DNA of 53,794 nucleotides from Actinomycetes bacterium (GTDB lineage: Bacteria > Actinomycetota > Acidimicrobiia > Acidimicrobiales > Palsa-688): NCBI GenBank assembly GCA_021838445.1, contig JAKCDU010000006.1:4816-58609 (forward strand), read 5' to 3'. This document shows, piece after piece, positions 1 to 53,794 of the stretch. Within the stretch, counting starts at the first letter, position 1. Each line of letters starts with the position of its first letter. The notes beneath the pieces were generated by a model. The model saw only the letters and a program-made list of their open reading frames with translations, did no database searches and was not told the DNA's origin. The translations under genes and the position numbers were made by a program.

Positions 1-353
1 TGTTCCCTAAAGGTTGTACGACTCAGGGCGGAACTTGTCAAGGCATTGAGGGATTCTTCTTGGGTGAGCTGATCTGGCAGTGTGTGTCGCTTGCCGGATG
101 GAGCCGAGTGATCTGAGCCGTCATCTTTGCGTGTGGGAGGCGATACTCGAGCACATCCCCCTTGCGGCAGATGATCATTCTTGGCTGCTGTTTAAGGCGC
201 TGGACGCTGGTACATGGGCGACACCGAAGTCGCCCTCGGCCAACCGCTCGCCTGCGGCGGGCTGGGCATCTGGGCGCTCATACACGTCTCATGTTGAGAC
301 CGGCACGCCTCATGTTGAGACCGGCAGCGGTGGTGGTCTTAGGATCGGGTTCG
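1..353. other. Left-edge region without a recognisable gene
   Basis: No gene could be assigned here. Frame 1 is open from the window edge to a TGA at 70-72 and would encode a 23-residue tail containing RLRAELVKALRDSSW, which could be the C-terminus of a protein that starts outside the window. I do not recognise it. The remainder has longer open frames only as unconserved-looking extensions of the BKACE-like gene. A two-copy direct repeat lies at 290-326, just before that gene. The region may be the edge of a decayed mobile element, but no transposase motif is visible, so this is only a possibility. Confidence 0.3.
290..326. repeat. Two-copy 16-bp direct repeat, 21-bp period
   Basis: The 16-base word CATGTTGAGACCGGCA occurs at 290-305 and again at 311-326, so the start-to-start distance is 21 bp, two helical turns. 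It lies 28 bp upstream of the proposed GTG start of the BKACE-like gene. It could be a tandem activator or repressor site for that gene, or the repeated end of an insertion sequence. Nothing in the sequence decides between these. Confidence 0.6.
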
Positions 354-1244
354 GTGAACGACTACCCACCGGTGATCATCGAGGCTGCCATCAATGGTAT
401 TACCACCCGGCAGCGCAATCCCCACGTGCCCCTGACCCCCGACGAGATCGCCGAAGACGCCCTCGCCTGCATCGACGCCGGAGCGTCGATCATCCACCAC
501 CACATCGACCTGGTCGGCGTGGACGAGGAGGCGGCGGCCGACCGCTATCTGGAGGCCTGGCGGCCGGTGCTGGCGGCGCGGCCCGACGCCCTCCTCTACC
601 CGACGGTGCACGTCGGTCCTCCCCGCAGCTACGAGCACCACATCCCTCTGGCGGCCAGCGGGATGGCCCGCATCGGCATCGTCGACCCCGGTTCGGTCAA
701 CCTCGGAGGACGAGGGGCCGACGGCCTGCCGGCCGGAGGGATCGTCTACGGGAACTCCTTCGAGACCATCGCCCGGGCCTTCGCCCTGTGCGAGCAACTG
801 CGCCTCGGACCGAGCATGGCCATCTACGAGCCCGGGTTCCTGCGTACGGTGATGGCCTACCGGTCGGCCGGCCGCCTACCCGCCGGCGGGCTGGTCAAGC
901 TGTACTTCTCCGGGGACGACGGATACATGGGAGCGCCTTTCGGTTTGCCGCCGACGGCGACCGGTCTGGCCGCCTACCGCGAGATCCTCGGCGACTCGGG
1001 CCTGCCGTGGGCCGCCTCGCTGGTGGGCGGCGACCTCGGCCGCAGCGGGCTCGCCGAACTCGCCGTGGCTCAGGGCGGCCATCTCCATGTCGGCATCGAG
1101 TTCTACGGCGGCGACCGCCGCCCGACCAACGTGGAGCTCGTCGCCGAAGCCGCCGAGCTGTGCGCCCGGCAGGGTCGCCCGGTAGCCACCCCGGACGAGG
1201 CGGCCGCCATCCTCGGGCTTCCCCGCCCCCGCCCGGGTTCGTAA
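354..1244 (+). CDS. BKACE-like 3-keto-5-aminohexanoate cleavage family protein (DUF849)
   Basis: This 296-residue protein belongs to the beta-keto acid cleavage enzyme (BKACE, DUF849) family. These are zinc-dependent TIM barrels that condense a beta-keto acid with acetyl-CoA to give acetoacetate and a new acyl-CoA. The opening VIIEAAINGITT strand, the motif IIHHHIDL where family members usually have a H-x-H zinc site, and HLHVGIEFYGG near the C-terminus (the usual position of the zinc-binding Glu) support the call. The GTG at 354 is chosen because the earlier frame is Arg-rich and unlike the family, and an AGGA lies about 9 nt upstream. The HHHIDL motif departs from the usual HxHxRD, so the substrate may be atypical. 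It converges on the LLM gene with a 13-nt gap. Confidence 0.82.
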   Translation: MNDYPPVIIEAAINGITTRQRNPHVPLTPDEIAEDALACIDAGASIIHHHIDLVGVDEEAAADRYLEAWRPVLAARPDALLYPTVHVGPPRSYEHHIPLAASGMARIGIVDPGSVNLGGRGADGLPAGGIVYGNSFETIARAFALCEQLRLGPSMAIYEPGFLRTVMAYRSAGRLPAGGLVKLYFSGDDGYMGAPFGLPPTATGLAAYREILGDSGLPWAASLVGGDLGRSGLAELAVAQGGHLHVGIEFYGGDRRPTNVELVAEAAELCARQGRPVATPDEAAAILGLPRPRPGS

Positions 1245-1257
1245 GCGGCGAAACGGC

Positions 1258-2193
1258 TCAGGTGGCCGCGGCCCGAAACGCCTCGACCACCTCGTGGAGG
1301 CGGTCGGAGACCGCAAGCTCGTCGTCGGGCAGCCGCATGCGGATACGGAAGTCCGTGACACCCGCTTCGGCCAGCCGGGGAACCTGCTCCATGGTCCTGG
1401 ATCGGTCGAAGCCGCCGGCGTCGTCGAGGTACTCGCGCAGCGCGCCGACCACCCCGAGCTCGGAGGGGTCCCGACCGAACCCCTCGACCGCGGCGCGCAT
1501 CCTGGCGATGCCGCCCTCGATATCGGCGGCGTCGTGGCCCCAGGGAATCCAGCCCGCACCGAAGCGGGCCAGGCGTTGCATCGACCGGGCGTTGACCCGT
1601 CCGCTCACCCAGATCGGCACTCCTCCCTCCTGCAGGGGTTTGGGCATCTGGTGGATGTTCTGGAACGCCAGTTCCTCGCTCTGGTAGGACACCCGGCGCT
1701 CGGTCCACAGCGCCTGGCACACCTCCAGCGTGTGGTTGAGCAGGCGACCGCGCTCGTCGAAGTCGAGTCCCGCCGCCTCGTACTCCTCTCGCTGCCACCC
1801 GACGCCGACGCCGATGTCCAACCGTCCGCCTGAGAGCACATCGATGGTCGAGGCCATCTTGGCCAGCACCACGGGGCGGCGCAGCGCGGCCAGCAGGATG
1901 TTGGTGCCGAAGCGGACCCGCGAGGTGACCGCGGTGAGATGGGCGATCGTGATGATCGGGTCGAGCCACGCCCCGTCGGGACCAGTCGGCTGGCGGCCGC
2001 CGGTGGCCCCCCCCTTGCGGGGGTCGCCGTAGGCGTCGAGATCCTCACCGAAGACCACATGGTCGGAGATGACCAGCCGGTCGAAGCCGGCCTCGTCAGC
2101 CATCCGGGCGAATCGGACCAGACCGGCCCAGTCGCCCCGTTCGTCGGGGACGAAGGACTGAAGGGCGGTGGACAGCTGAATGGCGCGGTTCAT
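1258..2193 (-). CDS. LLM-class (luciferase-like, probably F420-dependent) oxidoreductase
   Basis: This 311-residue protein has the bacterial luciferase-like TIM barrel fold. In Actinomycetota such proteins commonly use F420H2 or FMNH2 for hydride transfer or monooxygenation. Supporting features are the start MNRAIQLSTALQSF, the segment FARMADEAGFDRLVISDHV, the strand VRFGTNILLAALRRPVVLAKM, LDIGVGVGWQREEYEAAG (family consensus for the cofactor phosphate region) and PIWVSGR. The ATG at 2193 is chosen because longer upstream frames read through the neighbouring CaiB coding strand. It is the last gene of the minus-strand run 6938-1258, 56 nt after the CaiB gene. The substrate is unknown, and F420 versus FMN cannot be settled here. 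Confidence 0.85.
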   Translation of the reverse strand: MNRAIQLSTALQSFVPDERGDWAGLVRFARMADEAGFDRLVISDHVVFGEDLDAYGDPRKGGATGGRQPTGPDGAWLDPIITIAHLTAVTSRVRFGTNILLAALRRPVVLAKMASTIDVLSGGRLDIGVGVGWQREEYEAAGLDFDERGRLLNHTLEVCQALWTERRVSYQSEELAFQNIHQMPKPLQEGGVPIWVSGRVNARSMQRLARFGAGWIPWGHDAADIEGGIARMRAAVEGFGRDPSELGVVGALREYLDDAGGFDRSRTMEQVPRLAEAGVTDFRIRMRLPDDELAVSDRLHEVVEAFRAAAT

Positions 2194-2249
2194 ACCAAGA
2201 ACGTAATCACCCGGACCGCCACGGCGAAGTCTGCCCCGTCGGTGAGCAC

Positions 2250-4655
2250 TCAGAGACCGGCTGGGCGGTCGCCGATGACGCCCGCGATGCGCAGAGCTTC
2301 GAACTCCTGCTCGCTCAGTCCCAGATCCCCGACGAGCACCTGGTGGTTGTGCTCGCCGAGAAGCGGCGCCGGGTGGTGCAACCAGCGGTCCACAGAGGCG
2401 AACCGAAAGGGCATCCCTGGTACCGGTTGGGGGCCCACGACCGGATGGTCCAGTTCCTCGAAGAACCGCCGAGAGGCGAACTGGGGGCGCTGACTGAGGA
2501 ATCGCTGATCGGCGACCAGCCCGGCCGGCACCCCGGCCGCGGCGAGCTGTTCGGCTCCCGTCTCGGCGGGCCGGGCGGCGGCCCACTCGGAGAGCAAGCG
2601 GTCGAGCTCGTCATGGCGGGCCCGGCGCCCGGCGCGGGTGGCCGACCCGGGGTCAGCCGCCCAGTCGGTGGCGCCCAGGGCGTGACACAGGGCGTCGAAC
2701 TGCTCGTCGCGCTCGATCGAGACCGCCAACCAGTTCCCGTCGTCTCCCCGGTAGAGGCCCTGCGGGGCGGCCCAGGCTGAGCGGTTGCCCTCACGTTCCA
2801 TGATGTGCCCGTATTTGCCGTACTCGACGATCTGCTCGGCGGCGGCGTTGAGCGCGGCCTCCACCATGGTGGACTCGACCATCACCCCCTCGCTGCTCTG
2901 GCGCCGCACCTCCAGGGCCACCAGAGCGGCGAACACGGCGTGGACTCCGGAGACGATGTCGCAGGGGCCTCGCTGGATCCGGGGCTGGTCGTCGACATGG
3001 CCGGTGACCCAGGCCAGTCCCGTCACCTGCTCCATGGTCTGGGCGAACCCGGTCCAGTCCCGCCACGGTCCGTCCAGCCCGAAAGCCGGCATGCGGACCA
3101 GGACCAGATTCGGGTTGAGATCGTGCAGTGCCTCCCAGGTGAGGCCGAAATTGCCCATCACGCGTGGAGTGAAGTTCTCGATCAGCACGTCGGCCCAGCC
3201 GATCAGCCCTTCGAGGGCCCGGCGCCCGGCGTCGGCCCGCAGATCGACGGTGATGCCCCGCTTATCGGTGTTGATCGACAGGAACTGGCTGCTGCACTCC
3301 CACCATTCGGGGAACTTCTGCGCCAGGGCCCCTCCGGTGGCCCGCATGCCGTCCATGCGGGTCGTCGCCTCCAGGTGGACCACGTCGGCGCCGAGGGTGG
3401 CGAGGAAATGAGCGGCGAGCGGTCCGGCGAACCACGCGGTCATGTCCAGCACCTTCAATCCGGCGAGCGGCAGAGATGGAGCCTCGCTCCCCCTGGCGGC
3501 CGGTTCGGCCCAGTCGACGGTGCCGGTGTGCTCCCCCGGCTGCGGTACCGGACCGAAGACCGGCCGCTCGACACCGGTGATGATGTAGGGGCAGCGGGGC
3601 TGGGCGAACCCCCCCGACGGGTTGGGCTCGAAGACGCCGCGGGCCACGAACTGAGGGTTGGCCCGCACCCTTTCGGCGTTGGCGACGGGGGCTACGGGGA
3701 TGCGCAGCTCGACGGCCCGCTCGATGACCTCCTCGGTGGTGTGCTTGGTGGTCCACTCGTGGACCAGGTGGTTCCACTCCTCGAAGTGGTTCCAGCGGGC
3801 CTTGGCCAGCGTGAAGCGCTCGTCGCCGATCAGTTCGGGGCGGTCTATCAGCACCAGGAAGTCGTCGAGCTGCTGGCGCGAGTTGGTGGTGAACCCGACC
3901 CAGCCGTCGGCGGTGGGTTCGATGGAGGGAATCTCCACCCGCGCCACAGGGGCCTGGCGGGCCATCTCAGGTGTGACCCCGTCGAGACGGGCCATCAACT
4001 CGGCGTGGCAGCTGAAGCTGCCGACCGCTGCAGACTCGGTCAGTGAGACGTCGACGTGTTCGCCGGCCCCGCTGCTGCGGGCCGTGCCGGCGGCCGCCAG
4101 CGCGGCGGTGGCGGCATATCCGCCGGCGACGAACTCGAACACCCGACCGCCCACACCGAACGGCTCGCCGCCGGGTAGGCCGCGACCGCTGATGCAGCCG
4201 CTCTCGGCTTGCACCACCAGATCTCCGCCCGGCCGGCCGGCCCACGGGCCCGAACGGCCGTAGGGGCTGATCGACACCACCACCACACCGGGCAGACCCT
4301 TCAAACCACAGGACTCGAATCGGGCCGGGTCGAGGTCCTCGACGACCACGTCGGCCCGACCTGCCAGTTCGAGGATCGACGGCTCCTCGATGGCCCCGGT
4401 GACTGACCGCTTCGACGTGTTGAGGAACTGGAAGAGCGCTCCGTCACCGCCGGGGTCCTCGGCCGTCGCCGACCACCGCCGCAGCCTGCTCCCCTCCGGG
4501 GGCTCCACCTTGACCACGTCGGCCCCGGCGTCGGCCAGCAACTTGGTGCAGTAACCGCCCGCCACCCCTTCGCTCAGGTCGAGGACCCGCAGCGGCCCCG
4601 AAGTCCAGGTGGAGAGTGGTCCGGTCAGGCTCGCCGGCCGGTGATCGTCAGGCAT
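2250..4655 (-). CDS. Double-domain CaiB/BaiF (family III) CoA-transferase
   Basis: At 801 residues it is about twice the usual 400, with two consecutive family III CoA-transferase domains. The first covers about residues 20-375 (RVLDLSEGVAGGYCTKLLADAGADVVKVEPP) and the second about 398-790 (LKVLDMTAWFAGPLAAHFLATLGADVVHLE). Family III enzymes move CoA between carboxylates through an aspartyl-CoA intermediate. At the expected Asp position I read Glu207 (VDVSLTES) and Glu599 (VESTMVEA) instead. The fused form may act as an intramolecular dimer. It would supply CoA-activated substrate to the ACAD and crotonase genes nearby. It follows the SnoaL-like gene by 25 nt in the same run. Confidence 0.88.
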   Translation of the reverse strand: MPDDHRPASLTGPLSTWTSGPLRVLDLSEGVAGGYCTKLLADAGADVVKVEPPEGSRLRRWSATAEDPGGDGALFQFLNTSKRSVTGAIEEPSILELAGRADVVVEDLDPARFESCGLKGLPGVVVVSISPYGRSGPWAGRPGGDLVVQAESGCISGRGLPGGEPFGVGGRVFEFVAGGYAATAALAAAGTARSSGAGEHVDVSLTESAAVGSFSCHAELMARLDGVTPEMARQAPVARVEIPSIEPTADGWVGFTTNSRQQLDDFLVLIDRPELIGDERFTLAKARWNHFEEWNHLVHEWTTKHTTEEVIERAVELRIPVAPVANAERVRANPQFVARGVFEPNPSGGFAQPRCPYIITGVERPVFGPVPQPGEHTGTVDWAEPAARGSEAPSLPLAGLKVLDMTAWFAGPLAAHFLATLGADVVHLEATTRMDGMRATGGALAQKFPEWWECSSQFLSINTDKRGITVDLRADAGRRALEGLIGWADVLIENFTPRVMGNFGLTWEALHDLNPNLVLVRMPAFGLDGPWRDWTGFAQTMEQVTGLAWVTGHVDDQPRIQRGPCDIVSGVHAVFAALVALEVRRQSSEGVMVESTMVEAALNAAAEQIVEYGKYGHIMEREGNRSAWAAPQGLYRGDDGNWLAVSIERDEQFDALCHALGATDWAADPGSATRAGRRARHDELDRLLSEWAAARPAETGAEQLAAAGVPAGLVADQRFLSQRPQFASRRFFEELDHPVVGPQPVPGMPFRFASVDRWLHHPAPLLGEHNHQVLVGDLGLSEQEFEALRIAGVIGDRPAGL

Positions 4656-4680
4656 GACCAGGAACGGGCATCGTCAACAT

Positions 4681-5163
4681 TCACTCTTTTCTGGTGGCCG
4701 CCGCGCTCGGCGGGACCGGGTTGATGGTACGCGTCTCGGTCCACTGCGTGAGCACTCGACGCTGGGCGAAGCGCCAGCCGCCGTCAGGTCCGCGTCGGTA
4801 GGTGTCGTCGTAGCAGATCACCATCACGTAGTCGGTCCCACCCATGGCCGTCTGGTTGACGTGATGGGCCAGGCAGTAGGTCTGCCCGGTGGCACCGTCT
4901 CCGTCGACGCTGCAGACGTGGTTGCCGACGAAATGGAAGGTCCGGTCGAAGCGTCCGGACAGGCGCTCGGGGATGGCCGACAGGCGGTCCCGGCCTCGGG
5001 TCTCGGTCGGGGGGCCGGCCGACTCGGGACCGTAGTACACCTGCAGCAGAGCGTCCGGTTCGAAAAGCTCGGCGAATCCGTCCCCGTCCCCGGCGTCGAC
5101 GGTCATGGCGTAGCGGTCGACCAGGTGCCTGAGCGCGACGGCATCAGCCGTGTTCACATCCAT
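4681..5163 (-). CDS. SnoaL-like / NTF2-fold protein
   Basis: This 160-residue protein has the NTF2/SnoaL-like cone fold. The pattern is an N-terminal helix region (ADAVALRHLVDRYAMTVDAGDGDGFAELFEPDALL), a central GRDRLSAIPERL segment, and a C-terminal sheet with VICYDDTYRRGPDGGWRFAQRRV, typical of this fold. Family members include hydratases, isomerases and dehydratases of ring substrates, but most are uncharacterised. It sits between the amidohydrolase and double-CaiB genes (65 and 25 nt away), so it probably acts in the same pathway. A second, different SnoaL-like gene lies at 43488-43925. Confidence 0.8.
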   Translation of the reverse strand: MDVNTADAVALRHLVDRYAMTVDAGDGDGFAELFEPDALLQVYYGPESAGPPTETRGRDRLSAIPERLSGRFDRTFHFVGNHVCSVDGDGATGQTYCLAHHVNQTAMGGTDYVMVICYDDTYRRGPDGGWRFAQRRVLTQWTETRTINPVPPSAAATRKE

Positions 5164-5228
5164 CGTCGGTTTCGCCTCCAGACTCGTCGTTGCTCTGCCG
5201 TGTTGGATCTCTCAGCTGGGTCCCGGCC

Positions 5229-6938
5229 TCAAGCCATCGCCGGGGTGATCGTGTCCCGGCCGGATCGCAGGACGACGCCCGGCCGGGAGTCGGTGAGCAC
5301 CCCGTCGCAGACGATCTCCTCGCCGCTCACCAGGACGTTCCGGATCCCCTGCCCGCCGGCGTAGAGACGGCCCGCCGAAGCGGGCAGGTCGTAGCGCATG
5401 GCGATCGGCTCCGATCCAACGGTCGACTCATCGAAGATCACTATGTCGGCCCGGCTCCCTGAGGCCAACCGGCCTCGGTCGGCCAGTCCGTAGAGGTCGG
5501 CCGGCACCTCGGTCAGGTAGTGGACCGCCTCCTCGAGGGGCAGAGCCTGGTGCTCCCGGACGGCCTGAGCCAGAAGAAGGGTCGTGTAGTTGAACGTGGC
5601 CAGCAGGTCGAGATGGGCGCCGGCGTCCGACGCCCCGATGACCGCCCGCCCGTCGCGCCACACCCCGACCCGCGCCTTCCAGTCCTCGGATGTCTCGGCG
5701 GCGGCGGCCCGCGAGAAGAGCGTCCGCAGCTGATCCTGGCAGGCCACCTCGCACAGCGCGTCGAACGCGCTCCCGCCCGTCTCGGCGGCGATGTCGGTGA
5801 GCCGCCGGCCCTCGTAGCGTCTCAGGTCCGGGTTGTGCACCTCGAGGATGACCTTGTCGTCGAAGTTGGCCACTCCCACCCCGCCGGCGCTGGCCGCCGC
5901 GAGCCGCTCCAGGTTGGACCGTTCGTCCCGGTTGCGCAGCAGTTCCAGCTTCTGATCCACGGGCAGCGCCATGGCCTTCTCCCATCCCGGGATCATGTCC
6001 AGGATGAACCCGGTGGCCAGGCAGAAGCGGATCGGTATGTTGACCGGCATGGTCAGGGGCACCACCCGGCCGCCGCGCCGGGCGGCGTGGTCGGCCGACG
6101 CCAGCTTGGCCGACACCTCGTCCTTGTTGCCGGCATGGACGGTGAGCAGGTTCCAGTTGAGAGGGCGGCGAGCGGTGGCCGACAGGAGGCCCATCATCTC
6201 GACGTCCTCGTCGCTCAAGCGCGGGCCGGCGTCGGGGATGTACTCGAGGGAGGTCCCGGCGAACTCCCCGCATACCTCGGCGAGGGCCACCAGCTCGTCG
6301 CTTTGGGCGAGACGTGACGGTACCGGGTTGCCGGCCGCGTCGTTGTGGGTGCGACTGCGGGAGGTGGAGAAGCCGATGGCTCCGGCGGCCAGTCCGGCCC
6401 GGAGGAGGTCGCACATGGCCGTCACCTCCTCGGCGCTGGCCGTCCGCTCGGACCCGGCGTCGCCCATGACGACCCTCCGCAGGGCGGAGTGGCCGACCAT
6501 GAAGCCGGCGTTGACCGAAAGGGTGCTGTCTATGCGGTCGAGGTATTGAGCGGTGCTCGACCAGTCCCAAGGCACGCCCGCCTCGAGCGACGCCAGTGGC
6601 ATGCCCTCGACCCGGGCCAGCATGGAGCGGAGGAACGGGGCCTGCGAGGGCTCCAGCGGAGCAATGGTGAAGCCGCAGTTGCCGGCCATGACTGTCGTGA
6701 CGCCGTGCAGGGGCGATGGGCTCAGAGTGGGGTCCCAGAAGGCCTGGGCGTCGAAGTGGGTGTGGACGTCCACGAAGCCCGGGGCCACCACCAGCCCGTC
6801 GGCGTCGATCTCCCGCCGGCCCCGGTCCACTACAGAACCGATCTCGACGACCCGGCCGCCGGCTACGCCCACATCAGCCCGGCGCCGGGGGCGGCCGGTC
6901 CCGTCCACGACCTCACCGTTGCGAACCACCAGGTCCAT
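5229..6938 (-). CDS. N-acyl-D-amino-acid deacylase-type amidohydrolase
   Basis: This 569-residue metal-dependent hydrolase belongs to the D-aminoacylase branch of the amidohydrolase superfamily. Visible features are the small N-terminal beta domain (LVVRNGEVVDGTG), the metal-binding HTHFDAQ (His59 and His61), the branch-specific GNCGF (Cys88), and SDAGAHLD, which carries the catalytic Asp. It would hydrolyse an amide or related C-N bond in the cytoplasm. The ATG at 6938 is preferred because GGTGGGG precedes it; a GTG at 6950 in the same frame is the alternative. It is the first gene of the minus-strand run and diverges from the ligase at 7137. Many relatives sit beside CoA-transferase genes without a proven substrate. 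Confidence 0.82.
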   Translation of the reverse strand: MDLVVRNGEVVDGTGRPRRRADVGVAGGRVVEIGSVVDRGRREIDADGLVVAPGFVDVHTHFDAQAFWDPTLSPSPLHGVTTVMAGNCGFTIAPLEPSQAPFLRSMLARVEGMPLASLEAGVPWDWSSTAQYLDRIDSTLSVNAGFMVGHSALRRVVMGDAGSERTASAEEVTAMCDLLRAGLAAGAIGFSTSRSRTHNDAAGNPVPSRLAQSDELVALAEVCGEFAGTSLEYIPDAGPRLSDEDVEMMGLLSATARRPLNWNLLTVHAGNKDEVSAKLASADHAARRGGRVVPLTMPVNIPIRFCLATGFILDMIPGWEKAMALPVDQKLELLRNRDERSNLERLAAASAGGVGVANFDDKVILEVHNPDLRRYEGRRLTDIAAETGGSAFDALCEVACQDQLRTLFSRAAAAETSEDWKARVGVWRDGRAVIGASDAGAHLDLLATFNYTTLLLAQAVREHQALPLEEAVHYLTEVPADLYGLADRGRLASGSRADIVIFDESTVGSEPIAMRYDLPASAGRLYAGGQGIRNVLVSGEEIVCDGVLTDSRPGVVLRSGRDTITPAMA

Positions 6939-6986
6939 CCCCACCGGCACCCCCCACTTTCGAATGCGCTACCCAACGCTGGCCTC

Positions 6987-7002
6987 TATCGGTAAAAGGA
7001 TT
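6987..7002. promoter_or_regulatory. Weak copy of the TATC-N8-GAT operator
   Basis: The sequence TATCGGTAAAAGGATT fits the T-ATC-N8-GAT frame seen at 17740, 22494, 27598 and 33020, but its inner bases match poorly. It lies in the 198-bp space between the divergent amidohydrolase and ligase genes and touches the -35 region of the proposed ligase promoter. Its position is right for a shared repressor, but it is the weakest of the five sites. Confidence 0.3.
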
Positions 7003-7027
7003 GAGGCTTTAGGCTCCTGAGTATAAT
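7001..7027 (+). promoter_or_regulatory. Probable promoter of the 7137 ligase gene
   Basis: A perfect -10 hexamer TATAAT lies at 7022-7027, with TTGAGG at 7001-7006 as a -35 candidate (spacer 15 nt, short). A GGCGCC-N5-GGCGCC hairpin (7030-7046) follows at the expected transcript start. The resulting leader would be about 100 nt before the ATG at 7137. Confidence 0.45.
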
Positions 7028-7136
7028 CCGGCGCCTGTCGGGCGCCATCCGCCAGAGCCGGCGCGGCCGACCCGGGCCACGGGGCCCGCCCGCCCCGGTG
7101 CCCTTCGGGCGGAGACGGAGAGGAAGAAGAGGCCGG

Positions 7137-8723
7137 ATGACAGTGCACGACGAGGAGCAGATCGTCTCCATCCCGGGGGCCGTTCACCGCGCCGCCGCTC
7201 GGTTCGCCGACCTCGAGGCTCTGGTGGGCGACGGCCAGAGGCTGACCTTCGCAGACATGGAGCGAGCGGCCGATCAGCTGGCGCGAGCGCTGATCAGCAG
7301 CGGCGTGGGCCCCGGTGACACCGTCGCCATCTGGGCTCCCAACAGCGTGGAATGGGTCCTGGTCAGCCTGGGAATCTATGCCGCAGGGGCGGTGCTGGTC
7401 ACCGTCAACACCCGTTTCAAGGGGGAGGAAGCCGCCCACGTCCTGCGCGCCTCGCAGGCGGCGCTCCTCTTCACGGTCACAGACTTCCTGGGCACCGACT
7501 TCCCCGCGCTGCTGCGCGACGTCGGACCTCTGGAACACCTGCGCGAGATCGTCGCCCTGGACGGCCCCCCTCGCGACGGCGTTACCCCGTGGGAGGCCTT
7601 CGCGGCGCGCGCCGGAGATACCGACTCGAGCGAGGTCACCGCCCGGGAGTCGGGACTAAATTTTGACAGTATTAGCGACATTATCTTCACGTCGGGGACC
7701 ACGGGCGTCCCCAAAGGGGCCATGCTGGCTCACGGAGCGAGCGTCCGCACCTATCGGGCCTGGTCGGAGCGCGTCGGCCTGCGGACCGGCGACCGGTACC
7801 TGGTCGTCTACCCGTTCTTCCACACGGCCGGCCTCAAATCCGGTGTCCTGGCCTGCATCCTGACCGGTGCGACCGTGGTACCCCATGCCGTCTTCGACGT
7901 CCCGTCGGTCATGCGTCTGGTCGTCGATGAGCGCATAAGCGTCCTGCCGGGACCACCCACCGTGTTCCAGTCCATCATGAACCATCCCGACCTGGCCAGC
8001 TTCGACCTTTCCACGCTGCGTCTGTCGGTGACCGGTGCGGCATCCACTCCCACCGAGGTCATCAGGCGGATGCGCGACGACCTGCACATCGGCAACATCG
8101 TCTGCGGCTACGGCCTCACCGAGACCCACGGCACGGTGAGCATGTGCCACCACCGCGATCCCCTGGAGGTGGTGGCACAGTCGGTGGGCCGCCCCCTCGA
8201 CGGCGTGGAGGTACGGATCGTCGACAACGACGACCGGGATGTCCCGGCCGGCCAGCCCGGCGAGATCGTGGTCCGCGGGTACAACGTGATGAAGGGTTAT
8301 TTCGGCGACCCCAAGGCGACCGCCGACGCCTTCATGGGCGACGGATGGTTGCGCACCGGTGACATCGGGCTCATGGATGAACGCGGCTACATCCGCATCA
8401 CCGACCGCAAGAAGGACATGTTCATAGTCGGTGGCTTCAACGCCTACCCGGCGGAGATAGAGAACATCATGGTGGCGCACCCCTCGGTGGCCCAGGCGTC
8501 GGTCATCGGGGTACCCGATGACCGCCTCGGGGAGGTCGGCGTGGCCTTCGTCACGGCCCGATCGAGCCAGCGGGTGGACGAGGACGAGATCATCGCCTGG
8601 TGCCGGGAGCGCATGGCCAACTACAAGGTCCCCCGCCGGGTGGTGGAGGTCGCCGAGCTACCCCTCAACCCGAGCGGGAAAGTACTGAAGTTCCGCCTGC
8701 GCGAATTGGCCGCCGGTCTCTAG
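7137..8723 (+). CDS. Fatty-acid/aryl-CoA ligase (FadD-like, ANL superfamily)
   Basis: This 528-residue adenylate-forming ligase activates a carboxylic acid as an acyl-AMP and then forms the CoA thioester. The P-loop FTSGTTGVPKGAM, the A5 motif GYGLTETHG, the A7 motif GWLRTGDIG, the hinge segment ITDRKKDMFIVGGFNAYPAEIE and the terminal lysine region NPSGKVLKF are all present, so it should be catalytically complete. The ATG at 7137 follows a purine-rich GGAGACGGAGAGGAAGAAG stretch, a better start than the Arg-rich extension from 7098. Its stop overlaps the stop of the convergent ACAD gene by 4 nt in a CTAG. It is one of five ligases in the window, so the substrate cannot be assigned. Confidence 0.9.
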   Translation: MTVHDEEQIVSIPGAVHRAAARFADLEALVGDGQRLTFADMERAADQLARALISSGVGPGDTVAIWAPNSVEWVLVSLGIYAAGAVLVTVNTRFKGEEAAHVLRASQAALLFTVTDFLGTDFPALLRDVGPLEHLREIVALDGPPRDGVTPWEAFAARAGDTDSSEVTARESGLNFDSISDIIFTSGTTGVPKGAMLAHGASVRTYRAWSERVGLRTGDRYLVVYPFFHTAGLKSGVLACILTGATVVPHAVFDVPSVMRLVVDERISVLPGPPTVFQSIMNHPDLASFDLSTLRLSVTGAASTPTEVIRRMRDDLHIGNIVCGYGLTETHGTVSMCHHRDPLEVVAQSVGRPLDGVEVRIVDNDDRDVPAGQPGEIVVRGYNVMKGYFGDPKATADAFMGDGWLRTGDIGLMDERGYIRITDRKKDMFIVGGFNAYPAEIENIMVAHPSVAQASVIGVPDDRLGEVGVAFVTARSSQRVDEDEIIAWCRERMANYKVPRRVVEVAELPLNPSGKVLKFRLRELAAGL

Positions 8724-10012
8724 CCGCCCCGGGGCACGTCCTGCCAGGGCGTTTCGAGCCAGGGGTCCGGGTCGCGGGGAAGCCCGAGCACTCGCTCGGC
8801 CAGGATGTTCTTGTTGATCTCGGTCGTGCCCCCCTCTATCCCGTTGGCCCGGCTGCGGAGCATGCCCCGCACCTCGAACGGCATCCCCTCGGGGTAGTCC
8901 TCCCCGACACGTTCCCATGCCGTGGCCGCCGGCCCGATCAGGTCGACGGCGAGAAGCTGCACCAACTGGTTGAGCCGGGCCTGATGGACCTTGCCGATGG
9001 AGCTCTCCGGGCCGGGGGCCAGGCCGGCCCGGGCCCGGGCCCTGACCCGCTGGTTGGTCCAGTCACGGATGCGCTCCTCGCTGTAGAGCGCCATGAGGCG
9101 CTGGCGCACCCCCGGGTCGGACCAACCCCGGCCACCGTGCTCGGCGAGCGGCTCACGCGACAGGGGGATGAGGCGCTGGGCGCTCGACCCCCCGATACGG
9201 TCGACGCCCCCCGATCCGCTGCCGGCGACCATCTGACGCTCACTGGACAGCGTGGCGGCGGCCACCCTCCACCCCGCGCCCGGCGGTCCCACCCGTTGGA
9301 AGTCCGGGACTCGGGCCCCGTCGAGAAAGACCTCGTTGAAGTCCACCTCGCCACCCATGTGGCGCAGGGGCCGCACCTCCACACCCGGCTGGTGCAGGGC
9401 GATCAGGAAGAACGTCAGTCCCTGCCGCTTTGGGACACCGGGGTCGGTCCGGGCCAGCAGGACAGCAAAATCACTCTTGTGGGCCCAAGTCGTCCACACC
9501 TTCTGGCCGGTGACGACCCACTCGTCGCCATCACGCTCGGCCCGTGTGGCCAGGCCGGCGAGGTCCGATCCGGCTCCGGGCTCGCTGAAGAGCTGGCACC
9601 ACACCTCCTCGTTGGTGAGGATGGGGGGAAGGAAGCGCTGACGCTGCTCCTCGGTGCCGTAGGCCAGGAGGACCGATGCGGCCTGGTTGAGGCCGAGCGG
9701 ATTGAGCCGTCCCAGGTTGAGAGGGCGTAGTTCGGTCTCGATCACCCGGGACTGGGCCGGGCTCAGGCCAAGCCCGCCGTAGGCCGCCGGCCAGGTCGGG
9801 GCGACGAGTCCGGAGCGGCCGAAGACCGGGTACCACTTCTCGTAGTCGGCGACGGCTCTGACCCTGCGCACCGCGGCGGGACCCCCCGCCGCGGCCGCCT
9901 GGCGCCACTCCTGCGGGACGTGGTCCACGACCCAGGCCCGCACTCTGTCGGCCACCTCCTCGCCCGACAGCGATTCGTCCAGAGCGACGCGTTCGCCGGG
10001 CGCCTCCCCCAT
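8720..10012 (-). CDS. Acyl-CoA dehydrogenase, FAD-binding type without adjacent partner
   Basis: This 430-residue ACAD oxidises or binds an acyl-CoA with FAD. It shows the middle-domain motifs WCQLFSEPGAGSDLA and VTGQKVWTTWAHKSDF and the C-terminal GGTTEINKNILAERVLGLP, which contacts FAD in the neighbouring subunit. It lacks the GxxTWE segment that carries the catalytic Glu in the partner-type ACADs at 17788 and 33140. It therefore looks like one half of an alpha2beta2 enzyme whose partner is not next to it. Its ATG overlaps the TGA of the upstream crotonase (TGATG), indicating translational coupling. It ends the SDR-crotonase run. Confidence 0.88.
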   Translation of the reverse strand: MGEAPGERVALDESLSGEEVADRVRAWVVDHVPQEWRQAAAAGGPAAVRRVRAVADYEKWYPVFGRSGLVAPTWPAAYGGLGLSPAQSRVIETELRPLNLGRLNPLGLNQAASVLLAYGTEEQRQRFLPPILTNEEVWCQLFSEPGAGSDLAGLATRAERDGDEWVVTGQKVWTTWAHKSDFAVLLARTDPGVPKRQGLTFFLIALHQPGVEVRPLRHMGGEVDFNEVFLDGARVPDFQRVGPPGAGWRVAAATLSSERQMVAGSGSGGVDRIGGSSAQRLIPLSREPLAEHGGRGWSDPGVRQRLMALYSEERIRDWTNQRVRARARAGLAPGPESSIGKVHQARLNQLVQLLAVDLIGPAATAWERVGEDYPEGMPFEVRGMLRSRANGIEGGTTEINKNILAERVLGLPRDPDPWLETPWQDVPRGG

Positions 10013-10857
10013 CACATCCCCCCGAAATCCGGAGGTCGTCGCTCGGCGAAGGCCTGCATGCCCTCCTTGAAGTCGAGGCTGCGGGAGGAAACCTCCATGG
10101 CGAACCCCTCGGCGGCGAGAGACTCCTCGAGCCCCTTCGAAAGACCGGTGTTGACCAGCCACTTGGTGAGCCCCAGGGTGACCGTCGGACCGGCCGCCAG
10201 TTCGGCGGCCAGCCGGGCGGCCTCGATCTCGAGCTGGTCGGAGGGTACCGACCGGTGGACCATGCCCCAGGCGGCGGCGGTGCGGCCGTCGAGGCGCCGG
10301 CCGAGCATGAGGATCTCCCGAGCCCGGGCTACTCCGACCAGGCGGGGGAGCAGCCAGGTTGCGCCGCTGTCAGGGGTGAAACCCCGGGCCACGAAGGGTT
10401 CCCATAGGACGGCGTCGTCTGCCACGATGGTGAAGTCGCAGGCCAGTGACAGATGCAGCCCGATACCGGCGGCGTGACCCTGGACCGCGGCGACGATCGG
10501 TACCTGGACCTCGGTGATCAACGGGATCAACCGGTGGGCAGCTCCGGGTAGGCGGCGCTGGATGCTCCCGGCCCGACGCCGAACCGAGGTTTCGCGGTTG
10601 CGCGCCACGATGTCGGCGCCGACGCAGAAGTCCTTCCCCTCGGCCCGCAGGAGCACCGCTCGCACCGAGTCGTCGTTATTGGCGCGCTGCAGCACGAAGA
10701 TCAAACCTTCGATCATCGCGTCGCTCAGGGCGTTCTTCTTCTCAGCCCGGTCGAGGGTGAGGCGTAGCAGGCCACCCTCCAGCTCGACCCCGATCCCCTC
10801 AACGGATCCGTAATCGCTTCCCCCGCTCCGCTGTCGGTCCCCGTCGTCGGTCGTCAT
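10012..10857 (-). CDS. Enoyl-CoA hydratase/isomerase, PaaG-like
   Basis: This 281-residue crotonase-fold protein has the CoA-binding ENALS-like start (KKNALSDAMIE), the oxyanion region FCVGADI and the second oxyanion segment GHAAGIGLHLSLACDF. The positions of the two hydratase glutamates are occupied by His135 and Phe155. A TPDSGATWLLPRLVG segment with Asp163 matches the PaaG/isomerase subgroup, so double-bond isomerisation fits better than hydration. The ATG at 10857 is chosen because upstream residues are shadow sequence. It lies 20 nt after the preceding crotonase and is coupled to the ACAD that follows. Confidence 0.85.
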   Translation of the reverse strand: MTTDDGDRQRSGGSDYGSVEGIGVELEGGLLRLTLDRAEKKNALSDAMIEGLIFVLQRANNDDSVRAVLLRAEGKDFCVGADIVARNRETSVRRRAGSIQRRLPGAAHRLIPLITEVQVPIVAAVQGHAAGIGLHLSLACDFTIVADDAVLWEPFVARGFTPDSGATWLLPRLVGVARAREILMLGRRLDGRTAAAWGMVHRSVPSDQLEIEAARLAAELAAGPTVTLGLTKWLVNTGLSKGLEESLAAEGFAMEVSSRSLDFKEGMQAFAERRPPDFGGM

Positions 10858-10877
10858 GATCAAACGATGTCCCTCAC

Positions 10878-11693
10878 CTAGCTGTCGCCCGGCAATTCCT
10901 GCCAGACCGGTTGGCGCTTCTGGGCGAAGGCAGCCGGACCCTCGGTCTGGTCGGGGTGGCCCCACATGGAGACCAGCTCCCGGGCTCCGGCCCGGCACGC
11001 GTCCGTGAGACCGGACTCCAGTGCCCCCCACAGCGCCCGCTTGGTCGCCGCCATGGCCGCCGGGGAGTTGCGGGCGATCTTCTCGGCCAGAGCCTGTGCT
11101 TCCTCCCGGAGCCGCTCGGGGGGATCGACGATCTGGCTGATCATCCCGAGCTCGAGCGCCCGGGCTGCGTCCAGGCGCTCGTAACGGCCCACGAAAGCCA
11201 TGCGCATGACCGCTTCCACCGGCATCTTGCGGATCAGCCCGATGGCCTCGATGGAGACGACCTGTCCGACCGAGACGTGCGGATCGAAGAATTGGGCGTC
11301 GGACGCGGCGATGACGATGTCGGCATCGGCCACCCAGTGGAATGCTCCGCCTGCGCACAGCCCGTTCACCGCGGTGATCACCGGCTTCCACACCTTCTGA
11401 TGCCACGAGGTGAAGTGGAGGTCGAAGTCCTCCATCGAGGCTCGGTAGCGCTCCATGCCGACCCCGTCGCTGGCGATCTCCTCCACGTCCACCCCCGTCT
11501 GGAAGGCCCGGCCCTCACCGGTGTGGACGATGACCCTGACGGCGGGGTCGCGGTCGAGCTCCAACCAGGCGTCGGCGAACTCGTCGCGCATGCGCGCCGA
11601 CATGGCGTTCAGCTTGTCCGGCCGGTTGTTGATCAACCAGCCGACCGGGCCGTGGCGCTCCAGTTTCAGATTCTCGTAAGGCCCGTAAGTCAA
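10878..11693 (-). CDS. Crotonase-fold protein, tandem paralogue 1
   Basis: This 271-residue crotonase-fold protein starts at a TTG (11693) with a strong Shine-Dalgarno GGAGGA five bases upstream. The fold is clear from DKLNAMS, FQTGVDV and CAGGAFHWVADADIV. The two hydratase glutamates are replaced: by alignment of GGGxE and PEI I read His119 and His139. It is a close paralogue of the next gene upstream (11716-12558), and the last 80 residues are almost identical (for example EEAQALAEKIARNSPAAM). Because both copies share the His pair, the substitution looks selected rather than degenerate. The reaction is unknown; hydratase is only the default label. Confidence 0.85.
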   Translation of the reverse strand: MTYGPYENLKLERHGPVGWLINNRPDKLNAMSARMRDEFADAWLELDRDPAVRVIVHTGEGRAFQTGVDVEEIASDGVGMERYRASMEDFDLHFTSWHQKVWKPVITAVNGLCAGGAFHWVADADIVIAASDAQFFDPHVSVGQVVSIEAIGLIRKMPVEAVMRMAFVGRYERLDAARALELGMISQIVDPPERLREEAQALAEKIARNSPAAMAATKRALWGALESGLTDACRAGARELVSMWGHPDQTEGPAAFAQKRQPVWQELPGDS

Positions 11694-11715
11694 CTGTTCC
11701 TCCGGTCGGGACTCG

Positions 11716-12558
11716 TCATCCGGCCAACCACTGTGCCTCTCTCCGCTCGGCGAAGGCCCGAGGGCCCTCGGTCTGGTCGGGGTGGCCCCAGACCGACACC
11801 AGCTCCCGGGCGCCGCGACGGCACGCCTCGGTCAACCCGGCTTCCAGGGCCCCCCACAAGGCTCTCTTGGTGGCCGCCATGGCCGCCGGGGAATTCCGGG
11901 CGATCTTCTCGGCCAGGGCCTGAGCCTCTTCCCGTAGGCGCCCGGCGGGGTCCACAACCTGGCTGATCATTCCTAGCCGCCGGGCTTGTTCGGCCCCGAC
12001 GCGCTCGTGGCGACCGACGAGAGCCAGGCGCATCACCGCTTCGACAGGCATTTTGCGGACCAGGCCAATGGCTTCGTAGGCGCTGACCTGCCCCACAGAC
12101 ACGTGGGGGTCCAGAAAGGTGGCGTCGGACGAGGCGATGACGACATCGGCATCGGCCACGAAGTGCAGCCCTCCCCCGGCGCAGACACCGTTGACAGCGG
12201 CGATCACCGGCTTCCATACCTGGTTGTGCCAGGCGGTCAATCTCAGCTCCGCGAGTCGGGTCCGTCTCGACTGCTCCCGGAGGGCGGCGGGATCCCGACT
12301 CAACTGCTTCATGTCGAGGCCCGTCTGGAAAGCCTCCCCGTTACCGGTATTGACGATCACCCGGACATCGGGATCCTGATCGAGCTCCCGCCACGCCTGT
12401 TCGAGCTCGTCGATCATGAGGGCGTCCATGGCGTTACCCACCTCCGGACGGTCGAACACGAGCCACCCGACCCGGCCGCGCCGGTACACCTCGAGGGTCT
12501 CGAAGGCGCGACGGCCGCTCACACCGTCCCGTCCCTCAGCGCTCACCCGGCTATCCAC
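11716..12558 (-). CDS. Crotonase-fold protein, tandem paralogue 2
   Basis: This 280-residue crotonase-fold protein is the tandem paralogue of the 10878 gene. It contains GNAMDALMIDELEQAW, FQTGLDM and CAGGGLHFVADADVV. His132 and His152 stand where hydratases have catalytic Glu, matching its paralogue. The start is uncertain: GTG at 12558 lacks an obvious Shine-Dalgarno, while the in-frame GTG at 12522 has GAGGGACGG upstream and would remove 12 residues that have no crotonase counterpart. It lies 27 nt after the SDR stop and 22 nt before the next crotonase. Confidence 0.83.
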   Translation of the reverse strand: MDSRVSAEGRDGVSGRRAFETLEVYRRGRVGWLVFDRPEVGNAMDALMIDELEQAWRELDQDPDVRVIVNTGNGEAFQTGLDMKQLSRDPAALREQSRRTRLAELRLTAWHNQVWKPVIAAVNGVCAGGGLHFVADADVVIASSDATFLDPHVSVGQVSAYEAIGLVRKMPVEAVMRLALVGRHERVGAEQARRLGMISQVVDPAGRLREEAQALAEKIARNSPAAMAATKRALWGALEAGLTEACRRGARELVSVWGHPDQTEGPRAFAERREAQWLAG

Positions 12559-12585
12559 TGCATCATTTAATGTATACCAGCCTGT

Positions 12586-13353
12586 TCAGCAGGCCAAGCG
12601 GCCGCCGTCGACGACCAGGGAGGTCCCGGTGACATAGGCCGACAGGTCGCTCGCCAGGTAGACCACGGCATCGGCCACGTCGCGGGGTTGGCCCACCCGT
12701 CCGATCGGTATGGGCAACGCCGACAGGCTCTCGCCCTCAACCCCGACCAAGCGGGCGTCTACCCTCGTCATCGAGGTGTCGATGACCCCGGGGTGGACGG
12801 CGTTGACCCGGATCCCGTAGGGACCGAGCAGGTCGCCGAGCGAATAGGTGAGCAGCCGGACCGCCCCCTTGGAGGCGCAGTAGGCGGGGAACATCCCGCT
12901 GCCCCGCAGACCGCCGACACTCGACAGGTTCACGATGGAGCCCCCCCGCCCTCGCATCTGACGGGCTGCGACCTGGCAGCCGAAGAAGACCCCCTTGACG
13001 TTGACGTCCATCACCCGGTCGTAGTCGCTCTCGGTCCAGGCGAAGAAATCCTCCACCCCGAACACCCCGGCGTTGTTGACCATGACGTCCAGCCCACCCA
13101 GTTCGACCGCCAGGTCGACCGCCGCCTCGAGGGCGTCGGGCCGCGTGACGTCGGTCGCCACGAACTCGCCGCGACCACCGACCTCGGCGATCATCTCCAT
13201 CGTGCTGGGTCCACCTTCGCGGGGGTCCTCGCGCCGATCGGCGACGACCACGGCCGCGGCGCCCTCCTCGGCGAGGCGCACCGAGATGGCCCGCCCCGCG
13301 CCGCTCGAACCCCCGGTGACCACCGCCACCTTCCCTGCCAGTAAGCCTGCCAC
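12586..13353 (-). CDS. Short-chain dehydrogenase/reductase (SDR)
   Basis: This 255-residue classical SDR has the nucleotide-binding [10 protein letters not shown] near the N-terminus, NNAG, the catalytic Ser region LSSVGG, the YxxxK pair in [10 protein letters not shown], and a C-terminal VDGG. All catalytic residues are visible. It probably oxidises a hydroxyacyl-CoA or another secondary alcohol with NAD(P). The start is GTG 13353 with GGAGGAG four bases upstream. It is the first gene of the SDR-three crotonases-ACAD run and diverges from the dehydratase gene at 13556. Confidence 0.9.
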
Positions 13354-13555
13354 AGCACTCCTCCGGTTAATGGGTCCGGCTCACGGTTCCGGTCTCTTCG
13401 AGAGAGGTTATGGTCCCGATCGGGGTCCGAGCGCCAATGGCGGCGGGCGAAGCCCGGGGCTACCCGCCGGCGGAGGACACTGGGCCCCGCCGAAAGTCAT
13501 CCGTCTAAGTTGGTAAAGATACTGAACGCAGTTTCGACGAGAGGGGGCGCCAGCC

Positions 13556-14812
13556 GTGTCGGATGCCATAACTGACGAGGGAGTGGAGCGGCTCCGCCGG
13601 CGCATCGGCGTCGCCCACCCCCATCCCCAGCCGCCCAGGTACTACGTCCCCAACGAGGACAGCTTCCGCCACGTCGCCGAGGCCTACGGCGACGACAACC
13701 CGCTGTGGTGCGACCCGATCCATGGCCGCAACTCGCGCTGGGGTTCGGCCATCGCGCCCCCACCGCTGGTCGGCGGCGACACCCTCATCGGTGAGGACGA
13801 GGTGACCAGCCTGGACCGTGAGACGGCGGCGCTGCTGAGGGGGGATCCTCTGCGGGGGGTGCATGCCTTCTACTCCGGCTCCTACCGGGAATGGTGGAAC
13901 CCGCTTCTGCCCGGCACCCGGGTGACGAGGCGCAACGCCCTCGTCGGCGTACATGACAAGCAGGGAGAGTTCGCCGGCCGAGCCGTGCACGAATGGTCAG
14001 CCGAGGTGTTCGCCGCCGCGGGTGGACCAGTCCTGGCGGGACAGTACCGCTTGATGATCCGTGCCGAGCGGGAGAAGGCCACCGAACGCAAGAAGAACGA
14101 CCAGATCGAGATCCGACCCTACAGCGACGACGACCTCGCCGCCATCGACGACATCTACCGAGGCGAGAGGGACCGTCGGCGCGGCCGCGAGCCCCGCTAC
14201 TGGGAGGATGTCGAGGAGGGCGACGGACTGGGACCGCTGGTGAAGGGACCCCTGCGCGTCACCGACATGGTGGTGTGGCACACGGGGATGGGCATGGGGC
14301 TCTACGGCGTAAAAGCGCTGCGCCTCAGCTACGACCAGCGCCTTCGCATACCGCGCTTCTTCAGACCCGACGACCTCAACATCCCCGACGTTCAGCAGCG
14401 GGTCCACTGGGACCCGGAGTGGGCCCGACAGGCGGGCAACCCGGCCTGTTACGACTACGGGCGCATGCGCGAGACATGGCTCATCCACCTGTGCACGGAC
14501 TGGATGGGCGATGACGCCTGGCTGTGGAAGCTCGACTGCCAATTCCGTAGGTTCAACTACGTCGGGGACACCCACTGGATAGGTGGCCGGGTGACCCGCA
14601 AGTACCTGGCCGAGGGCGGCCGCCCAGCCGTGGACCTGGACCTCTGGGGCACCAACCAACGGGGTGAAGTCACCGTCCCGGGCCATGCCAGCGTCCTTCT
14701 GCCTTCCCGAGACCTCGGACCGGTCAAGCTGCCCGAGCCCCCCGGGGCGGCCGCCAACTGCCACGAGACCCTGGTGGCGCTGGCCGATCGGTTCGCGTCC
14801 GGTTCCAACTGA
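13556..14812 (+). CDS. Double hot-dog MaoC/FAS1-like dehydratase
   Basis: The 418 residues contain two hot-dog domains. The N-terminal FAS1-like dehydratase domain (about 1-170) carries AEAYGDDNPLWCDPIHG. The second domain (about 215-400) starts at YWEDVEEGDGLG. Relatives hydrate enoyl-CoAs. In the usual D-x(4)-H hydratase motif the Asp is present, but Trp stands where His is expected, and the second domain shows no replacement, so activity is uncertain. The GTG at 13556 follows GAGGGGG. It diverges from the SDR gene. A short ORF begins inside its stop codon. Confidence 0.82.
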   Translation: MSDAITDEGVERLRRRIGVAHPHPQPPRYYVPNEDSFRHVAEAYGDDNPLWCDPIHGRNSRWGSAIAPPPLVGGDTLIGEDEVTSLDRETAALLRGDPLRGVHAFYSGSYREWWNPLLPGTRVTRRNALVGVHDKQGEFAGRAVHEWSAEVFAAAGGPVLAGQYRLMIRAEREKATERKKNDQIEIRPYSDDDLAAIDDIYRGERDRRRGREPRYWEDVEEGDGLGPLVKGPLRVTDMVVWHTGMGMGLYGVKALRLSYDQRLRIPRFFRPDDLNIPDVQQRVHWDPEWARQAGNPACYDYGRMRETWLIHLCTDWMGDDAWLWKLDCQFRRFNYVGDTHWIGGRVTRKYLAEGGRPAVDLDLWGTNQRGEVTVPGHASVLLPSRDLGPVKLPEPPGAAANCHETLVALADRFASGSN

Positions 14813-14949
14813 TGACCGACGGCGACGAGGCCGCCGCCGTGGAGATGGAAGCGCAGCGATGGTCCGTGTCGCAACCCGAGCCCGAGACGTCCGCGCGGGC
14901 CGTGCAACCGCGGATGCGGGTCTCCCGCCCCGGCAAACGCCCCGCCTGA
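14812..14949 (+). CDS. Possible coupled small protein (45 aa)
   Basis: An ATG overlaps the stop of the dehydratase gene (TGATG, 14810-14814) and opens a 45-codon frame ending in TGA at 14947-14949. The product would be Glu-rich at first and basic at the end (RMRVSRPGKRPA), with no signal peptide or membrane helix. The overlap geometry is that of coupled genes elsewhere in the window. In high-GC DNA a short open frame can be accidental, and I recognise no family. Confidence 0.3.
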   Translation: MTDGDEAAAVEMEAQRWSVSQPEPETSARAVQPRMRVSRPGKRPA

Positions 14950-15032
14950 AGCCGGATGCGCCCCTATCCTGTGCAAGCTATACATGATAGAGTCGCAAAC
15001 CTGTCCGATTCGCGCACGGCCGGAGCCCGTCT

Positions 15033-16571
15033 GTGATCCTCACCGAGAAGCCCGCAACATCTTCCCGCGAGAGATCCCTGGTTCAGCTGTTGTTGGAGCA
15101 CCCCGCCACTGACGATCAACCGCTCGTGTACTGCGGGGACATCGAGCTCTCGGCCGGGGCCGTGCGCCGGGCCGCCAAGGGGCTGTCCGATCTGATGCGG
15201 GCAGCCGGGATTCGACCGGGCAGCGTGGTAGCGGACCTGGTCGGCGGCGGCCCGCGCTCCCTGGTCGTCATGTACGCCGTCTGGTTGGCCGGAGCGGTGT
15301 ACATGCCCTGCAACGACCGACTGACCGATCCCGAGATCGTCCAGATGATGGAGGAAGCCCCCCCGACCCTGGTCGTCGGGGCATCCGAACGCCTCGATGC
15401 CCTCGGCGTCACGGCCGCCCGCATCCACGAGTCGGGGACACTCGGGTGGACCGCCGGGCGCGACGGCACCGACCCGGGGCACACATACGACCGCGACGTG
15501 GCCCTGGTGATGCGCACCTCGGGGACGACGGGCCGGGCCAAAGCGGTCCTGCTCCGTCACTCCGGGACCCTGGAGGGGCTTGACGCCATCCTGGACCGAA
15601 TCCGTTCGGGGTCGACCCGGACGCCCCGAGACACCCGCCCACCCACCCCCAACCTGATCCCCGTCTCCCTGGCCCTGTGGGCCGGGATCTACAACACCCT
15701 CTTCGCGTTCCGCGCCGGGGCGCCCATCGTGGTGATCGAACGGTTCAGCACCGACGGCTTCCGACAAGTCGTAGGACAGTTCGACATACGCTCCACGGTC
15801 CTGGCACCGGCCATGATCACCATGCTCAACGACGATCCGGCGATCGAGGACCTGAAGCCGCTGCGCTTCGTCAGGTCGATCACGGCGCCGCTGCGCAAGG
15901 AGGAGGCCGAGCGATTCTTCGCCCGCTTCTCCATCCCGGTGCTGAACTCCTACGGCCAGACCGAGCTCGGCGGCGAGGTCGTAGGCTGGACGGCCGCCGA
16001 CGTCCGCGAGTTCGGGGCGTCCAAGCTCGGTTCGGTGGGCCGGCCCCACGGTGGGGTCGGCATCGAGGTGCGGGGAGGGGACGGTTCCCTCCTCGGTCCG
16101 GACGAACCCGGCGAGATCTGGGTGCACTCCCCATTCCTCATGCGCGGTTACGCCACCGATACCGATGCCCTTTCGGACCGCCTCTCCGAGGAAGGGTTCC
16201 TCCGCACCGGCGACATCGGAAGCGTGGACGCCGACGGGTTCCTGTGGATCCACGGCCGGGAGAGCGACATGATCAACCGGGGCGGCATGAAGGTGAGCCC
16301 CGAGGAGGTCGAGGAGGTCCTGGTCGGCCATCCCGACGTCGTGGACGCCTGCGTGGCAGGGATATTCGACGCCCGACTCGGCGAGGTTCCGTTCGCCTGG
16401 GTGGTGCCGGGCGGCCGCTTCGATCCCGGCGGGTTGGCCGAGTGGTGCCGACAGCGCCTGGCCCCCTACAAGGTCCCGGTCGGCTTCGAGGTCATCGACA
16501 CCGTCCCCCGCTCCGATATCGGCAAGGTGCTCCGCCGGAGCCTCGCCTCCGGCCGTCAGTCGGCTACCTGA
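15033..16571 (+). CDS. Acyl-CoA ligase (ANL superfamily)
   Basis: This 512-residue adenylate-forming ligase has MRTSGTTGRAKAVLLRH as the ATP-binding loop, SYGQTELGG as the adenine-binding A5 motif, GFLRTGDIG, the hinge region IHGRESDMINRGGMKVSPEEVE and the catalytic lysine segment RSDIGKVLRR. The start is GTG 15033. The last 16 nt overlap the 3' end of the convergent ACAD gene. It follows the double hot-dog dehydratase by 220 nt. It probably supplies CoA esters to the divergent ACAD pair next door. Confidence 0.9.
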   Translation: MILTEKPATSSRERSLVQLLLEHPATDDQPLVYCGDIELSAGAVRRAAKGLSDLMRAAGIRPGSVVADLVGGGPRSLVVMYAVWLAGAVYMPCNDRLTDPEIVQMMEEAPPTLVVGASERLDALGVTAARIHESGTLGWTAGRDGTDPGHTYDRDVALVMRTSGTTGRAKAVLLRHSGTLEGLDAILDRIRSGSTRTPRDTRPPTPNLIPVSLALWAGIYNTLFAFRAGAPIVVIERFSTDGFRQVVGQFDIRSTVLAPAMITMLNDDPAIEDLKPLRFVRSITAPLRKEEAERFFARFSIPVLNSYGQTELGGEVVGWTAADVREFGASKLGSVGRPHGGVGIEVRGGDGSLLGPDEPGEIWVHSPFLMRGYATDTDALSDRLSEEGFLRTGDIGSVDADGFLWIHGRESDMINRGGMKVSPEEVEEVLVGHPDVVDACVAGIFDARLGEVPFAWVVPGGRFDPGGLAEWCRQRLAPYKVPVGFEVIDTVPRSDIGKVLRRSLASGRQSAT

Positions 16572-17722
16572 ACCGTCTCGGGCGGCCGGGGGCTCGACCG
16601 GGGCAGGCCGAGCAGCCGGGTGGCGATGATGTCACGTTGGATCTGAGCTGATCCGCCGTACACGCTGGCGGCGCGCGACCACATGTACTGGTGGAGTATC
16701 GACGGGTGCTGACCGGTCAACGCCCCTGCGCCGGTCAGATCGACGGCCACGTGGGCCAGGTTCTGGTCGGCCCGGGTCATGAGGACTTTGTCGATCGACA
16801 TCTCGTCCTCGGCACCGACTCCCCTCGCCCGGCGCGACAGGGTGCTCAGTACGTGCAATCGGAGGGCTTCGACCTCGATCCCGGCCCAGACCAGCCGGCT
16901 CAGCACTTCCGGCGCGGCTCGCAGACGGCCTTCGCCGACCTCGCGCTCGAGGTGGGTGAGAACGCGCCGGAAGTCGGCTATGAAGCCGACGTCGGCCGGC
17001 CCCCGCTCGAACGCGACCGTCGACATGGCTATCCTCCAGCCCGACCCGGCCTCGCCGATCCTCATGGAGACCGGGACCCGCACCTCGTCGAAGAACAGCT
17101 CGGCGAACTCCAGGCTTCCGGTGATCTGGCGGAAAGGTCGGACGCTGAGCCCGGGGCTGTCGACGGGGACGATGAAACACGACAGCGAGTCGTGCCGACG
17201 CCGATCCGGCTCGGATCGGGCCAGCAGGAGGCACCATTTGGCCCAATGCGCCTCGCTGGTCCACACCTTCTGGCCGGAGACCACGTAATGGTCCCCCTCG
17301 AGACGGGCGCGGGTGCTTATGGCACTCAGGTCGGAACCGGCCCCCGGCTCACTGAAACCCTGGCACCACCGTTCCTCCCCCCGGAAGGCGGGCGCCAGGA
17401 ACCGGCGGCGCTGCTCCGCCGACCCGTACATCTGGATCACTCTGGTGACGTATCCGTAGTGCCACACCGGGGGGGCTCCCGCCGCCCCGAGCTCGTCGAG
17501 CACGATGGCCTCGTACACCGCGGGGAGCCCCCGACCACCGTCGTGCTCAGGGAACGACACGGCGACCCAGCCGGCGTCGTAGAGCCGGCGCTGCCAATCA
17601 GAGAGGTACTCGACCCGCTCGTCGTCGTCCGCCGGAACCGGCGGGAAGGGGCGCTGGGCGTCGATCCAGGCCCTCAGCTCCCGGCGGAACTCGGCCTCCT
17701 GAGGAGAGTCAGCAAAATCCAC
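16556..17722 (-). CDS. Acyl-CoA dehydrogenase, FAD-contact subunit of a probable pair
   Basis: This protein of about 388 residues has all ACAD domains: WCQGFSEPGAGSDLS, VSGQKVWTSEAHWAKW and the C-terminal GGSAQIQRDIIATRLLGLP that contacts FAD in a partner. It has no GxxTWE catalytic segment. The divergent gene at 17788 has that segment, so the two probably form an alpha2beta2 dehydrogenase like the actinobacterial FadE pairs. GTG 17722 is preferred because AGGAAG lies six bases upstream; GTG 17728 is the in-frame alternative. Its 3' end overlaps the convergent ligase by 16 nt. An operator lies directly upstream. Confidence 0.88.
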   Translation of the reverse strand: MDFADSPQEAEFRRELRAWIDAQRPFPPVPADDDERVEYLSDWQRRLYDAGWVAVSFPEHDGGRGLPAVYEAIVLDELGAAGAPPVWHYGYVTRVIQMYGSAEQRRRFLAPAFRGEERWCQGFSEPGAGSDLSAISTRARLEGDHYVVSGQKVWTSEAHWAKWCLLLARSEPDRRRHDSLSCFIVPVDSPGLSVRPFRQITGSLEFAELFFDEVRVPVSMRIGEAGSGWRIAMSTVAFERGPADVGFIADFRRVLTHLEREVGEGRLRAAPEVLSRLVWAGIEVEALRLHVLSTLSRRARGVGAEDEMSIDKVLMTRADQNLAHVAVDLTGAGALTGQHPSILHQYMWSRAASVYGGSAQIQRDIIATRLLGLPRSSPRPPETVQVAD

Positions 17723-17732
17723 GGCCACCTTC

Positions 17733-17759
17733 CTGTTGCTATCGTCTAAAAGATAACAG
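17733..17759. promoter_or_regulatory. Operator between divergent ACAD genes
   Basis: The core TATCGTCTAAAAGATA (17740-17755) is an imperfect palindrome flanked by CTGTT on the left and ACAG on the right. It fills the 65-bp space between the divergent ACAD genes, overlapping the likely promoters of both. The core matches the site at 33020-33035 at 15 of 16 positions when that site is read on the other strand. A shared transcriptional repressor or activator is the simplest explanation. Confidence 0.7.
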
Positions 17760-17787
17760 GGCCACTGAACGGCGAGTTTCCCGGGTA

Positions 17788-18900
17788 ATGGACGCCACTT
17801 TCGACGAAGAACAGGAGATGCTCGCCCAAACCGCGGGCCGCATGGCCGACGCGCTCGGCCCGGGATCGGTCCACGAGCTGGAGTCCTACGACCCGTCCAA
17901 AGCCGTTGACGAACTGATCCGCAGTGGAATGCTGGGGCTCGCCCTACCCGAGAGGCTCGGTGGCAGCGGGGCGACCTGCGTGGAGGTCGCCATCGTGACC
18001 GAGGCCCTGGCCCGCCGTCTCGTACCGGTCCCGTACGTGGGTCCGGTCACGGCCCTCGATCTGCTGGCGGCGGCGGGTCAGGACGAGTTGGTGGCAGACG
18101 TCGTGGCCGGGGGCCGGGTGGTCACTCTCGGGCTCGACACCGGTCTCGAGGGAGTCGCCGAAGCAGGCGCCGCCGTGGTGGCCTGGGAGGCGGCCGGGGC
18201 CACAGACGTCGTCACGAGGGCGGGCGCCGACGGGTCGTGGGCTCCGACGCTGCGCGCCCTGGAAGCGGCGTCCGACCTCGACTGCGTCGATCTGACCCGC
18301 CGGCTGCGGCGCCTGGCGCCGGCCGGCAATGCGCCCGCCGGTACGGCCCCGGCCGGTGCGACTCCCGCTGGCACGACCTCGGTGGCGGCCGGTGAGTTGC
18401 GGCCCGATCAGATCGCCCGCTGGGAGGCCTTCGCCCTCAGCCTGCTGTGCGCCGACATCGTCGGCGCCATGGACGGCGCCCTGGCCATGGCCGTCGAGCA
18501 CGCCCATTCGCGCGTCCAGTTCGGCCGACCCATCGGATCGTTCCAGGCCCTCCAGCACATCTGCGCCGAGCAGCTCGTCGACCTGGAAGCCTCGCGCTCG
18601 GCCACCTACCACAGCGCCTGGGCCGTCGGAGGCCTACCCGCCGACCAGGCCCTCCGGGCGGCCCGGGTAGCCAAGTCATACGTTTCGCGAGCCGGGCGCT
18701 CGGTGACCGAGACGGTCCTGCAGGTGCTCGGCGGGATCGGCCAGACCTGGGAGAGCCTGGCCCACGCCTACCTGAGACGGGTGCTGCTCGACCGGGCCAC
18801 CCTCGGGGATGAGACCGTCCACGTGGCCCGGCTCGGCGCCATCCTGCAGAACACGGTCGGCGGGGACGGCAGGGACGGCGGGCTTCAGTCCGCTCGGTGA
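17788..18900 (+). CDS. Acyl-CoA dehydrogenase, catalytic-Glu subunit of a probable pair
   Basis: This 370-residue ACAD has a reduced middle domain and the C-terminal GGIGQTWES segment carrying the likely catalytic base Glu322. The FAD-contact C-terminus seen in the divergent neighbour is absent. The two genes are therefore complementary halves of one enzyme. A Pro-Ala-Gly-rich insert of four five-residue units (177-196, APAGN/APAGT/APAGA/TPAGT) joins the middle and C-terminal domains and is missing from the equivalent ACAD at 33140. It starts at ATG 17788, and its 3' end overlaps the convergent ligase by 16 nt. Confidence 0.88.
   Translation: MDATFDEEQEMLAQTAGRMADALGPGSVHELESYDPSKAVDELIRSGMLGLALPERLGGSGATCVEVAIVTEALARRLVPVPYVGPVTALDLLAAAGQDELVADVVAGGRVVTLGLDTGLEGVAEAGAAVVAWEAAGATDVVTRAGADGSWAPTLRALEAASDLDCVDLTRRLRRLAPAGNAPAGTAPAGATPAGTTSVAAGELRPDQIARWEAFALSLLCADIVGAMDGALAMAVEHAHSRVQFGRPIGSFQALQHICAEQLVDLEASRSATYHSAWAVGGLPADQALRAARVAKSYVSRAGRSVTETVLQVLGGIGQTWESLAHAYLRRVLLDRATLGDETVHVARLGAILQNTVGGDGRDGGLQSAR
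18316..18375 (+). repeat. Four 15-bp coding repeats (PAG linker)
   Basis: Four consecutive imperfect 15-bp units encode APAGN, APAGT, APAGA and TPAGT in the ACAD at 17788. They lie between the middle and C-terminal domains and read as a flexible linker made by slippage. Confidence 0.8.
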
Positions 18901-20483
18901 GGCGGCGGCCAGCCGGCCACGTGTCGTCGTAGGTCCACCTTGACGACCTTCCCCGACGAGTTGACCGGCAGCCCGTCCACGACCACGAACCGGCGGGGAC
19001 GCTTGAAATCAGCCAGGCGGCTGCGGCAGTGGGCCTCCAGATCGGCGACGGAGGGCTCGAGCCCTGTTCGTAGGACCACGAAGGCGACGGGGACCTCCCC
19101 CAGCCGGTCGTCGGGGGCACCGACCACCGCGGCCTGATCCACTCCGGGGCACTCCAGCAGAACCCGTTCGATCTCGGCCGGGTAGGCGTTGAGCCCGCCG
19201 ACGATCACCAGGTCTTTCAGCCGGTCGACGATCCGCAGGCACCCGTCCTCGCCGACCCAACCGATGTCACCCGTACGGATCCGACCGGCCGTGACCGCTT
19301 CGGCGGTCGCCGCGGGATCGTCGAGGTAGCCCGCCATGACCCCGTCTCCGCCGACCACGACCTGCCCGGTCCGTCCCGGGGGGAGGACCTCCCCGGCTTG
19401 GTCTACCACGAGCACTTCCACGCCGGGGATGGCCCGGCCCGAGGTCTCGGCCACCGTGTCGACGTCGTCGGCGGGACCGGTCATGGTGCACACACCGGTC
19501 GTCTCGGTCAGCCCGTAAGCGGTGAACACGTGGCGGACCCCGAGAACCGAGACGATCTCTCGAACCAGCGCCGGGGCCACGGTGGCACCGCCGGTGACGG
19601 CCACCCGCGGCGCAGCCTCGGCCGGCTCGGCGTCGCGCCAGCGGGCGATGAGCGCCTGGTACATCGTCGGGGGACCCTGCAGCACCGAGACCCCGCCGGC
19701 GCCGATCAGGGCGGCCAGGCGTTCGACGTCGAGAGTGGCGAAGGGTAGGGCGGTGGCGCCACTGGCCAGGCAGGCCAGCAGACCGGTCTTGTGACCGCCG
19801 ATGTGGGCGAACGGGGCGATCACCGGGTAGCGGTCACCGCTCCGCAAGCCCACGATCCTCGCCCACTCCCGAGTGGTGGTAACCATGGAGGAGTGGCGCA
19901 GCATGGCCCCTTTCGGGCGGCCGGTGGTGCCGGAGGTGTACTGGATGTGGCTGATGCTGTCCGGGCCGAGCCTGCCCAGGCGCCGCTCGACGGCGGCCCC
20001 GCCGCCGTCGGCTGAAAGCAGGGACGAGAGCGGCACCGTCCCCGGTTCACTTCCGGGCCCGAGCCCGATCACCGCTCTCCTGTCGCCGCCGGCCAGCGCT
20101 TCCCTGGCCAGGGACCGTCCGAGGAACTCGTGCTCGGCCACGACCAGGCGGCACCCCGACCGGTCGACGATGTCAGCCATTTCGCAGGTCGTGTACCTGG
20201 TGTTCACCGGCACGACGGTGGCGCCGGCAAAGGCCGCTCCGAGCGCCGCGGTAGCCCAATCGATGGAGTTGGGCGCCCAGATGGCGATCCTCTCGGCGGG
20301 CCCGACCAACTCGCAAAAGGCCCCCGCCACGCGCCACACCGAATCGAGCAGTTCGCCGAACGTGACCTGCCGCGGCCCGTCGTCGATGGCGGGGTCCTCC
20401 CCGGCGGTCGCGGCCGCTGCGAGCGCCAGCCCCGGGATGGTGTCAGGGTGGGCCCGGAACCTCCGCCGGCCGGCGTCTGCCAT
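18885..20483 (-). CDS. Acyl-CoA ligase (FadD-like)
   Basis: This 532-residue ANL-superfamily ligase has IQYTSGTTGRPKGAMLRHS as the P-loop, TAYGLTETTG as A5, GRIRTGDIG, IVDRLKDLVIVGGLNAYPAEIE at the hinge and NSSGKVVKVDL with the catalytic Lys. It is therefore complete. It would activate an acid for the ACAD pair, whose plus-strand member it meets tail to tail with a 16-nt overlap. The start is ATG 20483. It diverges from the GntR gene, so that regulator may act on the 122-bp intergenic region. Confidence 0.9.
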   Translation of the reverse strand: MADAGRRRFRAHPDTIPGLALAAAATAGEDPAIDDGPRQVTFGELLDSVWRVAGAFCELVGPAERIAIWAPNSIDWATAALGAAFAGATVVPVNTRYTTCEMADIVDRSGCRLVVAEHEFLGRSLAREALAGGDRRAVIGLGPGSEPGTVPLSSLLSADGGGAAVERRLGRLGPDSISHIQYTSGTTGRPKGAMLRHSSMVTTTREWARIVGLRSGDRYPVIAPFAHIGGHKTGLLACLASGATALPFATLDVERLAALIGAGGVSVLQGPPTMYQALIARWRDAEPAEAAPRVAVTGGATVAPALVREIVSVLGVRHVFTAYGLTETTGVCTMTGPADDVDTVAETSGRAIPGVEVLVVDQAGEVLPPGRTGQVVVGGDGVMAGYLDDPAATAEAVTAGRIRTGDIGWVGEDGCLRIVDRLKDLVIVGGLNAYPAEIERVLLECPGVDQAAVVGAPDDRLGEVPVAFVVLRTGLEPSVADLEAHCRSRLADFKRPRRFVVVDGLPVNSSGKVVKVDLRRHVAGWPPPHRAD

Positions 20484-20605
20484 GGCCGCCCAGGCTACAG
20501 AACCGGTGGCTGTGGCCCCGTCGCTGGGGGCCGGGATTCCGGGAGAATCAGGCTATCCCTGCTAACTTTTGTTGGTTATCGGTGCCGTACGTTCGGAGGT
20601 CTCCA

Positions 20606-21457
20606 TTGGCACGAGAGGGTGACAGCCAGGCAGACCGAGATGCACGCCGATCCGGGACGGATCGCTCGTCGGGCCGCCGGGAACGCTTCCGCCCGGCGGA
20701 GCAGCTACGCCAACCCCGACTGGCCGAGATGGTCGCCTCGTCGCTTCGCAACGAGATCCTCAGCGGACGGCTGAAGGACGGCGACACCCTCCCCCGACAG
20801 GAGGACCTGCTGGCCGATTTCAAGGTCAGCCCGCCCGCGGTGCGCGAAGCGTTACGGATTCTCGAGACGGAAGGGCTGATCAGCGTCCGGCGCGGCAACG
20901 TCGGTGGTGCCGTCGTGCATTTCCCCACGGCGCACGGAGTGGCCTACATGGTCAGCCTGGTCCTTCACGCCCAAAAGACGTCGCTCGGTGACGTGGGGGC
21001 CGCGCTGCGCCAGCTGGAGCCGGTCTGTGCCGCCATGTGCGCCCAGTTACCCGACCGCAACGAGGTTCTCGTCCCGCAGCTGGAGGCGATCATCCAGGAC
21101 CAGCTCGATGCCATCCACGATGTGATGCGCTACAACCAGGCGGCGAGAGAGTTCCACGAGACCATCGTCGCCAATTGCGGCAACGAGACCATGATCCTGG
21201 TCATCGGCAGTCTCGAGTCCCTCTGGTCGGCCCACGAGCGCCACGTCTACGAGATCAGCCCTGAGCCCAATGCGGTGGTGCGCCGCACCGCGGTGCGGGC
21301 CCACGAGAAGCTCGTCGCGGCGATAGCTTCGGGCAACACCGAATCGGCGGCGCAGATAGCCCGCCGCCACCTCGACGCCACCCAGGCCTTCACCATGTCA
21401 GCGGACTCGAACCACGACATCAACGCCGACCTGGTGCGCGACGGCCATCTGCCCTGA
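20606..21457 (+). CDS. GntR-family regulator, FadR/FCD subfamily
   Basis: This protein of about 283 residues has an N-terminal winged helix (LPRQEDLLADFKVSPPAVREAL then LISVRRG) and an all-helical FCD ligand domain. The latter has FHETIVANCGN and a final ARRHLDAT, whose acidic and His residues usually bind metal and an acidic ligand. TTG 20606 is preferred because GGAGG lies six bases upstream; GTG 20582 in the same frame is possible. It diverges from a ligase gene and is the best local candidate for sensing an acid or acyl-CoA. FadR-type operators usually have the core TGGT-N3-ACCA, and I see no clean copy in its own promoter. Confidence 0.87.
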   Translation: MAREGDSQADRDARRSGTDRSSGRRERFRPAEQLRQPRLAEMVASSLRNEILSGRLKDGDTLPRQEDLLADFKVSPPAVREALRILETEGLISVRRGNVGGAVVHFPTAHGVAYMVSLVLHAQKTSLGDVGAALRQLEPVCAAMCAQLPDRNEVLVPQLEAIIQDQLDAIHDVMRYNQAAREFHETIVANCGNETMILVIGSLESLWSAHERHVYEISPEPNAVVRRTAVRAHEKLVAAIASGNTESAAQIARRHLDATQAFTMSADSNHDINADLVRDGHLP

Positions 21458-21508
21458 GGTCCTCCCGCTACGGGCGAACCTGAAGCGCTCGCTGCAGAGG
21501 CGGGTGCC

Positions 21509-22477
21509 TCAGAGCCCGATCCCCAGGAGGCGGGCCAACCAATCGAGCCGGGCGGCGCGGGCCGACCGGGAGAGCGCCGCCTCGGGGGCGAACACGTCGA
21601 AGCCGTGAAAGCCACCCGGCCAGACATGTAGTTCGGCCTGCACGCCGGCTCTCCAGAGGCGGGCCGCGTAGTCCACGTCCTCGTCGCGGAAGGTCTCCGC
21701 CGACCCCACGTCGATGAAGGCCGGAGGCAGACCCGACAGGTCCTCGCACCGGGCCGGAGCCGCGTAGGGCGACACCCCAGGACCCGCAGCGGCCGTCCCG
21801 AGGAGGGCGGCCCACCCCGTCCGGTTGGATATCTGGTCCCACACCCCCTCCCCGATCAGTTCGGTGCTCGAAGGGGTCATCTCGCGATCGTCGAGCATCG
21901 GGCACATGAGCACCTGCCCGATCACCGCCGGCCCCCGCCGGTCACGGGCCATGAGGGCGACGGCTGCGGCCAGCCCGCCCCCGGCGCTGGTCCCGGCCAG
22001 CACGACGCGCGACGGGTCGACGCCGATGTCGGAGGCGTGCTCGACCGTCCAGCACAGCCCGGCGTAGCAGTCCTCGGCCCCGGCGGGAAACGGATGCTCG
22101 GGTGCCAGGCGATAGTCGACCGACACCACCACCACTCCCAACTGCTCCACCCAGTCGAGCAGTTGGGCCAGACCGGTGCGGCTGTCGCCCATGATCATCC
22201 CCCCGCCGTGGGTGTGGTAGATCGCCGGCGCGACCTGCTCACGGGAGGAGGGCTGGCAGACCAGCAGCGACAGCTCCGGGCCGTCGGGCGAACCGGGCAC
22301 GGTCAGCTCGCCCACCGCGATCCTCCCGTCACGACACAGATCTGCATCGCTCAGTCGATTGGCCCGTCCCGCTTCCCGGAACGCGGCGATGTCACCGGGC
22401 CGGATGCTCGGGGGGAGCCGGTCCCCCACCAGGTCCAGAAAGGTGGCCAGTTCGGGGTCGAACGGTGGGCGCGGCAT
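21509..22477 (-). CDS. Alpha/beta hydrolase of the HSL (hormone-sensitive lipase) family
   Basis: The 322 residues carry the oxyanion motif HTHGGG (His90-Gly93), the nucleophile elbow GTSAG with Ser164, the catalytic acid region TFRDED and the catalytic His in GGFHGFD. This is the complete HSL-family triad. The enzyme would hydrolyse an ester or lactone in the cytoplasm. Such esterases often follow Baeyer-Villiger oxidation, and a BVMO-type gene exists at 35517, so a link is possible but distant. The start is ATG 22477. A copy of the TATC-N8-GAT motif lies 17 nt upstream of it. Confidence 0.9.
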   Translation of the reverse strand: MPRPPFDPELATFLDLVGDRLPPSIRPGDIAAFREAGRANRLSDADLCRDGRIAVGELTVPGSPDGPELSLLVCQPSSREQVAPAIYHTHGGGMIMGDSRTGLAQLLDWVEQLGVVVVSVDYRLAPEHPFPAGAEDCYAGLCWTVEHASDIGVDPSRVVLAGTSAGGGLAAAVALMARDRRGPAVIGQVLMCPMLDDREMTPSSTELIGEGVWDQISNRTGWAALLGTAAAGPGVSPYAAPARCEDLSGLPPAFIDVGSAETFRDEDVDYAARLWRAGVQAELHVWPGGFHGFDVFAPEAALSRSARAARLDWLARLLGIGL

Positions 22478-22493
22478 GATCCCCCTCCAAAAC

Positions 22494-22509
22494 TATCGTA
22501 TTTATGATT
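22494..22509. promoter_or_regulatory. TATC-N8-GAT operator upstream of the HSL esterase
   Basis: TATCGTATTTATGATT contains the palindrome ATCGTA-TT-TATGAT with one mismatch pair. It shares the ATCGT and GAT edges and the spacing of the operator at 17740. It lies 17 nt before the esterase start and inside the 150-bp divergent region with the VOC gene. Confidence 0.5.
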
Positions 22510-22531
22510 GCGTACTTAGTGGTCGTAGGCG

Positions 22532-22561
22532 TTGACCGGTACCCGCTACCTATGCTACTTT
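22532..22561 (+). promoter_or_regulatory. Possible promoter of the VOC gene
   Basis: TTGACC (22532-22537) and TACTTT (22556-22561) are separated by 18 nt and precede the VOC start by 66 nt. The match to a housekeeping promoter is moderate. Confidence 0.4.
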
Positions 22562-22627
22562 TGGATCGAGATGTTCAGCTGAGCGGCGATCGGTACGACT
22601 CCGATCCGTGAGCCAGGGGGAGCCGGG

Positions 22628-23023
22628 ATGGCCAAGCTGCGCCATGTTGCGATCAAGTGCGAGGACCTACATTGGGCCGCCAAGTTCTACAGCGAGCTGT
22701 TCGAGATGGAAGAGGTCGGCCGGGCCGGGGACGTGGACACGTCCGGGGCCGTTTACCTGAGTGACGGGACCGTCAACGTGGCCCTGATCAAGGTCGACCG
22801 CGAGTACGTAAATGGGAAGATCGACGGCTTGAACCACGTCGGGCTGGTGGTGAAGGACATGGACGAGGCCGTGGCCCGGGCCCAGAGCATGGGCGTCGAA
22901 GCATTGGTCGATCCCCACGATCAGGCCGCCGGCGTCACCTGGGAGATGAAGATGCGAACGCCCGACGGGGTGTACTTCGACTTCTCCACCCACGGGTGGC
23001 CCGGTATCTCCGGCATCGACTGA
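22628..23023 (+). CDS. VOC (glyoxalase/extradiol dioxygenase-fold) protein
   Basis: This 131-residue vicinal-oxygen-chelate protein has the two expected beta-alpha-beta modules. The first starts at LRHVAIKCEDLHWAAKFYSELF with a metal-position His, and the second at LNHVGLVVKDMDEAVARAQ with another. The third ligand region, PDGVYFDFSTHGW, offers Asp instead of the usual Glu. The fold supports isomerase, epimerase, lyase or dioxygenase chemistry, and the size fits a single-domain member. It is followed after 13 nt by an unknown protein, so the two are probably cotranscribed. Confidence 0.8.
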   Translation: MAKLRHVAIKCEDLHWAAKFYSELFEMEEVGRAGDVDTSGAVYLSDGTVNVALIKVDREYVNGKIDGLNHVGLVVKDMDEAVARAQSMGVEALVDPHDQAAGVTWEMKMRTPDGVYFDFSTHGWPGISGID

Positions 23024-23036
23024 GCTCGACCATCGG

Positions 23037-23786
23037 GTGACTGCGCCGGTCCGGGCCTTCTTGGCCTTCACCGAGGTGGAGGTGGGGCGCCACGCCGACT
23101 ACAACGAGTGGCACCAGCTGGACCACCGGCCGGCCAATCTGGCTCTTCCCGGGGTGGTCTGGGGCGAACGGTGGGTGAAGACGCCGCGCTGCGCGACCCG
23201 GGTGGAGGGCGCCGACGAGGCCTTGACGGCCTGCCAGTACGTCACCATCTACTGGTTCCGTGAGCCTTTCGACCGCAACTTCGGTGAGTGGCTCGACCTG
23301 GGCTCCATGTCCTACCAGTGGGGGCGCCGACCCGAGTTACCGTACGTCAAGAGCCGTCCACTGGGGTTGGTGCTCGTGCCGCTATCAGGTCACGCCAACG
23401 CCCGGATCAAAGTAGGGGCGGAAGTCCTACCCCTGCGACCCAACCGGGGAGTGCACATCTCGGTCACCCGGGTCGAGGGGGAGCTGCTCGAGGTGGGAGC
23501 TCATTTCGAGGAGTACGAACAGGCCCGCGTGCCCGAGCTTCTCGCCATTCCTGGTGTGGCCGGGGCCTGGACCCTCGTGGACGAGGCCGGTATCGGCCTC
23601 ACCACCCGCCGTGGCTCGAGCGTGGCGTCCTGCACCCGGGTCACGGTGACCTTCATCGACGGCGACCCGCTCCTCGCAGCAGCTGCCATCGACGACCTCG
23701 GTCCGCCCTACGGCGCATGCGGGACGGTGCGCTTCGCCAGCCCGCTCGAAGCCATCATCCCCTGGCAGTGGAACTGGTTCGACTGA
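23037..23786 (+). CDS. Unknown protein with probable alpha-beta-barrel halves
   Basis: This 249-residue protein shows no family I can name. Two segments resemble each other in layout: an ADYNEWHQLDHRPANLALPGVVWGERW stretch in the first half and an FEEYEQARVPELLAIPGVAGAW stretch in the second. Each reads as a helix followed by a strand with a shared PGV turn. This is the pattern of ferredoxin-like dimeric alpha-beta barrels (EthD or DUF4286-like), here perhaps duplicated in one chain. Such folds include heme- and cofactor-free oxygenases and isomerases. The start is GTG 23037, 13 nt after the VOC gene, so a joint function is likely. Confidence 0.65.
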   Translation: MTAPVRAFLAFTEVEVGRHADYNEWHQLDHRPANLALPGVVWGERWVKTPRCATRVEGADEALTACQYVTIYWFREPFDRNFGEWLDLGSMSYQWGRRPELPYVKSRPLGLVLVPLSGHANARIKVGAEVLPLRPNRGVHISVTRVEGELLEVGAHFEEYEQARVPELLAIPGVAGAWTLVDEAGIGLTTRRGSSVASCTRVTVTFIDGDPLLAAAAIDDLGPPYGACGTVRFASPLEAIIPWQWNWFD

Positions 23787-23867
23787 ACACCCCCCGCCGA
23801 GCGCTGCGGGCCCAGCTTGGTCCACCCGCGGAGCCCGGGCGGAGCGGGCCCGGCGGACTGCAGTGGC

Positions 23868-24284
23868 TCAGCGGACCGGAGCGAACCGGTAGAGAGTGAT
23901 GTCCTCCTCGGGGACCTCTTCGTAGACGACGGTCAGGGGCATCCCCATGGTCACCTCGGCGGGATCGATACCCACCAGGTTGCCGGTGACGATCAGCGAG
24001 CGGGGCTCCTCGGCCAGCTTGGCCAGGACCACTGTGTAGGGCACCTCGTCGTTGAAGGCGCCCGGCCCCCGATGAACGACACTCCAACTCCACACGACGG
24101 CGTTGCCCGACACCGCGGTCCACACCTGGTGCTCCGACTGGCAGCTCCGGCAGGCCGGATAGGGGATCCAGTTCCAGTCGCCGCAATCGGCGCAGCGCGG
24201 CACGCGGAACTCGTGCTGGCGGAGACCTTCCCAGAAGGGGCGGTTCAGCTCGCTTGTGTCAGGCAGGGGCTTCAGGTAGGTCAT
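23868..24284 (-). CDS. DUF35 zinc-ribbon/OB-fold protein (Ltp partner)
   Basis: This 138-residue protein has a zinc ribbon with Cys31, Cys34, Cys45 and Cys48 (CADC and CRSC), followed by an OB-fold that ends at about residue 130. DUF35 proteins bind thiolase-fold partners and deliver CoA esters. In mycobacterial steroid degradation the DUF35 part of ChsH2 forms the aldolase with Ltp2. Here it is a separate gene directly after the Ltp-type gene (11-nt gap), so I infer the same complex. The ATG at 24284 is preceded by GAAGGACGCG. Confidence 0.88.
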   Translation of the reverse strand: MTYLKPLPDTSELNRPFWEGLRQHEFRVPRCADCGDWNWIPYPACRSCQSEHQVWTAVSGNAVVWSWSVVHRGPGAFNDEVPYTVVLAKLAEEPRSLIVTGNLVGIDPAEVTMGMPLTVVYEEVPEEDITLYRFAPVR

Positions 24285-24295
24285 ATCGCGTCCTT

Positions 24296-25471
24296 CTAGT
24301 CTCGGGCCATGACCAGCACGCTGCCCATTCCGTGGACGGCCCAGCCCTGCTGGAGGGAAACCCCGATCCGGGCATCGGGCACCTGACGGTCACCACAGGC
24401 CCCCCTCAGCTGGCGCACCACCTCGATGGTGTGCATCCCCGACGGATCACCGGAGTGACTGTTCGACAGGAGACCCCCATCGGTGTTGGTGGGCATCCTG
24501 CCCCCCAGACGGCAGTGGCCCTCCCTGACGAAGTCGGCTCCCTCGCCCAGCTTGCAGAACCCCATCTCCTCCAGGTTTCGGATCGTGGTGATGGTGAAGC
24601 AGTCGTACATGCCGGCCACATCGACGTCGTCGCGGGTGATGCCGGCGAGGCCGAAGGCCCGGTCGGTGGCCTTGCGCACCGACTTGCCGCCTTCGGGGAA
24701 CCACGGGTCGTTGATGGTTCCGTAGAAGTCGGTGTAGTAGGCCTCGGCCCCGCCGAGCACCCAGATCGGCTCGTGCCGACAGTTGCGGGCCACCTCGGCC
24801 GAGGCGATGACGATGGCATAACCCCCGTCATTGTCTATGGAGCAGTCGAGCAGGTGCAGCGGCTCGCAGATGTAGCGAGAGGACAGCACGTCTTCGACGG
24901 TGATCTCCCCCTTGCGCCCCATGACCGAATCGGGGTTGAGGACGGCATGGTGGCGGGTGAACACCGCTACCTCGGCCAGATCGGCGCTGGTCACCCCGAA
25001 CTCGTGCATGTAGCGGCGGGCCCACAGGGCGTACCAAGTGGTCATGTAGGCCCCGTGCTGCATGAAGCTCCACTCGGGGACCCGCGGGGCCTTGTCCTTG
25101 GGTGCGACCGTACCCCGAGGGCCCACGAGCTGGCCGGCCTTCCCGTAGAAGAGGACCGCCACCTCGGTCAGGCCGGCCGCAATGGCCGCTGCCGCCTTGG
25201 CCAACTGGCCGGATGCGCCTCCGAGCTCCACCAGGCTGAGCGGCCGCTCACCCAGTTGCTCGGCCCAGAACTGGTGGGCCGGCGTACCGGCCAGATGGTC
25301 GGTGAGGCTCATGGGCAGCAGACCGTCTACGTCGGCCAGTGTGAGCCCGGCGTCGTCCACCGCGCCCTTGATGGCCTCCAGCTGCAGCGAGAACGAGGAG
25401 CGATCCGGGAGCTTGCCCTGTTTGGTGGTGTACACGCCGACGATCGCCGCCTGGCGTTGGGGAAATGCCAT
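24296..25471 (-). CDS. Ltp-type thiolase-fold protein, probable retro-aldolase
   Basis: This 391-residue thiolase-superfamily protein (lipid-transfer/SCP-x type) has the N-terminal strand AAIVGVYTTKQGKL and the C-terminal NTDGGLLSNSHSGDPSGMHTIE. At the thiolase nucleophile position it reads VELGGASG, so Gly85 replaces Cys and thiolysis is not expected. Loss of the Cys is known in Ltp2, which performs retro-aldol cleavage with its DUF35 partner. The neighbouring MaoC pair and DUF35 gene make a hydrate-then-cleave sequence likely. It starts at ATG 25471, 17 nt after the MaoC gene. Confidence 0.87.
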   Translation of the reverse strand: MAFPQRQAAIVGVYTTKQGKLPDRSSFSLQLEAIKGAVDDAGLTLADVDGLLPMSLTDHLAGTPAHQFWAEQLGERPLSLVELGGASGQLAKAAAAIAAGLTEVAVLFYGKAGQLVGPRGTVAPKDKAPRVPEWSFMQHGAYMTTWYALWARRYMHEFGVTSADLAEVAVFTRHHAVLNPDSVMGRKGEITVEDVLSSRYICEPLHLLDCSIDNDGGYAIVIASAEVARNCRHEPIWVLGGAEAYYTDFYGTINDPWFPEGGKSVRKATDRAFGLAGITRDDVDVAGMYDCFTITTIRNLEEMGFCKLGEGADFVREGHCRLGGRMPTNTDGGLLSNSHSGDPSGMHTIEVVRQLRGACGDRQVPDARIGVSLQQGWAVHGMGSVLVMARD

Positions 25472-25488
25472 TTCGATCTCCTTCGCGG

Positions 25489-25905
25489 TCAGCCGTCGAG
25501 GCGGACGGTGCAGGTGCCCGGAGCCAGCTTGTTACCGTCCTGGTCCTCGGTCCACACTTCGAGGTCCACATCGGTCCCGTCCGGCCCGCGGTCCACGCCG
25601 GTGACACGCCCCCGGGCGGTGACCGTCTGGCCTCGGAGGTTCAAATTGCGGAACTGGCACGCCATCTTGACGACACGCCCCTGCTCCCCGATCCACTGAC
25701 GGACCAAGTTGTGCAGGTAGGCCCACTGTAGGTTGCCCATGCCGATGGCACCGGGTAGACCGGCGGCGCGTCCGGCCTCGTCGTCCATGTGGATGGGCAC
25801 GTACTCGTCGTTGACGGCGGCGTAGCGGTTCCACACGGCCAGATCGGTGAGGCGGCTGAACGGCTCCAGTTCGTGACCAACGGTCAAGGATGCGACATCA
25901 AACAT
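25489..25905 (-). CDS. MaoC-like hydratase, catalytic half (ChsH1-like)
   Basis: This 138-residue single hot-dog protein carries the hydratase-2 motif NDEYVPIHMD with Asp33 and His39, the residues that activate water. It resembles ChsH1, the catalytic subunit of the mycobacterial heterotetrameric enoyl-CoA hydratase. Its partner is probably the adjacent FAS1-like dehydratase domain protein (25925-26464, 19-nt gap). The pair would hydrate an alpha,beta-unsaturated CoA ester, giving the beta-hydroxyacyl-CoA that the Ltp-type aldolase would cleave. It starts at ATG 25905. Confidence 0.87.
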   Translation of the reverse strand: MFDVASLTVGHELEPFSRLTDLAVWNRYAAVNDEYVPIHMDDEAGRAAGLPGAIGMGNLQWAYLHNLVRQWIGEQGRVVKMACQFRNLNLRGQTVTARGRVTGVDRGPDGTDVDLEVWTEDQDGNKLAPGTCTVRLDG

Positions 25906-25924
25906 GATTTGGATCGTTCTCCCG

Positions 25925-26464
25925 TCAGTATCGGATGAGGACCAGGGTGCTGCGCTTGACCATCTCGTCGCGCTGGTTGGTCCAGGTCGTTTCCATGGGA
26001 GTGAGGAGCATCAACCCCAGGGATCCCTCCCGTTCACGGTACTGACCAAGTCGGGTCACCGAGGTGATCACGTCTCCCGGTCGAATCGGCTCGCCGTACT
26101 CGACCGAAACACCTCCGTTGAGCTGGTTCACCAGATGGGGACCGTCTATGCCGAGCGAGCGCTCGGTGCTGTCGGCGTCGGTCGCCGCCGATGATCGGCT
26201 CACGCCCTTGGGATGGGCCCGTAGCCAGGCAAAAGGGTTGAAGTCCTCAGGCGCTACGATCCCCCCTTGCCGGGAGGAGGCAGCTGCCTCCTCGTCCCAG
26301 AACCGGGCCGGGGGCTCCTCCGGGTAGTAGACGGCCAGAGCCCACTTCCTGATGTCCGACTCGGACACAGGATAGGAGACCATGCGGGACAGCTCTGACC
26401 CCACGGACTGCTGCATGGCCGCGCTGATAGCGGTTCGGGTCTGTCCTTCAGCCGTGTCGGCCAC
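25925..26464 (-). CDS. FAS1-like dehydratase-domain (MaoC N-type) protein, non-catalytic partner
   Basis: This 179-residue hot-dog protein has the signature FNPFAWLRAHPKG of the N-type MaoC domain, and no Asp-His hydratase motif is visible (AVYYPEEPPARFWD instead). It corresponds to the N-terminal domain of ChsH2 and would enlarge the acyl pocket of the catalytic partner. In ChsH2 this domain is fused to DUF35; here DUF35 is a separate gene two genes downstream. GTG 26464 is preceded by GAGGA and GGAGGAG. An AT-rich stretch at 26501-26517 is its probable promoter. Confidence 0.85.
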   Translation of the reverse strand: MADTAEGQTRTAISAAMQQSVGSELSRMVSYPVSESDIRKWALAVYYPEEPPARFWDEEAAASSRQGGIVAPEDFNPFAWLRAHPKGVSRSSAATDADSTERSLGIDGPHLVNQLNGGVSVEYGEPIRPGDVITSVTRLGQYREREGSLGLMLLTPMETTWTNQRDEMVKRSTLVLIRY

Positions 26465-26500
26465 TCCTCGGTCTCCTCCGCGCCGCGTGATCGGGTTTCA

Positions 26501-26517
26501 TTTAAATATATAGTAGA
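26501..26517 (-). promoter_or_regulatory. AT-rich probable promoter of the MaoC-Ltp-DUF35 genes
   Basis: This stretch contains TTTAAATATATAGTAGA, strikingly AT-rich in GC-rich DNA. Read on the minus strand it offers TACTAT and TATATT as -10 candidates about 40-50 nt before the GTG at 26464. It suggests transcription of the downstream genes independent of the RraA-like gene. No matching -35 could be fixed. Confidence 0.45.
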
Positions 26518-26547
26518 CAAGGCGCCCCACCGGCAGACCAACCGGGC

Positions 26548-27243
26548 TCAGCGGCCGTCTGCGCTCCACGCCGCCCGGTAGGCATCGAGGCTGAAGTCGT
26601 CCGACCGGCACACGTCGATGACCCGGCGCTCCGTCTCCTCGTGGGCGGCGATGGCGTCGGGGAGCTGGCCCACCAGGTGCAGTGGGACCTTCACCAGTCC
26701 GTGGCGGTCCCCGTGGAGGACGTCCCCGCTCGCCACCGTCACCCCCCCGACCACGACCGGTTGGCCAACCTCGAGCACGTCCACGAATCCACCGCCCACG
26801 CCGGGACCGTTGGAGAAGGTCTGGAAGCCGATGGCCTCCATCTCGTCGATGTCGCGCACCGGACCGTTGGTCACTCCGGCCGTGCAACCGAGGGCAGTGA
26901 GCAGGCTGGCTGCCACTTCGCCCCAGATGCAGACCGGGCCGGCCCAGTCACCCACGTTCTCAGCCACCAAGAAGCGCGGCTCACCGACGTCGAGGATGTG
27001 CTCGTCGTAGCGACCGGCGCGGCCCGACGGCCCTGAGGACGGCGGACCGTCGCGACGGGTGGCGACCTTGCGGGTGGCGGCAAACCCCACTCGGCGACCC
27101 AGGGCCGGCGAGGTACAGCCGATCACCCGGCGATCGAAGCTGGCCAGTTCCGAAGGATGTACGCCGAGCCGCTTCAACCCGTTCAGGATGGACGGCGTGC
27201 TGTAGTCGAGCAGCCGCTCGACCGTAGGTTCATCAGGTTGCAC
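26548..27243 (-). CDS. RraA-like protein (HMG/CHA aldolase or regulator family)
   Basis: This 231-residue protein belongs to the RraA/menG-like family. Conserved pieces are CTAGVTNGPVRDIDEMEAIGFQTF and SGDVLHGDRHGLVKVP, matching the GxxTxGxxRD and GDxxGxxxxP motifs that hold divalent metal in HMG/CHA aldolases. The metal-binding Arg and Asp are retained, so a class II pyruvate aldolase or oxaloacetate decarboxylase is more likely than an RNase E regulator. It precedes the MaoC-Ltp-DUF35 run by 83 nt and would be able to process an oxo-acid product. It starts at GTG 27243. Confidence 0.83.
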   Translation of the reverse strand: MQPDEPTVERLLDYSTPSILNGLKRLGVHPSELASFDRRVIGCTSPALGRRVGFAATRKVATRRDGPPSSGPSGRAGRYDEHILDVGEPRFLVAENVGDWAGPVCIWGEVAASLLTALGCTAGVTNGPVRDIDEMEAIGFQTFSNGPGVGGGFVDVLEVGQPVVVGGVTVASGDVLHGDRHGLVKVPLHLVGQLPDAIAAHEETERRVIDVCRSDDFSLDAYRAAWSADGR

Positions 27244-27346
27244 TACAGACCCTTCCCTCGTCGGTTGGCTCGCCCCAGGGTGGACGCCCGGCTGGCCAAG
27301 CCCGGCGCTTCGGGCACGCCACCGGCCGCGGCCCGTCGGTCCCTCT

Positions 27347-27577
27347 CAGTATCGCGAACACGCGCCCGTCGCGGCCGAGAGCCTCGAGGATCGACTTCGA
27401 GACCATGATGGACAGGCCAGCCATGGGCTCGACGAGCATCAGGATGCGGGGCTCGCTCATGAGAGCCTGGCCGATGGCCACCATCTGCTGTTCTCCGCCG
27501 CTCAGGAGCCCCGCGTTCCGATGCTCGTAGGTCTCGAGGATGGGGAACAGCTCGAACACCCGGTCCATGGCCCCCTG
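27347..27577 (-). pseudogene. Remnant of a LivF-type branched-chain amino acid ABC ATPase
   Basis: About 75 codons match the central part of LivF. RVFELFPILETYEHRNAG precedes the ABC signature LSGGEQQM and a run of AIGQALMSEPRILML. The Walker A domain and the C-terminal third are missing. The Walker B sequence reads LMLVEPMAG, where LLLDEPSLG is expected, so the metal-coordinating Asp is Val. Both features show a non-functional relic, suggesting that an uptake operon was lost here. It lies between the RraA-like gene and the coxM start on the minus strand. Confidence 0.85.
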
Positions 27578-27868
27578 ATCCGGATCCATATAATAACTAT
27601 CGTTGCTATGATAGGCAAGTTGCCGGTGTGCTTCCGGCGGTCGCACGACCAGCTGCGGTTACCCGTAGCCGTGTCGAGGTCGCCGAGGATGTGGGAGCCC
27701 AGGTTGGACGGCACGCTGGGGGAGTCGGGGGCGGGAGAGCCGCTTCGCCGACCGAGCGGCATCTACATGTCCGACCGCTCACTCGTCAGGGCCGAGCCCC
27801 GTCGGGCCTCCGGCGATCCTGTATAGGATTGACTCCCGAGACCACTCCGGTCCAGACCTGGGGGTGAA
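27578..27868. other. Non-coding space upstream of the molybdenum hydroxylase operon
   Basis: No gene is recognisable in these 291 bp. It holds a perfect TATAAT at 27589-27594 on the plus strand, next to an operator-like palindrome at 27598-27613, and a TTGACT at 27829-27834 with no usable -10. No family could be named from either strand. It may contain further decayed pieces of the ABC transporter cluster whose LivF remnant lies beside it. Confidence 0.45.
27598..27613. promoter_or_regulatory. TATC-N8-GAT operator between LivF remnant and coxM
   Basis: TATCGTTGCTATGATA is an imperfect palindrome inside the longer CTATC...GATAG (27597-27614). It shares edges and spacing with the operators at 17740, 22494 and 33020, and matches the 22494 core ATCGTATTTATGAT at 11 of 14 positions. 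It lies 255 bp upstream of the coxM start and 21 bp outside the LivF remnant. Confidence 0.5.
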
Positions 27869-28741
27869 GTGAAACCGTCCGCTTTCGAGTACCACCTGGC
27901 GGCGTCTACCAACGAGGCCGTCGATCTGCTCGCCGAGCACGAAGGAGACGCCAAGGTGATCGCGGGGGGCCAGAGCCTCGTGCCCCTCCTGGCCCTGAGG
28001 CTGGCCCGTGTGGATCACCTCGTGGACGTCAACCGGCTGAATGACCTCGGTGAGATATCGGCCAACGGCCGCCTACGCATCGGGGCGCTCACCCGCCACC
28101 GGACCGCCGAGCGATCGACCCTGGTCCGCCAGCACTCACCGCTGCTGGCCGACGCGCTCACCTACATCGGACATACCGCCATCCGCAATCGGGGGACCCT
28201 GGGTGGCAGCCTCGCCCACGCCGACCCCGCCGCCGAGCTGCCGGCCACCCTCCTCGCCCTCGACGGCGAGGTGGAGGTGCGTAGCGCTCGGGGCACCCGG
28301 ACCATCGCCGCCGGCGATCTGTTCACCGGTTTCCTCAGCACCAGCCTGGAGCCCGACGAGCTCCTGACTGGCCTCTCCGTGCCCTTGTGGAAGCCGGGCG
28401 CCGGATGGTCGGTGCAGGAGTTCGCCCGCCGTAGCGGCGATTTCGCCATCTCGGGGGCGTTGACGGTGCTGTCGGTCGGTGCAGACGGTCTGATCGACGA
28501 GGCCCGCATCGCCTTGATCGGCGTGGCGCCCACCGCGGTCAGGGCCACCTTGGCCGAGCAGGCGCTCGTGGGACAGCACCCCGCTGAAGCTCTGTGGTCC
28601 TCGGTCTCCGATGCGGCAGTCGCCGACCTCGAGCCGCCGTCGGACCTCCACGGGAGCTCCGCCTACCGCAAGAAGCTGACCAGCACCCTCGTCCGCCGCT
28701 CCCTGGCGGAGGCCGCATCGCGAATTGGAGCCGCCGCGTGA
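27869..28741 (+). CDS. FAD-binding medium subunit of a molybdenum hydroxylase (CoxM-like)
   Basis: This 290-residue FAD-binding subunit carries electrons from the 2Fe-2S subunit to FAD. The FAD motif AGGQSLVPLLALRLA and the second FAD segment RNRGTLGGSLAHADPAAE are clear. Relatives are CoxM and the medium subunits of aldehyde, nicotine and quinoline dehydrogenases. The start is GTG 27869, preceded by GGGGGTGA. It is the first gene of a three-gene operon, and its stop overlaps the next start by 4 nt (GTGA). Confidence 0.9.
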   Translation: MKPSAFEYHLAASTNEAVDLLAEHEGDAKVIAGGQSLVPLLALRLARVDHLVDVNRLNDLGEISANGRLRIGALTRHRTAERSTLVRQHSPLLADALTYIGHTAIRNRGTLGGSLAHADPAAELPATLLALDGEVEVRSARGTRTIAAGDLFTGFLSTSLEPDELLTGLSVPLWKPGAGWSVQEFARRSGDFAISGALTVLSVGADGLIDEARIALIGVAPTAVRATLAEQALVGQHPAEALWSSVSDAAVADLEPPSDLHGSSAYRKKLTSTLVRRSLAEAASRIGAAA

Positions 28742-29232
28742 ACCGCCACCCCGTCCATGTGAAGATCAACGGCGTCGACCGGGACGGCTACGTCGAAGCC
28801 CGCAAGACCCTCGTGGATTTCATTCGAGAGGACCTCGAGCTAACCGGCACCCACGTCGGCTGCGAGCACGGGGTATGCGGGGCCTGCACCGTCCTGGTCG
28901 ACGGCCAAGCCGTGCGGTCGTGCCTCATGTTCGCGGTGCAAGCCGAGGGTTGCGAGATCCGCACCATCGAGGGCATGGCCGGCCCTGACGGCGAGCTGCA
29001 CCCCCTACAGGCCGCCTTCAGGGACAATCACAGCTTCCAGTGTGGCTTCTGCACCCCCGGCTTCATGATGACTGCGGCCTCCCTGCTCGAGGAGGGCCCC
29101 TTGTCCGAAGACGCGCTGAGGCACGAGCTGTCGGGGAACCTGTGCCGCTGCACCGGGTACCAGTCCATCGTCGCCGGAGTCATGGACGCCTTCGAGCGGG
29201 TCTCCGACTCGACCGGGGAGGGAGGTCGATGA
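28738..29232 (+). CDS. 2Fe-2S small subunit of a molybdenum hydroxylase (CoxS-like)
   Basis: This 164-residue protein holds both iron-sulfur clusters of a xanthine oxidase-family enzyme. The plant-ferredoxin-type ligands lie in CEHGVCGAC plus a later Cys (RSCL), and the second cluster in CGFC and CRCTGY. All eight Cys are present. It starts at GTG 28738, four bases inside coxM, and its TGA overlaps the ATG of the large subunit (ATGA), so the three subunits are made in balanced amounts. Confidence 0.92.
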   Translation: MNRHPVHVKINGVDRDGYVEARKTLVDFIREDLELTGTHVGCEHGVCGACTVLVDGQAVRSCLMFAVQAEGCEIRTIEGMAGPDGELHPLQAAFRDNHSFQCGFCTPGFMMTAASLLEEGPLSEDALRHELSGNLCRCTGYQSIVAGVMDAFERVSDSTGEGGR

Positions 29233-31550
29233 GATTCGTCGGCGAGAGCGTCACGCGCGTCGAGGACCGGCGGATTCTCACCGGTCGTGGCCACTACATC
29301 GACGACGTGCGGCTGCCGGGGATGCTGCACGCAGCATTCCTGCGCAGCCCCTTCGCCCACGCCCGGATCACCCGGATGGACACGACCGAGGCCCGGAACC
29401 TGCCCGGAGTGGTCGCCGTCCTGACCGGAGCCGACATCGAAGCGGTGACGGTTCCCATCCAGGTGATGCCGCAATTCCCGGACTTCAACAGCCCGGTCTA
29501 CCAAGCCATGGCCACCGACCGGGTGCGCTTCGTCGGCGACCCCGTAGCCATCGTCGTGGCCCAGTCGAGGTACGTCGCCGAGGATGCGCTCGAGCTGATC
29601 AACGTCGAGTATGACCCGATGCGGCCCGTGGTGAGCTTCGAGGACGCCCAGGACCCGAACTGTCCCCGCATATTCGACGACATCGAGGGGAACGTCCTCT
29701 ACCGCTCGAACAGCACCCACGGTGACGTGGATGCGGCCTTCGCGGCCGCCGACACCGTCATCCACGAGACCTTCCGCCAGTCCCGCCAGGCCAACGTCCC
29801 TATGGAGACCCGCGGTGCGGTGGCCGATTTCGATCCGGGCTCGGGCGACCTCACCTACTACGCCGCCACCCAGTCCCCTCAGGGCTGCCGGTTCCAGCTG
29901 GCCACCTATCTCAACCACCCCATCGACCGGGTGCGGGTCCTGTCGGGCGACGTGGGCGGCGGTTTCGGGCTGAAGGGACCGGTGCACCGGGAGGACATCT
30001 CACTGGCCGCGGCCAGCCGTATCGTGGGCCGGCCGATCAAGTGGATCGAGGATCGCAACGAGCACCTGCAGGCGTCGGGTCACGCCCGCGACGAGCAGAT
30101 CGAGGTGGAGGCGGCGGTCACATCTGACGGCCGCCTGCTCGGCCTCAAGGCCCGCCTCCTCATAGACCAGGGCGCCTTCCCCTGCCTGCCCTATGCCGCG
30201 GTCCTGTTCCCGAACATGATCCGCGACCTGCTGCCCGGGCCCTACCGGTTCGGCGCAATGTCCTTCGAGGGTCTGGTGCTGGCCACCAACAAGTGCTGGA
30301 ACCCCCCCTACCGGGGCCCCTGGGAGATCGAGACCTGGGTGCGCGAGCGGCTCATGGATGTGATCGCCCACCGCCTGGGCATGGACCCGGCCGACATCCG
30401 GCGGGCCAACATGTTCGACGGGGACGAGGAGGACCGCAGCATCACCGGCCAGCACCTCGCCGGCATCACCAGCCGCCAGTCGCTGGAGCGGGCCCTGGAC
30501 CTGGCGGGCTACAGCGCCATCCGAGCTGCTCAGGAGTTGGCCCGGCGGGAGGAACGGCTGCTCGGGGTCGGCTTCGCCACCTTCCTCGAGGCCGCCCCCG
30601 GGCCCAAGGAGAACCGGGTGATCCCCGAAGACGCTCGCGTGCGGCTCGAGTCAAACGGCCATCTCCTCGTGATGACCCCCCAGGGACCACACGGTCAGGG
30701 CCACGAGACCACGCTGGCCCAGATCGCCGCCGACGCCATGGGTCTGCCCCTCGATCACGTTCGGGTGGTGCACGGCGACACCCGTCAGACACCCATGAAC
30801 CTCATCGGCACCGGCGGCAGCCGGGCTTCGACCTGGGCTTCGGGTTCGGTCATGGTCACCACCCGGAAAGTCCGGGAGAAGGCGCTCGGGGTGGCTGCGG
30901 CCATGATGGAGATCGATGCCAGCGACCTCGACATAGTCGACGGCATGGTCGTCCCGGCGGGTGCCCCATCCAAGGCCATGCCCCTCTCGGCCATCGCCAT
31001 GACGGCCTACCTCGCCCCCGAGACGCTGCCGCCCGGGACCGACCATCATCTCGAGGCCCAGGAGACCTTCACCGGTGACGGCGTCGGCGGGAGCGGGTGG
31101 TCGGGCGGGACCCACCTGTGCGTGGTCGAGATCGACCGGGAAACCGGGCGGGTGGAGATAGTCCGCTACGTCGTGGTCGAGGACTGCGGCCAGATCATCA
31201 ACCCGGCCATCGTGGAAGGCCAGATCCGCGGCGGGGTGGCCCAGGGCATCGCCGGGGTCCTCTACGAGAAGGCCGCCTACGACGCCGAAGGGCAGTTCCT
31301 GGCCGGGACGTTCATGGACTATCTCCTGCCGACCGCGACAGAAATTCCCAGTATCGAGATCGACCACCTGGAGTCGGTTCCCGTCGAGGGCCTGGACATC
31401 CGGGGGGTCGGCGAAGGCGGGGCCCTCGTCGCCCCCGCCGCTTTGACCAACGCCATCGAGGACGCGCTGGTGCCGCTCGGTGTCACCATAAACGAGCAGT
31501 ACCTCCCCCCATCGCGGATCATGGAATTGACAAGGATGGTGCCGGCCTAA
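29229..31550 (+). CDS. Molybdopterin large subunit of a molybdenum hydroxylase (CoxL-like, substrate unknown)
   Basis: This 773-residue large subunit of the xanthine oxidase family has the N-terminal TGRGHYIDDV, the Moco-binding GGGFGLKGPVHRED and the catalytic Glu729 in GVGEGG. Where form I CO dehydrogenase has AYXCSFR and form II-like proteins have AYRGAGR, this protein has PYRGPWE (Tyr361 onward). It is therefore not a form I CO dehydrogenase, and I infer hydroxylation of an aldehyde, N-heterocycle or similar compound. ATG 29229 follows GGAGG. No cofactor maturation gene is adjacent. It ends at a strong hairpin facing the amidohydrolase gene. Confidence 0.88.
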   Translation: MRFVGESVTRVEDRRILTGRGHYIDDVRLPGMLHAAFLRSPFAHARITRMDTTEARNLPGVVAVLTGADIEAVTVPIQVMPQFPDFNSPVYQAMATDRVRFVGDPVAIVVAQSRYVAEDALELINVEYDPMRPVVSFEDAQDPNCPRIFDDIEGNVLYRSNSTHGDVDAAFAAADTVIHETFRQSRQANVPMETRGAVADFDPGSGDLTYYAATQSPQGCRFQLATYLNHPIDRVRVLSGDVGGGFGLKGPVHREDISLAAASRIVGRPIKWIEDRNEHLQASGHARDEQIEVEAAVTSDGRLLGLKARLLIDQGAFPCLPYAAVLFPNMIRDLLPGPYRFGAMSFEGLVLATNKCWNPPYRGPWEIETWVRERLMDVIAHRLGMDPADIRRANMFDGDEEDRSITGQHLAGITSRQSLERALDLAGYSAIRAAQELARREERLLGVGFATFLEAAPGPKENRVIPEDARVRLESNGHLLVMTPQGPHGQGHETTLAQIAADAMGLPLDHVRVVHGDTRQTPMNLIGTGGSRASTWASGSVMVTTRKVREKALGVAAAMMEIDASDLDIVDGMVVPAGAPSKAMPLSAIAMTAYLAPETLPPGTDHHLEAQETFTGDGVGGSGWSGGTHLCVVEIDRETGRVEIVRYVVVEDCGQIINPAIVEGQIRGGVAQGIAGVLYEKAAYDAEGQFLAGTFMDYLLPTATEIPSIEIDHLESVPVEGLDIRGVGEGGALVAPAALTNAIEDALVPLGVTINEQYLPPSRIMELTRMVPA

Positions 31551-31586
31551 CCGGCGGCACCATTAGGGCCATTGGCGCTGGAAGGC

Positions 31587-31632
31587 GAGTCGAGGAGCGG
31601 GGTGGTCCGTGGGCCGCCCCACTCCGCGACTC
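31587..31632. terminator. Strong hairpin between converging genes
   Basis: A 19-base left arm (31587-31605) and right arm (31614-31632) pair at 16 of 19 positions around an 8-base loop. It lies between the stop of the CoxL-like gene and that of the amidohydrolase. There is no T-run on either side, so it could terminate both transcripts only if U-independent, or act as an RNA-end stabiliser. Confidence 0.6.
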
Positions 31633-31657
31633 ATCTGGTCTGATTCAGATCTCGGAG

Positions 31658-32947
31658 CTACTTCGGCATGATCGCCGAGGGCACCTTGACGTTCGTCATG
31701 AAGTAGTCCCGATCCGACTGGTCCGGAGCTCGACCAACCCTGGTGACCACATCCACGTCCGGCGCTTCGGCGCGAAGGGCGGCGGCGGTGCAGCGTTCGC
31801 GGGGTCGGATCCGGTAGGGGTCGAACGAGTAATGCCTCATGGCGTTCTCGTGGGTGATCTTGTTCACCACGACATCGTCAACTCCGGCGAGAAGCTCCTC
31901 GAGCACCTCCGGGGAACGCGGCCAGGAGGAATCGGAATGGGGGTAGTCGCACTCCCAGCACACGTTGTCCAGGTTGAACTCGTCGAGAAGCTTCACCCCG
32001 ATGCGGTCCTGGATGAAGCAGCAGAGCAGCCGCTCGCGAAACACCCGAGCCGGCCCCCACCCCTCCGGGAAGTAGTGCTGGGTCCAGCCGAAATGACGCT
32101 TCTGTATCCACTCCGCCCGCTGCAGGAAGTACGGGATCCACCCGATGTCGCCCTCGGTGAGTGAGAAGCGCAGATCAGGGTACCTCCACCAGATGTCGGC
32201 CCACATGAGGTCACCCAGCGAATATATGGACATGGCCGACGAGATGCTCATGTTGACGCTGGGAGGCGAGTCGTCGGAGGTGGCGGCCCCCCGGGAGGAC
32301 GAGCCCACGTGGAGGCAGAGGACGGTGCCCTCGTCGGACGCCGCGGCGAAGAGGGGATCCCAGTGGCCACTGTGGATGGACGGCAGCTTCAGTGCCGCCG
32401 GATTCTCCGAGAAGGTGACGGCGTGACAGCCCTTGGCCGCCAACCGGCGTAGCTCCTCGGCACATTTGGAAACGTCGAACATGGGCAGCACCCCGCACGG
32501 AATGAACCGGTCCGGGTAGGCTCCGCACCACTCGTCGACGTGCCAATCGTTGTACGCCTTGATCATCACCTCGTTGAGTGCCCTATCGGGGCCTTCCCAG
32601 AGGACCTGACCGGAGAACCCCGTCCAGTTCGGGAAGTTGAGGCCGGCCAGAAGGCCACCGGCCGACATGTCCCGCACCCGCTCGTGGACGTCGTAGCATC
32701 CCGCCCGCATCTCTTGGTAGCGCTGTGGGTTCACGTTGTACATCTCCGGAGGCTTGCCGGCGACGGCGTTCAACCCGAGGTTGCGGCCTTTGCGGTCACC
32801 GAACCACCACTGCTGGTAGCCATGCTCGTCGGTAACCACGTGCGGCGCCCGATCCCGGTAGCGGTCGGGAACATGAGCCTCGAACATGTCAGCGGGCTCG
32901 GCGATGTGGTCGTCCACGCTGACCAGGATCATGTCGTCTGCGCGCAT
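31658..32947 (-). CDS. Amidohydrolase_2 family metal hydrolase or decarboxylase, paralogue 1
   Basis: This 429-residue protein is of the ACMSD-like amidohydrolase-2 family. It retains a first metal site (SVDDHIAEP), the CLHVG His and a C-terminal WECDYPHSDSSWP, where Asp and His serve as metal ligands and base. Such enzymes decarboxylate or hydrolyse acids and lactones. It is clearly paralogous to the protein at 36996 (for example AGCYDVHERVRDM against PGAYDIHERVRDM). ATG 32947 has GGAGG seven bases upstream; the longer frame to 33004 has no such site. An operator copy lies 72 nt upstream, and the ACAD pair diverges from it. Confidence 0.86.
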   Translation of the reverse strand: MRADDMILVSVDDHIAEPADMFEAHVPDRYRDRAPHVVTDEHGYQQWWFGDRKGRNLGLNAVAGKPPEMYNVNPQRYQEMRAGCYDVHERVRDMSAGGLLAGLNFPNWTGFSGQVLWEGPDRALNEVMIKAYNDWHVDEWCGAYPDRFIPCGVLPMFDVSKCAEELRRLAAKGCHAVTFSENPAALKLPSIHSGHWDPLFAAASDEGTVLCLHVGSSSRGAATSDDSPPSVNMSISSAMSIYSLGDLMWADIWWRYPDLRFSLTEGDIGWIPYFLQRAEWIQKRHFGWTQHYFPEGWGPARVFRERLLCCFIQDRIGVKLLDEFNLDNVCWECDYPHSDSSWPRSPEVLEELLAGVDDVVVNKITHENAMRHYSFDPYRIRPRERCTAAALRAEAPDVDVVTRVGRAPDQSDRDYFMTNVKVPSAIMPK

Positions 32948-33019
32948 CCAGCACCTCCATGGAAGCTGAGGACCCAAGAAGGATCCGTTCGAATCGACGC
33001 GCATCTACACGTACGTCAA

Positions 33020-33039
33020 TATCTTTTAGATGATAACAG
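33020..33039. promoter_or_regulatory. Operator upstream of tandem ACADs and amidohydrolase
   Basis: The sequence TATCTTTTAGATGATA (33020-33035) followed by ACAG reads on the minus strand as TATCATCTAAAAGATA preceded by CTGT. The core is 15 of 16 identical to the site between the divergent ACADs at 17740, and the ACAG/CTGT flank is also shared. It lies in the 192-bp region between the divergent amidohydrolase and tandem ACAD genes and adjoins a TTGACG on the minus strand. Confidence 0.7.
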
Positions 33040-33139
33040 CCGGCGCCCGGTACTGTCACCCGGGTTGCGGCCGCCGCCCTGGAGTAGTGTCTGGTGGGGA
33101 CCAGCGGATGGATCGCCCGTTCGCTCCCGGAGGGAGACC

Positions 33140-34276
33140 TTGGAACTCGGCCTGTCTGATACCCAGGAGATGTTCCTGGACGCGACCAGCAAACTCCTCG
33201 ACGAGCGAAGTGGCCCGGGCCGACTGCGAGAGTTGATCGACGATCCCGCCGGCTTCGATCGCACGACATGGGACCAGGGCGGCCAACTGGGGTGGTACGC
33301 CATGTTCGTACCGGAGAAATACGGGGGAGGCAGCGTCTCCGGGGCGGCGGTGCCGGACGCCGCCATGGTGGCCGAGGCCATGGGGTCGCGTCTGCACACC
33401 GGTCCGTTCCTGGCGACCAATGTGGTGGCTTTCGCCCTGGCCGAAGCGGCCCGGGCCGACCTTCAGGAGCGGTTCCTGCCCGGACTGGCCGACGGATCAC
33501 TCATCGGCACCTGGGCCGTGGCGGGCCGTGACGGAGACTGGTCGAAGTCGTCGGGCGGTCTCGTCGCTCATCCCGACGGCGACGGATACCGCCTCGAGGG
33601 GACCACGTCCTACGTCCACGACGCGACCACAGCCGACCTGTTCCTCGTGACCGCCCGCACCCCGGAGGGCCCGGTCCAGCTGGTCGTCCCCGCCGGTGCC
33701 CCCGGGCTCACCATCACCCCTCTCGACAGTCTCGACCTGGGGCGCCGGTTGGCCGAGGTGCATTTCTCCCAAACCCCGGTAGCCGGCCCCGACGTGGTCG
33801 GCGAGGGGGAGGAGGCGGCTAGGGCCGTGGAGCGCCAATTGCAGGTGGCTCTCGTCCTGCAGTGCGCCGAGACCAACGGGGTCACCCAGACGGCGTTGGA
33901 CATGACGGTCGGCTACGCCAAGGAGCGGGTGGCCTTCGGGCGACCCATCGGCTCCTACCAGGCCCTCAAGCATCGCCTCGCCGACCACCTGATGTGGTTG
34001 GAGGGTTCGTTCGCGGCGACCGCCTACGCGGCGACGAGCGTACAGGAAGGGCGCCCCGACGCCGCCGTGGCGGCCCGGATCGCCAAGTCCCACGTCGGGC
34101 GCTGGAGCACCCACACCCTGCACGACTGCATACAAATCCACGGAGGTATCGGTATGACCTGGGAGTACGACCTCCACCTCTATTTCCGCCGGGCCATCAG
34201 CAACGAGGTGCTCTACGGGGCCCCCTACGACCACATGCGCCACCTGGTGGATCTGGTCGAGGAGAACGAGCGTTGA
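33140..34276 (+). CDS. Acyl-CoA dehydrogenase, catalytic-Glu subunit of a tandem pair
   Basis: This 378-residue ACAD starts at TTG 33140 with GGAGGGAG upstream; the longer frame before it is shadow sequence. It has the C-terminal GGIGMTWEY with the likely catalytic Glu342 and lacks the FAD-contact GGTTEMQRN segment of its downstream neighbour. Its own N-domain is shortened, as in catalytic subunits of actinobacterial alpha2beta2 dehydrogenases. Its stop overlaps the next TTG start by four bases (TTGA), so both are made together. Unlike its counterpart at 17788 it has no PAG linker. Confidence 0.88.
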   Translation: MELGLSDTQEMFLDATSKLLDERSGPGRLRELIDDPAGFDRTTWDQGGQLGWYAMFVPEKYGGGSVSGAAVPDAAMVAEAMGSRLHTGPFLATNVVAFALAEAARADLQERFLPGLADGSLIGTWAVAGRDGDWSKSSGGLVAHPDGDGYRLEGTTSYVHDATTADLFLVTARTPEGPVQLVVPAGAPGLTITPLDSLDLGRRLAEVHFSQTPVAGPDVVGEGEEAARAVERQLQVALVLQCAETNGVTQTALDMTVGYAKERVAFGRPIGSYQALKHRLADHLMWLEGSFAATAYAATSVQEGRPDAAVAARIAKSHVGRWSTHTLHDCIQIHGGIGMTWEYDLHLYFRRAISNEVLYGAPYDHMRHLVDLVEENER

Positions 34277-35508
34277 GCGACCAGCCGACCATCGAGGAGT
34301 TCCGGGGCAAGGTCAGGTCATGGCTGTCCACCCACGTCCCGCTCAAGACCCCCGGCGAGCCGTTCCTGCAGTGGGACGACGAGGGCGTGGCCCGCTCCAG
34401 GCGTATCCAGCGATCCCTGTGGGAGGGGGGAATCGCCGGAGTCACCGTACCGGTCGCCTACGGCGGGCTCGGGCTCGGCCCCGACCACGACCGGGTGTTC
34501 CGGGAGGAGGCGGCCGACTACCGGATGCCCGAGGAGTTCGGCAACGCCTTCAACGTCGTTCTACCCACTCTCCTGGCCCATGGGAGCGAAGAGCTGAAGA
34601 AGCACTTCATCCCGCGCATCTTGAACGGGGACCATATCTGGTGCCAGTTCCTGTCCGAGCCCAGCGGTGGCTCGGACCTGGCCGGTCTGCTCACCCGGGC
34701 CGAACGCGACGGCGACACCTGGAGGCTCAACGGAGCCAAGATCTGGACCACCGGGGGGAACTACTCCGACTACGCCATTTGCCTGGCCCGGACCAACCCC
34801 GAAGCGCCCAAGCACGCCGGCTTGACGATGTTCATCGTCCCCATGTCCGACCCGGGGATCACCGTCGTTCCCCTCGAGCTGACCGACGGTAGCCGGGACT
34901 TCTGCCAGGAGTACATCGACGACGTGGTCATCCCGCTCGATCACGTGATAGGTGACGTCAACGACGGGTGGCGGGTGGCCACCACCCTGATGGTGAACGA
35001 GCGGACCGCGGTCGGCCGGGGCTGGTCGCTGGGCGGCAGCAAGGGGCAGAGCGAGGACCGGGGCATAGCCCTCGATACCGCCCTGCTGGAGCTGGCCCGT
35101 CGCAACGGGCGGTCCGGGGACTCCTACATCCGCTCGCTGATCGGCGAGAGCTGGGTCCTGACCGTGGTGCAGGACCAGACCGTCCGGAGGGTCAGCGACG
35201 CCATGCGAAATGGTCACATGCCGGGACACGCGGCCGCTCTGCTCAAGTCCATGAGCGGCGCCACCGGTCGCCGGCAGGGCGAGATAGGGCTCGACGTGGC
35301 CGGCCCCGGCGCCGTCGCCTGGCCGCCCGAGGAGCGCAACCGCTGGGGTATCGGTCGGCTGTCGAGCCACGGCATCGGCGGAGGCACCACCGAGATGCAG
35401 CGCAACGCCATCGCCGAGCGCCTGCTCGGCCTCCCCCGGGAGCCTTCGCCCGACCGGGAACTTCCCTTCAGCCAGATACGCAAGAACACCTCACCGAACC
35501 GGAAGTGA
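34273..35508 (+). CDS. Acyl-CoA dehydrogenase, FAD-contact subunit of a tandem pair
   Basis: This 411-residue ACAD has WCQFLSEPSGGSDLA, NGAKIWTTGGNYSDY and the C-terminal GGTTEMQRNAIAERLLGLP that contacts FAD in its partner. The GxxTWE catalytic segment is absent. With the preceding gene it probably forms one alpha2beta2 enzyme that dehydrogenates a bulky acyl-CoA. The start is TTG 34273, inside the stop of the preceding gene, with GGAGGAGAACG before it. A BVMO-type gene follows after 8 nt. Confidence 0.88.
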   Translation: MSDQPTIEEFRGKVRSWLSTHVPLKTPGEPFLQWDDEGVARSRRIQRSLWEGGIAGVTVPVAYGGLGLGPDHDRVFREEAADYRMPEEFGNAFNVVLPTLLAHGSEELKKHFIPRILNGDHIWCQFLSEPSGGSDLAGLLTRAERDGDTWRLNGAKIWTTGGNYSDYAICLARTNPEAPKHAGLTMFIVPMSDPGITVVPLELTDGSRDFCQEYIDDVVIPLDHVIGDVNDGWRVATTLMVNERTAVGRGWSLGGSKGQSEDRGIALDTALLELARRNGRSGDSYIRSLIGESWVLTVVQDQTVRRVSDAMRNGHMPGHAAALLKSMSGATGRRQGEIGLDVAGPGAVAWPPEERNRWGIGRLSSHGIGGGTTEMQRNAIAERLLGLPREPSPDRELPFSQIRKNTSPNRK

Positions 35509-35516
35509 GGTAAGCG

Positions 35517-36956
35517 GTGCGAACGGTGATCGTGGGCGCCGGGCCTAGCGGAATCTGCACCGGTGTCGGTCTGCTCGAGGCCGGACTGGACGATTTCGTC
35601 ATCGTGGAGAAGGCCCCGGGGGTGGGGGGGACTTGGCGCCACAACACCTATCCCGGTGCGGCGTGCGACATCCAGTCGGCACTGTATTCGTTCTCCTTCG
35701 CTCCCAAGACCGACTGGAGCCGGCCCTACGGCAGCCAGCCCGAGATCCTGGCCTACATGGAGGAAGTCGCCGAGAAGTTCGGTCTGCTCCCCCACTGCCG
35801 GTTCGCCACCACCGTCTTGAACGCCACCTGGGACGAGTCCCGATCCACCTGGACCACCACGACCGACACCGGGGAGTCCTTCGAGTCGGACCTCCTCGTG
35901 AGCGCCGTCGGCATGTTCAGCGAGCTCTGCTACCCCGACATCCCGGGGCTGTCGGACTTCGAGGGCACCTGCTTCCATTCGGCCGAGTGGGACTGGGACC
36001 ACGACCTGGCCGGCGAACGCGTGGCGGTGATCGGAAGTGCCGCCAGCGCGGTGCAGTTCGTACCCGAGATCGTGCGCTCGGCCGGCCAGGTCCACCTGTT
36101 CCAGAGGACTGCCAACTGGGTGCTGCCCAAACCCGACACCCCCTACACCCAGGCCGAGCTCGACGCCTTTGGCGCCGACCCATCGATGATGGCCGCCCTC
36201 CGCCAGGAGATCTACGACCGGGTGGAGGGGACTCTGACCTTCGCCGACCCGCGCGCCGTGGCCGCCAGCCAGGCCATCGCCCGAGCGGCCATCGACGTGG
36301 TGGAGGACCCCCTGACCCGGGCCAGGCTGATCCCCGACCATCCGTGGGGATGCAAACGGCCGCTCCTGTCCAACGATTTCTATCCGGCCTTCAACCGGCC
36401 CAACCTGGAACTCGTGACCGACCCCATCGACCACATCGACCGCGGCGCGGTCGTCACCGCCGACGGCCGAACCCGGGAGGTCGACACCCTGATCCTGGCC
36501 ACCGGCTTCCGGGCCACCAGGTACGCCTCGACCATCGAGATCACCGGCCGCCACGGGGTGAGAATCGAAGATGCGTGGCGCGACGGGGCCTGCGCCTACC
36601 TCGGTGTCACCACCTCCGGCTTCCCGAACCTGTTCATGATGTACGGTCCCAACACCAACAACGGGTCCATTCTCACCATGATAGAGGCCCAGGTGGACCA
36701 CTTCATGAACCACGTGTCCAGGCTGACGGCGACCGGCGCGGCGTGGGTGGATGTCAGGCCGGAGGCCATGGAGATCTACAACCACGAGATACAGGAGGCC
36801 ATCGCCGGGGTGACCGTGTGGAACGCCGGCTGCAACGGCTACTACCGGACGCCAGCTGGTCGGGTGGTCACCCAGTGGCCCTACACGATGGCCGAGTTCG
36901 CCCAGCGGGCCGGCGACGTCGACTGGGGATGCTTCGAGCACGCGGCATCCGGCTGA
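35517..36956 (+). CDS. Flavin-dependent monooxygenase of Baeyer-Villiger type (BVMO)
   Basis: This 479-residue FAD/NADPH monooxygenase has the FAD Rossmann motif VIVGAGPSG, the FAD loop GGTWRHNTYPGAACD, the BVMO fingerprint FEGTCFHSAEWD (residues 148-159) and a second dinucleotide motif VIGSAASA. The fingerprint FxGxxxHxxxW(P/D) identifies BVMOs, which insert oxygen beside a ketone to give an ester or lactone. Its start is GTG 35517, 8 nt after the ACAD pair, so a single transcript is likely. The substrate ketone is unknown. Confidence 0.88.
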   Translation: MRTVIVGAGPSGICTGVGLLEAGLDDFVIVEKAPGVGGTWRHNTYPGAACDIQSALYSFSFAPKTDWSRPYGSQPEILAYMEEVAEKFGLLPHCRFATTVLNATWDESRSTWTTTTDTGESFESDLLVSAVGMFSELCYPDIPGLSDFEGTCFHSAEWDWDHDLAGERVAVIGSAASAVQFVPEIVRSAGQVHLFQRTANWVLPKPDTPYTQAELDAFGADPSMMAALRQEIYDRVEGTLTFADPRAVAASQAIARAAIDVVEDPLTRARLIPDHPWGCKRPLLSNDFYPAFNRPNLELVTDPIDHIDRGAVVTADGRTREVDTLILATGFRATRYASTIEITGRHGVRIEDAWRDGACAYLGVTTSGFPNLFMMYGPNTNNGSILTMIEAQVDHFMNHVSRLTATGAAWVDVRPEAMEIYNHEIQEAIAGVTVWNAGCNGYYRTPAGRVVTQWPYTMAEFAQRAGDVDWGCFEHAASG

Positions 36957-36995
36957 TCTCCCTCCCCCACGGGAACGGCTGGCCCGACCGGGTGC

Positions 36996-38252
36996 CTAGC
37001 CGGCCCGCCGCTCGCCGTAGAGACGGGCCCATTCCGATCGGGAGCGGATCGAGGTGTCCACGTCGGTCGCTTCAGCGCGTAGCGCGCCGACCGTTGCCTG
37101 CTCCCTGGGTATCGCTGCGAACGGATCGAGCCCGAAGAATCGGCAGGTGTTACGCCAGGTGATCCGGTCGATCTCCTCATCGGTGGCGCCAGCCCCGACC
37201 ATCTCCTTCATCACGTGCTCAGGGGCGTCGGGCCAGATCGAGTCCGAGTGGGGATAGTCGCATTCCCAGGCGATGATGTCGATGCCGATCTCCCGCCGGA
37301 CCTTGAGGGCGACGGGGTCGGTGACGTAGCAGGCCAGCGAGTGGTCCCGGAACACCTCGCTGGGCAGACGTCCGCCGAAGTCGCGCCGCAGCCAACGCTG
37401 GTTGGTGTAGTGCCGGTCACAGCGGTCGAGGTAGAACGGGATCCAGCCGATACCGGCCTCCGACCAGGCGATCCGCAGGTCGGGGTAGGCGCGCATGGCC
37501 GGACCCCACAGCAGATCCTGGGCGGCGAGGGTGGAGACCTGGGTGGCCAGAATAATCATGTTGTCTATGGGAGCGTCGGGGGCCATCTTGATGGCCTGGA
37601 ATCCCTGCCCGATGTGGAGGCACATGACGGTGGAGGTGTCACAGAGTGCCTGGAACACCGGGCCCCAGTGATCGAGGTCGTGGTAGCTGGGCAGACCGTC
37701 TACATGGGGTAGCTCCGGCAGGGTGACGGCGGGGCAGCCCTTGGCGGCCACCCGACGGATCTCGTCCGAGGCCCACTCGGGGTCCCACACCGGGACCAGC
37801 GCCAGGGGAATGAACCGTCCGGGATAGGTGCTGGCCCACTCGTCGATGTGCCAGTCGTTGTAGGCCTGGATCATCACCCGGCTGACTTCGTCGCGCCAAC
37901 GGGACAGGTGACCGGCGCTGAAGCCGGGGAAGGTGGGAAAGCACATACTGGAGAGGATCCCGTTGCGGTTCATGTCTCGGACCCGCTCGTGGATGTCGTA
38001 GGCGCCGGGGCGCATCTCGGCGTAGCTCGCCGGGTCCAGGCCCCATTCCTCGGGGGGCCAGGAGACCACGGCGTTGAGCCCGGCGTTACCTGTCCGGGAA
38101 CCCTGGAACTCCCAGTACTGGGAGCCGTCGTCCTCGGTGACCAGCCGGGGCGCCTGGTCAGCCCACCTGGCCGGAACGTGCCGATCGAACATGTCGGGCG
38201 GCTCGATGACGTGATCGTCGATGCTTATCAAAACCATGTCATCAATCTTCAC
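36996..38252 (-). CDS. Amidohydrolase_2 family metal hydrolase or decarboxylase, paralogue 2
   Basis: This 418-residue protein is the paralogue of the 31658 gene, with the same metal sites: ISIDDHVIEP, CLHIGQ and WECDYPHSDSIWP. The two share order and spacing of all blocks. GTG 38252 mirrors the start of the paralogue, but the bases upstream (TAATAGTT) contain no Shine-Dalgarno. A -10-like TAATGTAAT lies just before it, so leaderless translation is possible; ATG 38237 is the alternative. A perfect CATTAC-N4-GTAATG palindrome lies 9 nt upstream. It converges on the BVMO gene. Confidence 0.85.
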   Translation of the reverse strand: MKIDDMVLISIDDHVIEPPDMFDRHVPARWADQAPRLVTEDDGSQYWEFQGSRTGNAGLNAVVSWPPEEWGLDPASYAEMRPGAYDIHERVRDMNRNGILSSMCFPTFPGFSAGHLSRWRDEVSRVMIQAYNDWHIDEWASTYPGRFIPLALVPVWDPEWASDEIRRVAAKGCPAVTLPELPHVDGLPSYHDLDHWGPVFQALCDTSTVMCLHIGQGFQAIKMAPDAPIDNMIILATQVSTLAAQDLLWGPAMRAYPDLRIAWSEAGIGWIPFYLDRCDRHYTNQRWLRRDFGGRLPSEVFRDHSLACYVTDPVALKVRREIGIDIIAWECDYPHSDSIWPDAPEHVMKEMVGAGATDEEIDRITWRNTCRFFGLDPFAAIPREQATVGALRAEATDVDTSIRSRSEWARLYGERRAG

Positions 38253-38260
38253 AACTATTA

Positions 38261-38276
38261 CATTACATCGGTAATG
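38261..38276. promoter_or_regulatory. Perfect 6-4-6 palindrome upstream of amidohydrolase 2
   Basis: CATTAC-ATCG-GTAATG is a perfect inverted repeat in the 51-bp space between the double-CaiB gene and the amidohydrolase gene. It overlaps the only promoter-like bases there, so it is positioned as a repressor site. It does not resemble the TATC-N8-GAT sites. Confidence 0.55.
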
Positions 38277-38303
38277 GTGTGGCGGCTACGGGGCCCTGAC
38301 GCT

Positions 38304-40775
38304 TCACAGTGGTTTGCCTCCGGGGGCCAGGTAGTCCTCGACGGCGACCCGGTCGTCCACCAACTCGCGGTACTCGTCGTCGTCGAGGCCGAGGATCTCT
38401 TTGAACACATACTCGTTGTGCTCGCCGAGGACCGGCGCGCCCCGGTCCCAGGCGAGGGGGTAGCCGTGGAACACGTGCCCGAGATGGTCGTGAGTCCCCA
38501 CGTCTCGACTAGCGAGGGGGCGCAGCCAGCCCCTGGCCCTCACGTGCGGGTCGGATGCCAGCATCGACTCCTCCAACAGCGGCGCGGCCGGGACGCCCGC
38601 CGCCTGCAGGGCGTGGAACACGTCGTAGCAGTCCAGCTCGGAGGTCCACGCGGCGATCAGACGGTCCAGGTCGTCATGGTGGGCGTGGCGCGAGGCGACG
38701 GTGGCGAAGCGCCCGTCAGCGGCGAGCTGCGGGCCGCCGACCAGCCGGGCCAGCTCGGCCCACTCACGGTCGTTGCGTACCGATAGGGCCACCCATCGCT
38801 GGTCGGGGCAGGGGTAGAGGCCCTGGGGGGCGTACCGGCGGTCGCGGTTGCCGAGTCGTTCGGCGGGGATGCCGAGCTGGGAGTCGACGAAGACGTCGCC
38901 GAGCTGATGCAGCAGATTCTCGGTCTGAGACACCTCGACCAGCTGCCCGCGGCAGCTCACCGCCCGGTAGTGCAGGGCGGCGAGCACGGCGAATGCCCCC
39001 GCCGGGCCGGTGACGGTGTCCATATGGAAGGTGGAGGGGGCCTCGGCGATCTCGCTCCCGTAAGGGCCGACCAGTGCCGACAGTCCGCTCAGCGCGTCGA
39101 ACTGGGCGCCGAACCCCGTGCAGCGCGCCCAGTCGCCCGACAGCCCGGCCGGGGGTAGGCGCACCATGAGCAGGCCGGGGTTGCGGTGCATCAACTCGGG
39201 CTCGAATATCCCCATCTGGTGGATGGTGGACAGCTTCAGGTTCTCGATGACCACGTCGGATTTCTCCACCAGCCGGAGGAACAGCTCCCGGGCCCGGGGG
39301 GTGCGCGGGTCGAGGCTGCAGGAGAGCTTGCCCCGAGCGACCGAGTTGTTCATGGCGTGGCGGTTGTACGGCCGGTCGGGGCGGCCCTCCACCAGGGGAC
39401 CGTAGGTGTCCATGATCCCGCCCAGGATCATCTTGGTCCGGGGTCGGGGCTCGAATCCCTTGGCGCTCGGGGGAAACACCCACGGGCTCTCCAGTCGGAT
39501 CACCTCGGCGCCCAGGTCGGCCAGCAGGAGGGTGACGAACGGCCCTGACCACACGGTGGTCAGGTCCAGCACCCGCACCCCGCGCAGCGGTGGTTGGTCC
39601 GCGCCCCCGGCCTCGCCTCGCGCCACAGACGCGCCCCTCGGGCGGCGTCGGGGGGTCGGCGGCTCCCCCGCGGCGTCGTCGGCCCCGAGTGTGGGAGCGG
39701 CCCGGTGGAACTGCCAGCCCCCCTCGGAGTGGCGGCTGAGCGGGCCGGGCACCATGACCGGGCCCACCACCGGGTCTTGCACCGCGCACCAGAAACTGCG
39801 CTGGTGGAGGTGGTCGGCGTCGAGGACCTCCTCGGGCCGGTTAACGCTGGTCACCGGCCAGCCCGCAGCCTGCGCCGCAGCCATGACCTCGGCGCGGGTG
39901 CGGCTCAGCAGCCACGGGTACATGGCGGCGTCGAGGACCTCTTTGGTCTCTGGGTTGACGTAGGCGTCGGGCCGGTCGAATGCGGCGCGCAGGGCCTCGT
40001 CGTCAATCACGTCGAGGAGGCGGGGAACCTGGGGCGGGATGGTCATCATCGACACGTAGCCGTCGGCGCAGGGGAAGATCCCGAGGGGCAGGAGCGTCCC
40101 GGTGCCGGCCGCCACACTGGCGGCGCGCGGTGGCATGGTCCGGCCGCGGTACTCGAAGCCGAGGTGCTTCAACACCCCGTGCGGGGCTCCTCCGATGGCC
40201 TCGTAGGCGGCGCAATCGACCAGCGCACCGTCGCCGCAGGCCCGGGCCCGCAGGATCGCGCCGAGCGCCCCCAGCGCCGCGGTGTGGCCGACGGCGCAGA
40301 GCTGGGCGTCGGCCGGCAATTTCACCGGCGCATGACCCGGCCCGGCGTTGACCAGGGTCCCGGCGAAGGTCTGGGCCACCAGATCGGTCCAGGCGTAGCC
40401 GGCGTAGGGACCACGGAGGCCGAAGCCGCTGATGTGGACCACCACGATGCCCGGCTCCGACCGGCGCAACTCGTCCCAGTCGAGGCCCCAGTCCTCCAGC
40501 GTGCCTTCCCCCTCGGCCGTCACCACCAGATCGGCCCAGCGGGTGAGCCGGCGGAGCGTGGCCCGACCATCTTCGGCTCCGGTGTCGACGACGGTGCTGC
40601 GCTTGTTCAGGCCGATATGGGCGAACGCACCCGGCCGGGTCCGTAGAGGGTCGCCGCCGGGCGGTTCGACCTTCACCACGTCGGCGCCCAGATCCGCGAA
40701 CACCTTCCCGCAGTAGCCCGCCGTCACCCCGCCGGCCAGCTCCAGGACCGTCACATCGCTCAAAAGCTGCCGCAC
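38304..40775 (-). CDS. Double-domain CaiB/BaiF (family III) CoA-transferase, second copy
   Basis: This 823-residue protein holds two CaiB/BaiF domains (about 1-350 and 398-800) joined by a proline- and arginine-rich linker (372-396). The N-terminal VLELAGGVTAGYCGKVFADLGADVV and the second VLDLTTVWSGPFVTLLLADLGAEVI mark the repeats. Glu192 (DCAAYEA) and Glu619 (VEVSQTEN) occupy the usual Asp position, as in the copy at 2250. It starts at GTG 40775 with AGGGGAG upstream. Its presence beside the DUF35-Ltp fusion and crotonase suggests that it primes their CoA substrate. Confidence 0.88.
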   Translation of the reverse strand: MRQLLSDVTVLELAGGVTAGYCGKVFADLGADVVKVEPPGGDPLRTRPGAFAHIGLNKRSTVVDTGAEDGRATLRRLTRWADLVVTAEGEGTLEDWGLDWDELRRSEPGIVVVHISGFGLRGPYAGYAWTDLVAQTFAGTLVNAGPGHAPVKLPADAQLCAVGHTAALGALGAILRARACGDGALVDCAAYEAIGGAPHGVLKHLGFEYRGRTMPPRAASVAAGTGTLLPLGIFPCADGYVSMMTIPPQVPRLLDVIDDEALRAAFDRPDAYVNPETKEVLDAAMYPWLLSRTRAEVMAAAQAAGWPVTSVNRPEEVLDADHLHQRSFWCAVQDPVVGPVMVPGPLSRHSEGGWQFHRAAPTLGADDAAGEPPTPRRRPRGASVARGEAGGADQPPLRGVRVLDLTTVWSGPFVTLLLADLGAEVIRLESPWVFPPSAKGFEPRPRTKMILGGIMDTYGPLVEGRPDRPYNRHAMNNSVARGKLSCSLDPRTPRARELFLRLVEKSDVVIENLKLSTIHQMGIFEPELMHRNPGLLMVRLPPAGLSGDWARCTGFGAQFDALSGLSALVGPYGSEIAEAPSTFHMDTVTGPAGAFAVLAALHYRAVSCRGQLVEVSQTENLLHQLGDVFVDSQLGIPAERLGNRDRRYAPQGLYPCPDQRWVALSVRNDREWAELARLVGGPQLAADGRFATVASRHAHHDDLDRLIAAWTSELDCYDVFHALQAAGVPAAPLLEESMLASDPHVRARGWLRPLASRDVGTHDHLGHVFHGYPLAWDRGAPVLGEHNEYVFKEILGLDDDEYRELVDDRVAVEDYLAPGGKPL

Positions 40776-40806
40776 CGTCTCCCCTGTCGTGTCCGGTCCT
40801 TCTTTG

Positions 40807-40821
40807 TAACCATTATGGGTA
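40807..40821. promoter_or_regulatory. 15-bp imperfect palindrome upstream of double CaiB
   Basis: TAACCATTATGGGTA is palindromic at 12 of its 14 arm positions around a central T, and lies 32 bp before the GTG of the CaiB gene in a 96-bp gap. The minus-strand read of this area contains TATACC and ATAATG, so it overlaps a possible promoter. Confidence 0.45.
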
Positions 40822-40871
40822 TAGCGGAACCCGGGCGTCGACCTCGGTGCGGGGGCCGCCGACCGGGAGAG

Positions 40872-42551
40872 TCAGGCCCGCCGCAGCAGGATGGCTCCCG
40901 CCGGCGTGAGCCCCCCGCTGCTGACGACCGCCACCGAGGCGTCGCGCCGCTGGCGGTCCCCTGCCTCTCCCCGCAGCTGGACCACCGCCTCGTACACGAA
41001 CCCCATACCGTGAGTGCGCCCCGCGGACAGCTGGCCCCCGTGCGGGTTGAGGGCCACCACGCCTCCCTCGAGGGCGATGTTGTGGCCTCCGGCCAGGAAG
41101 TCCTTGGCCTCACCTATGCCGCAGAAGCCCAACCCCTCCAGCCATGACAGGCAGTTGAAGGTGAAGCCGTCGTAGAGCAGGGCCACGTCCACGTCGGCCG
41201 CCGTCATCGTGGTCCGCGACCACAGGTGGGCCGAGGGTCCGAGGACGTGGGGCTCGTGGGTGATCGTCGACTCCTCCCACGTGATGCGCTCGGTCAGCTG
41301 CGTGCCGACGGCCTCCACCATCACCGGTCTCGACCGCAGGTCCTTCAGGGTGTCCACGTGGGAGACCACCACGGCGATGGAGGCGTCGGCCGGGACGTCG
41401 CAGTCGTAGAGACCGAAGGGGGTGGTGATCAGGCGGGCCTCCATGTAGTCGTCCATGGAGAGCGGGTCACGGTAGATGGCCAGCGGGTTGCGGGCGGCGT
41501 TGGCCCGCTGGTTGAGGGCGATCCAACCGAGGGTCTCGCGGTCGGTCCCGTACCTGGCGAAGTGGTGGGAGGCGCACAGGGCCAGATTGTTGGCCGCCGA
41601 GCCGAAGCCGAACGGACCGTGGTAGCCGGGGATCCGGGACTCCTTCGAGCCCATGGAATAGGGGCTCGCGCCGCCGCTCGCCCGGGCCCGCATCTGCTCC
41701 GCGAAGGTCGACTGCCAGACCGTCCGGAAGCACACCACATGGCGGGCTAGCCCGGCTGAGACGGCCAGCATGGCGGCGATCACCGAGCCGGCCGGGCCGA
41801 AGGTCTCGGAACCCCCGTTGTACCAGACCGGCCTGATGCCCAGCGCATCCTCGAGGGCCGAGACGCCGCCCTCGCTGAAGCCGCCGATGGGGGCCGAACC
41901 CGGATAGGTGGACAGTCCGTCTATGTCCCCGAGGCGCAGGCCGGCGTCGGCGACGGCCTGCTCCACCGCATCGACGGTCAACGACAGGGGGTCGCGCATC
42001 AAGCGTCGACCTATGGCCGACATACCCACGCCGGTCAGCGCCACGTCGTCTTCGAACTTGCGCGCCCCGGCGACGGACCGCACCCAGCGGCGGTGGTCGG
42101 CGGGAGGCGTCTCGTCGCCTGGCAGCGGTGCATCTGGTTCGCCGCTCGACGTGAAGTAGGGAATCCAGACGTCGTCCACGTGCTCGAAGCGGGCCTTCAC
42201 CCGCATTCCGACTCTGACCTCGTCGGCGTCCACGTCGACCAGGTTGGTCAGGACGCGGACCCGGGGGTCGGCGGCGACGGCCACATTGGCCAGGATGTAG
42301 GGGGGTGGGAACCTCGGGTCCCACGGGTGGTGGTTGATGGTGACGCCCACCACGACGCCGTTGGCCTCGACTTCGCGCCGGCCGATGTCCCTGGAGCGGC
42401 AGTACCGGCAGACCGGCTGGGGTGGATGCAGCAGGGCCCCGCAGCCGTTACAGGCGGCGAAGGAGAGGGTCCCGTTGCGCCCGGACTCCCAGAAGGGCCG
42501 GGTCTCGTCGTCGAGCAGTGGCAGCGGCGGGGCGGGGCGGTCTTCGCTCAT
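40872..42551 (-). CDS. DUF35-Ltp fusion protein, probable retro-aldolase
   Basis: This 560-residue protein joins a DUF35 zinc-ribbon/OB domain (1-160; Cys34, Cys37, Cys48 and Cys51) to an Ltp-type thiolase-fold domain (168-560). The usual thiolase nucleophile is missing: the segment around residues 247-258 reads GSETFGPAGSV without Cys. A NPHGGQLSAGRTHGMG motif, closer to true thiolases than in the split version, is retained. The fusion places the two aldolase partners in one chain, supporting the pairing inferred for 23868 and 24296. ATG 42551 has GGAGG ten bases upstream. Confidence 0.87.
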   Translation of the reverse strand: MSEDRPAPPLPLLDDETRPFWESGRNGTLSFAACNGCGALLHPPQPVCRYCRSRDIGRREVEANGVVVGVTINHHPWDPRFPPPYILANVAVAADPRVRVLTNLVDVDADEVRVGMRVKARFEHVDDVWIPYFTSSGEPDAPLPGDETPPADHRRWVRSVAGARKFEDDVALTGVGMSAIGRRLMRDPLSLTVDAVEQAVADAGLRLGDIDGLSTYPGSAPIGGFSEGGVSALEDALGIRPVWYNGGSETFGPAGSVIAAMLAVSAGLARHVVCFRTVWQSTFAEQMRARASGGASPYSMGSKESRIPGYHGPFGFGSAANNLALCASHHFARYGTDRETLGWIALNQRANAARNPLAIYRDPLSMDDYMEARLITTPFGLYDCDVPADASIAVVVSHVDTLKDLRSRPVMVEAVGTQLTERITWEESTITHEPHVLGPSAHLWSRTTMTAADVDVALLYDGFTFNCLSWLEGLGFCGIGEAKDFLAGGHNIALEGGVVALNPHGGQLSAGRTHGMGFVYEAVVQLRGEAGDRQRRDASVAVVSSGGLTPAGAILLRRA

Positions 42552-42597
42552 CTGGGGGGGGTTCCTCCGATTGGGGGCAGGGGCTCGGACAAGGTAC

Positions 42598-43470
42598 CTA
42601 GAGGTGCCGCTCGTGGTCGTCGGGGGCATCACCGGGTGGCATGTTGAGCAGGGCGGCCTCCTCGCGGAAGGTCTGCCACATGCTCTGCTCCCAGGCCCCG
42701 TTCAGCTGGGCCTTGATGTGGCCGACACGGGCGCTCAGGTCCCGGCGGGGGCCTCCGGCCATCGGCCCGACGCCGGGCGGGCCGAGTGTGGCCAGGCGCC
42801 GGGCCACGTCTCGAACCGTTTCCTCTAGGCGATCAGCGGGAACGCAGCCATTGATGAGCCTCCACGACTCGGCTTTGCTGGCACTGAGCGGCTCGGCGAG
42901 GAGGGCCATCTCCTTGGCCAAGGGCAGGCTGAGCGAGCGGGTGAGCAGCCACGCCGCGCCACCCTCGAGGGGCAGACCGATCCGTCCGAAGATCTCCCAG
43001 AACGTGGCGTCCTCCGAGGCATAGATGAGGTCGCACGCCAGCGCGAGCTGACACCCACCACCCACCGCCGGTCCGTTCACGGCGGCTATGAACGGGGTCT
43101 CGCTCCGCCATATGGCCTCGAACAGCCGGTACCAGCCGTAGAGGACCCCGTCGTCGCGGGCGACCGTGGCCGAACGCCGCCGTTCCTCTGGAATCTCGAT
43201 GGCCCCACCCGGTTGGCGAAGGTCGGCACCGGCCGAGAACACTCCCCCGGTGCCGGTGATGACGGCGGCCTTCACTGCCTTGTCCTCACTGGCGTCCCGG
43301 ATGGCCAACAGCAGGGCGTCGCGCAGCCCCATACCACCCGGACCGGCTCCGCCGGGGTAGTGGTCCATGGCGTTGCGTCTCTCGGGGCGGTTGAGGCGCA
43401 GCCACCCCACAGAATCGATCACTTCGTAGACCAGACCGGCCGCAGCCCAGTCCTCCACGTCTGTCGCCAT
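42598..43470 (-). CDS. Enoyl-CoA hydratase/isomerase family protein, PaaG-like
   Basis: This 290-residue crotonase-fold protein has RRNAMDHYPGG at the CoA-binding start and FSAGADL. The oxyanion segment GPAVGGGCQLALACDL has Gln141 where hydratases have Glu. The IGLPLEGGAAWLL segment offers Glu169 at the isomerase position, similar to the Asp of PaaG. Double-bond migration is thus more likely than hydration. ATG 43470 is chosen because the upstream extension is Arg- and Pro-rich shadow sequence. It lies 17 nt from the SnoaL-like gene and 46 nt from the DUF35-Ltp fusion gene. Confidence 0.84.
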   Translation of the reverse strand: MATDVEDWAAAGLVYEVIDSVGWLRLNRPERRNAMDHYPGGAGPGGMGLRDALLLAIRDASEDKAVKAAVITGTGGVFSAGADLRQPGGAIEIPEERRRSATVARDDGVLYGWYRLFEAIWRSETPFIAAVNGPAVGGGCQLALACDLIYASEDATFWEIFGRIGLPLEGGAAWLLTRSLSLPLAKEMALLAEPLSASKAESWRLINGCVPADRLEETVRDVARRLATLGPPGVGPMAGGPRRDLSARVGHIKAQLNGAWEQSMWQTFREEAALLNMPPGDAPDDHERHL

Positions 43471-43487
43471 CCAGCAGCCTGCTTTCG

Positions 43488-43925
43488 TCAGATGTCCATG
43501 TGGTCGGGGCGCGAGCCCTGCACCCTCGCCCGGCCGACCCGGCGCCGGGCGACCCGCCAACCACCGGCGGTGCGCACCAACGAGTCGTCGTAGTGCCCGA
43601 TGACTTCGAGCCAACGGTCGGGATCGTCCCTGTCCACGTTGAGGACGGCGTGGACGTAGGTCCGTGACGTCGCCTCGTCACCTTGAACGTCGATGCTGAA
43701 GTTGGAGAGGCGGTGCCAGGTCGAGCCCATGGACGCATGGGAGCGGGTCATGTAGTCGGTGATCTCGTCGGCGGAATGGAAGTGGCCGATGCCCCGCCCG
43801 TAGTTGGCATCGACATCTTCGGTCCAGATGCTGCGGAACAGTTCCCAGTCACGCCGATCGATACCAGTCGCGTAGCGGACCAGAACCTCGGTGATCTCGG
43901 CTCGGTCCCTCAAGACGTCATTCAC
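43488..43925 (-). CDS. SnoaL-like / NTF2-fold protein
   Basis: This 145-residue protein has the helix pattern VLRDRAEITEVLVRYATGIDRRDWELFRSIW and later GHYDDSLVRTAGGWRVARRRV, both typical of SnoaL-like polyketide cyclase and ring-hydroxylating dioxygenase beta-subunit folds. No ligand-binding catalytic set is identifiable. It starts at GTG 43925 with GGGGAGG eight bases upstream, and it leads the minus-strand run that continues into the crotonase, DUF35-Ltp and CaiB genes. It diverges from the LLM gene at 44091. Confidence 0.8.
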   Translation of the reverse strand: MNDVLRDRAEITEVLVRYATGIDRRDWELFRSIWTEDVDANYGRGIGHFHSADEITDYMTRSHASMGSTWHRLSNFSIDVQGDEATSRTYVHAVLNVDRDDPDRWLEVIGHYDDSLVRTAGGWRVARRRVGRARVQGSRPDHMDI

Positions 43926-43998
43926 GCACTCGGCCTCCCCTGCCCGAGGTCAATATAGCGGCCGGGTCGCCCGGGGCGCAGGCCGTCCGACGACGCTA

Positions 43999-44027
43999 TT
44001 TCCTCATTGCAAAGGAGTTTTTCCTCA
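43999..44027 (+). promoter_or_regulatory. Direct repeat TTTCCTCA, 21-bp spacing
   Basis: TTTCCTCA occurs at 43999-44006 and at 44020-44027, exactly two helical turns apart, upstream of the LLM gene at 44091. The second copy overlaps the proposed -35 (44021-44026). This arrangement suits a dimeric activator or repressor contacting one face of the DNA. Confidence 0.5.
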
Positions 44028-44049
44028 CCTGCCACGCCCGGGCTAGATT
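44021..44049 (+). promoter_or_regulatory. Possible promoter of the 44091 LLM gene
   Basis: TTCCTC (44021-44026) and TAGATT (44044-44049) are 17 nt apart and lie 42 nt before the start codon. The -35 is weak, as expected for a promoter needing an activator. Confidence 0.4.
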
Positions 44050-44090
44050 CGGGCGGTGGCCGCAATGCTCCGGCGAACCGAGGGGGAAAG

Positions 44091-45242
44091 TTGAAGCTCG
44101 ACCTGCTGTATGAGTTCCAGCCCCGGCCCAGGCCATGGGCCAAGCCCCATCCCTACGGTCAGCGCGAAGCTGAGCAGCGCTGCTACGACGAGGCCATCGA
44201 GGAGATTCAGTTCGCCGACCGCCTCGGCTTCAATACTGTCTGGGTCGTCGAGCACCACTTTCGCGACGGCCGTTCGGCATCGCCCTGCTCGGAGGCCATC
44301 CTCGGCGGCCTGGCGCTGTCCACCCAGCGGATCAAGCTCGGTTTCGGGGTGACGCTCACTCCCTTCGGGTTCATCCATCCGGCTCGCCTGGCCGAGAAGG
44401 TCGCGACGGTTGACGTCCTCTCCCACGGGCGCGTCGAGTGGGGTACGGGCCGGTCCACCCCCATGGAGCAGACGGCTTTCGGCGTTCCCCCCGACGACCG
44501 GTCGCGAGCCCAGTGGCGCGAGGCCATAGAGATCGTGGTCTCGATGTGGGAGCAGGAGAGATTCTCCTGGAACAGCGAGAACCTGGTGTTCCCCGAAAGG
44601 GTGCAGACGCCCAAGCCCCACCAGGATCCCCACCCCCCCGTTTGGCAGGCGGCGGCGTCGCTGACCAGCGCGGTCAGCGCCGGAGAGCTGGGGCTCGGGC
44701 TCCTGTCGTTCGCGCTTCTGCAGCCGGTGGAGAAGATGGCCGAGCACATCCGGGCCTACCGCCGAGCCCAGGCGACGGCCCGGCCCGGCGACATGCTCAC
44801 CCGGGTGAGGAACGACCGGGTAGGGGTGTACACCCTGGTCCACTGCTACGACGATGCCGACGAGGCCGCGGCCTACGGGCTCTGGGATTCGGTCAACTGG
44901 TGGTACCGGCACCTCGCCGAGTTCACCCTGGAGTGGGAGCTTCCGCACCTGTCCGACGACGAGAAGGATCAGGTGTTCCCACTGCTGCAACCGGTGATCC
45001 GGGGGGAAGTGCCGGTCGAGCACTACCAGAACGAGGACATGATCATCGTCGGCACCCCCGGCGAGTGCCTGGACAAGATCCTCCGCTACGAGTCGGTCGG
45101 GGTCGACGAACTGCTCTGCTACGTGCAGTTCGGGGACCTCCCCCACGAGAAGGTGATGCGCACCCTCGAGCTTCTGGCCACGGAGGTGATCCCACAGCTC
45201 GAGCAGCGGGGCCACCACGTCGAAGCCACCGCCCGCGTCTGA
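44091..45242 (+). CDS. LLM-class luciferase-like monooxygenase or F420-dependent reductase
   Basis: This 383-residue luciferase-fold protein contains FADRLGFNTVWVVEHHFRDG, LALSTQRIKLGFGVTLTPF, HPARLAEKVATVDVLSHGRVEWGTGRSTP and a C-terminal VGTPGECLDKI. The EHHF motif fits the flavin-monooxygenase branch of LLM proteins. TTG 44091 is chosen because GAGGGGGAAAG precedes it and the longer frame from 44007 has no such signal. The ligase gene at 45284 follows after 41 nt. It could oxygenate or reduce the substrate or its CoA ester; the sequence does not decide. Confidence 0.85.
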   Translation: MKLDLLYEFQPRPRPWAKPHPYGQREAEQRCYDEAIEEIQFADRLGFNTVWVVEHHFRDGRSASPCSEAILGGLALSTQRIKLGFGVTLTPFGFIHPARLAEKVATVDVLSHGRVEWGTGRSTPMEQTAFGVPPDDRSRAQWREAIEIVVSMWEQERFSWNSENLVFPERVQTPKPHQDPHPPVWQAAASLTSAVSAGELGLGLLSFALLQPVEKMAEHIRAYRRAQATARPGDMLTRVRNDRVGVYTLVHCYDDADEAAAYGLWDSVNWWYRHLAEFTLEWELPHLSDDEKDQVFPLLQPVIRGEVPVEHYQNEDMIIVGTPGECLDKILRYESVGVDELLCYVQFGDLPHEKVMRTLELLATEVIPQLEQRGHHVEATARV

Positions 45243-45283
45243 CCCACCCGCTGGCGAGGCGGGGAGGGAGCCATCCGATTACG

Positions 45284-46792
45284 GTGGCCGCCGTGCCTAC
45301 CGTCTGGGACCTGGCCGTGACGGCCGCCGCCAACCACCCGGAACATGTCCTCTTCTCCGACGAGCGGGGGCGCACCCTCACCACCACGGACCTCCGGGAC
45401 CGGGCCGAGGAGGTGGCCGCCGGCTTGGGCATCGCAGCCGGTCAGATAGTGTCATGGCAACTGCCGACCTGCCTCGAAGCGGTGGTTCTGCTCGTTGCCC
45501 TGGCTCGCGCCGGAGCGGTGCAGAACCCCATCATTCCCATATTGCGCGACGGCGACGTGAAGCTCATCTGCGAAGACGTCGGCACCGAGCTCATGGTGGT
45601 ACCGGTCCGCTGGCGGGGATTCGACCACGGGGCCATGGCCCGGCGCCTGGCTGACGAACGGGGCTTCTCGGTGGTGACGGTAGATCTCGAAGGCGAAGCG
45701 GGCGGCCGGTTGCGCCTGCCCGGGGGCGACCCGTCGGGTATCGCACCGCCACCCACCGACGACGACGCGTGCCGTTGGGTCTACTTCTCGTCGGGCACCA
45801 CCGCCCGGCCGAAAGGGGTGCGCCACACGGATCGATCGGTGATCGCCTCTTCCAACGGGGTGACGGACGGCCTGCGCATGAGAGAGGGCGACGTCTACCC
45901 CATAGCCTGGCCCATCGCCCACATAGGCGGGATCGCCATGATCAACGCCGCCCTGCGCGGCGGTGGCCGGCTGGTGATGTTCGAGACCTTCGATCCCGCC
46001 GACATCGGCGAGCGAATGGCCCGAGTGGAGCCCACGCTCCTGGGCAGCGCCGTGCCGTTCTTCCGGGCCTACCTCGACGCCCAGCGACGGCACGGCCCCG
46101 AGCCGCTCTTCCCGCAACTGCGGGCCTTCGTCGCGGGAGGCGCCCCTACCCCCGCCGAGATCATCAGAGAGCTCGACGAGGCGTTCGGAACTCAGGGCAT
46201 AATCAACTCGTGGGGATTGACGGAGTTCCCGATCGCCACCTATCCCGAGCTCGACGATCCACCCGAGAAGCTGGCTACCACCGTCGGTCGGCCCGTGGTG
46301 GGGGTGGAGGTCAGGGTGGTCGACGGCGAGCTGCGCCTGAAGGGCCCGCAGTGCTTCGCCGGCTACACCAACCCGGTGCTGGACCGGGAGGCTTTCGACG
46401 AGGACGGCTGGCTGCGCACCGGCGACCTGGGCGCCGTCGACGAAGCCGGCTACGTGACGGTGACGGGCCGCCTCAAGGATGTGATCATCCGCAACGCCGA
46501 GAACATCTCGGCGTTGGAGGTCGAGGACCTCCTCCTGCGCCATCCCGATATCGCCGACGCCGCGGTCATCGGCCTACCTGACGCCCGCACCGGTGAGCGG
46601 GTGTGCGCGGTGGTGGTGGCCGAGGAGGGGCAGGAGGTGACCCTGGAGGCCATAGGGCAGCACTTCGTGGCTCAGGGTGCGACCCGCCAGAAGATCCCCG
46701 AGCAGCTCGAGGTGGTGGACGCCATACCCCGCAACGCCATGGGCAAGATCGTCAAGGCGGCTCTGCGATCGTCCATCCTCGACCGGCCCTGA
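45284..46792 (+). CDS. Acyl-CoA ligase (ANL superfamily)
   Basis: This protein of about 502 residues has the P-loop FSSGTTARPKGVRH, the A5 motif SWGLTEFP, GWLRTGDLG, the hinge VTGRLKDVIIRNAENISALEVE and the final lysine in RNAMGKIVK. GTG 45284 is taken as start; GTG 45293 is an alternative. The 3' end overlaps the P450 gene by 41 nt in convergent orientation, and its stop codon lies in the first unit of the tandem repeat at 46789. It is likely cotranscribed with the LLM gene. Confidence 0.88.
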   Translation: MAAVPTVWDLAVTAAANHPEHVLFSDERGRTLTTTDLRDRAEEVAAGLGIAAGQIVSWQLPTCLEAVVLLVALARAGAVQNPIIPILRDGDVKLICEDVGTELMVVPVRWRGFDHGAMARRLADERGFSVVTVDLEGEAGGRLRLPGGDPSGIAPPPTDDDACRWVYFSSGTTARPKGVRHTDRSVIASSNGVTDGLRMREGDVYPIAWPIAHIGGIAMINAALRGGGRLVMFETFDPADIGERMARVEPTLLGSAVPFFRAYLDAQRRHGPEPLFPQLRAFVAGGAPTPAEIIRELDEAFGTQGIINSWGLTEFPIATYPELDDPPEKLATTVGRPVVGVEVRVVDGELRLKGPQCFAGYTNPVLDREAFDEDGWLRTGDLGAVDEAGYVTVTGRLKDVIIRNAENISALEVEDLLLRHPDIADAAVIGLPDARTGERVCAVVVAEEGQEVTLEAIGQHFVAQGATRQKIPEQLEVVDAIPRNAMGKIVKAALRSSILDRP

Positions 46793-48113
46793 CCGGCCCG
46801 GCGTCGAACCTGACCGGCCCGGCGTCGAACCTGACCGGCACCGCGTCGAACCTGACCGGCCCGGCGTCGAACCTGACCGGCACCGCGTCGGGCCCGCGCT
46901 CGTAGAGGCCGATCATGCGCGGCGGAGGAGCGTTGCGGTCCAGCTCCAGACCGGGGAGGCGACGCAAGAGGGCGGCGATGCCGTGGGCCATCTCGGCCTT
47001 GGCCACGTGCATACCCAGGCAGATGTGGGGGCCCTGACCGAAGCCGAGGTGGGGTTTGAGCGGCCGGAACGGGTCGAAGCGGTCGGGATCCTCCCAACGC
47101 GACGGATCTCGGTTGGCGGCGGCCAGGCAGGCGTGCACGACCGATCCGGCCGGGATGCGGACCCCGCCCAGGGTCACGTCCTGCACCGCGAAACGGGCGA
47201 AGACCGGGTCGGTGGGCATCCAGCGCAGGGATTCCTCGATCACCGAGCGCAGGAAGTCGGGCTTGTCCCGGGCCGCGACCAGTGCCTCGGGATGGCTCAG
47301 CAGGGCGAGGATGGTGATGCCCATCTGCTTCCATGTGGTCCCCGAGCCGGCCGCGAGCAGGAGGAACGAGAAGCCGAGGACCTCTTCGTCGGACAGGCGG
47401 TGCACCACACCGTCGTCGTCGATCACCTCGGCATCGACCAGCACGCTGATCAGGTCGTCGGCCGGATCCTCCCGGCGGGCGGCGATGATCGGCATGAGCA
47501 TCCGGCCGAGGACGTCACCGGCCCGGCCGTCGGAGGTGACCGCGGCGCGCACGTCGAGGGCCTCGTCGATCGAGATACCGAAACTCCCGGTGATGGTGAG
47601 TAGGGGGATCGGCGCGCAGAACGAGGGGTTCAGGTCGACCCGGCCCTCACCTTCGAACGAGTCGACGAGGCGCGCGACGAGAGTCGATATCCAGCGCTCC
47701 AGCCACCACCCGGCCCGGCCGGGCACGAAGGACGGCTGGACGAGGGTCCGATAGGCCCGGTGGCGGCGGCCGTGCATGGAAAGGATTCCGGCGTCGAGCA
47801 TGGACTCGCCCGGGCGGGGCTCGTCGGTGGGCCGGAAGCGGTCGTCCTTGAAGACCGTCGAGCAGGTCTCGAAGTCGTAGGCGCTGAAGTGGGGGCGGTC
47901 GGGGAAGGGCAGACCCTGGAAGAAGACCTCCCCGGTCCAGCCCAGGGCCTCGTGGGGGGTGCCGGGGTGCACCGGGCCACAGTCACGGAGATGGTTGAAG
48001 GTCGGGTACGGATCGTCGGCGTAGGTGCCCCCCCGGCTGTCGTAGACGCTGCTGCGCAGATCGAACAGCCGGCGCATACGCTCCCGGTCGAGGAGCACGT
48101 CCGCATCGCTCAT
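46752..48113 (-). CDS. Cytochrome P450 with repeat-encoded C-terminal extension
   Basis: This 453-residue P450 is heme-binding and complete: AAGSGTT in the I-helix (254-260), ExxR in EESLR (293-297) and the heme loop FGQGPHICLG with Cys365. The usual C-terminus is reached at about residue 415. A further 26 residues are PVRFDAG/PVRFDAV repeats, followed by AGRGWTIAEPP, encoded by tandem repeats and by the antisense of the ligase 3' end. It needs a ferredoxin and reductase not found in the window. The ATG at 48113 overlaps the TGA of the kinase gene by four bases (ATGA). Confidence 0.9.
   Translation of the reverse strand: MSDADVLLDRERMRRLFDLRSSVYDSRGGTYADDPYPTFNHLRDCGPVHPGTPHEALGWTGEVFFQGLPFPDRPHFSAYDFETCSTVFKDDRFRPTDEPRPGESMLDAGILSMHGRRHRAYRTLVQPSFVPGRAGWWLERWISTLVARLVDSFEGEGRVDLNPSFCAPIPLLTITGSFGISIDEALDVRAAVTSDGRAGDVLGRMLMPIIAARREDPADDLISVLVDAEVIDDDGVVHRLSDEEVLGFSFLLLAAGSGTTWKQMGITILALLSHPEALVAARDKPDFLRSVIEESLRWMPTDPVFARFAVQDVTLGGVRIPAGSVVHACLAAANRDPSRWEDPDRFDPFRPLKPHLGFGQGPHICLGMHVAKAEMAHGIAALLRRLPGLELDRNAPPPRMIGLYERGPDAVPVRFDAGPVRFDAVPVRFDAGPVRFDAGPVRAGRGWTIAEPP
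46789..46893. repeat. Five 21-bp tandem repeats
   Basis: Five head-to-tail units of 21 bp (46789-46809, 46810-46830, 46831-46851, 46852-46872 and 46873-46893) share most bases; units 3 and 5 differ alike in a CACCG variant. Seven codons per unit keep the P450 frame open. The first unit also holds the stop codon of the ligase on the opposite strand. Confidence 0.9.
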
Positions 48114-49189
48114 CGAGCGCGCTCGGCCCGGCCCGCCGCATCGAGTACGACGGATAAGGCGTCGTGATCGGCGACCGCGCCGCCGAGGCGCTCGAGGCGA
48201 ACGGCGGTTATGGCCGGTTCGACCTTCAAGGTGATGCCCCACAAGAAGAAGCCGTAGACCATTCCACAGCACAAGCCGATGCGTACCTCCTCCTCGGAGG
48301 GACGCTCGCCGCCGGCTCGGACCAGAGCCTGCAGGTACCCCTCGACCAGGTCGCCCTCGTGACGGCGGCGGTCCTCCACGCTCAGGGCGGAGGCTATGTG
48401 GTAGCCGACATCGATGAACCACGGCCCGCGCTGCACCAACTGCCAGTCCACCAGCCAGGGCCGGCCGCCGGCGTCGAGCAGCAGGTTGCCGATGTGGGCG
48501 TCACCGAGGAGCAGGTTCCAGTGGTCGAGCTGGGAGGTGTAGGAGGGAATGGCCAAGAACGACTCCATCAAGAGCTCCGCCCGGCGGGCCCCATCGGGGA
48601 CTCCGGCCCCGATGGGGCCGTCGAAGTTGCCGCGGATCTCCACCAATCCCCTCGTCATGGCCGACGAGGCGATGCGCGGGCCGAGCCAGTCGGCCTCGCC
48701 GACGGCGGTTGAGTTCCAGGTGCTGCCGTGCAGCAGGGCGTACTGCTCCAGGCTGGCCGCCGCCTGCTCGGGACTGTAGGGCTCCCGCCCGTCGAGGAAG
48801 ACGGCACCCTCCACAGCCACGTCCTCGGTGAGCACCACGCCGTGGCCGGTGGCGATGTCTACGTCGGCGTAGACGGGGCGGAGGGTACGGACCGGTATCG
48901 ACGACACCAGGTCCCGGTAGAACAGCGCCTCGGACACCCCGGCCGAGCGGTACTGACGCCCCGTCTCCCCGAAGTACCCCTTGGCACAGAGGTGAGGCGA
49001 GAGGCCGTCGGGCACGCCTCCCTCGCATTCGATCCTGAAGCGGGCGTTGGTCGACACCCGCTCGACGACCGGCCCGGGGGTCACCGCAGTGACCCGAATC
49101 CCGGGGTAGCGCAGCCCCAGGGCCTCGCTCAGCCACTGCGGCGTGAGCAGTTCCTCGAGGGTGTCGGGCACCCTGACGCTCTGGCTCAC
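48110..49189 (-). CDS. APH-family kinase-fold phosphotransferase
   Basis: This 359-residue protein has the protein kinase-like fold of the aminoglycoside phosphotransferase (APH) family. The ATP Lys is Lys70 (LCAKGYF), the catalytic loop is GDAHIGN with Asp230 and Asn235, and the metal Asp is Asp248 in LVDWQ. Besides antibiotic kinases the family includes metabolic kinases such as LvaA and the kinase domain of ACAD10/11, which phosphorylate hydroxyacyl-CoAs. Coupling to a P450 by ATGA and the catabolic surroundings make a metabolic role more likely than resistance. It starts at GTG 49189 with a GAGGGGGA upstream. Confidence 0.85.
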   Translation of the reverse strand: MSQSVRVPDTLEELLTPQWLSEALGLRYPGIRVTAVTPGPVVERVSTNARFRIECEGGVPDGLSPHLCAKGYFGETGRQYRSAGVSEALFYRDLVSSIPVRTLRPVYADVDIATGHGVVLTEDVAVEGAVFLDGREPYSPEQAAASLEQYALLHGSTWNSTAVGEADWLGPRIASSAMTRGLVEIRGNFDGPIGAGVPDGARRAELLMESFLAIPSYTSQLDHWNLLLGDAHIGNLLLDAGGRPWLVDWQLVQRGPWFIDVGYHIASALSVEDRRRHEGDLVEGYLQALVRAGGERPSEEEVRIGLCCGMVYGFFLWGITLKVEPAITAVRLERLGGAVADHDALSVVLDAAGRAERAR

Positions 49190-49266
49190 TGTCTGGTCCC
49201 CCTCGCTCAGGTGGTCGCTCGACCGGTCGCTCCAGGTGGAGCCCCTAGGTAGAGCCCCATTCTATT

Positions 49267-49285
49267 GAAGAAGGTTACCTTCATC
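49267..49285. promoter_or_regulatory. 19-bp near-perfect palindrome upstream of APH-P450 genes
   Basis: GAAGAAGGT-T-ACCTTCATC has 8 of 9 complementary arm positions around a central T. It is 77 bp upstream of the kinase start in a 124-bp gap. The size and symmetry fit a TetR-type operator. No TetR gene is in the window. Confidence 0.6.
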
Positions 49286-49313
49286 TAGTTGGGGCGAGGC
49301 GGGTCGGAAACGG

Positions 49314-50150
49314 CTACTCGGATACCTTGGAGCGGTCGTAGAGACCGGTGCGCCACTGCGGCAGCAGGTCCTCGGTCATCCCCCAGAGTTCCCGCGTGCT
49401 CGCGCCCCCGTCCACCACGAGCGTCTGGCCGCTGATGCGCTCGGCCAGGCTGGAGCAGAGGAACAGGGCCGCGTTGGCGATGTCCCGGGTACGCGGCGGG
49501 GCGAGAGGGTTGATGGTGTCGGCCGCCCAGGTACCCTCGGGCCAGTCCTCGTTACCGGTCCCGACGTTGCCGGGTGCCACCGCATTGGCCCTTATGCCGT
49601 AGCGGCCGAGCTCCTGGGAGAAGGTCTTGACCAGGCTGATGACCCCGGCCTTGGCCGCACCGTAGGGCGCGTGCAGGGCGGCCGCGGCGATGCCGTCCAC
49701 CGAGGCCAGGGCCACGAGGGACCCGCCCGTGCCCTGCTCCATCATGTGCCGGCCCACGGTCTGGAACACGTAGAAGACCTGCGTCAGGTTGTTGCGCAGG
49801 GTCCACTCCCAGTCCTCGGTCGAGAAGTCCCCCACCCGGTCCCAGCGGGCCCCGCCGACGATGTCCACGCAGGCGTCGAGCGAGGGCAGCTGTGACGCCG
49901 CTTCGGTCACCGCTCTTTCCACCTGGGTCCTATCGGTCAGGTCGGCCACCACCGGGAAGGCCCGGCCCCCCGAGCGCTCGACGACCGCAACCACTTCCGC
50001 GGCCCGCCCCTCGTCGATGTCCACGCACGCCACCGTCGCCCCGGCAGCAGCCAGGCGCAGGCAGGTGGCCGGCCCGTGACCAGCCCGACCGGGCACCGAA
50101 CCGGCTCCCGCCACCAGCGCCCCTTTACCCTCGAGGCCGAAGCTGATCAT
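49314..50150 (-). CDS. Short-chain dehydrogenase/reductase (SDR)
   Basis: This 278-residue SDR has a cofactor-binding loop reading AGAGSVPGRAGHGPAT, longer and less canonical than TGxxxGxG, and CVDIDEG for the adenosine-binding Asp (NAD preference). The catalytic Ser is in LASVDG and YxxxK in YGAAKAG. It ends with VDGG and an extra tail. The usual NNAG is DIVGG. ATG 50150 is chosen because GGTGGGGG precedes it. It diverges from the IclR regulator and lies upstream of the APH-P450 genes on the same strand. Confidence 0.85.
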   Translation of the reverse strand: MISFGLEGKGALVAGAGSVPGRAGHGPATCLRLAAAGATVACVDIDEGRAAEVVAVVERSGGRAFPVVADLTDRTQVERAVTEAASQLPSLDACVDIVGGARWDRVGDFSTEDWEWTLRNNLTQVFYVFQTVGRHMMEQGTGGSLVALASVDGIAAAALHAPYGAAKAGVISLVKTFSQELGRYGIRANAVAPGNVGTGNEDWPEGTWAADTINPLAPPRTRDIANAALFLCSSLAERISGQTLVVDGGASTRELWGMTEDLLPQWRTGLYDRSKVSE

Positions 50151-50181
50151 CCCGTACCCCCACCCGTTGATTTGCAATATC

Positions 50182-50201
50182 GAAACATCCTTCGGAAACA
50201 T
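50182..50201. promoter_or_regulatory. Direct repeat GAAACAT between SDR and IclR genes
   Basis: GAAACAT occurs at 50182-50188 and at 50195-50201, 13 bp apart, in the 98-bp space between the divergent SDR and IclR genes. The reverse-strand read contains TTTCCGAAGGATGTTTCG, which resembles the loose TTTCC-like halves of IclR-type sites. Autoregulation and SDR control are plausible. Confidence 0.4.
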
Positions 50202-50248
50202 GGAGCTTAGCCACCGCCCCGGTTCAGCCCCGAAAGGACCCTCCCTCC

Positions 50249-51124
50249 TTGTCCCGTCCCGCCCTCGCCGCCACCCGGGCCGTCTCGGTGCTGGACTTCC
50301 TCGCCAGCCACCCCACCGATTCGTTCACCATGTCCGATCTGGCCGGGCGGCTGGACGTGAACCTGGCCTCGATGCACTCGTTGCTGGCGGTGCTGGTGGA
50401 TTCCGGCTACGTGCTCCGCCACGGCCGCCTGCGGACCTACACCCTCGGTCCATCAGTGGTAGCCCTCGGAACCGCCGCCCTCGAGTGTCACCCGGTGATT
50501 GACCGGGCCCGGGACGCAGGGCGCGCGCTGGCCGAGCGCACCGGTCTCGAAACGGCCGTAACTGCAGTCGCCGGGGACCAGATCGTCCACCTGGCCCGCT
50601 CGGGGGAGCCCACCCCGCACGGGGCGTCAGCCCTCGTCGGCCAGAGGATCCCCTTGGTCCCGCCGCTCGGCGCCGTCTTCCTGGCGTGGGGGGACGCGGG
50701 GGAGTGGTTGCGGCGCTCCGATCGGCCGGCGGCCCTGGCCACGGTGCTCCGAGGCGTGCGCGAGCGGGGCTACGCGGTGGCCCTCGACGGTCCGGGCCGA
50801 CGCCGCCTCGAAGCGGCCCTCCACGACCTGGCCGACCACCCGACCGACCCGGTGCGCCGCAAGGCGGTGATGGTGCTGCTGGCCTCGCTCGAGACCGACT
50901 CCTACCATCCGCCGAGCATCACGCCGCGCAGCCGCTATGACGTGTCGATGATCTCGGCCCCCATATTCGCCGAGGACGGCACCGTGCTGATGGCGCTCAC
51001 CCTCGTGGGCTTCGAAGGGGGCCGGCGCGGCCACGAAGTGATCACCTACGGCGAGATGCTCCGCGACGCGGCACTCGTGGTGACCCGCCGGACACGCGGG
51101 CGCGTCCCTCCCCGCACCGGCTGA
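50249..51124 (+). CDS. IclR-family transcriptional regulator
   Basis: This 291-residue regulator has the N-terminal winged helix-turn-helix of the IclR family (RAVSVLDFLASHPTDSFTMSDLAGRLDVNLASMHSLL) and a C-terminal GAF-like effector domain from about residue 95. The domain is less conserved than in IclR itself, and the usual GRL-like effector loop is not obvious. Start is TTG 50249 with AAAGGA upstream. It diverges from the SDR and precedes a ligase on the opposite strand, so either could be a target. It is the only regulator in the right part of the window. Confidence 0.85.
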   Translation: MSRPALAATRAVSVLDFLASHPTDSFTMSDLAGRLDVNLASMHSLLAVLVDSGYVLRHGRLRTYTLGPSVVALGTAALECHPVIDRARDAGRALAERTGLETAVTAVAGDQIVHLARSGEPTPHGASALVGQRIPLVPPLGAVFLAWGDAGEWLRRSDRPAALATVLRGVRERGYAVALDGPGRRRLEAALHDLADHPTDPVRRKAVMVLLASLETDSYHPPSITPRSRYDVSMISAPIFAEDGTVLMALTLVGFEGGRRGHEVITYGEMLRDAALVVTRRTRGRVPPRTG

Positions 51125-51160
51125 CGACGAGCCCGCAGCCCCACCCGACCCAGCCCCGGA

Positions 51161-52849
51161 TCAGCCCTCGTCGTCGGTGAACCCGCTGGCCGCCGTTCCG
51201 GCCAGGACGTGCTTCATCACCTTGCCGCTGGCGTTCCTCGGCAGCGGTTGGGTGGTCACCTCGACCTCCTCGGGCACCTTGTAGTAGGCCAGGTTCTCGG
51301 CACAGAATGAGCGGACCTCGGCAGGGCTGAGCACGGCCCCCGGACGGGTGACCACCACGGCCTTCACGACCTGACCGAAAGTGGCGTCGTCGACGCCGAA
51401 CACCGCCGCTTCCTCGACCCCGGGATGCTCACATATGCGGTACTCGATCTCGAAGGGGTAGACGTTCTCCCCACCCCTGATGATCAGGTCCCTGCGGCGC
51501 GAAGCGATGAACAGGAGGCCGTCCTCCATCCGCCCGAAATCCCCCGACCGCACCCACCGCCCCGGACGGACGGCTTCGGCCGTGGCCTCGGGCTGCCCGC
51601 AGTATTCGAGCATGGTGTAGGGGCTGCGGATCTCGACGTTGCCTTCGACCCCATCGGGCAGCACCCCACCGGCGTCGCCGGTCACGCGCACCTCGACCGT
51701 CGGCAGGACGGGACCGACGCAGTCGGGTGCCGCCTGGAGCATCCAGTTGGGCGCCCAGGTGGCCAGTCCCCCCGTCTCGGTGGAGCCGTATCCGGTGGTC
51801 ATGGTGCTGCTCAGGTGCGGGAAGCGCTCCGCCACCCGACGGATGATGGCGGGACTGGTCGCCGACCCGCCCACGGTGACCGACACGAGCTGGCCTGCCG
51901 GTAGGTCCTCGAGGCCCGGAGCGTCGAGGAGGCGGGCGACGTGGGCGCTTCCCCCGCCCCATGCGTTGACCCCTTCGGAGATGGTCAGGGCCACCACCCG
52001 GGCGGGATCGAACCGGCCGAGCGGCCACACCGTCTTGGACCCGTTCATCACCGACCCGACCATCATGCTCAGACCGGACACGTGGAACAGCGGGTAGGGG
52101 GCCAGCCTGACCGGCGCGCCCACCAGACCCGACGAGGGCCCGGCCAGCAGCGCGCTGCGGGCTCCCATGAACTTCTGGAGCATCAGGTACCCGATCACGC
52201 CCCGGTGCGACAGCACCGCGGCCTTCGGTCGCCCGGTGGTCCCGCTGGTGAAGATGAGCAGGGCCGGGTCGTCCTCAGCCACCTCAATGGCCTCGGGCAG
52301 CGGCCGCCCGGGGTCCTCGCCGAACCAGTCCGAGCCGAGGCGTGCCGTCGGCCGGGCCACGGCGCCGAGCCGCTCAGCCCGGCGGTCGTCGACCAGCACC
52401 AGATCCGGCTCGGTCAACTCGACGGCGCTGTGCATCTCCGATGCGGTCCACCAGCCGTTCATGGCCACGACCACCGCGCCCAACGCGGTGGCCGCCCAGA
52501 AGGCCATGATCCACTCCGGGCAGTTGGCCGCGGCCACGGCCACCCGGTCGCCCGGGCCGATCCCGTAGTCGACCGACATCAGATCCATCACCGACGCCAC
52601 CCGCCCGGTCAGCTCACTGAAGGTCACCCGGCGGCCGTCGGAGAACACATAGCACTCGGCGTCGCCGAACACCGAGGCGCTCTCCAGCAGCTCACGGAGG
52701 TGGCGCGGCCGGGCCGTGAACACCTGCACCCTCTCCCCCAGCACCTCCTCGGTGCGTACCTCGAACGGCCCTCCCGGGGCGCAGATGCGGCGGGTGGCGT
52801 CATGGATGGCGCCGAGTCGGGGATCGCGGCCCGGAGCGGTGCCGGTCAC
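51161..52849 (-). CDS. Acyl-CoA ligase (FadD-like)
   Basis: The 562 residues include the P-loop FTSGTTGRPKAAVLSH, GYGSTETGG as A5, RWVRSGDFG, IASRRRDLIIRGGENVYPFEIE at the hinge and RNASGKVMKHVL with the catalytic Lys. An N-terminal extension of about 60 residues precedes the ligase core. The GTG at 52849 overlaps the stop of the SMP-30 gene (GTGA), so a lactone-opening enzyme and a ligase are made together. It could activate the acid released by lactone hydrolysis. Confidence 0.89.
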   Translation of the reverse strand: MTGTAPGRDPRLGAIHDATRRICAPGGPFEVRTEEVLGERVQVFTARPRHLRELLESASVFGDAECYVFSDGRRVTFSELTGRVASVMDLMSVDYGIGPGDRVAVAAANCPEWIMAFWAATALGAVVVAMNGWWTASEMHSAVELTEPDLVLVDDRRAERLGAVARPTARLGSDWFGEDPGRPLPEAIEVAEDDPALLIFTSGTTGRPKAAVLSHRGVIGYLMLQKFMGARSALLAGPSSGLVGAPVRLAPYPLFHVSGLSMMVGSVMNGSKTVWPLGRFDPARVVALTISEGVNAWGGGSAHVARLLDAPGLEDLPAGQLVSVTVGGSATSPAIIRRVAERFPHLSSTMTTGYGSTETGGLATWAPNWMLQAAPDCVGPVLPTVEVRVTGDAGGVLPDGVEGNVEIRSPYTMLEYCGQPEATAEAVRPGRWVRSGDFGRMEDGLLFIASRRRDLIIRGGENVYPFEIEYRICEHPGVEEAAVFGVDDATFGQVVKAVVVTRPGAVLSPAEVRSFCAENLAYYKVPEEVEVTTQPLPRNASGKVMKHVLAGTAASGFTDDEG

Positions 52850-53721
52850 GGCCTGCCGGCTCCCGGCACGGTCACGGCGAACGCGATGATCCGCCCCGAG
52901 CGCGTGCCGGCCAGCTCGTCGCGACGCCAAGACGGTGCGACACAGACGAACAGGGTGAGCCGGTCGTCCCCGCCGAGCACGCAGGCGACGGGCAGCTCGG
53001 GAGCCAGGTCGACGATGTCGGTCACCGCCCCGCCGGCGCGGACCCGTACCACCCTCCTGCCGACCGGGTCGGCGAACCAGACCGCCCCCTCGGCGTCGAG
53101 ACAGATCCCGTCGGGCGTCGCCGCCGGGACCGCCGGGTCGGACGGGGTCAGCGCCGCGAAGGTGTCGCGTGCCGACAAGCCTCCGTCACTACCCCGGTCG
53201 AAGGCGGTGAGCCGGCCACCGCCGCTCTCGGCCACGACCAGGCGCCTCTCCTCAGGGTCGAGCACCATGCCGTTGGGCGAGCGCAGATCACCGGCGGCCA
53301 CTTCGATGCTGCCGTCCGGCCCGACCATGAGGATCTGACCCGGGCGCCTCTCCCCGTCGCCGTGGATGCGAGCCCCCATGTCGCCGACATAGGCCGTGCC
53401 GTCGCCGGCCACGATCATGTCGTTGAGCGAGCCGACGGCCACCCCCGACAGGTTGGCGTGGACTGCCAGTCGCTCCGGGCCATCCAGACGGAGCACCATC
53501 TGTCGTTCCATGGACACGATCAGCAGGCGGCCGTCGGGAAGCCAGCCGAGACCTGACGGCTCGTCGCCGGGGACACCCACCACGGTTGCGGCCCGGCCGT
53601 CGGCGTCGATCGCCACGACCCGGTGGTCGTGCATGTCGCTGCACCACAAGCGCCCCTGGTGCCATCGGGGACCCTCGGTGAAGACGAAACCCTCGGAGAA
53701 CGTCGCCGCTGACACCCCCAC
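52846..53721 (-). CDS. SMP-30/gluconolactonase-like lactone hydrolase
   Basis: This 291-residue six-bladed beta-propeller of the SMP-30 family opens lactones with a divalent metal. The metal ligand Glu16 lies in FTEGPRW, an Asn in SPNGMV, and an Asp in ATPDGICLD, so the metal site is complete. It starts at GTG 53721 with AGGGGAG about 10 bases upstream; GTG 53715 is possible. The stop overlaps the start of the ligase gene. Together with BVMO-type and HSL-type genes in the window it points to lactone intermediates. The 73 bp to the window edge hold no gene. Confidence 0.87.
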   Translation of the reverse strand: MGVSAATFSEGFVFTEGPRWHQGRLWCSDMHDHRVVAIDADGRAATVVGVPGDEPSGLGWLPDGRLLIVSMERQMVLRLDGPERLAVHANLSGVAVGSLNDMIVAGDGTAYVGDMGARIHGDGERRPGQILMVGPDGSIEVAAGDLRSPNGMVLDPEERRLVVAESGGGRLTAFDRGSDGGLSARDTFAALTPSDPAVPAATPDGICLDAEGAVWFADPVGRRVVRVRAGGAVTDIVDLAPELPVACVLGGDDRLTLFVCVAPSWRRDELAGTRSGRIIAFAVTVPGAGRP

Positions 53722-53794
53722 CAGACACCACTCCCCTACCAGCCGATGATCCAGAACAATACCGAGGGGCGGACCCCGGTGAGCCGGCGCCGGC

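Follow-up and report, generated by a model that had tools for sequence, protein, structure and literature searches.

A stretch of 53,794 nucleotides from an Actinomycetes bacterium of the Acidimicrobiales (Palsa-688; GenBank assembly GCA_021838445.1, contig JAKCDU010000006.1, positions 4,816 to 58,609 of the forward strand), called the window below, carries near-identical 16-bp sequences at two acyl-CoA dehydrogenase (ACAD) loci. Are these sequences operators and, if so, which protein reads them and which genes do they serve?

Two near-identical palindromes lie between divergent genes

Operator 1 has the core TATCGTCTAAAAGATA (17740-17755, forward strand) and operator 2 the core TATCATCTAAAAGATA (33020-33035, reverse strand). 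Inspection of the sequence confirmed that the two 16-mers of the original prediction stand at these positions and that they differ at one base of 16; both fit the imperfect palindrome TATCnTYTARAnGATA. With up to 3 mismatches allowed, the window contains 2 matches, compared with an average of 0.02 in shuffled versions. Sites 1 and 2 were also the only matches to the 16-mer at this threshold in the source genome (3,986,990 bases in 117 contigs, 96% complete), where a reversed control pattern gave 1 forward and 1 reverse match. A genome search for the palindromic form with up to 2 mismatches again recovered only sites 1 and 2, both with 0 mismatches; its reversed control also matched 2 places, each with 2 mismatches. 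From base composition, a genome would be expected to contain about 0.001 exact matches to the palindromic form. A chance origin of the sites was rejected on the combined grounds of the window shuffles, the genome-wide rarity and the composition expectation, and we consider it almost certain that the operator is real.

Each site separates two divergent genes. For site 1 these are the full-length ACAD partner of a divergent pair (16556-17722, reverse strand; listed start 17728) and an ACAD partner with no Pfam match to the middle domain (17788-18900, forward strand). The probable start of the former is a GTG at 17722, kept in three species behind AGGAAGG; it lies 17 bp from one end of site 1, and the ATG at 17788 lies 32 bp away on the other side. 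Site 2 falls between an amidohydrolase-2 family gene (31658-32947, reverse strand; probable start at 32947 behind GGAGGT) and the TTG at 33140 that opens the first ACAD gene of a tandem pair (33140-34276, forward strand); the second, identified by Pfam like the other genes named here, occupies 34273-35508 on the same strand (scanned as 33862-35508). In register, the flank common to both sites is TGY before TATC. The longer left flank of CTGT or CTGTT that had been proposed did not survive alignment: CTGTT(GC) of site 1 is shifted by 2 bp relative to CTGT of site 2. ACAG follows GATA at site 1 only.

We considered whether the word could instead be a promoter element, that is, paired extended -10 boxes of two strong promoters. 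Its arms read TGYTATnnT, which resembles an extended -10 element; the left arm of site 2 coincides with a -10-like box directed towards the amidohydrolase (GTGACA-18-TATCAT preceded by TG, a consensus match only), and the promoter of the GntR gene described below contains TGCTAACTT. However, a promoter element would be expected to be common in the genome, where this word is present twice, and no promoter consensus match was found at site 1. The arms and their spacing of 8 are moreover constant across the instances described below, and the symmetry persists while the centre changes (TCTAAAA, TTTAAA, TCTAGA, TTGCAA and TTGTACAA); the word also tracks one regulator subfamily. A promoter element with no operator function is thus very improbable.

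Conservation of the sites within the genus

The genus set comprised three species (the source genome, G001 and G002) among 99 genomes searched. Site 1 is exact and at the same place in all three, within an invariant 34-bp block (17727-17760 in the three-species alignment) whose left end includes AGGAAGG, which probably serves the 16556 gene as ribosome-binding site; the region that holds this block aligns at about 73% overall between the window and G002. Site 2 reads TATCCTCTAAAAGATA at the equivalent place in G002, again flanked by the amidohydrolase gene and the ACAD gene. Here the core has been kept while the bases adjoining it on both sides differ, apart from a short (R)CAGC stretch that follows GATA in both species.

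These comparisons bear on the notion that the sites are copies left by a recent duplication of an ACAD module and have no regulatory role. ACAD genes do lie close to both sites, but the neighbouring genes differ and the core of site 2 has been kept in G002 despite the divergence immediately around it. Because the flanks of sites 1 and 2 are unrelated, the duplication reading was rejected and is hardly credible.

In G001 the alignment skips from 31554 to 33047, so that the amidohydrolase and site 2 are missing together, and the 33140/34273 ACAD pair is retained without site 2. Site 2 is therefore not simply the ACAD site; its link to the divergent amidohydrolase is no weaker than that to the dehydrogenase pair.

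Further weak sites in the window were also followed. A candidate third operator, TATCGTTGCTATGATA (27598-27613, forward strand), lies upstream of a CoxM/S/L-like operon and is assigned with low confidence. Its arms are exact, it agrees with the consensus at 13 of 16 positions and its core resembles the TTGCAA core of two sites in G340, another genome of the wider search; it was not found in G001 or G002. The weak site at 22494, not conserved in G001 or G002, was rejected, as were those at 6987 and 14965, which are kept in G001 only (against a background identity of 88-94%) and had no counterpart in the G002 pieces examined.

A GntR/FCD protein is the candidate reader in the window

We scanned 50 open reading frames of the window with Pfam, covering the part before position 51161. 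Two transcription-regulator matches were obtained, an IclR protein (50171-51124) and the product of 20606-21457 (forward strand), which combines an N-terminal GntR winged-helix domain (PF00392, E = 1.3e-17) with a C-terminal FCD domain (PF07729, E = 1e-16). Of the candidates first suggested, the GntR protein at 20606 is the one supported by the comparisons below; none of the 50 frames encodes a TetR protein by Pfam. The GntR/FCD protein is our proposed reader of the operators on the basis of its Pfam domains and the occurrence of its subfamily beside the same operator elsewhere.

This protein is 98% identical to its counterpart in G001 and 88% identical to that in G002, and the 17788 ACAD is less conserved (86-90% and 66-69%, respectively). 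Over the 78 columns compared, the DNA-binding domains of the window and G002 proteins are 100% identical. The source genome has one member of the subfamily. Elsewhere in the order, the GntR protein of G170 is 44% identical to that of the window over its full length; the other FCD paralogues of the genus that were examined reach 28-32%, with the exception of a second subfamily member in G002 (44%). In the GntR tree, the window protein falls in a clade (support 98/93) with a group that includes mycobacteria-like rows carrying TATCTTGTACAAGATA. The term mycobacteria-like (family f89) denotes GntR rows that group with a Mycobacterium branderi plasmid row at 100/100. Site-bearing GntR rows are scattered over several branches of the tree.

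No clear operator was found in the promoter of the window GntR gene itself (best match 11/16, p = 0.17). A conserved block, TATCCCTGCTAACTTTYGT, precedes the gene in three species, and as this is the block that matches the operator at only 11/16 (p = 0.17), we do not claim autoregulation of the window gene.

The operator accompanies a GntR subfamily in other genomes

The palindrome was sought with up to 1 mismatch in 397 genomes of the order, and 38 of them had a match, many with similar counts of the control pattern. Among the matches listed, exact palindromes outside the genus occur in G170 (two), G198 (one) and G242; in G242 the control pattern matches too. G170, which belongs to another family of the order, holds a further site with 1 mismatch, and the control pattern has no match there. 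One of its exact sites is flanked by a GntR/FCD gene (57 bp to the GntR match) on one side and a transporter gene of the branched-chain type on the other. The second exact site occupies a gap immediately past the 3' end of a CoA-transferase gene. Genes for an enoyl-CoA hydratase and a CoA-ligase border the site with 1 mismatch, and a 2-mismatch site precedes an amidohydrolase-2 gene. G198 carries the perfect palindrome TATCTTCTAGAAGATA between an amidohydrolase-2 gene and a GntR gene of the subfamily, 147 bp before the GntR match. In the related, near-identical pair G746 and G447, TATCTTGTACAAGATA stands shortly before the probable ATG, and the clearest of the weaker words in the order set is a 14/16 match 189 bp before the GntR gene of G119. 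The remaining matches, in G340, G100, G201, G384 and AT-rich genomes, were regarded as background or set aside, except those in G340.

To assess the association between site and regulator, we used the G170 GntR protein as query, which retrieved 26 genes in 13 of the 397 order genomes (at E 1e-45) and 21 genes in 14 of 396 phylum genomes (at E 1e-55), giving 43 distinct upstream regions (26 from the order and 17 from the phylum). An exact TATC-N8-GATA is present in 4 of the 43 (G170, G198, G746 and G447) and absent from the other 39; since G746 and G447 are near-identical, the four represent 3 independent cases. Dinucleotide shuffles of the same regions gave a mean of 0.015, and no region had the arms at any of the ten alternative spacings between 4 and 14. 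Weaker sites in the remaining 24 GntR promoters of the order were supportive but not strong (Fisher p = 0.002).

Eleven genomes that carry the subfamily hold 27 sites with up to 2 mismatches. Outside the genus (8 genomes, 2 of them without sites), a subfamily GntR gene is present within 10 kb of 7 of the 17 sites, against 0.19 expected (Poisson P of about 2e-9, assuming uniform placement), and within 1 kb of 4 of them. The reversed control in the same 11 genomes, compared by eye, placed 0 of 13 matches within 10 kb. G310 and G155 encode a subfamily GntR protein, and their assemblies contain no site when 2 mismatches are allowed; the DNA-binding domain of the G310 protein is 87% identical to that of G170.

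A Novosphingobium plasmid carries the same combination

In another phylum, the plasmid pABRDHK22 of Novosphingobium sp. EMRT-2 encodes an FCD regulator (FA702_RS21155) 47% identical to the window GntR protein. The sequence TATCATTTAAAAGATA, which is the 16-mer of G170, lies 0.7 kb from this regulator, in the interval that separates a nitroreductase gene from a small gene. A second sequence, TATCATATTAAAGATA, is found 20 bp upstream of an amidohydrolase gene, the first in a run encoding a CoA-transferase, an enoyl-CoA hydratase, paired ACADs, a CoA-ligase, a thiolase, an OB-fold protein and a Rieske protein. These are the only sites with exact arms in 50 kb around the GntR gene, and both are intergenic, inside 3,052 bases with no gene listed in the PLSDB gene table, which is incomplete. 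The plasmid enzymes are 26-39% identical to their window counterparts, lower than the regulator. The surroundings of the relatives in M. branderi (50 kb) and Rhodococcus USK13 (12.7 kb) yielded no site.

Across genomes the motif also precedes amidohydrolase-2, CoA-ligase/enoyl-CoA hydratase, SDR, transporter and GntR genes, and the amidohydrolase-2 family adjoins the operator in G198, G170, G119 and Novosphingobium. The original prediction was right to place the sites in divergent intergenic space; its restriction of them to ACAD pairs does not hold, given these other gene types and the G001 pair that lacks site 2.

Another regulator, either the IclR protein at 50171-51124 or an unlinked protein, could bind the sites, with the GntR gene merely residing in the same kinds of cluster. 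The IclR protein is the only other regulator match among the window frames scanned, and the Novosphingobium cluster also encodes an IclR protein, beside LysR and TetR proteins. On the other hand, the GntR gene is immediately preceded by the palindrome in G170, G198, G119 and two mycobacteria-like genomes, as it would for an autoregulated repressor, and no IclR gene was seen among those flanking genes that were scanned at the G170, G198, G119 and mycobacteria-like loci. This alternative is unlikely, and the GntR/FCD protein encoded at 20606-21457 is very likely the reader of both operators. The proposal that one regulator serves both loci is in this way well supported by the cross-genome comparison of operator and GntR subfamily, from which we infer binding.

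The operator departs from the usual FadR-type code

Sixteen instances were aligned, having been picked by their match to the motif, so that the base counts are biased. The half-site begins with TATC; its fifth base is free, with T or A preferred, the sixth is T, and the seventh and eighth are mostly Y and mostly T. A2 and T6 are constant in 32 of 32 half-sites. At position 28 of the helix-turn-helix, which we placed by alignment to what we take to be the corresponding residues of Escherichia coli FadR, the 43 subfamily members have Glu (24), Asp (17), Gly (1) or Ala (1), and Arg in none.

In a survey of GntR regulators, the FadR-type consensus is TKGT-N2/3-ACMA, and Arg, the commonest residue at position 28, contacts G (PMC4494728). 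We scanned the plus strand for this word, which is its own reverse complement, and found none with 0 or 1 mismatch in 17700-17800, 32950-33140, 20484-20610 or 50060-50260, the last being the region upstream of the IclR gene. According to the same survey, the FadR subfamily (FadR, LldR, PdhR and others) resembles the system described here in joining a GntR winged helix to an FCD domain and in having a palindromic AT-rich operator, a single site in a divergent intergenic region and metabolic targets, but it combines TKGT-N2/3-ACMA with Arg 28, whereas the present operator, TATCnTY-nn-RAnGATA, has no GT/AC boxes and its candidate reader no Arg 28 (PMC4494728). BioR, NanR and FarR are described there as GntR proteins whose non-canonical operators likewise fall outside the usual word; BioR reads TTATMKATAA and NanR and FarR direct repeats, none of which equals TATC-N8-GATA (PMC4494728). 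Our search of open-licence papers gave no report of the 14-base cores of known sites or of the spaced word, and none of the papers listed for GntR proteins in connection with FCD domains, ACADs, steroids, Mycobacterium or Novosphingobium named the motif. The proposed regulator is of a known kind, its operator lies outside the usual code, and no description of its branch was found in the literature searched.

By sequence, the closest solved relative of the GntR protein is PDB 2di3 (E = 9e-12), which we take to be LldR of Corynebacterium. Three histidines of the FCD domain are kept in all 43 subfamily members. Four residues before the first of them, 2di3 has Asp and the subfamily has Ala, Ser, Gly, Met or Val, with Asp or Asn in 0 of 43. 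Because the Asp is missing throughout, a complete Asp-His3 metal site in the FCD domain of the subfamily is unlikely.

KstR and KstR2 are TetR-type repressors of actinobacterial sterol catabolism. They resemble the present system as repressors, local or global, of CoA-dependent catabolism with paired ACADs. They differ from it in the words that they bind and in belonging to another protein family, of which the 50 frames scanned gave no member.

Proposed mechanism and significance

We propose that a GntR dimer would sit on each palindrome with one winged helix per TATCnTY half-site. As site 1 is near both start codons and one arm of site 2 lies on a -10-like box, binding would block the divergent promoters, that is, repress by occlusion, and repression is likely to apply rather than activation. 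Release would follow when the FCD domain bound an intermediate of the pathway (probably an acyl-CoA or organic acid), and both dehydrogenase pairs would then be induced jointly with the amidohydrolase.

On a wider scale, it is reasonably probable that a hitherto undescribed branch of FCD-type GntR proteins, marked by LP[KR]Q[DE] in the helix-turn-helix, reads its own code, TATCnTY-nn-RAnGATA with half-sites fixed at N8, that it controls modular CoA-dependent catabolism (amidohydrolase-2, paired ACAD, CoA-ligase and ChsH2-like/thiolase genes) in at least 2 phyla, and that it has spread along with clusters of this type, sphingomonad plasmids being one example. An orphan motif is turned into a pair of regulator and operator open to immediate testing, both in an actinobacterial lineage without cultured members and in a Novosphingobium isolate that carries the plasmid. 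The operator offers a route to functionally linked catabolic genes whose substrate is unknown. Together, these results suggest a DNA-recognition code in FCD-type GntR proteins that is distinct from the TKGT/ACMA rule.

Arrangement of the ACAD pair and related records

The acyl-CoA dehydrogenase (ACAD) pair at 16556-18900 is divergent in the window's genus, with the operator in between. Related pairs from Pseudomonas, Frankia, Sphingomonas, and Microbacterium have both genes in tandem, pointing the same way. An ACAD pair is also annotated, together with CoA-transferases, nitronate monooxygenase, and Rieske genes, in a Novosphingobium plasmid operon (L200:8916-23843) that lies behind an exact-arm site (TATC-N8-GATA with both arms unchanged), a gene set that we take to be reminiscent of steroid C/D-ring genes. 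Record JAGWSF010000062.1 is titled Acidobacteriota, but the contig belongs to the window's genus, whose phylum set clusters with rows from mycobacteria. The record is probably mistitled.

Further operator-like words and module turnover

The conserved block TATCCCTGCTAACTTTYGT (20554-20575), located 5' of the GntR gene, contains the extended -10-like TGCTAACTT and was unchanged across three species. Elsewhere in the window, an operator-like word, TATCCTGTGCAAGCTA (14965-14980), occupies the gap separating two + strand genes and is conserved in G001, another genome of the genus; it is similar to the word TATCTTGTACAAGATA of the mycobacteria-like genomes. Good conservation in G001 was also seen at 6987-7030, where TATCGGTAAAAGGATT precedes a promoter-like TTGAGG...TATAAT stretch in a divergent intergenic gap. 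An exact-arm site, TATCGTTGCTATGATA (27598-27613), lies 5' of a CoxM/S/L-like molybdenum hydroxylase operon and was not found in the aligned regions of G001 or of a further congener, G002.

The syntenic G001 stretch lacks both the CoA-ligase gene (18885-20483) and the amidohydrolase with operator 2 (31658-33046). Judged from this sequence comparison, these are modules gained or lost within one genus.
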